From Batrachochytrium dendrobatidis JAM81 (taxonomy: Eukaryota; Chytridiomycota; Chytridiomycetes; Rhizophydiales), in NCBI RefSeq assembly GCF_000203795.2, contig NW_006281107.1:754965-818964 (forward strand): a DNA stretch of 64,000 nt, in the 5' to 3' direction. The notes beneath the pieces were generated by a model. That model was given only the letters and a program-made list of their open reading frames with translations. It was not told where the DNA came from and ran no database searches. The translations under genes and the position numbers were made by a program. Below, in pieces: positions 1 through 64,000 of this stretch. The stretch's first letter is position 1. Each line of letters begins with the position of its first letter.

Positions 1-230
1 TATACGAGCTGGACACTATGGTTGGTCAATAGTCTTTTCAAGTTATTGAAGACTGTATGAAATGCATAGTTTATGCCTCGATAGATAGTAGGCATATTTA
101 GTCTGCGATTTGATACCAAGTTTGGACGAGATACTAAATCCAACACAATTCATAACCTTAATCGCGACAAATTGGTAACCCAACTCAACATCATCAAACC
201 TAATATTTGGGGTTTGTGCCATTCTCATCA

Positions 231-2173
231 ATGGAAGTAAAAAGCGAGCAGGTTCTAACCACAAGTGATGTAGATGAACTTAGTGTGGAAGAGCTATCCA
301 AGGTATGGTGCGAGTATAACTATCATGCGTTTATTCCTCGGTCACAAGTTGCATCTAATAGATGCTTTGTATCAAACTATGGCTACGAACGTGTATCTTG
401 ACTGTATTTGTAATACATACGAGTATTTTGGCATGACTTATTGTTTTTGGTCTTGTAGGTTGTGTTTAATGCAGTCAAGAGCGGAAACTCTTTGCTGCTA
501 TCAAAGATATGCTCCAATAAAAATCAGCCTGCTGTACAGATATTGCTTACACATACTGATAGTCATGGCTCGACTGCTCTCTTGCTTTCAGGTACATGAA
601 ATCTAAAATGTCCGTGCTGTTGTGCATGAGTAGATACAACGTCATGTTTTGATGCATTTACAAATTAAACTGATTTATCCGCTCATGGACCAATTTGTAC
701 TGAATCATGCTCATTTGACTGGTAATAAATAGTATCTGGGGCTCACTTGGAAGTGTCACAATTGCTTCTCAAGGTAATGCAATGATAATCCATGCATGAC
801 ATGAATCTGTCACCAGCTGTTTACTCGTATTTATTCTTGAACTAAACTTAAATGTATTTATCAGCTGGGTGCAAATGCCAACGATTCAAACGCATATGGA
901 TGGACACCTTTAATGCTTGCCTCGTTAAACGGTGATCTTCCTCATGTCAAGCTTCTTCTTCATCACGGTGCTCAAATCGATGCCACATCTAGTTTTGGAC
1001 TGACATCCCTGACCTGTGCAGTACGTACTGCCAGTCTCCAAGTCACCCAACTTCTTTGCGAATCGGGTGCAAACGTGAATCTTACTGGTGGGATGACTGG
1101 GCTGACTCCACTCATGCTCGCGGCGAATTCAGGATGCACGGAAATTGTTATTTTCCTGTTACAGAACGGTGCTGAATGCAACGCACAAAGTAAAATCAAC
1201 GGATGGACAGCATTGATGTATGCTGTAAACAATTTGTCGCAACAGGAACCTGCTACCAAAAAATGGTTATCAAAAGAAGAGCATTGGAAGGGAGCAGATG
1301 TCGTTCGGACTTTGTTGGATTTTGGCGCGGATATTGATATTAAAAACTGGATGGATCAGAGGGCTGGGGAAGTTGCATGGACAAATAGAAAAGAGTGTGG
1401 TGATGTGTTTGCCAAGCTATGTAAAGAAAGGCGAACAAGATCTGGGCAAAGTCCTGAGGCGACTGATTTTCCTCAGCTTTCACCCGCTACTACAAAGCAG
1501 GTTAGTCTAATCATGACATTGGATTTTGGTTGATATGAATCAATGTGTAAAATTATGCAATGTTCATATGCATTCAAGGCTAATATTGAGATGGACACTG
1601 GTATTTATACGCAACGATCCAGGGATGGTTTTCTCGATTGACTAGTGGTGAGTTTGGAGGAACACGAGAACGAGTGCAAGGATTGTCTTTGGATGATTCA
1701 AAACGAAGTGCGACACGAACAATCAAAGGCAATAGATGGACAACTGCTACAAACGATCCTGGTGCAATTGGTGAGTTTAACTGGACAGCACAAACCAATA
1801 CTACAAGATGCAACTAACCCAACCTGTTGGTTTCTAATTATCAGAACCAATGTGCAACTCGCCCATGCCAACTACCAATGCATCTATTTCTTTACGGCCA
1901 GCCAATTCGGTAGTGTATATTTTAGCACGCAATATGCTTGTTGTGTATCATAAATATTCACATTATACTATTGATCAAACAATGTAGATACGAAGACATT
2001 TATCACACAGCTCAGAAAAGTTTGTTTTTTCAGAGGCATCAGATATGGATGCGCAGACTTTAGAACAATCTGAGGATACCAACTCGTTCCTGATTCCATC
2101 CATTCCAAAACGGCCCAAAAACTTGGAGCTTCATCGAGAACGAACCAAACGATCAACTGCTCCAGCCCAGTAG
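231..2173 (+). CDS. Ankyrin-repeat protein, 7 exons, about 410 aa
   Basis: Exons: 231-302, 459-591, 733-773, 865-1500, 1623-1770, 1845-1909, 2036-2173; all phases agree and give about 410 residues. Residues ~40-265 form ankyrin repeats: GWTPLMLASLNGD, GLTPLMLAANSG and GWTALMYAVNN are typical repeat starts, with LLLHHGAQIDA-type repeat ends. The C-terminal ~130 residues are Ser/Thr/Arg-rich and low complexity, ending in a basic KRPKNLELHRERTKR stretch. Ankyrin arrays bind proteins; no enzymatic domain is visible and no partner can be named. The start is the first ATG in frame with the first good donor (gtatgg). The gene converges on malate dehydrogenase, with 116 bp between stop codons. Fit to ANKS-type proteins is possible, but no SAM domain is seen. 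Confidence 0.8.
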
Positions 2174-2289
2174 TAAAATATAACACCAACCAAAGGAGAT
2201 ATAATCACCACCAAAAAACAATGCAATAAAGACCCAGAAAACGTACAGTCAGTACAAGACAATAAAGCAATAATATTTCAAGATTCAAT

Positions 2290-3679
2290 TTAAAGAGAAG
2301 CCTTGGCAACAAAGTCGACACCCTTTTGAATGTTAGCCTTGAGCTCAGCAGCAGCAGCCGTGTAGAGAACCTTTTCGTGGGCAGAGAGATTGGGGAGTGG
2401 GTGAGCAACAGCAACACCATCAACCTATATAAACCATTGTCGATGTGAGTGATACTATATCTAGACGCTGTGGTGTAGATGAACAAGTTTGAAAACAAAG
2501 TCAAGGATCATTTTCGGCAGTAGAACCAACTTACGCCAAGTTCGACAACAGTTGAAAAGTATTCGAGACCATCGGCAGCAGCAACATCGGTCTTGATATA
2601 AGTGCATTCTTTGATACCAGTTTTCTTGTGAACACTGGCTTCAAGAAGAGAGTTGACAAAACGAGCACCGGCATATGCCATAGAAAGAGTAGCAGATCCA
2701 GCACCATTCTTGGCCTTGACCACTTCGTCACCACCAAACTGGATGCGCTGAACGAGGGCATCACGCTGAGCATCGGTGAATTGGTGGGGAAGCTATATAG
2801 TAGATTCAAAACGATAGATCCAAACATTCAATGAGAGTTAGAGCATGAAGAAATACTATTCAATGCACAAAACCACATACCGCAGACAGAATGGGAAGAA
2901 TGGTAGCACCAGAATGACCACCAATCACAGCAACGTTGGTAGATGCAGCAGCAGTTCCAGCGATCTCGCTAACAAAAGAGGCAGCACGAACCACATCAAG
3001 AGTGGTGACACCAAAGATGCGACGGAAGTCGAAGACGCCGTGCTGTTTGAAGACCTCGGCAACAATGGGGACAGTGGAGTTGACAGGGTTGGAGATGACA
3101 GCAATGAATGCTTTTGGACAGTTTCTAAGTCAGGGTTAGATCTACTGCACAATTCAAACACTGATGCAACAAGACTTACTTGGCACAACCAATGGCGAGG
3201 TTCTTGACAATACCAGCATTAATGTTGAATAGATCATCACGAGTCATGCCAGGTTTACGAGGCACACCTGCTGGGATCACTACAATATGAGCACCCTTGA
3301 GAGCATCTGCCAGCTGTTCATCACCCACATAGCCAGTGACCTGTTACCATCCATAGCAATATTTTACAATCCATGCAGAAAGGTTAGATTACTTGACAGA
3401 AATGAACTGCTTCAAGGTACAGTAAAGATCAAGCTATTCATGCACATGAAATCAGCATGATTACCTTTGCAGGAGTGTTGATGTGCGACAGATCAGCAGC
3501 AACACCAGGGGTATTGACGATGTCGAAGAGAGCAAGTTCAGTGACAGACATGTTGCCCTTGAGCAGAAGCGAGAGAGGCTGGCCAATACCACCAGCAGCA
3601 CCAAGAACAGCAACTTTAACCTAATACAAGGAATTAGAATGGGATCTGCATGTACTTTAGAAATCACACTCGTTACCAT
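2290..3679 (-). CDS. MDH: Malate dehydrogenase, mitochondrial/bacterial-type clade without presequence
   Basis: NAD-dependent interconversion of malate and oxaloacetate. Exons (minus strand): 3677-3679, 3465-3620, 3180-3340, 2881-3124, 2535-2792, 2290-2424; they sum to 318 aa, the usual length. The protein starts [20 protein letters not shown] (NAD-binding glycine motif). It has the substrate-binding segment [12 protein letters not shown], then ISNPVNS, and the catalytic-histidine motif VIGGHSG. The first exon is only the ATG codon, followed directly by an intron starting gtaacg. No mitochondrial presequence precedes the Rossmann fold, and the C-terminus KASL is at best a poor peroxisomal signal. 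A cytosolic product is therefore inferred, unless a leader exon further upstream was missed. Confidence 0.93.
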
Positions 3680-4076
3680 GTTTGTAATAAATGTCGATAT
3701 GAAAAAGTAAAACTTGATTTAAACATTGAATTCAACAATTGTATTTGATTGTGAATCTAATTCCATCGTCATATTTGATATAAAAACACAAAGTCAATCT
3801 ATTGGAGATTGTTACTGTTGATAAAATTATACATTTGAATGTATAGATTCATTAAACCTTTTAGATAAAGAATTTGTACAATCTCAATATCCATCAAGCC
3901 AGAATCTGATGAGAAAAACACTAGTCATGAGTGATTCTGAAAGTACAAAACAGCCAGTTTTCATTAAAACACTACAAATCACCATTCCCACAAACTGGTG
4001 TTTTTGTCAACCTTTTGAATTGGTTTGATCTTATTAAATCATTGCATTTCGTTTGAAATCCTACCAATACAATATA
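3680..4076. other. Intergenic, divergent promoter region
   Basis: About 400 bp of AT-rich DNA between the divergently transcribed malate dehydrogenase and RBM26/27-type genes. It presumably carries both promoters. I see no ORF, repeat copy or clear TATA element. Confidence 0.6.
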
Positions 4077-6749
4077 ATGCTTTTTTCTGAAGCAGCCACT
4101 GAAGCATTAAAGACTTACCTTGTCAGTACTCTTGAGCGAATGTATGTACTTGATGATTTACTATATTCAAGCGAGCCTTTGCAAATCACTCCATTGTGCA
4201 AGATTCCTTTGTAGTGCTAACAGATTCAATCCTCTTTTGCTATTTATCTTACACTCTTGTCATATATCTAAACATACGGTATGGGCTCTATTCTAGCTCT
4301 GATGCTGACTCTACCGTTCTTGCAGATTATGTGATTGCTTTGCTAAAGCATGACAAGGCAGTTGCGGCACTAAAAGAAGACTGTCTGGCAGAATTGGTGG
4401 ATTTCTTAGCGAATGGTTGTGATGTGTACTTTTATCATACTTGATCTTTTTCCTCCATCAAAAGTTACTGATCCTGACTGTATCCAACAATCACTATAAA
4501 CACTTTTAGAAACCGAAGATTTTGTACAGCAACTATTCGAGGCACTAGCCAATGATGCGTTTTCCAATGCATCCATAGCAGGGCCAAGCGATGCCATTGA
4601 ACTATCCGCTGTATCTCATGACCAATCAGCTACTCAAGATATAGATGCTAATTCATCACTTCCATTAAAACGTTCACGAAAAGAAACCAATGATGGCAGT
4701 GATTATGTTGCACAGTATAGCGATGATCGTCCAGACAAAATAGCACGAACTGCATTCAATACGACTCAAAGTAATGGGAACCGTGAATCTGCCTATAATA
4801 AATCTGAATCATCGACTGAACTTGGATCCAAACAATTCGATGGCTCTCGTGATAATAATCAAGGCATGGATCATCGTTTTGGTTCAAGAAATGATCGTGA
4901 CTCTCGATCTAACAATACCAGAGGAAATAACAATATGGACAGTCGAAGAGGCCACTGCTTCAACTATGAAGGTAAACTTCATTCCAAGATAAGCATGTTA
5001 AACATGGCTACATCTAATTGTTAAACTATTGATATTCAATTTACAACTATAGCAAAAGGCTACTGTCTTCGAGGAGAAGCATGTCCCTACAATCATGGGC
5101 CTGAGGCTTTACTGATTGACAATATGAATGCTACCGCTCGCCAAAACGGTATGACAGGCTTTGGAATGAACTCGGCAATGATGCAAGGAAATGGTACGAA
5201 TCAAGGAAATTTCCCGCAAATGGGAACAAGACCTATGGATCCATTATCTGGAGCTGGCTCTCGTCCTCAATTTAACCAACAAGGCCGCTCATGGCCTACT
5301 CGTGGCGGTGGTCAATCTGGTCGTGGAGGATTCGCAGGCCATACTTACCAACAGCGTACTCGAAAATCTGATACAGTACTCGTTGTTGAAAATATTCCGT
5401 TAGAATCTTGCGCCATGGATAAAGTTAATGCCTATTTTAAAGCTTTTGGTGCACTAACGAATATTCAGGTAGATCCAGCAACCCAAAAGGCAGTCATTCA
5501 ATATTCTAATGCGCACGAAGCCTTGGATGCATATCGGTCGCCTGATCCTATTTTTGGCAATCGATTTGTCAAGGTGTATTGGCAAACGGAACCAGTCAAC
5601 AGTGGTCCAGTGCATGGATCTGACGGTAAGCCTGCAGTTGCATCACACAATCGCTACCAGCTACGAACTGATGCATCACAGACTGCGGGTGGAGCAACCG
5701 TACCTGCTGAACATGCAACCAACGATGGTACAGCAGCAGATGCACATCGTGCTGCAGCTGAGGAGCTTCGTCGTATGCAGCAGGAGAAAGCTAAAGCTAT
5801 ACTCGAATTGCACAAAAGTCAAGAAGCACTGATTTCCAAACAGATTGGCGAGCAAAAGAAAATGATGGAGCGATTGGAAAAGGACACGACGCTAAGTGCT
5901 AAAGATAGAAAGGAGTTGCTACTGAGTATCAAATCACTCTCACTTCAAACTGAGAGCATGGTCGCAAAGGCAGCCACTCAAGCTCAAAGTATAAAATCAC
6001 GAGCTACTGCCAAACCTGTCACGACTACTTCTACTACAGATGCAGCAGCAGGCGAATCTGTAGATCCAGAGTTGCAAACACAACTTTTGGCACTCAAGGG
6101 CGAGGTATGTTGGCTATCATTTGTAAAGATGCAATGCACAATATTGTCGGCTGCTGTGTTATTAAATCTATGTACTGTACTATTTAGGCTCAGAGTTTGG
6201 GCATCACTGACCCGACTGCAAAACCAGTTGCAGGGTTAGGACGTGGACGTGGCGGATGGAATCGTGGACGTGGCGGATATACTCCCAGAGCATTTAATAT
6301 TGACAATCGATCAACCAAGATTTCCATCTCTCCTGTTTCAGAATCCAATTTGGAGGCTATCCGGACTCATTTTGAGGTAGGTTATTGGATGTATGCATGT
6401 GTATTTGAAACACAATTGATGGTTGACTCAATTCATAATTTGATCACCATTTTAGGCTTTTGATGGATTCGTTGAATTTGTAAAATTGGGTGATGACTCG
6501 GCAATGGCCAGCTATCAAATGCGCTGGCAAGCCGAAAAGGTAAAAGCAACACCCATTCCAGTATATTCATATTTAATTTGTAGTGGATGATAGGGTATAT
6601 TTGCGACTAACTCATTTGATGGATTGTTTCTAACCGTACTATAGGCCATGTCCAGCCAATTGAGTGGTGAAGGAATGTCAGAGGTTGAGCTTCAATGGGC
6701 GACAGTAGCAACAGGAGTAACAGAGTCTACTGAGCCAGCACCTGAATAA
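4077..6749 (+). CDS. RBM26/RBM27-type RNA-binding protein (PWI-like, CCCH finger, RRM)
   Basis: Exons: 4077-4141, 4297-4415, 4510-4971, 5053-6104, 6188-6376, 6456-6539, 6645-6749; 691 aa. The N-terminal ~75 residues match the PWI-like helical domain of RBM26/27 (DADSTVLADYVIALLKHDK, LVDFLAN). A CCCH zinc finger lies at ~211-230 with spacing C-x8-C-x5-C-x3-H. An RRM lies at ~321-395 (TVLVVENIPLE, RFVKVYW). A charged coiled coil follows at ~445-525, then RGRGG/NRGRGG repeats and a degenerate second RRM-like segment (KISISPVSESNLEAIRTHF). Homologues (human RBM26/27, S. pombe Rmn1) act with the MTREC/PAXT machinery in nuclear RNA surveillance. That role is inferred from the domain order, which is very specific. 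Confidence 0.88.
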
Positions 6750-6907
6750 CTATGAAATGAAATTTACTTTAACTGGTGGTCTTGTGAACACTTGCATCAT
6801 TCATTCTAATACACAATTGGGTTTCAAAATGGTTTTGGACTTTTGTTGCTGCGCAAACAGATTGTTGGCAGTGCAAAAGTTTCGGATTTTCCTTTGAAAA
6901 TCTCGCT

Positions 6908-6915
6908 TATAAAAG
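6908..6915 (+). promoter_or_regulatory. TATA-box-like element
   Basis: TATAAAAG lies about 100 bp upstream of the ATG at 7011 and just after the RBM26/27-type stop codon. Position and sequence fit a TATA box for the downstream small gene; no other core-promoter element is evident. Confidence 0.35.
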
Positions 6916-7010
6916 GCCGATATTCCTACTTTAACCGCCTGCTTTGCCCATATATTCTGTAGTTTAAGCATCGTCCTTGTCTCATTGTACTATCCTATAT
7001 TTTCACCTAC

Positions 7011-7694
7011 ATGTCACCCACTTACGAAATGCCGAGCAAGAAACGAGTTTTTGACTCGAGCATGACAGATACCACACAGGTAAGAGCATTTTAATATTTC
7101 TAATGGTTCCAGAGCCTGTTTTGCTGGGCTCAGAAACAGTAGCTATTCTGATCATGTAATCCAGCATGATGAGAACTGATGAATAAGACTCGGCTTTACA
7201 CAAACTGATGTGTAAAGCAATGCTTTAGCGAGAAATGGGGAGCATAAGCCAAGACGGACACCATCTCCAACTCGCTGCACCTCTTGTCTCCGACTCTATT
7301 GAACCCCATTTCTAATCATGTTTATTTTTTGATTTAGGCTAAACGACAGAATGTAGCAACTGCATGGCCCATAGCATCCACCTTGCCGTCTTGCCAAGAT
7401 ACGTTCGAGTTGTATCGAGATCACTCCATGCATCAGTCTCACACCCATCCAACGCTTCCACCTACTACCTCCTTGTCAGGTATCAATAATATAATGGCTA
7501 CTTCATATCCTGTACTGGTTTCTCCAGAAAAGCGATCTATGATGGATATAGATATCAATAGCGAGATGATGCAGTCAAGTGGAAGAATGTGTGGAGAGTC
7601 TTTAAAGATCTCCGTCTCACAAAGCGCTCCAAACAGCATTTCAGAGTTTCATCCAAGACTTTTCCGTAACCTCTTGAACGGATCGTTTTGTTAA
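7011..7694 (+). CDS. Hypothetical protein, 2 exons, 141 aa
   Basis: Exon 1 7011-7079 and exon 2 7338-7694, phase 0, with good gtaaga and tttag splice signals. The product is polar, rich in Ser, Pro and Met, with no hydrophobic segment or recognisable domain. A short basic patch (PSKKR) near the N-terminus and SPEKRSMMDID in the middle look like nuclear-localisation or phosphorylation motifs, but that is a guess. Support comes from the TATA-like element upstream and the clean splice, not from homology. I do not recognise the family. Confidence 0.5.
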
Positions 7695-8048
7695 TTGGCA
7701 GTTATTACAATGTATCAACCTTTTTATTGGAAGATGGAGTTGGTATTTATTCCGACTTTTAACAAAAATAAAACTTGTTAAACCCATCATGACTAGATTA
7801 TGGATGATATTCTTGCAGATTCGATTGTTTGGGGTTAAAACTCGGTATAGCTTCATCAGCATCAGTTCTTGATAAAAGCAAACTGTCGACCATCTCGAGC
7901 TGTGTTGTCTCATATCTTACACTAGCAACAGATGAATGGAATACAAGAACGGCATGCCACTAGTCGAGGCAGTGTTTATTCTGCATGTAAAACATGCAGC
8001 TGAAACCTTCAAGTGACCAAGGATATATTCAACTACTTGGTATTTAAA
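7695..8048. other. Intergenic, between convergent genes
   Basis: About 350 bp between the stop codons of the small unknown gene and the TBC protein. AT-rich; I see no repeat copy, RNA gene or credible ORF. Confidence 0.5.
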
Positions 8049-9441
8049 TCAATCTAAATCGGACAATGCTAGCTCCATGACTTCATACTTGATCCGAAAT
8101 GCGTGCGATATGATTTTATCCATATCCAAAACGGGCAGTCTTAGCAACAAGGAGTGTATTTCTGACTGCTCCAGTTCCTCTAGATTATCCTTGACATGAG
8201 ACAACATGGCTAAACAAACAAATACATGAAGGGATAATCCACTTGGCATGGAGAAATAAGTGTCCCATAGTCGCATCACACATTCTAACGGAAGCTCGCG
8301 TGCCAATAGATACTGAAACCAGGATGTGGCCCAATCACGAAAGTTGACTTCCTCCTCTTCAAAATGGTTGTACAGATCCGGCATGAGAATACGAAACAGC
8401 ATGAGAAAGTTGGCTAGTCGTGAATTCAAATCCTTTGTTGCAAGCAATTCGTCTATAAAAATATTAAACAGTATTACAAATTAGCAATCAAAACGCACTT
8501 TGTGAAAGTAATCAAGTTGATCTAGTGTCCTACCAGTTTGGACCAAAAGCTTCTCAAGACTGAAATAAACTTCAGACTCGATGGCTAACGAGCACGCTAT
8601 TGGGCCACAGAGTGAGATCAATACCTCTGGCAATAGGTTTTGAGATCGATGGTGCACATTCAAATAAGCCGACACAACATTCTCAATCTTTTGTTCTATA
8701 TCTACACATCCAGCCTTTTCAAAATCCCTTTTGCGACGCCAGCAATAGCGAGAGGTTTCTCCACGCACTCGCTTGACCAGAGTTGTATTTTCCTTGTTGT
8801 ATTGAAGATACTCTCGATACTTTTCCATATGGATAGAAATTTCCTGGGCTATATACATGGATGAGCATTAAATTGGTTACACAATAGAGTTTTTGTACAC
8901 ATGTCAGATTCATTAAACTAAATGGTCAGTATCTTTTTTATCACAATGAGCAATGGCTGTCTAATCAAACATGTATCAAGCACGAGCCATTGCATACGTA
9001 ATTCTGAAAACTAGTCAATGGCATAAAGGGGTCGTTTGCTGAAACAAGCCAGCTATTCCATCATTTATCAAGCCATACCAAAAATAAAAACGACTCAAAC
9101 TTACACTTGTCAGCAGTCTCAACTCCAAGCAAATATTTCCATACTTGGCCGCGAACCTAGAGGAAATGAGATGGTCGGAGTTGAATGGTAATAAGAGTTA
9201 ATGCAATGATTGTGGGTGAGGAATGTACTCCATCCCCAATATTCATGGGATAAACATGAGGGGAGTAGATGTAGCGGCGACAACAAGGAGCTGCATGCTG
9301 TAATATTCAACGATGACGATCGTTCCATATAAAACACACCTCGTCAGGGATACCATAGCGAGCAGCGGATCTTAGCTTGCCAATGTCTACCAACGACTCG
9401 GCATTTAAAATATCATGAAAATCTGCTTCGGTTGCTGCCAT
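8049..9441 (-). CDS. TBC-domain protein, predicted catalytically inactive Rab-GAP relative
   Basis: Exons (minus strand): 9340-9441, 9105-9156, 8534-8848, 8049-8452; 290 aa, almost only a TBC domain. The N-terminal part is canonical (RYGIPDEVRGQVWKYLLGV), as is the C-terminal half (YFSLEKLLVQ, MPDLYNHF, ELPLECVMRLWDTYF). Active TBC proteins supply an arginine finger in IxxDxxR and a glutamine finger in YxQ. Here the corresponding stretch reads IEQKIEN and the YxQ region reads NLLPEVLISLCGP, so both catalytic residues are missing. A regulatory or scaffolding role on membranes is therefore more likely than Rab GTPase activation. I cannot assign it to a named TBC1D subfamily. The ATG at 9441 is the first in the exon that starts the domain. 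Confidence 0.8.
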
Positions 9442-10021
9442 CGCACAACCAGAAATACTGCAATAGGGCCAAAGTAGACGGGTGTAGCCACCAGCACTGC
9501 AAGTCAAACATGGAGTGTATTATATAAACAATGAAAGTCATTCTTGAGTGAGTCAAGCAGCATTCCTTGAAGACAAACCGGGTGCGTTCAAATAGCATTG
9601 ACAAGACGAAGAATACAAACCAGAAACTTGAAAAAATGCAAGAGAGCAGAAAATTAAATGCACCAAGTGATTGCTTTACCGTAAAGGCAAGACTAGCAAG
9701 AAACCAGAACGAGTGTTATAAAAAGACGATACAGAATACTATATAGCAATAAAATTCGCAAACTACTGGCTGCGATCAGTACTTGTGCAGCCTTTCCACA
9801 TTCTTGAGACTCTTTTTAGTGGATCACGCGCTACACGTGAGTCGCGTTGATGTTGCATTTGAAACCCTCGTTCATCCAACAATGGCTTGTCGAGTTACTA
9901 ACATTCACCCCTCATTGTTTTCTTACCCAACATACACATCGCCGTAAATCCCAACATTTGCTTTTGTTTCGCTACTTTAAAACTGAAACAGTTACACGCT
10001 TTTTTGGTCCATCGTAGCATC
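9442..10021. other. Intergenic, divergent promoter region
   Basis: About 580 bp between the divergent TBC gene and the unknown gene at 10022. Some ORF fragments are present but none has coding character in conserved phase. No repeat-family member is recognised. Confidence 0.5.
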
Positions 10022-11225
10022 ATGGCAAATACATCACATTCAGAGGCGGATATACATGAAAGGGCTACAACGAACCACAAAGAGCATGTCAAGGATAGTG
10101 GAGTGCGCTGGGGATTACAGCTTCATAAACTCTCCATAAGGGATTTCACAGACTCTCCTGCCCTGTCATCAATTAATACTGGAGGTAGCAAGAGTCATTG
10201 ATCAAGTTTGCCTTTATCCATTCGCGTTTGGTTTGATGTCAGCACTTGCACCAGTGCTATAGCTAACTCTACTTTGTTATAATGTAGTGGTTGAAATCAT
10301 GGTTCTGCATGCCTGTGATAAATGCATCTATTCAAAGACAAAGTGAGTTACTTTTTGACATAATCCATTCAAAATGGTGCATTGCATTCCAATGGCATTG
10401 CCTCGACTGTTTTATAACCATTGTAAATATTCAGATGGCTTCTTGCAATGGACATGGGACGCAATGCTTTACAACATATGCATCCTGGTATGCAGCAGCT
10501 ATTGCCTCAAGAAGACGTACAGATTGTTTTGGAAAATTTGTCTGGGAAAGATATTTCCAATGTTCCAGACTACAGCAACATTGGTAATTTATAGTTTTAT
10601 CCACAAATGTATAGCTCTTGAACATTACACGTTTTGCTGATTTCCTACACAATATACTACATTTTTGGCAGATCCTACGCTGAACGATATGGCATTGGCA
10701 ACGCATCATCAAACTGCAGTGTTTTCTCGGCTACTTTTAAGGTATAATTTATGGGAGGCTATTGCAGATTCAGATTATCCCAATGTGCCCAAACAGCCTG
10801 GTGATGCAGTAGATTGGAAAATGTGTTCTTTTACGATGCTACGCAAACGTTTGGCAGACCATTTTGCGACTCAATCCAAACCACTCTCTCTCCTCGATAT
10901 CAACAAAGTAGCCATACAACCATCACATCATTCCAAATCAATCCCTTCTAGAACTAGTATTGTGAGACATGGTCAAGCTCATCGCGATCGATCGCACACC
11001 TCTGTATACTTGCAGCCTGATGTCTCGGAAGTTATACCGATCCAGCAGCAACGCGATGCAACCGAGGTTCACCCATACACAGAGCCCACCAGTGCTTTAA
11101 ACTCCCCGTTTACTCCTCTGACACATGATATATTGCAAGCAAATCTGTCCACTCTGTCACCCATAACATCTACTCTATCTTCACTAGAGCATGCGCAACC
11201 TAACAAACCAACCGCGCCAGGTTAA
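10022..11225 (+). CDS. Hypothetical protein, 4 exons, 306 aa
   Basis: Exons: 10022-10184, 10288-10342, 10435-10583, 10672-11225; every junction keeps phase and ends in a normal stop. The middle third (residues ~65-190) looks like a compact folded domain, with LPQEDVQIVLENL, a hydrophobic AVFSRLLLRYNLWEAIAD helix and FTMLRKRLADHF. The C-terminal ~110 residues are Ser/Thr/Pro/Gln-rich and probably disordered. No family is recognised, no signal peptide or membrane segment is seen, and no catalytic motif can be pointed to. It lies 150 bp upstream of frataxin on the same strand. Confidence 0.6.
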
Positions 11226-11378
11226 TAAAACTTTCAAATATTGAATAAACAGTCCGTTGGATTATAAACCTGTTTGGCAGTGTAAAACCCCAATTGCGTC
11301 TCAATCCAGTTGTGAGTAGTCTACTGCATCTGGGAATTTGCTCGGGAGCATCAATGCAGTCACGTGAAACAGAAAAGA

Positions 11379-12140
11379 ATGGAACGCTCAGTTCACCATT
11401 ACTATCGTATCTTGTACGCTACTCTGTCATCAATGTCTGGCATGCATCGGAGAACAGCGACCACCATAATGTGTCTGAAACAACGCTTAAAACCCATGTC
11501 ACTCCTTGCATTTCATCACCATTACATTCCTCTGATCCAGGTCCACCCACTGCATCCTATCCGATATTACTCCAAAGCTCCAAACACCATCCAGTCAGCA
11601 CATGTACCCTTAGTCAGCCATTCAACCACTCTGTCTGAAAACGATTACCACAAATTCGCTAATGTTTATCTTAATTCTTTGCTGGAGTATCTTGAAGAAC
11701 TTGGTGATTCGATCGACATGGACGGATTCGATGTGGTCTATTCGGTAATGTTTTGCTTGGTCAAGACTTGGGTATGCTTTCAAGAGCTTATAAACTACTG
11801 GATAAGAGACTGATACGTGCTTGTTGGAATGTTGGTTAGAGTGGAGTGCTTACACTTAAACTGGGCGATCATGGTATATTCGTCATTAACAAACAACCAC
11901 CGAATAAGCAAGTGTGGTTATCATCGCCTGTAAGGTAAGGATCCAACCTTGCATGGTTCAACTTGTGATTCGAATTAATGTTTATTTATGCAATACAGTG
12001 GGCCAAAACGATATGATTATGAAGCCAAAACAGGAAAGTGGATTTATGCACGAGACCAGCACTCGTTGGAGGAGGTGATCAATGAAGAGCTGTCGAATAT
12101 GTTGCAACAAAAGGTGAATTGGAAGCCTCCATCAATATAA
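11379..12140 (+). CDS. YFH1: Frataxin, mitochondrial iron-sulfur assembly factor
   Basis: Exons: 11379-11744, 11840-11934, 11999-12140; 200 aa. Residues ~1-75 are rich in Arg, His, Lys and Ser with no acidic residues at the start, as expected for a mitochondrial presequence. The frataxin fold follows: an acidic first helix ([20 protein letters not shown]) that binds iron, then GVLTLKLG, the signature [23 protein letters not shown] and a C-terminal helix with [12 protein letters not shown]. Frataxin works in the matrix with the cysteine desulfurase-scaffold complex. The start codon is uncertain because several in-frame ATGs (11379, 11433 and later) could all give a presequence. Confidence 0.95.
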
Positions 12141-12218
12141 ATACCAAAGATCTTTCAACTTGATCAAATCAATAAACTACAAGCACTCAAAAAACACTTT
12201 TTTTGGCCAACCCATTTA

Positions 12219-13309
12219 TTATTTAAGCTCTTCAATGACAGCCTTGATTTGAACGGGCTGTAGGCCAGAACCAAACTGAATTTCAACATCGTGCTCACCA
12301 ATGTGCTTGATTTTTTGAGATTTTATAATAATCAAGTCACGATTGACACGAATCGAATGCGACTGATCCAAAAGCAGCGAGATGTCATATGGAGATACTG
12401 ATCCAAAAATCTTGTCCGAGTCTGGCGAAATCCGCACACGATGGAAAACCAATCGATCGAGTGAGAGTAATGCAATACGATTTTCGCTATCATGCTGCTC
12501 GTATTCTTTTTCAACCAACTCCTTTTGGGCCGCTGAACGTACTGGTCCCATAGTTATATCAGCCACTGGGGAAAGAACAGTTTGTGGTGCTGATTCATTA
12601 TATATTACTGTTGAGAATGCTGGAGATATGACTTCGATATCGAGCTCCTGTTCATTGGTATTGGGAATCCAGTTTTCTGGAAGAACTGGTTGGTCGTTGA
12701 ATCTAGGCAGATAGTACGCCAGTTTAAATGGTACAAGGTAGTTTCGAACTGTTTTGGCTGTATTTTAAAATATTTGATTAAATAAACCATATAACTCGGG
12801 TGTAGTTTTATAGAGCAATAAGGACAAAGCTATTATAATATACTGGCCAATGTTTTGATGGACATGACCAGATCTAATGAGCAAGATCAACTTACGTGCA
12901 GCTTGGACAATCTCGCCTATAAATTAAACGAGTTTCAATAGTTGTATCAGTCAAACGGTATATAAATATCCAACTGCGGTTATCGATAAAATACAAGAGA
13001 TTGAAGAAAAGTCGAAACTCAAGACCCACTTGACAGGCTTACCTCGCTTTCCAAGACCTTTGACATCTTCCAGCAAATAGACATGTAGATCGGGTTTAGA
13101 AAACTTGCATCTCTGAATATTTAGGTGGCAAGTTGGTTAGCAAGACTCGAGTCAAGAGTCGACAGAAAAGATGGGCTGATGGCAATCTCAAACAATCAAG
13201 AAGCTTGAGCCGGAACAACAATTCAAAGTAGTCATACAATCTGTGATTGGTGAGATAGTGCCAATAATGGACGAGTAGTGCATATGGCAGTAATGGATTG
13301 TCGAACCAT
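12219..13309 (-). CDS. Mitochondrial large-subunit ribosomal protein bL9m
   Basis: Exons (minus strand): 13238-13309, 13043-13112, 12896-12916, 12219-12757; 233 aa, including a 21-nt exon. The first exon supplies a basic, hydroxylated leader (MVRQSITAICTTRPLLALSH) typical of a mitochondrial presequence. The bL9 N-terminal domain follows: VYLLEDVKGLGKRGEIVQ and the conserved VRNYLVPFKLAYY. The C-terminal part contains the L9 tail motif KHIGEHDVEIQ. bL9 binds the L1-stalk base of the large subunit. The gene is tail-to-tail with frataxin (79 bp between stops), so two mitochondrial genes share one short 3' region. Confidence 0.88.
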
Positions 13310-13394
13310 AGGTGATAGTGACATGTTTGAGTTGAAGCAGTTTAATGGAAACAAAAGGGACGAAAACGGGATGAAAATATTTATTTGCATTTCA

Positions 13395-13645
13395 GCCCAA
13401 TTTCGTCATGTTTTGAACCCATTCTGATAATATCGAGCAGACTCTGTTGCAGCTTGCTGGAAACAAGAGTCTTTGGTTTGTAAAACTGCATGACTGTTTC
13501 AGGTTAGCTTACAAATATACAAGTGGAATGCCGAAACTCTCGCGTCAGAACAAGACCAACATCAAGTTTAGCGAACAGCTGTCGTTGGACCAAATGAACG
13601 ATGTCCCATATTCAATCAAAAAGAGTAGCAGATTGTGCCAATAAG
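13395..13645 (+). repeat. Dispersed repeat family 2, copy A (KLHDWFRLA-type)
   Basis: Shares blocks such as ATTCTGAT, AACAAGAGT and AAACTGCA, plus an overall ~200-bp alignment by eye, with sequences at 30866-31080 (+) and 34290-34520 (-). A short frame reads NKSLWFVKLHDCFRLAY; the other copies encode the same peptide core with mostly synonymous changes. No intact gene remains. The copy lies between bL9m and RER1. Confidence 0.6.
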
Positions 13646-13851
13646 TCAGATTGTTGTTGTGATACGCAAGACACGAGCGATGGATGCTCATGTCACTTAA
13701 GCCAGTAGACAATCCACCGACATCACCAAACAAACGCAGTTGCCAAGCTTCAAAAAGACATTGAATGTGGTGGCGATTGTTACAGTGCAAAAACTGAACT
13801 CTACAAACTCGCCTTTGTATCCTAAAATCACAAATACTCTGGTGGAGATTA

Positions 13852-13927
13852 TCATTCCATGAGTCTGACTGTTTATTATGTACCTTGGCATCCTTATTCA
13901 TCATTCCATTATACGTGAATACGACTG
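13852..13927 (-). mobile_element. MITE family 1, terminal fragment
   Basis: Reading the minus strand from 13927, a good terminal repeat follows a TA: CAGTCGTATTCACGTATAA. Subterminal sequence shared with other copies comes next (ATAATAAACAGTCAGACTC). The opposite end is not recognised, so this is a truncated or decayed copy between bL9m and RER1. Confidence 0.6.
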
Positions 13928-14126
13928 TAAATAACAGCATCACATCAAACACGAGATTATTTCGCATCTCGGTGCAGACATATCACAAAGATGCTGTCCT
14001 TGATGAATATAACCCAAAGTGTTCAGACAGTATCACACAGAATATGTTGTCGTGTATGTACAGTGAGCATGAACCAAAGAAAATGTAGTAAAATCTCGCA
14101 CTAGCATAAAATGAAGTCCAGTTGGT

Positions 14127-15118
14127 TTATTTTTCAGATTTAGCTGCACCAGTATTGTATTGCTATATGGGGTAGATTATAATAAATCCACAGTATAAAT
14201 AATCAGGGTCAAAAATATCAAAGCCTAGATAAAAAGGGAATGGCAAATCGGCATTGAATCTACCTTTTTGTTAAAATCCCATGGTACATATTTGTACTTG
14301 ATCATGTGCATGATCTGGCGCTTCATGGTGATACTAAATAGGATGATAAAGTATATCAACAAAATCGGCCAGAATACGGGCAAATCAAAGACACTTGAGA
14401 GTGTACATCCAAATGCAATCAAGAGAGCACGAGTAGAGTAAAACCTAGATTTAGATGAATTCCGTCAGACCCAACGATCATTTTCAAATAAATAATTAAC
14501 ATGATCATATTCAGTAACTGCCAAGACTGATACTGTGATAGCAGAACTACCAATACGTTATAATGCCTACCAAAATTTGAATTCAGGAAGACGACGAATA
14601 AACGGTTTAAATTCATCGTCATGTCTGGTTGGAAGCATTGGCCCATCGCTTTCATCGTCAAATCCCTCTTCCGATGCAGGATCGAATTTTGGAGTCAAGA
14701 AGGCCAGCAACAGATTAAGCAGGTATATACCCAAAGCATATGTTACAATATACCAACCACCAGCAGTAAATGCACGAATAGTATAGAGAACACCTAGAAC
14801 CGCTGTTCCAGCCCATCGTGGGGTTGTGTAAGGTGTCAAGTCATCCAAGATCTTTTGACATTTCTGTTATTTCAAAGTCGGTTGTTTTTGGATGAATAGA
14901 TGGATCAAGGTTCCAAAAAGTATCAAGTTTGACAATGATTCAGTCGAGATGTCGAAAGATTGTATACAGATTGAACCATCAAAAAACAGATGTGTGAGTA
15001 TCAAGTGACGATGCAAGACATGGAGTTCAGAATAATCATCACATACTCTGTTTAAATGCACAAGCATAGACTGTCCAGGTGCAGAGCTAGGAGTAGCAGC
15101 TGTGGGCATGGCACTCAT
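14127..15118 (-). CDS. RER1: RER1, Golgi-to-ER retrieval receptor
   Basis: Exons (minus strand): 15047-15118, 14571-14851, 14264-14444, 14127-14162; 189 aa, the usual RER1 size. Diagnostic stretches are [53 protein letters not shown] and [18 protein letters not shown]. The four hydrophobic segments match the W-shaped membrane topology of the family. RER1 sits in the early Golgi and returns ER membrane proteins by COPI vesicles. The N-terminal ~24 residues are Ala/Ser/Pro-rich and not conserved. The ATG at 15118 is about 180 bp from the divergent PPP2R3C start. Confidence 0.95.
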
Positions 15119-15294
15119 CTTTACAATAGAAAATCAAAGTTTGTCAATTTAATGGCGGCCCTGGTTAACAGCTGTTAGAATGGCCGAATTCCGCCCACAC
15201 CGCATATTTCAACACGCTCCTGTGCGAGCCAGAATACAAGTTCAACACTCCGTATCTGCCATTTCACTCCAAACCCTCACGCTATTCAGTAAGA

Positions 15295-17323
15295 ATGAGT
15301 CTATTATCATCAGATAAATCTCAGTGGAATGTCTTGAAACACATTTTAAGTCGCATGCCGGATACATCTGCAAACCAAGACACTTCTCAGTCCAGATCCA
15401 GTCCTGCTGGAACTATTCCAAAATTCTTTTTTAAAAAGCAGGACAGTTCTAGTGCCATTAGACTTGAACTAACAAGGCTGTCGCTTCTGACCCTCCAAGA
15501 CAAGCACGGAAAGTCTATATTGTCAAATGATGAGTTGGATAAACTGTGGATATGTCTATGTTCTCATGCAACTATACAATCCAATGATAAATCCCAGGTA
15601 TTTCTTGAATCTGTTCAGCTTGAAATCTAAAAACTCGGATTTGGTGATGCAATTAACCTTTTTATTGGGGACGCCAATCCAGAGAGTATCGTTTGCACAG
15701 TTTCAAGCTGTTGAGGAGGATCTGGATACAAAGTATGCACAGTTCTTCAAACCATCGCTATTTCTTCGTTTTTCTAGAGATGATCAGGGTCGTATTGATA
15801 TTCTTGCCTTTTTTAACTTTGTCCTCCGTAAAGGTGCATTGATTGATTTGGCTATATTGTAAAATACTGTCTTTTTCATTGTACCTAATCTCATTATATG
15901 TTTGGTCAAGCGCATTAGTTTCGTTGATGCAGGCTCGTGCCGATTTAAGCATATACGATGAAGATGCAGATGGATATCTGACCGAATTCGTAAGTTTAAA
16001 AACACCGTCTTGAAAGCTGGTCGAGCATCTTGTATAAATTTAACTCTTTGATTTAAAGGAATTACAAACATATATCAAGACTATTATGCCTACTCTCAAT
16101 CTGCGCAACATTAGTGCACCTTTTGAGAAATTTTACATCTGTACTGCTGTTCGCAAAATCTTGTTTTTTTTGGATCCATTGAGAAGAGGTGAGAGTGAAT
16201 CTTTTGCAACCATTGGATATTCATAAAGATGCCAATGTATTGCTTTTATTTTGACAATATATTAAACACCCAAATAGGTAAAGTGGCCATAGAATGCATC
16301 TTGCTTTCACCCATTCTTACAGAGCTACTAGAGCTTCGCGACCCAGATCTTCCACGAGAGTATGAACAGACCAATTGGTTTTCATCTTACTCTGCTTTGA
16401 GAGTATATGGTCAGTAAATGTGTTAAAGTATATTAGCTCTACAATCGTTATTTTAATATCGAGGCTATACAAACCTTGAATTATGCAGGACAATTTTTGA
16501 ATTTAGACACAGATAGAAACGGTATGGTGAGTAGAAAGGAGCTCTCAAAATATCGGTCTCAGACCTTAACTGGCATGTTTCTAGATCGAGTTTTTCAAGA
16601 AAATCAAACATATAATAACGAAATGGTTGGTATACTTGCATTAAATAGTTTAAAAATACAAATATAATATTTTTATTTACTTATTTTGCCTGATTTGCGA
16701 ATGTTTATATTTAGGATTTCAACGCCTATCTCGATTTTGTTCTTGCAATGGAAAATATGCGATCTCCACAATCAATTACATACTGCTTTAAACTGCTGGA
16801 TATTTACAGTCGTGGATATCTTGACGAAAACATCATTTCTACATTTTTCCAAGTATGTTTGATCAAATGTGTATTGTTTTTGTGTTGAAATTGATTTAAT
16901 ATTTGTTTACAGGAGGTATCCAAAAAACAAGAACTGTTGGGATATGAACTAGTTCCAGCCAAAGATATTGTAGTACGTAGTGGTTTAAAGTTTATTTTTT
17001 AATGTATTCAGTGCAAAAGATCTAATTTTGCATTAATAGAATGAACTGTTTGATATGGCTCATCCAAAAGATTTAACTCGAATTACACTCCAAGGTGAGA
17101 TTTGGATCAATAATTTAATTATGAATCCTGCCAATTTACCGAGTCTGTCTGATGAATCAACTTTAGATCTGATAGAATGCGGAATGGGCGGAACGTTTAT
17201 CAGTATTCTCTGGTATGTATACTGCCATATATACTAACGAATTTTCAATATACTAATTTTCGAATTGAAAATAGTGATTGCAACGGTCTCCAGACATATG
17301 AGTCTCGAGACGAGGCAAAATAA
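15295..17323 (+). CDS. PP2A regulatory subunit B''-gamma homologue (PPP2R3C/G5PR), EF-hand protein
   Basis: Eleven exons: 15295-15597, 15683-15833, 15919-15989, 16059-16188, 16278-16409, 16489-16625, 16715-16852, 16913-16972, 17040-17094, 17167-17212, 17275-17323; 423 aa. Conserved blocks include FYICTAVRKILFFLDPLR, ETNWFS-like EQTNWFSSYSALRVYGQFL, the calcium-loop NLDTDRNGMVSRKEL, and MDYKTYLDFVLA-like DFNAYLDFVLAMEN. A second loop, YDEDADGYLTEFE, resembles an EF-hand. Family members target PP2A and, in humans, link to centrosome/cilium function. That link is of interest in a flagellated cell but is not shown here. The stop lies 29 bp from a MITE. Confidence 0.9.
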
Positions 17324-17351
17324 TAAGCGCATTAGTTGCTTTTGATCATTA

Positions 17352-17543
17352 CTGTCGTATTCATGTAAAGCGGAACACCAACCAAGGGTGCCAAAATACA
17401 TAATAAATAGCCAATTCATTAAATTTATTGGACAGCATTGTGTTTTCTAAACTTTTTGACAAAGCTATACACCCACTATTTATCCTGAAACAAAATAGTG
17501 GCTGTAAAACAGTACAAGTGATCCTTTTACGTGAATACAACAG
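17352..17543. mobile_element. MITE family 1, complete short copy (192 bp)
   Basis: Left end CTGTCGTATTCATGTAAAG after TA; right end TTTTACGTGAATACAACAG before TA, so the two ends are inverted repeats with TA flanks. It fills nearly the whole 246-bp gap between the stop codons of the convergent PPP2R3C and Tcd-type genes. It is probably an internally deleted copy of a ~500-bp element. Confidence 0.8.
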
Positions 17544-17569
17544 TAATACAGACTCCATGGCACATACAT

Positions 17570-19331
17570 TTATTTTATTCTCCATTTTTGAAGTGATACG
17601 GCTAGATCCAACTTCTCTTGCACTTTAGCCAATTGATCAGCAGTGTATAGAGTACTCAAATTATTCAGTGCACCATTTTTATGAAGCTCTGCCTCTTGCT
17701 TTGTGAGGCAAACAAGATTGCCAAACTCGGCTGGCTTGGTTAGATCCCAGCGGACTAGAATTAATTTTTCTGATGTGGCGCCAGTGAGCGCACTTCGTCC
17801 TCCCCAAATCTATGAATAATTTATCAAAAATGAATTATGATTAGCCATGCACATCAATCAAACCATACATTAGGTGGTTAGGGTTTACCTCGTCTACAAT
17901 AAATGCAGCATCGTCCGAGTTTACTTTGGTTGGAACGCTAACCAAGACCACGTTAAAAAAAGTCGATTAAAATTAGATATTGAACATTGAAAACAGGTAA
18001 TTTCGGATAAGCTTACTTTCGTTCACGCTCAGCCTTGAGCAAATCATGAAACATTTTATCAGTAATCTTTTTTTTTGACTTGACTGGAATTGGATCCGTC
18101 TTGAATCCACTCAATTCAGTCAGCACATATGAAGCCATAGCATTTCCAAACAATGCTGGAATTGTTCCCAAAACCGGCAAGATTCTCGATCTGAAATGAG
18201 GCAATGGGGCAAACTCTTGGGCATCGCCCAATTGCTGTTCGGTCAATTCAACCAGCTTGACATTGGTTGGTTTTTCGGTAGAGTAGACAACCGTGATTCC
18301 CTTTTCAATTTTACGGAGTCGAAGAAGACGGCGGGTTGAGCGAGCCAACGGATCCTCGAATGTGTCGCTAATGTCTGCAATCTGAATACGAGACGCATCT
18401 GCTTTCGCTCCTGCACCCATGGATGAAATCACAGGAATGTTATGATTGTGGCAGTATTCGAGTAGATCGACTTTAGTTTGGAGATTATCAATACAATCTA
18501 AAAGATCAATAGAGTAGGTCAGTAACAAAAGATGCTTTGTGCAGTATAGTTTCTTGACTATCCTCTTATGAATCATTGTGTGGCAGTCTTACCTAGAACA
18601 AAATCAGGGTTTCCACTTAGCAAGCGAGAAGCGGTCTTTTTTTCGAATAGTTCAATTACTGCATCGATCTTGGCATGAGAAACAATGTTTGCAAGGTGTA
18701 GCTGCATTGCCGTTACTTTAAATGTTCCCACATCCGATTGATTGGCAACAGCATGCCGATTAAGGGATGACAATGTTACTTGGTCAAAATCAATCAGACG
18801 AACATGCTCAATTCCTGATCTCACTAGCATGTGGGCCTAATAAACCATCAAATATAAATCAATGGCATATTTAATCATTCCTATTAGTCGAGAGTAAATC
18901 CATACAATCTATCACGATCAATCATGACTTGAAACTTACGGCATGGCTACCGACACCACCAAGACCAACAACAATCACAAACGATTTGCGACATTTGGCA
19001 ACTCCCTAAGTTTCAAAGTAGCCAGTATCAGTCAAGGAACGTATTCAAAAACAGTATATATTATTTAGCAAGCAACCAAACTGTGCACCTCTGGACCAAG
19101 AAACGCAATATTACGAGAGAGTTGCTCCTTGACCAGCAACTCGGCTTCTGGAGTGAGTATTTCAGTTTCAGGAATATCAAACTTGACCTGCTGTGCCAAC
19201 TCTTTCTTAAACTTTTGTAGTTCCACTCTTTTTCTAAAAAGTCCTTTAATCCAGATGAATGCAAGAACAGCTAGACCACCACTTGCTGCAGCAACGGCCA
19301 GCTGGCCTCGATGCGTTGCTGTAAAGTTCAT
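17570..19331 (-). CDS. tRNA threonylcarbamoyladenosine dehydratase (Tcd1/TcdA type, ThiF fold)
   Basis: Exons (minus strand): 19077-19331, 18940-19005, 18593-18836, 18017-18497, 17889-17937, 17570-17809; 444 aa. An N-terminal hydrophobic segment (residues ~11-30, LAVAAASGGLAVLAFIWIKG) followed by KKRV-like basic residues fits the mitochondrial outer-membrane anchor of yeast Tcd1/2. The E1-like domain has the nucleotide-binding VVGLGGVGSHA, LIDFDQVTLSSLNRHAVA, LDCIDN and ISSMGAGAK. These match TcdA, which cyclises t6A37 of ANN-decoding tRNAs with ATP. The start codon is 20 bp from a MITE end and the stop is 27 bp from another MITE, so both gene ends abut elements. Confidence 0.9.
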
Positions 19332-19350
19332 CCTCGACAAACTTGTTTTA

Positions 19351-19658
19351 CTGCCGTATTCGCGTAAAATGGAATACTTTTATTATTTGCAATAAATATT
19401 TGAATATTATTGCACTTGCTAGAAATTGTCACTCTCGATTCTTTAAATGCAACGCATATTGTATAATACAGCCAAACTATAGTCTTGAGTCTTTCCGCTT
19501 TTTCCGTTTGATACAATCGTGTATTATACAATTACCAAATATTGGGCTTTGGTGTTGTCAATACAATTACAAACTTACACATACCTTCGCGTCTGGTTCA
19601 AGAAACCAAAGAGTGCACATCTTGAAAATCTAGTGTTTTATTTGATGTGAATACGGCT
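19351..19658. mobile_element. MITE family 1, complete copy (308 bp)
   Basis: Left end CTGCCGTATTCGCGTAAAA after TA; right end TTTGATGTGAATACGGCT before TA. It lies between the Tcd-type start codon (20 bp away) and the 3' end of IFT122, so it must overlap the Tcd promoter or 5' UTR. The interior has no ORF. Confidence 0.75.
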
Positions 19659-19862
19659 TAAACTGAAAGCAATTTAGTTGGGACTCAACTCCAAATCAGT
19701 CCTGCTCTCAATCATCAGAAATGTATTCAAGCAATGAACAATATATAACCCTTCATTTTTCTTCCAAACGTATAGTGTCAAGTTGGTATGAAGCGCATGT
19801 TTAAATCGAAATGATGAGGCAACCAGTAATGTTACATCAAATCCATCACCAATAAACTCGGT

Positions 19863-22800
19863 TCATTCGGAAATACTAGATTTAGATCTGCAAAATGGAC
19901 ATTTACCATAAGACAATACTTCAGAGATCCATTCGTCTTCATAGAAAAACATATTACAAGAACTACACATGGCAACTCTTGTATCGGATTGAACGCGATA
20001 AAAGTATCTCACAGGTACACATCGATGCAAACTTTTGCGCACAAACACTTGGTACTTGGTTAAATTTTGTAGCTGTTGACGAGAGTACTTTGGATGTGTA
20101 GTTGGGTTTTCAATTAGGTTTGATCCACGTTTTGTTTGGAGTGGCATGGTGGCCAACTGTTGCTCAATAGCAGACTGAGCACTTCCTTTTACTTCATCAT
20201 TCGGTCTAGATCTTCCTTGGTCATTGATAGCACCGTTTTCCTTGTTTAAATCTGTAAAAATCAACTTTTCTGCCAATTGATCCGAGATGCCTGCATCCAA
20301 CACAAATTCAACGAGCGGTAAACTATGAAACGAATACATTGACAAAACAAACAACTCGGAACAGTTTATACATGCATTTGCTTTGGATTGGAATGGTGGA
20401 TTCATGCTTGAACATTGGTAGCATGTTACCATTAGTTCGTCTGAATCTGTTACAGGTTTACTGCGAATTGTCACAGTGTCTAAATCGAGCGTGTCTTGCC
20501 ATTTGGGTGGAACCTTCATAAGCATAAGACGCTCAAGCGCATATCGTGCTAGTTTAAACCCACCTAAATTACGAGATATTTTTGCCATGGTATAGAGCAC
20601 ATAGACTTTACTGATTCCAGTTGGAGTGTACTTGTTTGTGCAGAAAATATACACATGCTTGGCCATATTAAGTAGAGATTCTGGCAAAGTGAACGTAAAT
20701 GGATCTTCGACAAATCGAAACACAGATTTATATGCATGATAAATCTCTGCAAGTTCAATACAACTCTTGTATTGCATAAATGCACGTCGCTGGGTTTGAT
20801 TAAGCTGGCTTTCATCCAAGTCAGTAGGAACTATTTCAAGATACTCTTTGCTGAGTGTCCAGTAATAAAAAGAAGCATCGTCAAACCGCTGTTGAAGCAC
20901 AGCATTTTGGGATAGTTGTTTAAGAACACGGATGGCTTCGTGTATACAACCAGCTTTAATATAGTATTTCTGCGCTTCTTCAAAACGATCATTCATGGCC
21001 AGCCAATGACCATATGGCAAGTAAATTTGCTTGTTTAACTCTGGATGTGTGTCTCCAATTCGAAATGCATTATCCCATTGTTGCATGTCGATATACATTT
21101 GCAGCTGGCTAACCAGATCATCCAATTTTATAAAAGTTTCAATGGCATAGGCTTGGTGATTGTGCTTACGAAAATACAGCGCACATTGCACAAGTTCCTT
21201 GGTTGCTTGTTTGTCAAGTTTACGAACAATTTCCATCAGACGATCAACAAATCCTGCTGGACCAAGAATGTCGATAGCTTTGGCATAATCGCCAACCTCT
21301 TCATACGTGGCTGCAGCCGCAAGCATATCGTGGCGATCTTCCTGCATCTGTGCTTTACGCAAAAGAATATCTTGAGTTTTCCCATCGGTTTCTTCTGCAA
21401 GCTGGGTAGCATATTCCCACATATTTAGTTCGGTGAACATCTCTACGGCCCGCTGAACATGACCTGCGCGTTTAAAAAGTCGTGCAGCCTACAATAAACA
21501 AGAGTTGGAATGGTTTAGACTGATTCAATGCAAGAATATAGTAGCAAAATGAATTGTTTAAATACAATATCAAAACGCACTCTACCTCGTGATATTTTGC
21601 GGCAAATGCAGCCACCTGTGCCAAAAAAAGATCGTTTTCTTTGCCTCCTTCAATTTTAAGCTTTTCAATCGTCTTTATAGCTTCTAAAAATCTGAAATCT
21701 CGCAACCTAACAAACGCTTTTTTAGATACATTTAGATTCAGTTTTTCCAGTGCTTCGAGTGCTAATCTTCGCCAATCTCCCTCAGAAACACCTAGACAAG
21801 CTGTTTGATACGCCGAATCAAACTCTTCTTTTTCCATGTATCGATCCATAGCAGTCGTTTGCGGCACATCAACAATAGTCATTTGATACGTATTCAAGCA
21901 AAAGATTTGTGATCCTTTAAATCCAACAACCAACCCATCCATTTTTTGCTGATGAGCAGGAAAGTTTCCAATTTTGACATTCAAAATGCCGTTACCAGAA
22001 AAGCACATCATGTCGTCCACCTCTGTATTCCATGAAACGCTGCTTGCATTTGGTTCCTGAAACAGGACATCCTTTGTATTTATGTCGTATACCACACATG
22101 TATTTTGATCATCAATCACTGCTAGCTTGGTTCGTGACAGATTCAAATCAATACAGCAAATAGGCGAGTGTAGTTTAACAATTGAAATGGGGAATGCGCT
22201 GTCAACAAAAACCTTGAGTATATGACCGTCTTTTAGTCCCAACAGTAATCCTTCACGCCCACTTGGACCGCCAATAACCTTGATGTATCGAATGGATGAA
22301 TCTAAATTCCATTCACGCTCTTTTTCGCCCACAAACGAGTACATTTGAAGCTTTTGATCCAAACAAAGTATGATGGCCTGTGACGTCACTACCAGTAGAT
22401 TACATTCTAGATTCTTTTGTAATTTTTCTTTTATGCGGTAATGCATATTTCCGGCATCATCGTGAAACAACTCGTATATGATGATACGATCAGGCAGTTG
22501 CACAGCCAGTCGATCTTTATATACAGATATTTTTTTCACATAGTCACAGCACTTGATACGTGCTTTTTGATCTGTTGAAAGATGCTGGACAACTACATCT
22601 GTTAAATTATGTCGAAATGCGTATCGATCATGGTAGAGTCCATGAACAATGTTTAACACCACTTCGTAAATAGAAATGGTTCCGTCCTGACTGCCCACTG
22701 CGACGTGATTATGGTTGGGTCGGACTTTGCAAGACCACACCCAGCCTTGGCGATCACAGATGGGAGCAATACGTACGCCATTTGGTGTCCACAGATGGAC

Positions 22801-23877
22801 TTTTTTGTCGGATCCACCTATGACGAGATAATCACCTGTTGGGAAATAAGATACTGTGCATGGATCGTAACCCAACTGGCGATCTTTTCCGACTTGACAT
22901 CCGTTGATTTGAAAAAAAGAAAGTTTTTGTGACCAGTCGGTAACAGCGAGAATGTCCAAGTCTAGTTCTGGTGCAGGCGACCATGCTACAGACCATACTG
23001 GTGAGGAACCACGCTCGATACGGACTTTTTCCTCTCCAGTACGTGAACGAATTGATACATTTCCGTTATACAGACCAAGAGCAAAATGCTGGCCATCCAA
23101 TGTCCAAGAACTACACAAAATTTTTGATGGAACCTAGTGTATATTTGATGGTAAGCAAGAGCATAGATCTAAACACCATTTTGGTATTGTCCAACAAAAT
23201 CATTTTCAGGCCTACCTTTGTTTTGTTTACTGCTTTAATGTCTGGAGTCCATAATCCATAATCTGAAGCAGTACAGGACAGAACCATTCCAGTGACAGGA
23301 TTTTGCGACACGGATTGGATGGTATCGTTATGTGAGTATTTGAGCGTTCCTTCCCACTTGTTGTTCCAAATAATCACCTGCTTATCTGCACCACCTGATG
23401 CGAAGCCGTTTCCCTTTAGTGGACATAGACATATCACGGCATCTTTGTGGCCTTTGAGCGTTTTTTGAAGTTCACCAGTTGTGGAATGGTAGATTAAAAT
23501 CTCAACACCTGCAGTTGCTATAAGATACTCTCCATCGTAGGTGTAGATAAGGCTGTAGATGGGTTGTGGGGTACCTGCCGTATCTTGTACCTACAATAGA
23601 CAAATGTATTGAGTTGTACTGTTAAGCACAGCTGTTGAGAAAAATAAAGGCTACATGCTGTAAAATAGTACTGAATATTTAATGTGCATATATGCGAGTT
23701 GGTGGAAATCTTGAACTTGGACTCATTAGTCCACAACTGACAGTTTATTCTATCGAGTCAACACATGTTTACTTGAACCAAGTACATATGCAATGATTTT
23801 ACTATTGACTCGGATATATACAAGATATCCAAGATGAATGAATATACCTTGTCGCTCCATATTGGGAATGGTCGCAT
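19863..23877 (-). CDS. IFT122: IFT122, intraflagellar transport complex A subunit
   Basis: Exons (minus strand): 23848-23877, 23216-23590, 21586-23133, 19863-21488; 1192 aa, matching the family length. A short first exon encodes MRPFPIWSDK, equivalent to the conserved IFT122 start. WD40 repeats fill residues ~10-330 (GFASGGADKQVIIWNNKWEG; QGWVWSCKVRPNHNHVAVGS; SDKKVHLWTP), followed by a second beta-propeller. A long TPR-like helical region runs from ~residue 560 (DRYMEKEEFDSAYQTACLG; AARLFKRAGHVQRAVEMF). Near the C-terminus are paired CxxC motifs (CYQCSSMNPP, CINC, CSSCNMFF, CPFC). IFT-A drives retrograde transport in flagella, direct evidence of a zoosporic life stage. Confidence 0.95.
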
Positions 23878-24439
23878 TATTTTGTCGTTTTACAGACGCG
23901 ATAGATTCGAATAGCTTGAGTAAAGATTTAAATCCGACCAAAGCAAAGGCTTAAAAGATATTCAACACAAACAGGTGTAAAAAACAAAACTCGTGGCATT
24001 CGATAATTAGGATTGACATTATGACAAATAGTTTTTACAATCCTATGCTTGGTAGTTGGATCATTGATACTAAAGGAACAATGGTGGAATGTATATTGCG
24101 ATGACCCATATGTTGAATTCCAAGAGTCATGTAATCTAAGCATACAGTTACAGTAATTGTGATGACCGACTGCTCGCGTAAATGAACCAAAACAACTGAA
24201 AGACATGTTAGAATGACAGGATCATAAACAAGATTCAATCCATTGGAAACTGGATGCAAAGAATAAGACAAGTCGGTCATTATTCCCGTATTTTGGCTAA
24301 AACAGGCTATCCAACTCGGTAATTTGGGCAAAGATTCAGTTGTATTTCAGCTGGAAATTGTTTTCCTCGACCGGCCAAGCAAAAGACAAACTGACCGACT
24401 GTTACTATTCACAACACCACCATCTGACGTTACTGCGGA
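23878..24439. other. Intergenic, divergent promoter region
   Basis: About 560 bp between the divergent IFT122 and phosphodiesterase starts. No repeat-family copy, RNA gene or convincing ORF was seen. Confidence 0.5.
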
Positions 24440-27068
24440 ATGCTGCAAATTATAGAGTCGTTAGAGCTGTCCAAGACAGATGGTGTCATTAATATCAATG
24501 AAAACGATGTTTCCTGTGTTCTTAAGGTGTGAAGTGATTCAATACACTTGACTTGGTCGTAATCTGATTGAAACCCAGGTCACTTGCATGTATCAACTGG
24601 TTGTATGTGAATCACCATATGGCCAATCGTATATGCGCATTGAAACATTACAGCATCTTCCGATTACTAGGCTGTATTTCTCACTCATGTGCTGGATTTA
24701 AACTAACTATTTATACTTTACTATGTCCATTCGATAATTTTATATCTATCCTGTAAACCTTGGTGCGCTATAGACTATGCGACTATTTGTTAATGACGAA
24801 CTGATAAACCTAGGACTAGACTTTTCTGTTTGGGAGTGGACCCATGCAGGTATGAGCCTATGCCCATGACGTTGGATATGTGGATTAAAATCCAATATTT
24901 TAATATATGACCAATACTCATTAGTCATCTATTAAAACTAAATGAGAAATGTTATGGAAATATTTCATGGATATTATAGACCATGGACAGCATGTGTCTT
25001 TTCATATGGATAATCGCATCAAAGCAGATTTTTGCGCTAGATCCATTCCATTTGACTTTCTAATTGTATATTTCCTGTTGGCTGTCTATATGGAAACCTG
25101 ACATGGTATACTAACTCTGCGACACACTTGATTTTTACCAAACCATTTTACATATATCGACTATAAACAACCCATTGTTGCTTTCAAACATATTTGCTAG
25201 AGCTTATCGGAATATTTCTAGGAATGTTTGTAAAGCAAAGCCTTGTTCAAGATTCTACAACGCTTCAAGAAGTTTTTGAATTTTCAACAGAAATTGCTGC
25301 AGCGTATCTCGATAACCCATATCACTCATTTCTACACGCCATCGACATGACATATATGACTTATTACCTTCTTCACGACATGGGTCTTAAAGAGCAACTT
25401 GATTTACTTTCACTTGATATAGCTGCAATGCTACTTGCAGCAATATCCCACGACGCACAGCATCCCGGAACAAACAATCTATTCCAAGTAAACTCCAACA
25501 CAGATCTAGCAAAAAAATATCATAATCAATCTGTATTGGAAAACCACTCTCTTAGTTTATGTAAAACTCTTCTCACTGAAAAGTACACATTTTTATCGCG
25601 ACTTTGCTATGGCGATGTATCAGAAATGTCAATTTCTGAAATCATTTTGTGTATTATGGAAATAATTACAAATTCAATATTGAAAACCGACATGATGTGC
25701 CACTTTACACTTTTGGAGCAGATTTCATTGTTTGCAGAGACTCAGGAATCCACAACGCCGTTGACGTTGTCACGAAACACTCCGACTCCAATCACAGGTA
25801 AAGAACCAGATTTGCTAAAAGCGAGTTTGTTGCGGAATTTTTCAGAGGCTCAAATGATAGACAGCGGATTAAAGGGGATTGCAAAGTTTAAAATATCAGA
25901 TACAGGGGATGTATGCTCAATGTCCAATGATCAGTGCAGTAGCTGGACGGGAAGTGATGTTAGCACTGATAGCTTGCCCAAAGTTATTATAAAAAATCAT
26001 TTTATGAAGCAAAACATGCTGAATGCGATTCTTCACGCTGCTGGTGAGTTTACGATTAGTTTTAGCGACCATGATATTGTATCGTTCTAATTAGATTGTG
26101 ATCACGACACTTTATAAACGGGACTTGATCTTCAAACATGTCTAATAGATATCAGTAATCCTGCAAGGCCGTTTAACCTCTGTAGGAAATGGTCGGATCT
26201 TGTTGTTCAAGAGTTTTTTAATCAAGGCGACTTGGAACGTCAAAAAAATCTTCCGCTTTCACCCAACATGGACCGAGACACAATGAATCAAGCACAGATT
26301 CAAATGGCGTTTACCGACTTTATTGTTCGACCTTATTTTGAAACCCTGGCGGAAATTTTTCCAAGAATGGTCACTTTGACTGATATCATCTATGAAAATG
26401 CGCGCGAGTGGGATAATTTGTTACCCGCAGTATTTTCAGAAAGTGTTGCATCGCCAGAATGTTTGACCACGTGTAATGAAACAGACATGTCTGCCAGTGG
26501 TAGCAGCGGACGCGAAGGAAAAATGGGCACTATGGATTCCCTAGCAGGCATTGGGTCAACCAGTCATGGATATAGCAATTCTTTAACCACTGTAAAGCGC
26601 AAAATTAGTTTTGAAGAAGTTGTGCAAGGAGGATTGGGTGGAATGTGTAATGGCCGACGGTTGTCCATGGCTGCAGGAACAGTTGAAATCCCTGATACGA
26701 TTGACCGAATCTTTAACCGGCTGCGTTCACGAAACCCGAACCAGAACCAAATGGGCAGCCTGCACCAAATGCTGATCATGTCTTCATATAGCACTTCGAA
26801 TATTCGTCAATCATTACCCAAAAGTTCCAATCCAATCTCAAATCGAGTGGACAGAGGATTGTATACGAGTTTGAGTGAGGCATCATATTCCAACTCTAAT
26901 CCCAACTTGGAAGAACTGGATGAGTCAAGGGATGATGTCAAGAGTGTACCGGAATTGCAGCGGATTGCAACTAGACAGCGACGGATTGTGTCCATGTCGG
27001 ATGCATCAACGAGTCCCAATCGAGAAGATTCTAATAGTTTAAAGGATGAAGGTGGTGGCAAATCCTAA
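24440..27068 (+). CDS. Class I 3',5'-cyclic-nucleotide phosphodiesterase
   Basis: Supported exons: 24440-24526 (start exon, moderate), 24774-24849, 25201-26043, 26149-27068; about 641 aa. A further small exon near 24583-24606 (between cccag and gtatgt) would keep frame and cannot be excluded. Catalytic residues are present: NPYHSFLHAIDM (first metal histidines), HDAQHPGTNN, TDMMCHF and HAADISNPARP. EFFNQGDLE and the base-binding glutamine in QIQMAF are also present. It hydrolyses cAMP and/or cGMP; specificity cannot be read. The domain carries about 70 extra residues between TDMMCH and HAADISNP. A Ser/Asn-rich tail of ~190 residues follows the domain and contains likely regulatory phosphosites (KRKISFEEV, RRLSMA, RRIVSMSD). 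Confidence 0.88.
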
Positions 27069-27319
27069 GCATCATTTTATTTTGGGAGTTTGCCAATTAG
27101 CAGTAATTATATAAACGTGTACGTTAAATGGCTTGGAGTTTGTGCAAATGTGTTTTGACTTTATTTTTAGCAAGATTAACGTTGATATGTATAGTTGTGT
27201 CTTGAGCAAACTATTTTGCAAAGAATTAATTTATTTTAAAGCACAAATTATATTCAACGTATACAGTCTATTGGAGATTCAAATACGAATTGGTGTTATG
27301 CCGAGATTCAAAAACTAGT

Positions 27320-29260
27320 TTATTTTGAGTGATTCTCTCCAGTGGGCGGATGGGGTATTGCAGCACCGCTTTTTCCAAACCCTTTCAATTTTGTAACCGC
27401 CTTTAGCACTGTGAGTAGTGAATGAATAGGTTTTACAGCTGCATCCACTTCGGTCTGAGTGACAGCAAGAACCAACTCTGCACAGTTTTTTTCTTTGGTT
27501 ATCAACGGTTGCTTTCCGTGATTGGACAACCATGGATGAACCTATCAGAGCAAAAGATTGGAGTTGGTTCCATAAGAAATTCAGTAAATAAATGGCACAA
27601 GAATTAAAAAAGCGAATTGGGCAATACAAAGTGGTGCTTCACAATACTTTGACAATCATCCAGAACATTCAAACGCTTACTCGGAGTTCGTCCATTGTAA
27701 TTCGTGTCAAAGGGTTCTTGTCCAATCTGATATCATCAAAAGTACACGAGTCAGTTATCTTGAAATGGTAAAGGATTTAAACAGCTCAATTTGCCATTCG
27801 ACATAAACCTACTGTCGCTTTAAAATATCTAATAATGATGGATCTGTAACATTTGGATATATTGGTCTAGATTTGGCAGGACAATGATTAGCTTGTATAA
27901 ATGAAATTATTATAGCGAGAAGCAGACATTGTCTAGTTTAAACTAGACATACTCTTTTACGCGAATATTCTCGTAGAGATCCAGTAGCGAAGTTCCTGAA
28001 AATGGCAAAACACCAAAAATCATGCAATACAGCGTTACGCCCAAAGCCCAGATATCAACAGGTTTGACACTCAAATCACCATGTCGTGCTATACACAACG
28101 ATTGATTAGTATCCAATACCGACACGATGTGACATATGCATGATGTTGGAATTCATTCATATGAGATTGATCAGGATCTAATGGCTTACCAGTGCACATT
28201 TCTGGAGAGTAAAATGCAGGAGACCCTGCAGATTTGACAACTGTTCCCGTATCCTTTGTAAAGATTTCGGACACGCCGAAATCGACAATTTTAAGAGTGC
28301 CGTCCTTTGATATCATCATATTATCCGGCTACTCCAATTGCAGTGAATGAAAATATAGATAATAAGAGTAAGTGATGAGATTGAAGATGGAGAGGATATA
28401 AAACAAGTACCTTGATATCTGGGAACGAAGATATACATGGGCCAAAATGAGACACGATGTAAGTTGCAATTCTAACAATCGAAGCATTTCAAATTATGTT
28501 ACTATTAAAAGACAATCCATCTCACCGCGATGTGCAATATCGTGCTCGTGAACTATTTTCAAACAAGATCCAAGATTAGCAAGAGGACAATCAAAAGCAA
28601 TAGTAAATAGTAAAACCCACGATATTCAATGCCTAAAACCATTTCTTGCATATAGCGTCGAGACAAGTCTATATCCAAAGGTGGTGCAGGATGGTCCAGT
28701 CCAATATCCATAAGCGAGCCTTTTTCACACAGTTCGAATACCATAAATAGCGAGTCCTGAAAGGTAGATGTCATACTACATATTAACACATCAAAAATAC
28801 AATATAATAACATGTTTAAAAGAGTGTAGAAGCTTTACTTGATCTGGATCGTCCAAAACTTCGTATAGTTTAACGATATTGCGGTGACGAAGTTTTTTGA
28901 GAATAGCAATTTCTCCACGAACTAGATCGATGGGATTTTCAACAGGTTTGGCCACTATAGCATGGTTATTTCCTGAAGCTGCCAGATTTGCAGGACCAGC
29001 ACCTCTGCCACGCCCACGTCCACGTCCTCTACACGCACCGATAAACAAGCCATTCTTCAATGCCTGCTGTTTCCGTAGTTTACTTTTACTAAATTCTTTG
29101 ATTGCTACCAGAGTATTGCTGTCCGCGTCTAGACTTAGATGCACGATACCAAAACTGCCAGAACCCAATACACGCTGAATGTGATATTGATTAAGATGGC
29201 GTTCTCCAGAGGTTTCTTCAGTGACTTTGGCATCAAGGGTTTCCTTGACAATGATGCTAT
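27320..29260 (-). CDS. CaMKK-type serine/threonine kinase (upstream kinase of SNF1/AMPK)
   Basis: Exons (minus strand): 28839-29260, 28621-28756, 28526-28552, 28411-28418, 28190-28328, 27953-28088, 27813-27866, 27681-27726, 27320-27541. The 5' exon with the ATG was not located. Kinase motifs: LGSGSFGIVHLS, VAIKEFSK (lysine), GEIAILKKLRHRNIVKLYEV, GIEYLHEHDIAHR + DIK, IVDFGVSE (DFG), GSPAFYSPE and VDIWALGVTLYC. The C-terminal VHPWLSNHGKQPLIT segment closely matches CaMKK. A RGRGRGRGAG insert sits where CaMKK carries its Arg/Pro-rich insert. The HRD aspartate is encoded by an 8-nt exon. Homologues are CAMKK1/2, yeast Sak1/Tos3/Elm1 and S. pombe Ssp1. Confidence 0.87.
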
Positions 29261-29990
29261 CTAAAACATTGCATTTGAATTAGGAAAACTTTGTACTCGA
29301 GTAAATCTGCAATAATTTGATATGGGATGGTTTCAAGGGTGCGATTAGAAAGGCACTGCAGCTCAACCAACCAAGTCGGCGTTCTATAAACCAAAAATTC
29401 TGTTGATATTGATCAATGTGCTGATAAGATATCTCCACGTGCGACAAGGGGTCATCAATCCAAGCACTTGATGTTAATGTTATGAACTAATCAAAGCCAA
29501 TGAAGGCAATGGCATGCTGAATGTATAGTCAATCATAAACAAGTGCACGAACAAATTACAGCTGCTGAAGTGAGAGTTTGTCAGTCAAATGGGAAGGCAA
29601 TACCAACCAACCTTGTGGCATCTAGTGAGTTTAAAACTGCTGTATTGGATAGATAGTTGGCAAGCATCAAGTCAGATCCATGACAGAGTGTTATTCACGT
29701 GACTGTTTTGCTTGATCACGTGTAATAATCTGGACTGGTAACGCTCATGTCTGAGAACATCAATTTGAAGCTCACTTGACTTTTGCTCGCACCACCGTTT
29801 TTGTAAGGTCTTGTACATGCATATCCACTGCCACTTCTGTCCAATCCATCCATCCATCAATGAAATGCGTTCTGTCTACACCATCATTTGTTTCCCTGGT
29901 GTCTGCATTGGATTTGACTGACAATGCCAAGTAGTATCCAAGACTGACATATTCCAACTGCCATTGGCATGATTTGTTTTTTAGCTCAAG
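29261..29990. other. Intergenic; probable kinase 5' exon and ubiquitin promoter
   Basis: About 730 bp between the first recognised kinase exon and the ubiquitin start, divergent. It must hold the missing ATG exon of the kinase (exon 29260 begins in phase 1 after a tttag acceptor) and the ubiquitin promoter. Several short ATG frames exist, but I could not choose one. Confidence 0.5.
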
Positions 29991-30742
<752 letters not shown>

Positions 30743-30865
30743 ATGGTTCATCTTTTGCTGCCATCAACTGTACTTGTAAATAATGGTTTTTAATCGTGAT
30801 AGCGATCCGTATGCTTGCTGAGCCATTTAGAAGCTGTAGAAACAGATTCATTCGCGACTGAGATA

Positions 30866-31080
30866 AACATTTATATTTCAATCCAATCTCGCCATGCTTT
30901 GAAACCATTCTGATGATATCAGATAGACTGATGTACTTTAGAAACAAGAGTTTTCGATTTATAAAACTGCACGATTGGTTTAGGTTAGCATACAGATTAT
31001 ATAGATGAAACTTGTCAAAACAAGATCAGATGTTGTCATATATTGGATAGGGAGAGCAGCAGATCGTGTTAGCAAGTCGA
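30866..31080 (+). repeat. Dispersed repeat family 2, copy B (KLHDWFRLA-type)
   Basis: Aligns by eye with copies at 13395 (+) and 34520 (-). The frame reads FRNKSFRFIKLHDWFRLAYR and then meets a stop, so it is a decayed copy. It lies just 3' of the ubiquitin gene and 5' of the tRNA gene on the other strand. Confidence 0.6.
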
Positions 31081-31140
31081 ATTGTCACTGATATTTGACT
31101 GTTTTGTCGCATACATGCATTTGCAAAAAGTTGCAAAACG

Positions 31141-31213
31141 TGAGGCGTACGCGACTTGAACGCGCAACCCTTCGATCTGGAGTCGAAAGCGCTACCAATT
31201 GCGCCAACACCCC
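31141..31213 (-). tRNA. tRNA-Trp (CCA)
   Basis: The minus strand folds into a full cloverleaf of 73 nt including the discriminator A. The acceptor stem is GGGGTGT/ACGCCTC, the D arm is GCGC-AATTGGTA-GCGC, and the anticodon arm is TTCGA-CTCCAGA-TCGAA, giving anticodon CCA. The variable loop is GGGTT and the T arm is GCGCG-TTCAAGT-CGCGT. Internal A-box (TGGCGCAATTGGTAGC) and a B-box-like T arm are present. There is no intron. Confidence 0.9.
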
Positions 31214-31282
31214 TCACAAAAGCAAAAATAAATCACAACATTCATTCCGTAGTTTGTTAATACAAGCTTTCACATCTAGTTT

Positions 31283-31350
31283 TGCTGTTTTATTCATATA
31301 AAATGACACTAAACAAGAGTGTATAATAGGCAGTCAGTGTCATGGCATCG
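31283..31350 (+). mobile_element. MITE family 1, probable left-end fragment
   Basis: CTGTTTTATTCATATAAAATGACACTAAAC-like sequence, followed by GTGTATAATAGGCAGTCAGT, resembles the left terminal and subterminal sequence of the family (consensus ATTCACGTAAAATG, then ATAAACAGTCAGTCTCATG). The terminus is diverged and no right end is recognised. Confidence 0.4.
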
Positions 31351-34289
31351 TTGGTGCTAGTTTACTAAACACTGTGCTTTTTAAATTCATTAATGGTCAG
31401 ATAATCTTGCTAGCGTGGAGTGTTATCTGACAGGCAATCTATATGTATATCTCTCAACATGTTTTGATGCTATTCGAGCCCCATTACGCTAATCAGTGAT
31501 GATGGCTAGAGATGAATACATTGCACTCGTGGACGTTGAAGCAAACGACAACTCGGGTCAAAAACGTTCAACGGCGTTTGCAGACGTGATGGAAGCAGTT
31601 TGCGCTTTTGGAGTGTCGGCATGTTATGCAGGATGATGCCAAGCAAAAACAAGTAATGACCGCTTTTCTTGTGGGTGGTAACATTTGCACAAGATTCCGA
31701 ATACAGGATTGTGATGCACAGTGTGTTTCCGATTATCGACAACGCTACTGACTACATCATGTGCACCGATCAGTTGGCGCTCAAAGCGTGAACTATCTAG
31801 ACAAGTTTGGCACAACAGGATTGCTCAAAACCGACACATCTACACGATTGAATGTAGCCGTTTGATCAGCCGTTTTCATTTTGAAACAAACATCAACCTG
31901 TTCCTGTAAACATACGTTTACGCAATAAGTGTACAACAGATCGGGTGTCTGTCTGTGCTTGCTTGAAACATCCGTCAAGAAACCCCGCCTGATGCTTTGC
32001 AAAAACGTCAAAAAATAAAACGGTTGTTGCAATACCTGCTATACAGCACGTTACCATGTCAACAAGTCGCTCAGGCATATGGAAATGGATCGTGTCATGT
32101 TTTTGGTCCCGGCCCGAGTCAACACATTGCATGTGAAATGCTTTGCAATCAATCGGTTGCGCAATATGGCGAACAATAGATGCTTCGATATATTTCTCAC
32201 TCAATCAACAGCAGTTGGATAGCCCATTCTCCATCTTTTTTGATGATTGCCACTATTCATAGCGAGTGTAAAGCTAGAGTGTTGTGAGAACAGGGACATT
32301 TACCAGAATCGGTTTTGACATCAGTGTCAAGAAAAGGTTTACGTCTGCAAAATGAAACACGCTTAGTTGCGTATCCGTTTACAACAATCACAAACGTTGT
32401 GTCGTGAAACTGCTAGGTTGGTTGACATATTTTACAGAGTTGTATTGCCATCACCCAACATTGGTTGTTGCAGGCTTTTTTCACAGCAGCAATGGTAAGT
32501 CCACATTCGAGTCCCGATTTACAGGACACTGAGCGCGGAATGGCATTTCCTTGAATCCCGCATTACCAACGCATCTTCTCGTATGACGATCCTGCGCGAG
32601 AACGTGCTGAAAAATCAATGCGATGCGCCAAGCACTTGAAAAACAACGAATGGCCCATCAAACTCCCAATCAAAGGGTTCCGATTTGTACCTACAATGTG
32701 TATGCGCAATTCAACCTATACGATCATCCTTGTATATGGCCCTTTTTCGCGCAACCCACACGGTCATGTTGTTGTTGTGGAAGCGAGATGAAAAGTGCTG
32801 TTTTGATGCACCAACCAAAGAAAAAAAGCAAGTTGAATCAACAGAAAACAAAAAACTGCAGGGCTTTGAATACTACTCATCATGCAATTACCTCTGATGT
32901 TGGGACATGAACGGTTGCCATAATTTCGTGTCATGTACGTCCTGGTTGTGGTCACCATGACAACAATGAAACTTGGTTGACAGCCCTAGCTTGGCATTCT
33001 TTTACTACTACCGTTATGCCAGCTACTATTATTTCCAAAGAAACACGAAAAAGTAAACCTGCCTTTTTTAAAAACCCCTCAATGGCCTCCAATTGTCAAT
33101 GGTGACGTCTATCTCTGTAGATACATGAATGGCTTTGAAGCCCATTGATAAAATATTCATTTTTTGAGCTAATGGGTTTACAATTAGTCATGGCCTATTG
33201 CGAAAAAGTATTTTGATCAACAGATGGAATGCAGTAATCGTGAATAAACAAGACCACATGACAGGATAGCTGTGAATGGCTCACGAGTCTAGATAGAATG
33301 ATACGAGGCAATATAATTATATAGTAGAAACGGTACCTATAAACTTAATAACAGTGGCCATTAATCCAAAACTGGCGCACATGACAGTTTAACTCGAGCA
33401 TGACTATAAAACGAATAACATTGCTGATAATGTTTAAAAGTTTAAATATTAGATATTCAAAGCGAGTTTGTAGACATGCAGAGTTACATTTTCCAAAATA
33501 TCCGCGAATAGAGCTACGATTTGAATATTGACTGCACTTTTTGCTCAGAATTTCTGTTTTTGAAATCAGCATGGTACATATCAAAAGGAAATATATATTA
33601 TAGTAGATATAGGTAAAAGCAAGACCAGTTTAGTCATTACAATGCAGTTTTATCAATCCACACTTGTAATGTGTCCCAACAAACAATTAAAAGAGGTATT
33701 TTGTTGAATGTTTACAGTTATAGGCTCAAAAGCCGAAGAGCTAAACATTCATCATTTTCAATTCACAAGGAGAATACTAACATGCGTACCCAAGAAAAAA
33801 TATTTGAATAGTAGAAACAGGCCCCGCTTATACATGTAAATATCACCTGATAGTATACTTTACATTATTGATTGAAAAGTATACCGATGACATATTATAG
33901 CAGCAGCTCATGAAGCATCATGGTTTAATTCAGGTCCATGGAATTGAGCCTGGATTAAACCGGGTAAAATACATCGACAATCTAGTCATTTCTAAAAGGG
34001 TTTAAACAAATAAAGTAATTCAAGTTTGGCATACCGATCGAATCCAAAAATATTCTAAGCGGCGCCAAGCTTGTCGGTATCTCTCAAGCGCATGCCATGA
34101 AACAGTGTTTTTAAGCATATTACTCGAATTGTCATTATGACGCATCAAAATCATTATAATGGCCTTGTCACTATTTGTATCAGACGAACAAAAGTGCATT
34201 GTTTATCACGTTTCGGTCTGATACGTAAAGTCCACGAAGTCTTTTACAAGCACTCGAAGCTTTAAACCGGTGGAACTAATAGTTTGTCA

Positions 34290-34520
34290 GATTGGCACCG
34301 TAAACATACTGAAAACATAGCCATGCAGTACCATGCTCTGAGCTTGGTATTTGGTTTTGTTTTGACAAAGGCTTCGGTTTTCTACACATTGTAGTCTGCG
34401 CCAATCTAAACCAATCGTGTAATTTTACAACCAAAAACTCGTTTTTGAAATACAGTAGCCTGTTTGATGACATCAGAATGGTTTCAAATATGATGAAATT
34501 GGACTGTTAAAATGTAAATG
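34290..34520 (-). repeat. Dispersed repeat family 2, copy C (KLHDWFRLA-type)
   Basis: On the minus strand it carries GAAACCATTCTGAT and a frame reading LYFKNEFLVVKLHDWFRLAQ, continuing open to KPLSKQNQ. It is the longest open version of the three copies. No start context or gene structure is evident. Confidence 0.6.
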
Positions 34521-34724
34521 TTTATTCCTCCATTCTTGTCTCCATTATGTTAGCTATGAAGACTGAAATCGGTTGGGTTGGGTTTGAATTGAATGATAGC
34601 ATTAGTCCAGTATGCAATTGAATATTAAAAAGCGTGTATGAAGCATAAGCCTATTATCTCATGTTTGAGTATAGAATACGGATTTGTTGACACGTCTTGT
34701 GTTTTACACATACATGCGCTTTTA

Positions 34725-34770
34725 CTGCCATATTCAGGCAAAATGATACAACTAAACATTGGCATAGCTG
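34725..34770 (+). mobile_element. MITE family 1, possible left-end fragment
   Basis: CTGCCATATTCAGGCAAAATG after TTTTA matches the terminal repeat at most positions. Only the terminal ~25 bp is convincing and no partner end was found. Confidence 0.3.
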
Positions 34771-37408
34771 TAGTGTTGTGGGGTAGAATACTGTGGCTCG
34801 TATCTGGATGAAAGGAAGGGATATGGTTCCGATAGCTGTGCAGCATATACATGTAAAAAGCGTAGTGGAAAAAACCGTCGTCTGAAGTCTCGGGTTGAAT
34901 GAGGCTAGGCCAAAACCGTAAAAAAGGCTGGGCTGGCAAAACCGAAACCTAATGAATAACCAATCATTGGCCTGCCGCACTTGAAGCAGATGTGCTTTAA
35001 ACAATTAGTCAATAGTCAGGTACGCCCAAGCCTTTGAGGAACTGCAAACGCAATACAGGTGTATTCTGGCATTTTCCACATTAAAACAGTGAGGCAGTGA
35101 GCAAGACCAAGCAAAACCTGTATATTCAAAGCCTTGAGAGACAAAAGCCAACATTGCGTCATAAGTATGCCTGAAAAATAGAAATGTGTGGTTATGTTCA
35201 AAGCATGCAGTCCAAATGCCAGCTGAAAGCATCAGGCTGAAAGACTGCACGTTCGGCCGACTTCAACTATCATAATGGAAATTCCAAACAGAAGCACATG
35301 CTAACGACTTCAGACCAGTGTTTTGTCATAATTCAAGGCAAATGTATCAGTTGATGTAAAAATGAAAGCTCAATGTGATGGCTCATATATTGGATCTGCA
35401 GATAAAATGCCACCACCCAAACACACTACTATAATACTATGTCATAACCCAATAGATCGTATTCAAATAAAAAGTTACGGTTCGAGTCAATAGTTAGTAG
35501 CGGTACAAATATATCCAAGTAACATCATGACGGTAATATTGGCTTCATTAAAGTTTGTCTAACGCAGCCTTATCACTGCAATCACATGCCACTCGCATTT
35601 GAAGCATCAATGGTTAGAAATGATCGTAAACAAAGACAAGATAAATATACAAATCATACCAAACCAGATGGATTCTATATATATTGCTAGTGTAAAATCA
35701 GATCCAGACAATAATTATACAAAGTACATGACGAGCGTTGTTTGCTTAGAAATAAGGTTTTTAGTCCGTCACCTGTTTTAAACTGAAAAAAAAAACAAAC
35801 ACCTTGACGGAAACACTCGATATAGTTATATTTCCGCATACCAAATCTAAGTGTTGGGCTGCAAGTGTTTACCCCATCATCTCTTTTTCTTGGTCAGTCT
35901 CATCAGGTGAGCGCCATAAAGAGTACAAATATCGCACTTGTTTTTGGAAGTCTCATTTTGAAAAAGCCTACTTTTTGAGCGTTGCATTCTTGTCCATTGA
36001 GGTATACTGAGTTTTAATCCCTCAGCTGGCTGCATTACACCTGAGCTTCTGTACCGTGCTAAATTATCACAGTTAAACAAGGCAAGTAAATAGTGTTCAT
36101 CTTCAACAGTAGCAATAGTACAGATTTAAATTTGATTTGCATATGCATATCCAAAGCTGACTTGTTAGCTTGCATTAATTGAGTTGACACGGCACATTCG
36201 CCCTTTGGCCATTGTTTTCTGGTTTGACCTATGTACTCGCACAGGATCACCTGTGCTTGTTTGATTAATGGCTGATGCCATTATCTTTGGGAATTATTGC
36301 TTGAGAGCATCAGTTTCGATCAAGTGGCTATATGGTTAAACCCCACTGCTGTTTTATCCAAAACTTGCTTTGCCATCTAAGCCAAAGAATAAAATCTAGA
36401 AACAAATCAGCTTTATTTGACCATCAATTTGAATCAAAACCTACAACTTATTGAATTTTGGTTTAATAGGACATACTCGGTTACTTCCAAGCTATTTGAC
36501 ACAGGTTTTATTAAAGTACCAAGCAGGGAATATCAAAGTCATTGCACTTTGATCACGTTGCTGTTCTGAAAGCTGACCACACCTGCCAAGTAAAGGTTTG
36601 TGAGTATTGTGCAGCTTTGCTCACCTATATTTATCTATAAATTGATTGATTTTGCAGTAGCAAAAATGGCTTGCAACAGATCTATTTACCAAGTAACATT
36701 TGCTTCACCCTGTAAACATTGCCGCTTGTATATACCAGCAATTAGGTCACACGCGCTGATTCAAGACACGCTATAAAACCCTTGCTTTATAGCGAATTGC
36801 GGCCATTTGAAACACTGGCTTAAATTTAAGACTGTTGACAGTTTTTATTTGTCCAGCCGAGAAATACACCTAGTATCCATTTGTGTAGTGGCAACTAAAA
36901 TAGCTCGATTTTGTCCGTGACAAAACCTAAGCAAACAAATTTCCTTGCCAATTGCCTCTCTAATCTGTCCTCTAGCTTTGGAAATAGCTTTTTGTTTTAA
37001 ATAGTTTGCTACATTACTATATTCAATAATCAGCCGTCTTAGCAAGTCTTTAAAAGCCATCGAGTGGAAGTATACACCACACTGCTTACTGACCTCAAAT
37101 TTTATTTCAGCTTACGGTAGCACCTGTACCCAACTTCCTCGGCATCATTAGTCGACCCTTTAGGTTTACCGGATCCACGAGCCTGCTGAATCGCTATTTC
37201 AACCCTCCAGCGTTTGCTCTTCTGATGAGTTATTTATTTACTCTGACTACTCATTATCAATAAGTCATTTCAGCTCGCATATCGCAAATTTCAATCGCAC
37301 ATAATCCGCTGGTTCTTGTTATCGCTTTTTCCAAACTTTATTTTTAATCCAGTCGTAATAACTAGCAAGTAATCCTCGACCCATCTTTTCACCCTCGACA
37401 AATATATC

Positions 37409-40400
37409 ATGCGACAACGGCGAGGCCCAACTTGGACTGAGCATGAGCTGATGCTGCTTGCCCGAGCCGCCCATCATACCTACACAACTGGTCCGGAGGG
37501 CTGTTTTGAAGACAACTTATATCTCCAGTATCAAGCGTAAGTAATATATTTTGATTTTACCAGCTCCTACATTCCAGCACATGGGCCGATATACCATGCT
37601 GCTTGTTTGAGCGCGGCTACATTATTACTGCACCTGTTTTCCCCATTCCCTTGTAATTGTCGCATCTACAGCTCGTTTTAATCAAAAAGTAGTATGATGG
37701 CCAATTTACTGGCTGAAGAGGCAGTACTTTAAAACATGCTGGTATACACCCATCAAAATCTCTTGAAGATGAGGGATTTTCAAAAATCGAGCATATTGGT
37801 CTAAAATGCTCAAGCATCGCCTCATTCCTAATCCATCAGACTTGCGTGCAGCTAAAACAACAGCAGTCGTTTTAAGGGTTTATTTCCTACTGAGTTGGGT
37901 CTTATGCATTCTACCCTGAAGCATGTTGCTGATTGAAGCTGCAGACAGCATGTTATGAACAGCATTTATAATCTCCACCTGATACCACCATTTTTGCTGA
38001 ATCATACAATGTTTTCGCAACATCCGCTTTTATTGGCTCACGCTACCCACTTGGCTATTTGGCATGGTACTCAAATACCGAAAAGTATTTGCTACCATTT
38101 GAAACGATGAATATGATCGGTATTACAGCTGGTCTTGAATATACTTGTGCCAGCCTAGACCTGCATTGCTACTATTGTGATTTTCTATAGCCATGCTCTT
38201 TCTGCAATTGCTGCTTCAAAGCACAGTTGGTTCCCAGGTAAACAATACTTGGCCTCATTCAGTTTGGCCATAAGCGCTTCAATTGTTGTCAGTTATTGCA
38301 ATTGTGTTGGCCCAGCATGGTTTGAGAGATTAGGGTTGTTTCTCGCTCAACCAAGTTTTTAGCTAAACTAAAATTACATGCTTGGCATTGCCAGCACATA
38401 GTGAAATAACCGCTGGCCATTCTAGCTGATTTGTATAGAGCAATATTAGGATCCTTTTCCATGAAACAAAGCCACTGGTGTATTGTTTTTTTTACTTGTA
38501 GCATTGAGTTGGTTGTCTTGAGTATCGAGTGGATGGTTTTGGATCAACCAACTAGACTACCAAATAGCCAGTAGTGGTGGTGCGGATGAATGCGGATGAA
38601 GCTACGATTTCATTGGCTACACATTGCTTTAATCCGAATGTCTTTAGCTGAAGCTTGTTTGGATTACCAAGCAATATAGTGCGGTGTTTGGATGGCTGAT
38701 CACACCAGCTTGCGCATTTGTTCCGGTATCGCTTTGTTATGCTGATTTCAATTTTACGGCTTATTCGTGTGAAGTGCAACATTATCTTGCAGTCACTGCC
38801 TCTGTTTTGTTTTGGAAGACAACGGCTAAACACTTGATGCGCTTTCCTATCAGGGATCGATTGCTTCAATTGACGTTCTCAATTCTTCAAAATACCCATC
38901 ATGATTTACACGATTGAGCCACTTCTTTTTCTTGGCAGTCGTATACTACAACTAACAAGTCTAGAACTGGATTCATTTATTGTGGTTCAAATATTGAGCT
39001 GGACTGCTGTAAACATTTGGTCAGCTGTTTATGCAGAAACAAGTACTGGGGTTTCTTCGCGCTCATCTTTTGAGTTTACAAAACACACGATCTTGACCAG
39101 TAAATTTGGTTGCAGTTATTATTCCATGAGACTGGCTGTTTATTAATGTTTTGATTTACGTAAATACGATCAAAAACGCATTACTATGGCTTTGGCTGTA
39201 TGCTCTAATATTCCAAGTCTTACCCCAATGCATTTTCATATATTGCTGATTTTGTTTACGAGCTTTTTACTAATTCATTGGTTTTAAAATTTATAATTTC
39301 TTCTTGGTTGTCGATATTTGCTTCATCAGTGGTCTTGCTTCAAGGATCGTAACCAACTCTGCAGCGCATAATAATGGCAGTCATTCTAGCCCTAACCCCA
39401 TAGATATATCTATTCCAACAACGGATAGGAGCTGCAAAGCATGCATGGATCGGTGGAACAAACTAAGAGATTCGTTTCGATTCGTGTCTGATTTTGAAAA
39501 CAACGCCGTGGCCAGACCTCCTGGATTAACAGGATCCTGGTGGGATCTAGACGAGCGGTCTGGTCGAAAGACTGTGCTCACTTTATATCGCAAGGTAAAG
39601 CCATGTACTTGCCAACTTTTGATTGCTATACTGCACTTTTTATTAGCTATCTGCATCTCCAACGCATATTAATGAGCTCCAAGAAATAAGCGACAAGATT
39701 TTGGCTTTAACCTTGTCATCCCACTCGACTTTTGCGCTGTATATCAACAAATAGTCAAAGTCTGCTGATACTCCTGTTGCTGAATGTATTCTGATATCAC
39801 CAAGTATTTTATGCTATTGGATGATGTAATTTCGGTTTAATGCTGAAAGCTTAGCTTTGGTCTTGAGCAGCATGATTTGAATGCTTCTCATTTCCAATAC
39901 TCATTCTTTGAATCTATAATCCTTTTGGCTCGGCCGGAAGGCTTTCAGTAGCCATTGTATCTTTACTTTTTCCCATCAAATTTATGCCTAGAGAAACAAT
40001 TTGGTTTCAGAAGCTAATGGATGATTTGGCCTGCATCGAGGTCCATCTATACCTACCTTCCAATAGTGGCAAGGTGAAGATAGGTCAGGACATATACTGT
40101 CTTGGCCACATGGGTCTTCATTGATGGCTTGAGATGTACGAAATTGTAATGGAAAAGTGGCTTACTGCTTGAGAGCTCAGCCTTTGCCGTGACTTGGTGA
40201 TTGCTTAGCAAATGATGCATTAAGTACATGGGTTGATATTTGAAAATGTCGAGTGTTGATTCAATCGTAGCAGCACAGCTGGCAATTTTGGCATGCTTGT
40301 TTGAAATATGCCGAGCTTTTTACATCTGTGTTTTGGTGATACCATTGGATATCTACTTTGTTTGCATATTGATAGTTGGGTGTGAAATTCTCGGTACTCC

Positions 40401-42584
40401 AACGATGTTTTCTACATGGCTTGAACTATTTTGAATAGTCAAAAAGATGATTAATTTTACCTTTTAAATGTTTGAGTTGTGCTTTGAAAAACATTGCCCA
40501 AAGTTTTGCATTTTGATGCTCTCGATTTTTTTCAAGCTGGCGGCTGGTAAAGCTTCGTTTGCTAACCGGAAGATTGATTATCCATGGCAATATTTCACCT
40601 GTGCAACAACAACATCCAGTGTTATCCTTTGCTTTTAGCATTTTTAACGTGGCCGTTCACTTTTTCAACTGCTGATGGTCTAATGTAGTTGGATGCTTTT
40701 GAATACCTTGTCCCTTAATTTGAAGTCGTGATGACCGCATCCAATTTTTGTACCTAATCTTTGCCTATTGTCAACTACTGCCATGTTGCTTCTTTTTTGA
40801 ATACTTGCTCATGCAAATACAGCATATCTGTATTGCCACATTCGTCATTCCCAAACCAAAAGTACTCGAGCTAGCCCTGACTTTTTTGTATTTAAATTAC
40901 TACATGTATATAGCAATCAATCCCAAAGGCCGTTTTTGATTTCCTTTCGTCTTGGCTACCTGGAATTATATTTTCTTCGTCTGCTAAAAACGCTCAACCG
41001 CAACATCAAACGTATCCATCCTCGCATCATCTAACTCCTAATTCTGCCACCAGCTCAGAGGATACATCAATGAAGCAAAAGTCACTTCAGGCTAGTCCAC
41101 GTCAGCAACATCCAAGCACTCAGTATTCACAGCAGCCTATTCAGACACACTATCAGGAAGCGCATCCCAATCATCATCCGAGCACTCAGCAGTCATTTTC
41201 TCACCAGCAATATGATCAGCACCAGAACTATTCTGCTCGTTCGCAGTCGGAGGTACCGTTGGATCGAAAAGATGACAGGTGCATATCACCAAACTTTAAT
41301 CATCGTACATCTTTCCAAGGATCCAACAACCCATCAATACCACCTAATAGCATGTCCCACTCATCGCGTTCATCATCGTCATCTCCATCAACAGCAAAGG
41401 TCGTATCGGGCGCCTTGCCTCCTATTGTTCCAGGGCAAGCTCAGTCTCCCTATGTTGATTCTCGCACACACCCATCGCAACATCTTCACCAAAAACTCCC
41501 TTCTCTAGCGGCCCAGATTCAACATTCTGCCGGATCACATTCGCCACGACCCTTGCTATCGTCAGAAAGTTTCTCTGCTCCACATCCGCATCAGACTCGC
41601 CATCAACCCTTCCATTCACATCCCTATCCCTATCCACCATCCCATCATCAGTATCCTCAGAACGCACAGCACACTTCGTATCCTCAGCAGCTAGGAAAGC
41701 GAATGGCTTTTTCTGCCAGTGCTGGGAATGACTATAATTCTTCTGCATACTCTTCTCACGCTCTGCCGCAGACCAAGTATCAACGAGTAGAAGGTGCATC
41801 AGTGCGCCCGTCGTCTACCCAGACATTGCATTATCAGCATCACAATGCACAATCAGATCGGCATCTAGTGGAAGCAGGCATGGGTGCTGCTGGTCCGCTT
41901 CATGATACTGCAGCTGTTTCGACTGCATCTTACCAAACCCAAAACTCTCCAAACAATCATTTTAGACGCGCCGAAGCCCAACCACACCATTCTACACCTC
42001 GTCATTACAGTTATGCCAATCAGCGCCCAATGGCATATTCTGACGAAGTGTCCGAGGCACATCGTTCGACTCATGGGATGCGTACGCATGTCGTTTCTGG
42101 TTTAGCTGCATCAAATTCTGCCATGTCAACTTCGCCTACAGTACCGCCGCTTTCTTCACAGTCGCCGTATTCGTCCGACACACGAACAGAGATTCTAGAT
42201 CGACTCGAGTCTCATTTGGCGTCTCGCCATGTCAAGTCAGAAGGTTCGTCTCAATCCCATTACACTCTACCAGACAAGTCTAAACTGTACGTACCTACCA
42301 ACAGCAATCGAACATCTACTTCCCATATACCCGCTACTACTTTACCTTCAAGTACAATACCTGTCCAAAGCGGAAATGGAAAACTGATGCCAGATTCTCT
42401 ACTATTGGCTGCTTACTCACCAACGTCTACTACCATGCAAGACCTTGTTGGATTGCTAACAGAATGGCGACAAAGTGATGTAGCATTTCAGAATCGTCTG
42501 TCTGCTCTAATCGATTCTCTGGATGGATATGCTCAAGGTACAATTGGAGTCAAAAGTGTATCTGTACCCGATACAAACCAATAA
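37409..42584 (+). CDS. Myb/SANT-like DNA-binding protein with Gln/His/Ser-rich tail
   Basis: Proposed exons: 37409-37536, 39330-39594, 39647-39738, 41054-42584; phases agree throughout and give about 671 aa. Exon 1 encodes RRGPTWTEHELMLLARAA and exon 2 supplies RSCKACMDRWNKLRDSFRFV, then GSWWDLDERSGRK. Together these form a Myb/SANT-like (trihelix/MSANTD) fold with its conserved tryptophans. The last exon is Gln/His/Pro/Ser-rich (~450 residues) and ends in a short amphipathic segment (MQDLVGLLTEWRQSDVAFQN). A transcription factor role is inferred. Introns 1 and 3 are 1793 and 1315 nt, far above the local norm. The link between exons 3 and 4 is the weakest part; 40914-42584 or 41070-42584 could instead be a separate gene. 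Confidence 0.6.
39125..39173 (-). mobile_element. MITE family 1, terminal fragment inside an intron
   Basis: On the minus strand GATCGTATTTACGTAAATC, followed by AATAAACAGCCAGTCTCATG, matches the terminal and subterminal family sequence. It lies in the 1.8-kb first intron of the Myb/SANT-like gene. The other end is not recognised. Confidence 0.5.
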
Positions 42585-42842
42585 TAATCGGTCCCGCCAT
42601 GTTTCCAATATGGCTTAAACTGCATTAATGATTCTATAGTCTATTTAAATTTTTATCCATAAAGTAATTAAACCAATTCAAGAGACAAGTGTTTATTTCC
42701 CCACCATTTAAGGAGTGATTGAGAGAATAAAAATTGGATGAAGAGAATGATGTTTGAAAGACAGTTAATAGATTGAGGCGAAACAGGTAGTGTAGTTGCT
42801 GAAATGACTGCCAACCAAAAATAGATCTGTCAAATTAAAAGA

Positions 42843-45800
42843 TTAGAAATCTTCATCAGAAGAGTTGAGTGCTTCGCCATCCTTGATCTTTTGGGCGATT
42901 CTCTTCTCTTTTGCCTTGAGTTCCTTGCGAGTCAGCTTCCTCTTGCTCTTGACCTTGGTCACGTTGCCAAATGCATCGGTCACTGTTTCTTGCTCCTTGA
43001 GCTCAATCTTTTCAACAATCATCTCCTTCTTGGCACCAGTGATGCTGAGGCGGCCATCTACCACGTTCCACTTTTCGGGACACAAGGCATCAGTGAACTC
43101 GGCATTGTGAGAAATAATGATAACACCACCACCAAAATCGGTAATAGCACCTGCAAGAGCACCGAGCGAGTCACGATCAAGATAATTGGTCGGCTCGTCA
43201 AGAACAAGCATGTGAGGTTGGTTCCACATACAGGCACCCAACACAACCTTGACCTTTTGGCCACCAGAAAGACCACGCATACGCGAATGTGATGCAAACT
43301 CGGGATCAAGACCAACATCCTTCAAGTGCTTCTCAACATTAGCTGCTGTAAGGGGACGAGAGTAAGCCCCCTCCTTTGCAGCCTCTTTGTCATCAAATGC
43401 CTGGATAATCTTTTCAAAACCCCAGTCTTCAAGCTTCTCACGAGACACCCATTGGTTATCATCGTGGGGCTTGTTGATGAATTTAAGCTCATACTCGTAT
43501 GAACGCTTGGCCTTACGACGGCCCATAATCGCCTCGATTTGGTACTTTTCGGCTTCAATAACAACGACCTTGAGCATTTGCTTTTGGTCCTCTTCTGTCA
43601 TTTGACGCGAAGCCTTGGCAAGGAGTTCACGATCCTCACCATACTGGAAACGCCAGCGAATATACTCATTTGGAGTCTTGTCCAAATGCTGTTCAATGTG
43701 ATGGAAGGCGTGCTGGGCAACGTAGGCAACACGCAGATTAGGATGTTTCCATACTTCACCGCTTTCGGGAATCACTTCTCCGGTAAGAACTTTGATCATG
43801 GTAGATTTACCAGCACCGTTGGGACCAATGCAAGCAACACGGGAATTGAGCGAACATTGTAGGGATACGTCTTGCAATGAGGGCTTGGTGGCACCTGGAT
43901 AGGTAAACTTGATGCGCTGCATCTTAAGAATGGCCTTGTCCTTGGACTTGATGCCTTCGAGGAAACCGGGCTCTGGGAATTTGAAAGAAAACTGGGTGGC
44001 AGAAAGCTCATAGTAAGAACGAGCCTCTGGACGCTGCTCCACAAACTTGGATAGATTACCCCTGTATGTCTTGAGTTTACGGTTTTCGTAGTGGATAATA
44101 TGAGTGCAGACGCGATCAAGGAAACCCGAGTCGTGAGAAACAACGAGCGATGTGACATTAGGAATGTTGTTAAGATAGTCCTCGAGCCATTTGACGTTGC
44201 TCACATCCAAATGATTAGTGGGTTCATCAAGAAGCAAAATATCTGCATTTTCAAGCATAGCTCGAGCAAGTTCAAGCTTCATCTTCCAGCCACCAGAAAG
44301 GGAGCCGACAGCCTGAGCAAGACGATCTTCGTCGAAACCGACAGATTTGAGGGTATTGCTGACAGCAGTGCTCTCAAACTTTGCATCACTTAGACAAAAC
44401 TCAAGCACAGATAGATCGGCATCAGATGCCTGCAAGTTATGCTCGACAAAAACAGTTTTGAGTTCGTCTGCAGGTGGGAAACCTTCAAGTTGTCCATTGG
44501 CAATGGCGCGCATAAGAGTAGATTTACCAACACCGTTGGGACCGCAAAGACCGTAGACCTTGCCACGAGTAAGACGGAATTTGGTGTTGTTGAGCAAAAT
44601 CATACCACCATAAGCAAGGGAGAACTCGCAGTTGCAAAGCTCTTCACCCTCGTCAATAACCTCTTCGTTGGACTGCTTTTGGCGCTTCTTGTCCATCTCA
44701 ACAAAGTGAGCAAGCAATGGCTTGGCAACTTCCTTGGCCTTGGCCTCGCCAATAACGGGACCAATAAAGGGAACGACGGTATGGATAAAGTCGGGCAAAT
44801 CGAGCACATGAGTGTCGTACATGACATACAAGAGCGATGCAACATAGTCAACAGTGGGCTCGTCAACCTTGTCCTTGGACACGGCAGAGATAGACTTTTT
44901 GACCAAGGCAATGGTTTGAGCGTGTTCCTCGGCCAAACGCTTTGCAACAGCTTCTGGATCCTCAATATGAACATCGGCACCACCACCAACACGGATCATG
45001 GTAGCACGAGCATTAGTTGAAACGCTACGGAGTTCAGGATCGGCAGCAATCTCAATAATACGATCAAGACCAGGCATGAGTTTGGGCAAAAACTGATGGG
45101 CATCTGCAGGGTTCTCGACAAGCTTGCACATATTGTCGATAATCACAGCAGTTTGACGAAGAACTGCAGGTTTGCGCTCGGCAAGACCACGCACAAGCAA
45201 AGGAACCATGATGGAGAGAGTTGGGGCTTCAACTTGCTGCACAAAGGTGGTAGAAGCAAGCTTGTAAACACATTCGGGGACCTCCTCGGGACGAGCAATA
45301 CAGCTGATAAGAGCAGGCAAGAACGGTACAACGTCAATGTTTTCAAGAACACCGCAAACCTGAGTCATGCATTCGTGAGCTGCAACCTTGACCTATTTGT
45401 GGTTGTAATAGTACATACCAGTTGAGAAATACAATATCGTATTGCAATAGATTCAAAGAATAAAATAGCGCACGAGTTGGTTTAACCAGACAACGCAGTG
45501 CCAAACCATGTTGGCCCAAAAGGCACATTCATGACGGTACAACGTGTCCTTATTACACCAACTTTTGCTGAAAGTCAATAATATACCTCGGGTTTAGTGG
45601 CCCACATGGAATCGGATACAGCTGGAATGATCTCGGGCAGACAGCGGGACACTTGAGTGGCCGAGGTCTTTGTGAGGTTTCCAAGAAATTTGAGAGCAGC
45701 AATCTTGGTTTGCCATTTCTTTTCGTTGGACAAATTGTTTAGCAAAACAGGCACGAGTAGCTTAACCGAGAAACGTCCAGGAAGAGCCATTAGTGCACTA

Positions 45801-46138
45801 GCTGCAACTTCGGCAGCCTCACGGACAGAGGCAACCTTGTCACCATAGCCATTAAGGATGGAAGTGAGCTCAGGAACGAGGTATGGCTCAGCAGGGTAGC
45901 CAAGTTTGTCAGCAAGCTCCTTGTAAGCAAAAAGTGCACCCTCACGGGCATTAACAGACTTTTTGTTTTCAGTGGCAGTTTTGAGGGATGCAAGAACCCC
46001 AGCATCAATGAGGCCGGCAGAGATACCGACGGTCTTGACAAGACCGGCGAGATCACTAGCAGCTGCACGGCGCTCATCGATAGAAGCGGTATCGGATGTA
46101 ACTTGCTTAATGAGATCGGCAATCTGAGCCTTGGTCAT
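42843..46138 (-). CDS. TEF3: Translation elongation factor 3 (EF-3), two-ABC ATPase
   Basis: Exons (minus strand): 45587-46138 and 42843-45392 (194-nt intron); 1033 aa, close to yeast EF-3. HEAT repeats fill the first ~320 residues (AALKFLGNLTK and similar). ABC domain 1 has Walker A GPNGVGKST (~residue 460), signature LSGGWKMKLELARAM and Walker B ILLLDEPTNHLD. ABC domain 2 has GPNGAGKST (~695), LSGGQKVKVVLGACMW and MLVLDEPTNYLD. A chromodomain-like insert lies in ABC2. EF-3 helps release E-site tRNA on fungal ribosomes. The basic tail is shorter than in yeast and ends in SSDEDF. Strong C-ending codon bias indicates high expression. The start at 46138 is preferred; an in-frame ATG 30 nt upstream exists. 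Confidence 0.97.
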
Positions 46139-47387
46139 TTTAAAATATTCTGTCTGTTCAGTAACCACGTAGGGAATAAATGGGAATAAAGCAAGACATC
46201 AAAACGCAGTGCAGTTCCAAATATGGGCATTTATGTTTATGCATATCGACAACGTTGGAATCCGCATTGGCAAGACAGTAGCATGACCAGTCATAAAAAC
46301 GGTATATCAATCACCAGATAATTCCAGCAAAAATGCGTGACAAGACCGAAAAATTGACGCACAGCAAGTAGAAACAAAAAATATTGTAATATTAGTACAA
46401 CTGACAGTCGAAAAGGCAATGGAAAGTGCAGCGGCAAAAACAAACTGTCAAAGTCGTTGTTTGCCCATCTTCCACTTGTGATGAATTCACATTCAACCAA
46501 AAAAACCATCACTTCAGATACCAACATGCACTACAAATCAAGGACAAAACATACCTGTGCTGTTGGAGGAAAATAAAAACTATAGGTCGGCAAGCAGTTC
46601 GAGTTGTGTCTCGACTTTTAAGAGTTTCACGAGTAAGTCTAAGCCCATTCAAATGCATACCAACCAGCAGTAGTTAGTATCGAACAAAAAGTTGTCAAGG
46701 TTACACAAACATGGATTATATCATGCCAGCAGACTATTCACATGATTCAATAAGTGCAATAGTAATAAAACATCATAAAACCGCATTGAGAACAGACAAG
46801 TCATTGCTACACTCTCAACACTGGCAAGTGCTTTCAAACAAAAACAAACTATCCAGCCAATATCCTCCGCCCCAATAAAAATAAAAACCTACCAATCCTT
46901 TGAAAGAACTTGGTCGTGAAAGGATGCGTAGAGGAAGAGAAAGCTCGAGCGAGTAAATAAAAAAATCTTGAAAAAAATATTTCCTGAGGACGAGTTCAAA
47001 TCTGAATTTTTAGAATGGCCACGCGGTGTTGCCACGCGGTTGAAGCCAAAAACGCGTCTGTTCGAAACATTGCCACCCAAGTCCAGATTAGGACTCATCG
47101 CTTCAATCCCATTCTATCCGGTAAACCCGTGACATCCACCTCTTTCAAAAGTCCTGGTTTCCATTCAATTGTCTTATCCTATTGAATGACGGCTTCAATC
47201 ACGTCTCAATAAAAGCAACGCTTTTTTATCCATTTGATATCCACTTGATATCCCATGACTTGAAGGATTGTCAACATCACTTGGCTTGTCAATGATGGTT
47301 GGATTTGCACGTCTTTCATTTTACGTGAATACGGCTGTAAATGTTGATGAATCAAATCCAAGATTCACTATATGTAATAAGGAAAAG
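46139..47387. other. Intergenic, EF-3 upstream region
   Basis: About 1.25 kb upstream of EF-3. It may contain an untranslated leader and the promoter. A solo MITE end is at 47315-47337. A 12-bp direct repeat (GCCACGCGGT) occurs twice at about 47020-47040. No convincing ORF is seen. Confidence 0.5.
47315..47337. mobile_element. MITE family 1, solo right terminal repeat
   Basis: CATTTTACGTGAATACGGCTG followed by TA is one of the best matches to the terminal consensus. No matching left end or interior was found to its left, so it is a fragment or a solo end. Confidence 0.6.
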
Positions 47388-47934
47388 TTGGCATAAAATG
47401 TACATGTATAAAACACTCGCATTGACTTTGCTTTGCTTTGGAATAAACAATGATTAAATATCCGCGATGCTTTCCTATTACATCTTGATTAGACACTCAA
47501 TTTTTGTTTCAAGTACAGTGCCCATCATATGATACACACTACAATCTTAAATCTGCCCCTTTCTTTCGTTTGGCATAACCATGCATTGTACAATCACTAA
47601 ACCTGAAACCATATTCATTGTAATCTGGATATGGGAACTGTTTTGATGTTGTCAATATAACTTTACTCATATCTTTGTTGTATTCTAATCTCATGTTCGC
47701 GCTTGGATTCAAATAGCAATCTCATACAATTATGCATACCAATCACATAATATTTGTATGAGAGTTGAAGAATGATCAAGTACCAAGGATGTGGGATTGA
47801 TTGCAATGTGAACATTCATTTAGCTTTACACAAAAATGAGTAAAAACAGTGACCAGTAAACTGATCCCCATCATTTCATGAGACTGCGGCTTACTATACA
47901 CCCCTATTTAGTAGTTGATTTTATGTCAATATGG
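47388..47934. mobile_element. MITE family 1, degenerate near-full copy (~547 bp)
   Basis: In the minus orientation its interior matches the copies at 51157 and 52223: GTACAATGCATGGTTATGCC, then the ACTCATTTTTGTGTAAAGC-type stretch. The end at 47920-47934 (TTATGTCAATATGG before TA) is diverged but recognisable. It ends 27 bp from the stop codon of the Mei2-like gene. Confidence 0.65.
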
Positions 47935-47960
47935 TAATAAAACTAGTAAATCCATCACAT

Positions 47961-50900
47961 TTATTTCTTAGTTTGTTGAAGGAGCATTGCAGCAAGTGAC
48001 TGGAGTTGCTGTTGCTGATCTTGTTGTTGCGATTGTACTCCATGGTGAGGTTGCATTTGCAAACTAGATGATGTATGTGGCCTAGAATTTTGTGCGTGTT
48101 GCTGACCATGCGGTGGCCGATTCTGCTGATGTTGCGATGGGTTTGGATAACCATAATTTGCCTGCTGATTTGACACTGGCAGCGTCTGAGCTCCAATCAC
48201 GGAATGTGCTCCAGGTGTTTGCAATGGCTGTCCAATAGCAGTTGGCGTTGCGCCAGGTGTAGCCTGTAGAGAAAGCATGTAACCATACAATATAAACATG
48301 AATCCAGTTTACAATCACAATAGATTCGACAAAAATCAAATAAATTACCTGTCCAATTAGTGCAAGTAGATGAGCCAGCTGGCTGGTTGCACCAGGAGTG
48401 CCAAGTTGTATACCTGGGGCGGCAGACTGTGATTGTGGGCCTTGTTGCTGAGGTATCACTTGCTGTGGCGGCTGTTGTCTAGATTGCGCCTGCTGCTGTT
48501 GTACCTGGCCAAGTAACCGCAGTAAACTCATTGCATCCTGAGATCCACCGGCCATTGGTGCACTGGCATTTTGTGAAGCAGGCCCAGGTGTAGTTACACG
48601 TGGTTGAAGCAACTGAGTCAAAGGTGTTTGAGAGGGAGTAGTTCTAGCTGTAGACAAAGACTGGCCATATCCAGATCCGCCTTGTCCCTGCACATTAGTA
48701 TTTCCCACAAGCGAATCTAGGTCATCCAATTTAAAATATCAACAAAATGATAAGCCTCTATTGTATCACCATTTGCAGAAATCTATCTCAACAATGAATG
48801 ATACATCTTACCGAGCAGTGAACCTCCAGCTGGTCGTGGAGCTTGTACGTCTCCTCGATCGTAGCCTTGGCCACCATTATATCCACCACTATAACGCGGA
48901 CCACGTCCAAAATCGTCAGATCTACCACGATCTTCATAATGATAGCTACCGCCACGACCACCTCGGTGACTAGATCCACCACGACCGTGATGCTCAAGGT
49001 CACGATCGTATCCGTGCGACAGATTTTGACGTCTAGGATCAGCATGCTGAATAGGCTTCAATGAACTCTCGCTATGTCATGGCAGTATAATGTTAAAAAC
49101 AAAGTTGAATTTAAATACTAAATCTGCAAGAGCTTGAGAATTAGACAAACTTACTCAATATTGGTAGTGTCCCAAACAATTTTGGCACTAAGGCGTCCGC
49201 CTTTAAAAGATGGATTCGCTTCAATATAATCCAGTGCACTATCTGCACTACGCATATCCCAAAACTCGACAAGTGGATCACTAACAAATTACAGTACGTT
49301 TATCATGGTGTAAGCATTACATGTGCTATTGAATTAGCAAGTACGCACTCCATTACAAAAGCGCATCGACAATAACAAACTACAAAAATATCTGGCCGAT
49401 AAAATAGCATACCCATCAGCATCCTCCCGCACTTTCTTAATATCACCAAAACGTGCTAATAGCTCTTGAGCGTCGTGACCATTCAGTTCGCTACGACTAT
49501 CACGCAAATGAAGTTTAACAGTACCCTGATAAACCAAACCAGTTTCAAAACATCAATATCAACCCATTTCAATCTTAATCACCAGTACAAGCGATTGTAA
49601 ACCAAAAGTTGACTGTTTAGACATTATGCTACAACTCACTTGATAACTATTTGCTTTACAATCTCCGTTATTTTTTTCCTCGGCTTTGGGTAGCGAATAA
49701 TGAACATCAATCTAAAATATCAAACATTCAAATACTATCCATAAGTCTACTTATAACTCGATACAATGGTAACTAAAGTAGATGCCATGATCCCACATCC
49801 ATGTGACGCTTTAAAAAATAAAGTTTTAAACTCGTATTTCTTGCAGTATGTTCAAACACTTTTTACAGATTGACGGGCATCACAGACAAAATAAAATTGC
49901 TACTCAATAGCCAACACCTTAACACCAAAAACTATCCATTACCTGACGACCTGCAAACATGGTTTCTTGCAGAGCAACTCTCGCTCTTTCAGCAGCCCGC
50001 AAATCATACTATGGTATAAGCGAATATCACCACATTTTTCCATTCAGAGTATAAGGTTTAAATGTATAATATATCGAGTCAGATCGCATTGATATCAGGC
50101 AAACCATGCCAATCCAGAATCATCCCAAGCATCCGTATATTGGCGTCGAATTTAACAAAAGCGCAAACGAATGTCATTTACAGTAATGTCCAGTAGATGC
50201 CAAACCAAATTTATAGAAAACCAAAATGAATGTCAGATATGCATGTTCAACTAAAGTAAATGAGTAAAAGGAATATCCGTAAAGGAAAATCACACTAATT
50301 GGCTTCATCTAGATGTGCACTATAACTAATAACCTATTATTGCATCACTCTGTCCAGTTCCATCTAACTCAATCTATCACTCAATAAAATGGAACATGAA
50401 CAAAGACAAGGCAATCAAATAACAGCAAAAATGCTATTAGCTGCATAAGCAGTAATACTAAAACTACCTGCATTGAATCTCACTCGGAATAATTTTAAAC
50501 CCCAATATACACAACAAGAGCAAATAAAATGATCGTGCTGACAAGATGAATGAATAAAAACCAATCAAAATACAAACTAGCAGCATATTCACCACGCACA
50601 TATGTCACAAATACAATTCCGCGACGAGAAATAAGATCAAAAACCAGCTTGATTTCTCCATATGGCTCAAATACTCGTCTAATGTCCGACTCGGTAGCAT
50701 CAAATGAAACATTGCGAACAAATAGTGTACGGCATGTGGCTTCTGCAGGACCATCAGATCCACTTTGAGTATGCTGCTGCCCACCCTGATTGTCATACTG
50801 CTGCTGGTTCTGCATCAAAGTCTGTTGTTGATACGATGATGGATCTGGATAAGGTTGCTGTCTCCAAGACTGTCCTTGATGATCCTGGTAATGAGCAGTT

Positions 50901-52090
50901 TGATCATATTGATGGTTATCTAGAGAATCAGCATTATTGTAGTTGTTTGGAGGATAATCGCGAGAATGTTCGTTGTAGCCATTGCCTTCATTTCTGTTTT
51001 GACCATAGCCAGCATACGAAGATCCACCTCTGCCACCACCTCGACCACCTAAACAGTAAATATTAGAAACGATAAATGACCAAGCAAAGTGGATACAAGG
51101 GTCATGGGAAACCAGCTAATGGACTGAATGAATCTATACAAGATATGGATAGTATTACAATCATATTCACGTCAAATGGAATACTAAATATGAATGTACA
51201 GTAAACAGTCAGTCTCATCAAATGACGGAGATTGAATTGCTAAACATTGTTTTTACTCTTTACTTGACTGGTCTTTATACTCATTTTTGTATAAAACTGA
51301 ACGAATCTTTACATTGCGTGATTGGCATGTTAATTGCATTCCCAAAATTGTTCTTTTCAGCTAAGCTATAAGCTGATCTATGAGATTAGAATACAACAGA
51401 ATTTGATTGACAACAGTGAATCCAATATTTGGATTGCAACGAATGAATACGATGATCGTACAATGCATGGCTATGCCAAAAGGGAAGAAAGGGCATGTTC
51501 AGGATTATGGCTTAATTGTGAGCATCATATTATGGACGTTGTGTTTGAAAGAATTGGGCATGTTTAATTCAATCAATCTGCAGTAGAAAAAACAGAGTAT
51601 TTAACCATTCTATTTCAAGATAGTACTGCAAGATAGAGCTCCACTTGACGTGAATAAGCCGCAAAACTAGCCATCACAACACATTCCAATTCACAAGTGT
51701 ATGAATCTTGAAAACTAACAAGAAGGTTATAGCTCATACGGCAATGACATTTCAAATGATCAGCAGCTACAATTCTCTAAACTACACCTAGCATCTCATC
51801 AATGTACACTATCATCCAATGCCAAGCAGATCCAAACTGCAATGCAATTGTAGCTATACAACTAAAGAGAAAGAGCAGATGATGCTCAATGGTAGACAAG
51901 TGTTGCACATGGGTCTTGACAATAAAAATAAAGTACGGCTGGTTTCCCATAGCCATTCATGCTTGATGGAGAATACCAACGACTTACGGTAATAAGGAGC
52001 ACCTCTACGAGAGTAGTCACTACCTCCATGGTCTCTTCCACGACCACCACCTCGATTCCCTCCACGGCCATATCTCTCAGGTCCAACCAT
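47961..52090 (-). CDS. Mei2-like RNA-binding protein (two N-terminal RRMs, RGG regions)
   Basis: Exons (minus strand): 51988-52090, 50600-51048, 49943-50008, 49640-49711, 49413-49525, 49155-49280, 48812-49071, 48349-48716, 47961-48263; 619 aa. An RGG-rich start precedes a Gln/Tyr-rich segment. RRM1 is TLFVRNVSFDATESDIRRVF...RRGIVFVTYYDLRAAERARVAL, and RRM2 is GTVKLHLRDS...ELLARFGDIKKVRED...PLVEFWDMRSADSAL. This RRM1-linker-RRM2 layout (VHYSLPKAEE linker) matches Mei2-like proteins. An RGG/Tyr region and a Gln-rich tail follow; the Mei2 C-terminal RRM3 is not seen. Intron 1 (939 nt) contains a MITE, and the gene is flanked by two more. Mei2 relatives regulate meiosis and growth; the function here is unproven. 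Confidence 0.85.
51157..51662. mobile_element. MITE family 1, full-length copy (~506 bp) in an intron
   Basis: Left end CAATCATATTCACGTCAAATG after TA; right end ACTTGACGTGAATAAGCCG, where the expected TA is lost. Its first ~220 bp are almost identical, in inverted orientation, to 55531-55752. It lies in intron 1 of the Mei2-like gene. Confidence 0.8.
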
Positions 52091-52222
52091 AATGTATACT
52101 CAAGTCAATATATGCAGTGTTTGCTCAATAGCCGACTCAAAAAGACTTGTACAGTTCTACCGCTAACGAGTTGACTCGGATAAGAAAAAGTTTGAATTTA
52201 CTGGATGATTCCCACTAAACTA

Positions 52223-52691
52223 CAATTATTTATAAAATGAAACACTGAATCAAGGTATCAAAATATATGATAAACAGTCCGTTTCAAGAACGAGTGCCAG
52301 TTTACTGGTCATTGTTTTTACTCATTTTTATGTAAAGCTAAATGAATGTTCACATTGCAATCAATCCCACATCCTTGGTACTTGCTCATTCTTTAACTCT
52401 CATACAAATATTATGTGATTGCTATTTGAATCCAAGCGTGAACATGAGATTCAAATACAACACAAAGTTGGATTGAGGTCAGTTGAGCTCTATCTGAATT
52501 AAAATGAATCTGACAATGTACAATGCATGACTACTAAAAGAGGAAAAATAATTATTGCATGATGGTTGTTGTATCTGGAAAAATTAAAAATGACGATTGA
52601 ATAAGCAGTCAATTTGTAGTAGAAAGACGACTATTTAACCATTCCAAAGCAAAGTCGGATACAAGCGTTTCGTTCTACGTGAATACAGTTG
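52223..52691. mobile_element. MITE family 1, full-length copy (~469 bp)
   Basis: Left end CAATTATTTATAAAATGAAAC after TA; right end TCTACGTGAATACAGTTG before TA. The interior matches 47388-47934 in inverted orientation (ATGTGATTGCTATTTGAATC and neighbours). It fills most of the 625-bp gap between the divergent Mei2-like and USP-like genes and ends 24 bp before the latter's ATG. Confidence 0.8.
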
Positions 52692-52715
52692 TAATTCTTC
52701 AAACAGCAGCCAATC

Positions 52716-55394
52716 ATGGATTTAAGACTCATGACTTTGGTGGATATGGGACTGACATTAACAGAAGCCGTAGCATCGCTTAATCAGGCAAATGGTGTGA
52801 TTGAACGAGCTGTTGAGCTACACTTTTCTGGAAATGTCAGACCCAGTCCACTCAAACTCAAACCCATTGATTCCAAATCCACCACTAAGCAGGCAGAACA
52901 GTCCCAGAGAGTATGTTTCATTACCAAAGCTTATAAATCAAATAGAATTCATCAACTCATTACTGGATTGGTTTGATTCATGGTTCAATTGTCTAGGTCG
53001 CTTATCAATCAAAATGGCTAGGATTTGGATCGAATATATGTATGTTGGATTTTCAGGATTACTTTACAGTTTTGATTCTGAAATACAGTCCATGAATCTG
53101 ATATTGGTCATACAATCATCTGCCCAAAACAGCATCCCCATCTGCCCATATATTAGAAAGCATTACCGAACAAGATGTCGCAAAAGCAAGAGATTTTCAG
53201 ATGCAAGTACAATCTAGAGCCAACACTGCATACAGTATTCCTATTGAAACAATCTTGAATTCATACTAGATTCACGTCGATTTGATTTGAAAGTACATTG
53301 TAATGCTTCAGTATTGACTATTGCGTCTGTTAAATAGGGCCAAGGAAACCTTTTATACAAATCCATCCATCTCGCAGAAGCTATTCCAGGAAAATAGTAT
53401 GATCGTACCACCCATCCCTCAAAACCCACATGAGCGAATTCGGATTGCATCAATGTAATGTTTGATTAAAATTATTTTTATACGCACTGGTGCTGATTTA
53501 TTGTCCTCGATGATGATTTAAAAAGGCCGGTTGGTTTACATGGATTGGTTGGCATGTCTCCATTGAGATGTATCACACAAGCCTTGTATCATTTTCCACC
53601 AGTAAGACAAGTTATTTTTGAAGCCGGTTTATTTGACTCGTGGGGTGCAGTATCTGATCAATACGATCCAGCTCTTGATAAAACGTCTGCGTGTAGCTGT
53701 AAGTGGTTTAATATTTGAATGCATTGCATTTGGAAATATGGATCGGATTGTATAGGATTCAATGTAAATGTATTAAATTCTATATTTTGGCGTTTGTTAT
53801 GAATTCAACAATATTGGTAGTACTGATGGAAGTGGAAAAGCTATTCTCTGGGTTGGCGCTATCCAAGCGATCATTCAAAAGCTCTCTATGTGTTGAAAAG
53901 GCATTCATTGCATATCGTCGTCTTATGAATCTAGAACTTTCCAAGGATATCTCGGGTATATTGAGATTAAATTGCTTAATGACATGTTTGATTTTTGTCA
54001 ATTTTTAACTGTTTCTGCTTATGATGCTGTTGCATATAATACGGTACTGTATCTATGATCAAAGACACATGGGCATACTTTTTACATGCATTGGGGGCCG
54101 AAGTACATTCACTTCGACGCATGACCCATATCCAAGTGCATCAAGACGAACCTACTCAAACAGGAGAGAGTCTTACTCCATGCATTAATGTTCACCCTGA
54201 GCTGGATCTCTACACATCGTAAGTTTCACACAACGCACTGTTTTTGACTAAATTGGTTTTTACCATTGAATTTACAATCCTTGCATTGCACTATAGACTA
54301 GACAAGGTACTGGGACTATCTCCCAATCCGAGTGTGGTGCGTGCGTATATATTTTCTCGTGATGAAATGATCAACTCTGGACGGATTATGTCACTCAATT
54401 TCCGCTCTCCAGCTGAAAATCAGTCAGAGTGTGTCACTGCACACACAAGGCTATTTATTGATAGATATCTTGGTCGAAATTTTGATTTTGTATCTGGATT
54501 AGTGCGTCAGCGTGTTTCTTATGCTTTGGAATTGGAATCGTGTCGTCATCAACTGGACAAGTACAGTCAGAACGAGCTTGACATTATCAAGGTACTTTAA
54601 CTATTATACTTTTAGCACCAATATATTGGATGCTAATATATGAAATGAGGTAATTAGATAACAGTCGAGTTTTTAAAAAGTCAATCTGATTTGGGATCTG
54701 AAGAGCTGATTGCCAATATGGAGGGGATACATGAATCCATACTTCAAACAGTTTTAAAGTTGCAATCCAAAATCAAAGTTCTTGAAAATAATATTGCCAA
54801 TGTATTTAATATTCCCGAACTTCAACGAGTGCCATTCGAGTGAGTGTTTTTGTTCTGATTTAATTCATCTGATATAAAAGGTTGCTGACTACAATGTTTA
54901 TACTTTGCTATACAGCATTTATGCAATTTTTGTGTTGGATAACTCCAAGACAGTCGTGTATATTCGAAGATTTTTAACCAAAACATGCTTGGAGACCAAC
55001 CCAGATTCATGCAATACCACATGGACTCGATTTGCTGATGCTGATACAACCTTGGTTTCAAATGAGCATATTCATACACTGAAGAACATTACTGCAATTT
55101 GGTACACCTATGGAGTGGCTTATACGGACGACATTAATGAAACGAGTTCAGTAGTACCAGAATCACTCAAGGTGAGTTTATTTTAAAAAAACCATATTTA
55201 CAATTGCAACTCACTATTTATATGGTGCTGTTCAATAGTCTTTTGTACAGATTGACAATAATGCATTTGATGTCGAACTACAAGAATGGACTCGATCACA
55301 TGAAACATCATTTGTTAGTTTAAACCCAACAATTCGAACAGGGCGTGAGTCTAACCCTAAATTGGCAGACATATCTACATTAATGGATGAATGA
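52716..55394 (+). CDS. USP25/28-type ubiquitin-protease homologue, catalytic Cys replaced
   Basis: Exon 1 (52716-52910) encodes a UBA-like domain (LVDMGLTLTEAVASLNQANG). Exons 53338-53454 and 53526-53698 carry the start of the USP fold, SMPVGLHGLVGMSPLRCITQ. This aligns without gaps to USP25/28 PVGLKNVGNTCWFSAVIQ, and the catalytic Cys position is Ser. Later exons (53821 on, ~54050-54220, 54298-54594, ~54660-54840, ~54915-55170, 55240-55394) encode palm/fingers-like helices. The terminal YAIFVLDNS...VVYIRRFL segment lacks the usual GHYW histidine motif. A non-catalytic ubiquitin-binding role is inferred. Exons between 52911 and 53337 and around 54000 are not resolved; an exon near 53140-53240 is likely. 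Confidence 0.65.
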
Positions 55395-55530
55395 GAATGT
55401 AAAACACATGCTTTTGTTGTTGATACACGATGGATCATACAATAATAGGGTTGTGTATTTTTGAAAATTCAAGCCTCCAAATGTATAGAAATTGAATTTA
55501 TAAAATATTTTTATTTGGTCAAACCATAAA

Positions 55531-55752
55531 TCTCATAGATCAGCTTACAGCTTAGCTGAAAAGAACAATTTTGGGAATGCAATTAACATGCCAATCACGC
55601 AATGTAAAGATTCGTCCAGTTTTATACAAAAATGAGTATAAAGACCAGTCAAGTAAAGAGTAAAAACAATGTTTAGCAATTCAATCTCCGTCATTTGATG
55701 AGACTGTTTACTGTACATTCATATTTAGCATTCCATTTGACGCGAACATAAA
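55531..55752. mobile_element. MITE family 1, truncated copy, near-identical to part of 51157-51662
   Basis: The minus strand from 55752 to 55531 matches 51175-51397 with only a few differences (for example AAACTGGACG versus AAACTGAACG), ending at AGATCAGCTTACAGCTTAGC. The terminal repeat is present as TTTGACGCGAAC at 55736-55747. It lies between the USP-like stop and the next ATG (47 bp away). Confidence 0.75.
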
Positions 55753-55798
55753 TATTATTTGAATATCAAGTTTTGGGTTGTTCAAACAAAAATATCAA

Positions 55799-56613
55799 AT
55801 GGACAAGATTGACCAGCACCAGCAGACCTCGCAGCATGAACAGGAAGATATAACCAAGAAGACCACACCACCCATGAGTACTTTTGAAGATCCTTCTGGC
55901 CATCCTCTTCCAAAGAAATCAATCAACCCGCTACTGGGCAAATTCCAAAAGCCAAAGTAAGTCAACTGTCCTTCATTACTGGACATGGCTTGTTATATTG
56001 TCCAAGCCTCTAGTTTGAAACTGGATATACTGGCTTTTCATGTGATATAGTTTACCAATGGACTTGCGGTTTCTTATTGAGTTGGTTTTTGAATGTATTA
56101 TCATCAACGTCTGACAAATAACGAATTCAATAGTTCATGATACAATTGGATTTTATTCTTCATGCCAATAACCTCAATTTCATTCCCTATCTGATGATGT
56201 ATACCTTATAAAGCCTTATAAGCCATTTCAGTTGTATGCATGCATCTCACTAGGGTTGCATTTGCACAAATGACCCAAAGTATTCTCTTTATTGTCCGAA
56301 CTTGAATTCCTCTGCTTTGGCATTTGAATTGCATTTAATCGTTATGTTGAATCTTGAAATCATAGCAGTGGTTCCAATACATTCAAGAGCCCAACAGATA
56401 ATATCATGTCTCCAGCTACACAAAAGGTTGAAGCAAAGCGTCATCGACTTCTTAGCTCGTAAGTCATCGATTAAGATCGTGCTTGAACATCACATAGTGC
56501 AGTATGATCATGTGTTGATAGTATATCATTTGTCATATAATAGGATTAAACCAAAATCGCTTAGTGGTCGCTTTGCTGAAGCTGCTGAACCTGTAAATGG
56601 AAAAGAAATTTGA
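55799..56613 (+). CDS. Small hypothetical protein, 3 exons, 106 aa
   Basis: Exons 55799-55956, 56366-56458, 56544-56613; phases agree and all splice signals are good. The product is hydrophilic and basic with Gln/His/Glu at the start, then FEDPSGHPLPKKSINPLLGK and a short SLSGRFAEAAEP end. No domain or family is recognised. The 5' end abuts a truncated MITE. Splice consistency is the main support. Confidence 0.55.
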
Positions 56614-57092
56614 TGGAGTTCCTCAACGTTGAAAAGCTTATTTCTCTTAACTCATAGCAGTCTATGCTATTTTGTTCGGGTTTGTCTATATCTGGTCTGA
56701 TGTTTTGTTGCATCAACTTGTGCCTACTCGAATCTTTAACTTTCTATGCCAGATTGACCAATGGCTATTCCATCCACCTTTTTGTTCAACCTCTTTCCAT
56801 TGATTTGCTTGAATAAATGACACTTGTGTAAGGAAAGTGGGTTCAAAGCAACCTTGTGCATCTTTATCTTTTAATATTGTCACAATGCATGTAGCTTATA
56901 AAAGTAATGACATGCTTGATCAGAGCATCAAGTAACTCATCCAACAGATTGTTCTAGTTTGTAGCTCAACTCTCAATAGTGTTCATTTTGATAGCAAGAT
57001 TTCACATTAGGTTTCTAGATTATTTATCAAAAGTTTGTAATGAGATCATCTAATTGCATAATGGTTGAGTTGTGAATTGAAACAAGTGCAAC
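56614..57092. other. Intergenic, between convergent genes
   Basis: About 480 bp between the small unknown gene and the carrier gene, tail to tail. No repeat copy, RNA gene or ORF of note. Confidence 0.5.
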
Positions 57093-58918
57093 TTACTTGC
57101 GGATGTAGCCAGATACAAAGTCAAAAACCACCAACAAAATACCACCACCAGGACCAAGACGCAGCACCTTGGGCATGAATCCCTTGTACAGAGCACCAAC
57201 ACCTTCCTCTTTAGCAATCGTGGCAATGGCAGGCAATGTCCAGTTGTACTTGAGCGGTGTTGTCATTTGGATTTGAATACGAGTCTTTGCAACATCAAAA
57301 GGAGTCTAAAAACGCAATTATTAGTAGATTGTTTTGTACAAGGCAGTATGAAGTCAATTCCTTTAATGGTTACCCACGTTGATCATGGTTCCGACCGTAC
57401 CACCGAATGCACCAGCAATAAAGTTGTTGAGTAGAATGCCTTCTTTGGACTCGGCCTTTGGTAGATTTGATCGAATTAAGCTAAAAGAAATTTCAAGGTT
57501 TTGAAAATCAGAATACTTGAATTTAAAATCTCATTCTATGCACTACATTCAATACATGAACTTACGTAATGACACCAAAGTAACCGCCATTCCAAGTACC
57601 ATGACGCCACATGGATGCTTCAAGACCACGACCAAAAGTAAGAGCTCCTTCTTCTTTTAAGATCTTGGAAACCACATCGGCACTGCTCTTGTACTTTCCT
57701 GCCTGTATAATGGCTTGTTTAACAACCCCATTGACTCAATGTGTTTTCCAAGCATATCAATACATCTAGTCAACACAACTTACATTGCCTTTGTCCTGCA
57801 TACTATAGCACCATATTGATATTTTACAAAAATTAGTTTGTCACATCACGGTTTAAACTAATATTATAAATCCTACCGAATCTTGATCAGCTCAGGAGTT
57901 GTTACAATGAATGCTTCCGTAATACCAGCAGAGACACCAGTCAGCACAGAAAGTCCTTGAGACTCTTTACAGCCAAAATGATGCATAAATAGTTGGCGAT
58001 AACCATCATTGGCTCCAAACTTGATAGCACGTTTGGGAGCTTCGACCATAATTGGTGGAAGAATACCACGATATAGTGCACCCGCTCTGTATGTGCGATC
58101 CATGCATGTCATGAAAAGAATAAGCCATTTGAACAAGTTACATTTCAAATCCAAGAATGAGTTTACCCTTCATTCTTGATGATTTTTTTGAAACAGTCGG
58201 CAATTGACTTGTACTCGGAGTTTCCTACTTGGATCTGGAATCTAGTCTTGACGACTGAGTGTTTAACGCATAGATAAAAGTAGATCTTGTTAATGGATTA
58301 TTCACATAATCATCAAATCAAATTGATCCTAAACTGAATCACCCAAATGCATATACGGTATTCTGCATAAATAGGCAATCTGACAATCACATCATGCTTA
58401 CCATCAAGAGGATACATTGTGATGATCTCTGTCACACCGGCAATAGCGCCTACATGCACCAATGGGGTCAAATTACAAAAAGGCGTTAGTAATAGTAAAC
58501 GAGCTGATTGAAATTATTGGTAACAAGTTGCTAATAAGATGATTGACAAAATCTAGAATGCATTACAACAAATAAGCCTTTGCTCAATCCCTGCAGTTCT
58601 AGATGGAAAAATACAACAGCCATCATGTTTGAATTGGCAGTTTCTACCAACCCAGTCGAGTGTATCAAACGTAGTAACACATCAACAAGTAACATGACAT
58701 TAGTTTTTAAGTGATTTACCTGCAAGCAAGCTATAGTGCATGGGCAAAGGAACCTCTTTACCAGGTGCTATAATATCAAATTGATACCAACATAGATCAA
58801 CGTGGTTAAATTGGGTCAATTCGCATAATTACCAATTGATACTCATGGCTAGTTCAAGTCGCTTATAATATATAACATGAATCAATGGTTGTTTCTTACC
58901 AATCTTTGTGGATGCCAT
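57093..58918 (-). CDS. Mitochondrial 2-oxodicarboxylate carrier (SLC25A21/ODC type)
   Basis: Nine exons, from ATG at 58918 (MASTKI) to the stop at 57093. Exon 6 is only 19 nt (57784-57802). Three carrier repeats show the signature: YPLDVVKTRFQ, TTPELIKIRMQ and NTPFDVAKTRIQ. Family-specific stretches are YRGILPPIMVEAPKRAIKF, GVSAGITEAFIVTTPE, RHGTWNGGYFGV and YKGFMPKVLRLGPGGGILL, which match ODC rather than other carriers. It exchanges 2-oxoadipate and 2-oxoglutarate across the inner mitochondrial membrane, supporting lysine and tryptophan metabolism. There is no cleavable presequence, as usual. Substrate preference is inferred. Confidence 0.9.
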
Positions 58919-59308
58919 TTGGTTGATAATATGTTTTTGCAGTCAAACTGCGCATTCAAATATTTTCCATTGTTGGTTTTCACCCGGAAATTTGTCAGCA
59001 AAAGCCAACTGATGCTCAACGAATATATTTAAATCCGCATTAGAATGTATTTAAATCCGCATTATGAATGTGTTTAAATCCGCATTATGAATGCAGTCTA
59101 TAGACAAGACTCGAGTGGTCGAGTCCGTAATACAACAATATTGAAATGTTTAAATCTGATCAGTGCATTCGAATATACAATAAAATTATTACATCAAGAC
59201 TCTGCAGTCAGTGTCAGCACACATTGCTTATAAAATACCATTCGAGTCCACCTACAATTAGATATCCAATATTAGATGTATATTTTCCGACTTTTGAAAC
59301 CCATAATA
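58919..59308. other. Intergenic; carrier promoter with tandem repeat
   Basis: About 390 bp upstream of the carrier gene. It includes the tandem repeat at 59028-59096 and AT-rich sequence up to a MITE. No ORF. Confidence 0.5.
59028..59096 (+). repeat. Short tandem repeat, about 3 units
   Basis: TTTAAATCCGCATTA(T)GAATG is repeated three times in tandem with unit lengths of ~21-23 bp and small differences. It is located ~110-180 bp upstream of the carrier start codon. Confidence 0.8.
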
Positions 59309-59680
59309 CAACCATATTCACGTAAAATAAAGCACTAAACAAGTCTCGGTATAATAAACAGTCATGTTTGATTGATGCTTATCCTACTCGGATTGTTTTT
59401 TAAATTCTTTAGTTTACTGGTCTTGACTCTTGTACAAAAATACAGAACGAATGCTCATCAGTCAATCCCACATTCTTGACACCTCTTTTTTTCCAAAACG
59501 AGTAGTATGACATGCAGAGTTGCAATGCTGAGATGGTTCAACTAGAGCGCGAATAAGTCGCAGGTTTAAAACACAAACGTTTCTATAAAGAAACCAATTC
59601 TCAAATATTTAATGTTTATTTTGGAATAAAACAGTCATTGCAAGACACAGAAAAGTGTTTCATTTTACGTGAATACATTG
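59309..59680. mobile_element. MITE family 1, complete copy (372 bp)
   Basis: Left end CAACCATATTCACGTAAAA after TA; right end TTTTACGTGAATACATTG before TA. The interior shares GTATAATAAACAGTC and TTTACTGGTC with other copies. It ends 56 bp before the ATG of the next gene. Confidence 0.8.
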
Positions 59681-59736
59681 TAAATCCATACCATCGACAT
59701 CTGTTCAATCCATCCTAAACCCACCACTATAAAGCA

Positions 59737-60493
59737 ATGGTAACCATTGGGGTCAGTGTCATGTCCATAGAAGGCGGCGTGACAAAGGATGTTGGTCAGT
59801 ATATTCAAATAGGACCCTGGACAAGAGCAAGAGATGTCATTCAGATTGCACTAGAGAAGATTCTTGGTTCTGGAGAGATGACTTCTCAATATGCACTCTA
59901 CGAATCAGAGTTCTTTCGACCAGTTGCTGAACCAACATCTCAAACACATGCTCTTGGTCGTCGACGGTCTCAGGATGTTGTACAACGTATGTATACGATA
60001 GTGTCGAGTCTCGGAGTAGAAACCTTGCAATCTAAACTTGATGACCGTTTGATCCACTGTTATAACTTGGCCTAATCTTAATCTTGCTTGTTCTAGGCAG
60101 AATTATCCGAGCGTTAGAGCCTGATGAAATCCCACTAGTTGTTCTTGCTGGCTGGCAACTCTCCCCGCCCATGGCAGCAACTTACTCATTCTTTATCAAA
60201 CCAATTGATCAAGGTGCTACCACATTTGGAACTTTACGGGATGTATGTAAAAGTTTATATTATTATTATAGCTTGCTCCTCTTATAGAGACAACTTTGGC
60301 TTGTATCTAATTGGATTTCATCCTATAATATATCTAGGAACAATGTCGCTCGCTTCCCATGGATAGATTGCGCAAACGATTAGCAACCATTGCACAGGAT
60401 GAGGTGTTTGCTGAAGAAGATTTGTGGGCTCGTCATGCTGCATTGAAGGATGCAATATCTATTCGTATACAACAGTTTCAAACAAAGCAATAA
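59737..60493 (+). CDS. Hypothetical protein, 3 exons, 183 aa
   Basis: Exons 59737-59986, 60097-60242, 60338-60493; phases consistent. The N-terminal ~130 residues look like one folded domain (TRARDVIQIALEKIL, IIRALEPDEIPLVVLAGWQL, YSFFIKP). The pattern faintly resembles ubiquitin-like or Ras-association domains, which I cannot confirm. The C-terminus is a charged helix (MDRLRKRLATIAQDEVFAEE). The gene sits between two MITEs, 56 bp from its start and 23 bp after its stop. Confidence 0.6.
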
Positions 60494-60516
60494 TCATGAC
60501 TGAGCACTTGGCGCTA

Positions 60517-60760
60517 CAGCCGTATTCACATAAATGGGTCAATAAATAAAGGTGCCAAAATACATAATAAACCGCCAGTCTTGTGAAAAGTGTTAATCTT
60601 CAAATTGACTGTCAGCATTGTGTCCTAAACCTGTCAAGCTCACTGATTTCTGCTCATTTTTATAAAACAATTGAACAAATGTTTACTTCTAGTTCATTGT
60701 ATATTTTGGAACAATGACCAAGATAAATGACAAGTGTTTTATTTTACATGAATACGGCGG
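60517..60760. mobile_element. MITE family 1, complete copy (244 bp)
   Basis: Left end CAGCCGTATTCACATAAA after TA; right end TTTTACATGAATACGGCGG before TA. The interior stretch GGTGCCAAAATACATAATAA is identical to that in the 17352 copy. It starts 23 bp after the stop codon of the gene at 59737. Confidence 0.8.
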
Positions 60761-61032
60761 TAATAGTAGTACACGTTTAATCATATCATCTTTAAACGAG
60801 ACACCTGGCTTTAATTCATTCCATCAGTCATATGCAGTATACTCATCAAGAATAAAATTTTGGCATAAATGTGTATTCATTTGTAATTATAAATGCAACT
60901 TTAGCAGATTACACACTGATGAAGCTGGTCAGTAAGTTTCACGTGCCGACTGCTACAGATCCCAACCAGTTTTCTGATTGGCCTTTTCTTTATGATCTAA
61001 TTGATTTCTCTTTTTGGCATCTAACAGAGTAT

Positions 61033-62670
61033 TCAGATACATGTCGAATTAGTATTTTTTAAACCAGTTAAACTATTGCTCATATTAGTTTGATCGAATT
61101 GCTGACAGATTAGCATCCATTTACCTCTAGCCTCCTGTAGTTTCCGACGATCTTCAGCCATGCCTTGTTTTGATTTTTGTGGAGTTTGGATACCCAGCGC
61201 ACCTGCAATAAGTCGTCGTGCAGTCATATCAGTTGTGACAGGTCGAAGCGATCCAGACGTTGGTGCACGTGGAGATTCAATGGTATATTCGATTGAAGGT
61301 TTGACCTATTGATAAAAATATTAGCCAAATAGTATCATTCCAATTAGCATGTATAATTACTTGACACATTTATATACCTGGACCTCTGGATGATTCTTGG
61401 TATTGTGATATGCAGTACATGCTATAATACAGTAGAATCAAAGGTATAACAGTCAACAAACCGTCTCGACTCAATCAATCATGTGCGACTAGATGAATTT
61501 ACCCAATGTAGAGGTTGGAAATAAAACAAATGCCTTTGTTTCACTCTCCATCTTGACTGAAATGTGTACATTTTGCTTTATCGACTCGCTCATCAGCCGC
61601 TGAATATTAGACTGCCTGAAGAAAGGTGGTATACCGCAAACTTCCAAAACTCGTGTTTCAGAGCCAGTTCGATCTAAATAGCCAGTCAGTATATGCTTTG
61701 AACATATAAACTGATGTGTTGAAACATTTAAATTACCTAATGGTAACTGATGTTGAGATTGGAATGAGGCGCGGCTGGTTAATCGGCGACCCCATGAACC
61801 TTGTCCAGATGTGCCTGTTTTTTCTAATACTGGTGCGCTCGTACTACGTTCAATAGGAACAGTAGATATGCTCATTTTAGCCAAACTGCCTTGAAGTTGT
61901 TCAATACCAGAATCGTTGGTCAAGCGACCTAATCCTGTAGCATTGGATGTCTTGGTATGCTGTACCACATCTCCTTTGACCAATTCACTTTTACAGCCTG
62001 TATCACTTTCTGATGGTGTTGCAGCATCTACCTGTTGGCGATCCAAGCGAGTATTTGCGCTTAAATCTGAGGATAGTTTGACCGATTGATTTGGGTGTGC
62101 AGACTGTTTTAGTAAGCTTGAAAAAGTACGCCGAGTATTACCTGAACAGTCCTCCTCATCACTATGACTGCTATTAGAGTTACTTGTGGATCGGGCAGTA
62201 GTTTTGCTGTTGAATATGTAACTGTTTCGTCCAAAGTCATTCTTTTTGGGAGGAATACTGCTTCGAGTTCCTTTTTTTTGAATAGAATCATGAATTGAAC
62301 TGGTGGATGAGTTGACTGGTTTCGAATCAGTGCAATCCAGTAGTAAACCTCTGTTCCATCTGTCGCTATCAATGGATCCCTGCATTTTGATTGGCATACT
62401 CAATGGCTGTCCCTGCTCTTTGTCAACACTCACTTTAGATTGGAGTGGTGAATGCTTTGCATATTTCGATTCAGTTGGCTTGATAGTCGATGCAGAATCA
62501 TTCTACCAACTCAAGCCGCATATGATGAGATTTATAAACAAGTCAAGCTGCATATCTATTTAAAAGTATAATTGCCATTGAATCAACCACACCTGTTTAG
62601 CATCAACTTGGTGGTCTTTGGATTGACTCTGTTTCTGCTGTTCCCGACGCTTTCCAGGTGGGATATACAT
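61033..62670 (-). CDS. R3HCC1L-type protein (C-terminal RRM-like and basic coiled region)
   Basis: Exons (minus strand): 62593-62670, 61737-62502, 61503-61673, 61378-61421, 61033-61305; 443 aa. It starts MYIPPGKRREQ, as in R3HCC1L/GIDRP88-type proteins. A disordered Ser/Thr-rich middle of ~250 residues precedes an RRM-like part (ETRVLEVCGIPPFFRQSNIQ, KAFVLFP). The conserved C-terminal ARRLIAGALG and EDRRKLQEARGKW follow. Some human relatives carry an R3H domain, which I do not see here. The molecular role in the family is poorly known; an RNA-related function is inferred. The last ~25 residues after EARG could be intron read-through, so the 3' end is uncertain. Confidence 0.72.
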
Positions 62671-62819
62671 TGCTAGAATTATATTGGGTAAGTTGTAATC
62701 TTGTGCAAACTGAACATTAACTCGGCGTATTTGACGAGCCAATATGATTCAGATGGTTGATATTCAATCTACAAAACATGTGTCAGCCATTCGATATTCT
62801 GCAAGTATAGTCTCATCTC

Positions 62820-63284
62820 ACCGCCGTGTTCATGTAGAATGTAACATTAAATAAGCTAAAAATGCATAAACAGTCTCATGTTTTCTGTCAGTTTATTGAA
62901 CAGAATTGTCCTTTTAAATCGTCGTGTAGAAACAGTTTCTAGTGGGTTTAGCATTCAAAACATGCTCTTTTACGTATAAATATCTACTTTTATGTCAAAA
63001 CTTTGTATAATAGATTGTCATCAACACTTGAACACGAGATATTGCGAGCACAAATGTCTTGGCCAACAATGTCAATGATCGTGCAATGTATGGCCAACAA
63101 AAGAGACTAACTACAGCTTGACTCAAGTATAATAAAAAATGAGTTTGTGCATCAAGCAATTCCAAACACCAAAATTAAAAATGCTTAAAGTCAATCTGTA
63201 GTAGGAAGTTGAATAGTTGACCATTGTATATTCTGGGCAATGACCCAGATAAACTACACGTTTCATTTTACGTGAATACGACTG
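62820..63284. mobile_element. MITE family 1, full-length copy (~465 bp)
   Basis: Left end near 62820 is diverged (GCCGTGTTCATGTAGAATG, then GCATAAACAGTCTCATG). The right end TTTTACGTGAATACGACTG before TA is excellent. The interior contains GATCGTGCAATGTATGGCC, matching other copies. It ends 87 bp before the ATG of the flagellar gene. Confidence 0.75.
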
Positions 63285-63371
63285 TAAATGAGAGTCGTCC
63301 TATCATTAATGCTTTTGACAGAAATTGAAGTTTCACTGTAGATACAACATAAACAAGCTGCAAGATTTGAA

Positions 63372-64000
63372 ATGGGTCCAAAAAAGAAAAAGACAAAAAA
63401 GGATACAAGCAAGGGTATGAGCATATCTTGACTACCGTAGTCTAGCTTTAGCCAGTGTATCCATCTGCACTCTTTTATTGTTATACTTTTGTATATCTAA
63501 CCACTCCCTAACTCATCCAAGAGTTTATGTCCAGTTTATGATGGTTGATTCTCAACGCGTTAAACTGACATGCATACCTCGTTGGTTATCATAACATGTA
63601 GAAAAGGAGCTAGAGGAGCTGAAAAAACAGCAGCTTGAGGAGGGTATGTGATTATGTATGCACTGTAATCAAGGTTGGCTACATTGGACATTAGTCACTG
63701 ATTTATCAAATAATAGAGCAGCGACTGGCGGAAGAGAAACAACGTCGTGATAGAGAGTTACAAGAGCAGCGTAATCGTGAACTAATCGAACAGTTTTTTG
63801 ATAGAGTATGTTTATAATCACCATGCATTGACTCTAAAATAGACAACTGTGATAGTACTAAACTAAATGTGCATAAATTCGTATATGACCAGGAGCAATC
63901 TCGATTGAACGACGAGGCATTAGAAATTCAGCGTATTGTCGAATTCAAAAGGAATGAGCTGAATTCTATACTAGCAAAAATTCAAATGGAAGCCGAGGTA
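63372..64000 (+). CDS. IC97/CASC1-type axonemal dynein-associated protein, N-terminal part (cut by window edge)
   Basis: Exons 63372-63414, 63602-63643, 63717-63805 and 63893 to the edge; phases agree. The predicted start is MGPKKKKTKKDTSK, followed by a very charged coiled coil (KELEELKKQQLEEEQRLAEE-type) and LNDEALEIQRIVEFKRNEL. This resembles the N-terminus of CASC1/DNAI7 (IC97), an inner-arm dynein component, which begins with a lysine-rich MGPKK and the same kind of E/R/Q helix. Low complexity makes the assignment tentative; other coiled-coil flagellar proteins are possible. The gene continues beyond the window. Confidence 0.5.

What the first reader, a model, noticed from the sequence alone, without database searches (positions are those of the whole stretch)
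13852..63284. Family of short inverted-repeat elements (MITE-like) with TA flanks, about 14 copies in 64 kb
Seen directly: the terminal sequence CAGYCGTATTCACGTAAAA recurs in inverted pairs bounded by TA. Complete pairs are at 17352-17543, 19351-19658, 51157-51662, 52223-52691, 59309-59680, 60517-60760 and 62820-63284, with a degenerate one at 47388-47934. Fragments are at 13852, 31283, 34725, 39125, 47315 and 55531. Shared interior blocks prove common origin. TA flanks and terminal repeats are the known hallmarks of Tc1/mariner-type elements; lack of ORFs suggests non-autonomous copies.
Basis: partly seen in the sequence, partly recalled or inferred. Interest (0 to 1): 0.8.

Follow-up and report, generated by a model that had tools for sequence, protein, structure and literature searches.

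The report
Old mariner-type MITE family in chytrid
These repeats are short, non-coding leftovers of a cut-and-paste jumping gene of the Tc1/mariner kind, scattered in very many copies through the genome of the amphibian chytrid fungus; the kind is well known, but this family seems undescribed and some neighbouring copies appear to have overwritten one another.

Summary
Confirmed. The terminal motif occurs 12 times (up to 3 mismatches) in the window against 0.03 expected, and 1,673 times (up to 2 mismatches) in the 23.5-Mb host genome, control 0. The host is Batrachochytrium dendrobatidis or a very close relative. Ends follow TA in 38 of 49 non-redundant cases (background 6.7%). All 10 elements with both ends classed have one left-type and one right-type subterminal region. 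Interiors hold fossils of a DDE_3 / IS630-Tc1-mariner transposase gene. So these are MITEs, internal-deletion derivatives of a Tc1/mariner-like element. I saw the transposase only as broken pieces; 20 near-identical copies belong to a block found mostly near contig ends, of which 14 were shown to share both flanks, so duplication multiplied them. The family is old (median pairwise identity 64%). New member of a known kind.

The parts
13850..13927 (-). truncated copy, left-type end only
   Evidence: profile hit E 2.9e-12, not in training set; end with 1 mismatch, TA
17352..17543 (+). complete short MITE, 192 bp, left-type to right-type end, TA on both sides
19351..19659 (-). complete MITE, 309 bp, right-type end at 19351; TA on one side only
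31291..31392 (+). truncated copy, left-type end region
   Evidence: profile hit E 7.8e-13, not in training set
34725..34743 (+). doubtful solitary end tip (4 mismatches, TA)
   Evidence: no profile hit
38758..39169 (-). nearly complete copy with degenerate ends
   Evidence: two adjoining profile hits E 2.2e-16 and 1.6e-12, not in training set
47319..47337 (-). solitary perfect terminal repeat with TA
47388..47937 (-). degenerate full-size copy; holds a fossil of the transposase region around the first catalytic aspartate; conversion partner of 52223
51158..51662 (+). full-size copy, left-type end at 51158; holds a fossil of the first-aspartate region of the transposase
52223..52691 (+). full-size copy, TA on both sides; 52298-52462 matches 47388-47937 as an island of high identity
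55529..55748 (-). fragment, 96% identical to 51163-51387, inverted, about 4 kb away; its tip differs
   Evidence: not in training set
59309..59680 (+). complete MITE, 372 bp, TA on both sides
60517..60760 (+). complete MITE, 244 bp, left-type to right-type end, TA on both sides
62821..63284 (+). complete MITE, 464 bp, left-type to right-type end; CA at the left border, TA at the right

Best explanation
The copies are MITEs: short non-autonomous elements that arose by internal deletion of a Tc1/mariner-like (IS630-Tc1-mariner) transposon. Inferred mechanism: a transposase supplied in trans bound the roughly 19-bp inverted ends and the different left and right subterminal regions, cut the element out and inserted it at TA, preferably inside TTAA, duplicating the TA. 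Shown here: paired TA-flanked ends, left/right polarity, shared end and shared coding fossils with transposase-bearing copies, strong divergence between copies, and only broken transposase in what was searched. Inferred: the transposition chemistry, the TA duplication itself, that the family is now largely immobile, and that some neighbouring copies are kept alike by ectopic gene conversion.
For: Motif 12 against 0.03 expected in the window and 1,673 against 0 in the genome. TA before 38 of 49 non-redundant ends, background 6.7%; T before that TA in 33 of 38, background 25%. Inward orientation in 15 of 20 neighbouring end pairs. Of 61 ends, 29 right-type, 20 left-type, 12 unclassed; 10 of 10 elements with both ends classed are left plus right. 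Transposase block of L038 against 16 MITEs: first-aspartate region in 7 of 16, 3' end in 10 of 16, reversed control none. DDE_3 above its cut-off for 3 of 6 protein pieces, among them L010; IS630 family model E 2.7e-8, below its full-length cut-off. No window copy overlaps a long open frame.
Against: No empty site was found (local only) and no second strain is held. No intact transposase in one frame was seen. 8 of 21 elements lack TA on at least one side, which I put down to age. Many ends are unpaired (35 of 73, though 16 of these 35 are the same repeated block end, two of them in L038 and L048).
Confidence: 0.93

Rival explanations
1. MITEs of another superfamily, PIF/Harbinger (Tourist-type, 3-bp TTA/TAA duplication) or piggyBac (TTAA duplication); both signatures are recalled.
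For: The target context is TTAA-like.
Against: Right flanks begin with TTA in 0 of 21 elements, so a 3-bp TTA or 4-bp TTAA duplication is not seen; the linked transposase fossil matches DDE_3 / IS630.
Confidence: 0.03
2. Not transposons but a dispersed functional or structural repeat with inverted ends, spread by segmental duplication or recombination.
For: The transposase-bearing block was multiplied by duplication, and alike copies tend to be neighbours.
Against: TA borders, left/right polarity and transposase fossils inside; in the elements examined the flanks differ from copy to copy outside the duplicated block.
Confidence: 0.02
3. For the alike neighbours only: recent local transposition or local duplication instead of gene conversion.
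For: Several alike pairs are in direct orientation, some at regular 3.3-kb spacing on C31, as tandem duplication would give; groups of unlinked copies with equal scores hint at real later transposition.
Against: In pairs that I could read, identity does not run tip to tip: an internal island in 47388/52223, differing tips in 51158/55529 and L011/L019, and one differing tip in L006, whose other end is identical right up to the TA.
Confidence: 0.35

Closest known systems
Tc1/mariner MITEs in general (Stowaway-type; recalled)
   Same: short, non-coding, high copy number, TA flanks, inverted ends, derived from Tc1/mariner-like elements
   Different: terminal sequence CAGYCGTATTCACG is its own; host is a chytrid; transposase spacing differs
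PlantMar (DD39D) family, as described in passages of PMC7325037
   Same: Bd fossils have 39 residues between the second and third catalytic acids, the third being D
   Different: PlantMar is reported from plants and a few oomycetes; the relatives of the Bd transposase, one of them from Gonapodya, have D-43-E, so the Bd spacing looks derived; no tree made
Bacterial IS630 family (NF033545)
   Same: profile match over the catalytic region, E 2.7e-8 for L010 and 4.9e-17 for P0004
   Different: below the model's full-length cut-off; eukaryotic host; spacing 39 or 43, while P0006, another DDE_3 protein, has 34

Membership tests
IS630-Tc1-mariner (Tc1/mariner) superfamily | insertion at TA | tested here: met
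   38 of 49 non-redundant ends follow TA, background 6.7%; both sides TA in 13 of 21 elements
IS630-Tc1-mariner (Tc1/mariner) superfamily | TA duplicated on insertion (empty site with one TA) | tested here: inconclusive
IS630-Tc1-mariner (Tc1/mariner) superfamily | terminal inverted repeats | tested here: met
   15 of 20 neighbouring end pairs point inward
IS630-Tc1-mariner (Tc1/mariner) superfamily | DDE/D transposase of the family linked to the same ends | tested here: met
   DDE_3 above cut-off and IS630 match; block ends in the perfect motif after TA; fossils in MITEs. Only broken copies.
MITE | short, non-coding, many copies, ends shared with an autonomous element | tested here: met
   192-550 bp in the window, 1,673 end hits, no long open frame overlapped; the autonomous element is known only from fossils
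PlantMar / DD39D | D-39-D spacing and membership of that clade | tested here: inconclusive
   39 and D in Bd fossils, 43 and E in three relatives; no tree built
PIF/Harbinger | 3-bp TTA/TAA duplication (recalled) | tested here: not met
   right flank TTA in 0 of 21

The most novel reading that the evidence does not exclude
The MITEs descend from an undescribed 'DD43E' lineage of IS630-Tc1-mariner transposons, shared by B. dendrobatidis and Gonapodya. It has died as an autonomous element in B. dendrobatidis but left some thousands of MITEs, a sizeable share of that genome's repeats, and these now evolve in local concert by ectopic gene conversion and could seed local inversions.
Probability: 0.3. 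Interest if true: 0.5.

Novelty: new member of a known kind. Interest (0 to 1): 0.3.

Why it matters
A review seen in passages gives 18% repeats for B. dendrobatidis with LTR and LINE elements almost absent, and a comparative study ranks it among the most repeat-rich chytrids examined, with most complex repeats of the chytrids it studied left unclassified. One window is 6% this family, and a rough extrapolation gives a few percent of the genome, so a named MITE family may explain part of that. Conversion between neighbouring copies would also warn against reading ages from divergence and would mark possible inversion breakpoints.

Tried and rejected
tRNA association: two copies lie about 40-80 bp from a tRNA gene (window 31291 beside 31140-31213; L001). 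By a hand estimate 0.5 exact ends would fall within 500 bp of the 63 tRNAs scored (of 1,527 candidates), and by eye I found one among the 100 of 188 ends listed, so I dropped it. DDE_1 (PF03184) rang nowhere, controls included, so it says nothing. A 1,467-bp structure with perfect ends (L006) looked like an autonomous element but is two inverted MITE copies around a stretch with a 125-aa open frame that I did not identify. Structure prediction of P0004 had mean pLDDT 41 and was not used. Solved structures gave no transposase. Viral contigs: 70 pattern matches, no relative confirmed. The left border of the repeated transposase block carries no terminal repeat and stays unexplained.

Full report
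Observation. The motif CAGYCGTATTCACGTAAAA is present as claimed: 12 hits with up to 3 mismatches in the window, 0.03 expected, and 809 + 864 hits with up to 2 mismatches in the assembly of 23,491,484 bases, reversed control 0. Exact TACAGYCGTATTCACGTAAAA occurs 188 times, control 0. By profile the window holds 12 copies covering 6.0% (eight of the 12 were in the training set), plus a solitary perfect end at 47319 and a doubtful tip at 34725.

Host. The only protein found for two transposase pieces among 5.8 billion was B. dendrobatidis MT418_8610, and the assembly size fits the published 22.2-23.8 Mb (passages). The window is C33:754965-818964.

Anatomy. In 295,522 bases held, 53 of 64 ends with up to 4 mismatches follow TA, but this counts one duplicated end many times; without that redundancy it is 38 of 49, background 6.7%. 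T precedes the TA in 33 of 38, background 25%, so the preferred site is TTAA with TA as the likely duplication. Right flanks start with TTA in 0 of 21 elements, and both sides are TA in 13 of 21. Ends point inward in 15 of 20 neighbouring pairs. In one search, 29 of 61 ends are right-type (four of them copies of the duplicated block), 20 left-type, 12 unclassed. The 10 elements with both ends classed are all left plus right; I left out L006, which is two copies, and the 51158/52691 pairing, which spans two elements, and paired 62821 with 63284.

Transposase. DDE_3 gives 24 matches. Fourteen of the copies that I read share both flanks with one another inside a duplicated block of several kb, and 12 of these 14 lie within 25 kb of a contig end; they are one insertion multiplied by duplication. 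A search with the N-terminal piece gives 22 matches, 20 of them 89-100% identical. A search with a 126-aa piece of the C-terminal half gives 148 matches (150 of 207 candidates scored; some are two alignments at one place), the longest frame with a stop-free match 149 aa; one search lists one of 172 aa, which runs out of its element. So I saw no intact gene in one frame; introns or unscored candidates could hide one. The block's first-aspartate region is found in 7 of 16 MITEs and its 3' end in 10 of 16, reversed control none, which makes the MITEs deletion derivatives of that kind of element. The second and third catalytic acids are D-39-D in Bd and D-43-E in three relatives (P0003 from Gonapodya prolifera, P0002 an MMETSP transcript, P0004 an unnamed ENA sequence). 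'DD43E' with 'transposon' gives 0 papers in the held library. No tree was made, so a new lineage is only a possibility.

Age and number. Median identity is 64% over 117 pairs of 16 copies, and apart from neighbours the genome-wide matches of five query copies are mostly 66-88%. Some unlinked copies give equal scores over equal ranges (C6:237116 and C2:789616; C3, C5 and C7), which hints at later bursts. Scaling 12 copies per 8 ends gives about 2,500 copies genome-wide, range 1,300-5,800, near 3.5% of the genome at about 330 bp each. This is inference from one window.

Local likeness. Among hit pairs that cover the same query range with nearly the same score, 17 of 43 lie within 15 kb, against 30 of 3,594 of all pairs. 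The 43 are not independent: one pair on C33 appears under three queries, and clusters count several times. For 3 of 5 query copies the best other match is an inverted neighbour within 5 kb; I chose one of the three knowing this, and the other two queries showed no such neighbour. The 47388/52223 pair has a 165-column tract at 95.8% identity with 59.4% outside, 0 of 10,000 shuffles. 51158/55529 and L011/L019 have near-identical interiors with different tips. In L006 one end differs, while the other is identical up to the TA. I read this as ectopic gene conversion that stops where homology ends. Local duplication remains possible, above all for direct pairs.

Literature. Seen: PMC9926174 (passages and section 5), PMC6572847 (passages and section 13), PMC6284735 (outline and passages), PMC11115238, PMC7325037, PMC7386202 and PMC8533490 (passages). 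Nothing that I saw describes this family. Supplements were not read, so it may stand there as an unnamed repeat family.

Verdict. It is an ordinary kind of element in an important organism, with two leads (the D-43-E relatives and local conversion) worth following.

Noticed in passing
L033-L049 (own genome; 12 of 14 blocks with both flanks shared lie within 25 kb of a contig end): A repeated block several kb long, about 95-97% alike, carries the broken transposase; one copy lies beside an open frame that starts like a secreted protein but has no Pfam family above cut-off (L042:3027-3773), and L048 holds a peptidase S41 gene.
   Followed up: partly
L006:1501-2967: Two inverted MITE copies, 99% alike, about 400 bp apart around a 125-aa open frame; such a pair would fold into a long hairpin and could help inversion.
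   Followed up: partly
C6:236-237 kb, C2:789-790 kb, C10:222-224 kb of the own genome: Three unlinked elements of about 1.1 kb match the same parts of the 62821 copy with equal or similar scores and also hold transposase pieces: possibly a younger, longer subfamily.
   Followed up: no
L038 and L048: These two share the sequence to the left of the transposase block but differ to its right exactly after the TA; the other copies have another left flank. Not explained.
   Followed up: partly
window 59021-59093: A 23-bp tandem repeat, 3.2 copies, 94% matches, about 220 bp from the 59309 element.
   Followed up: no
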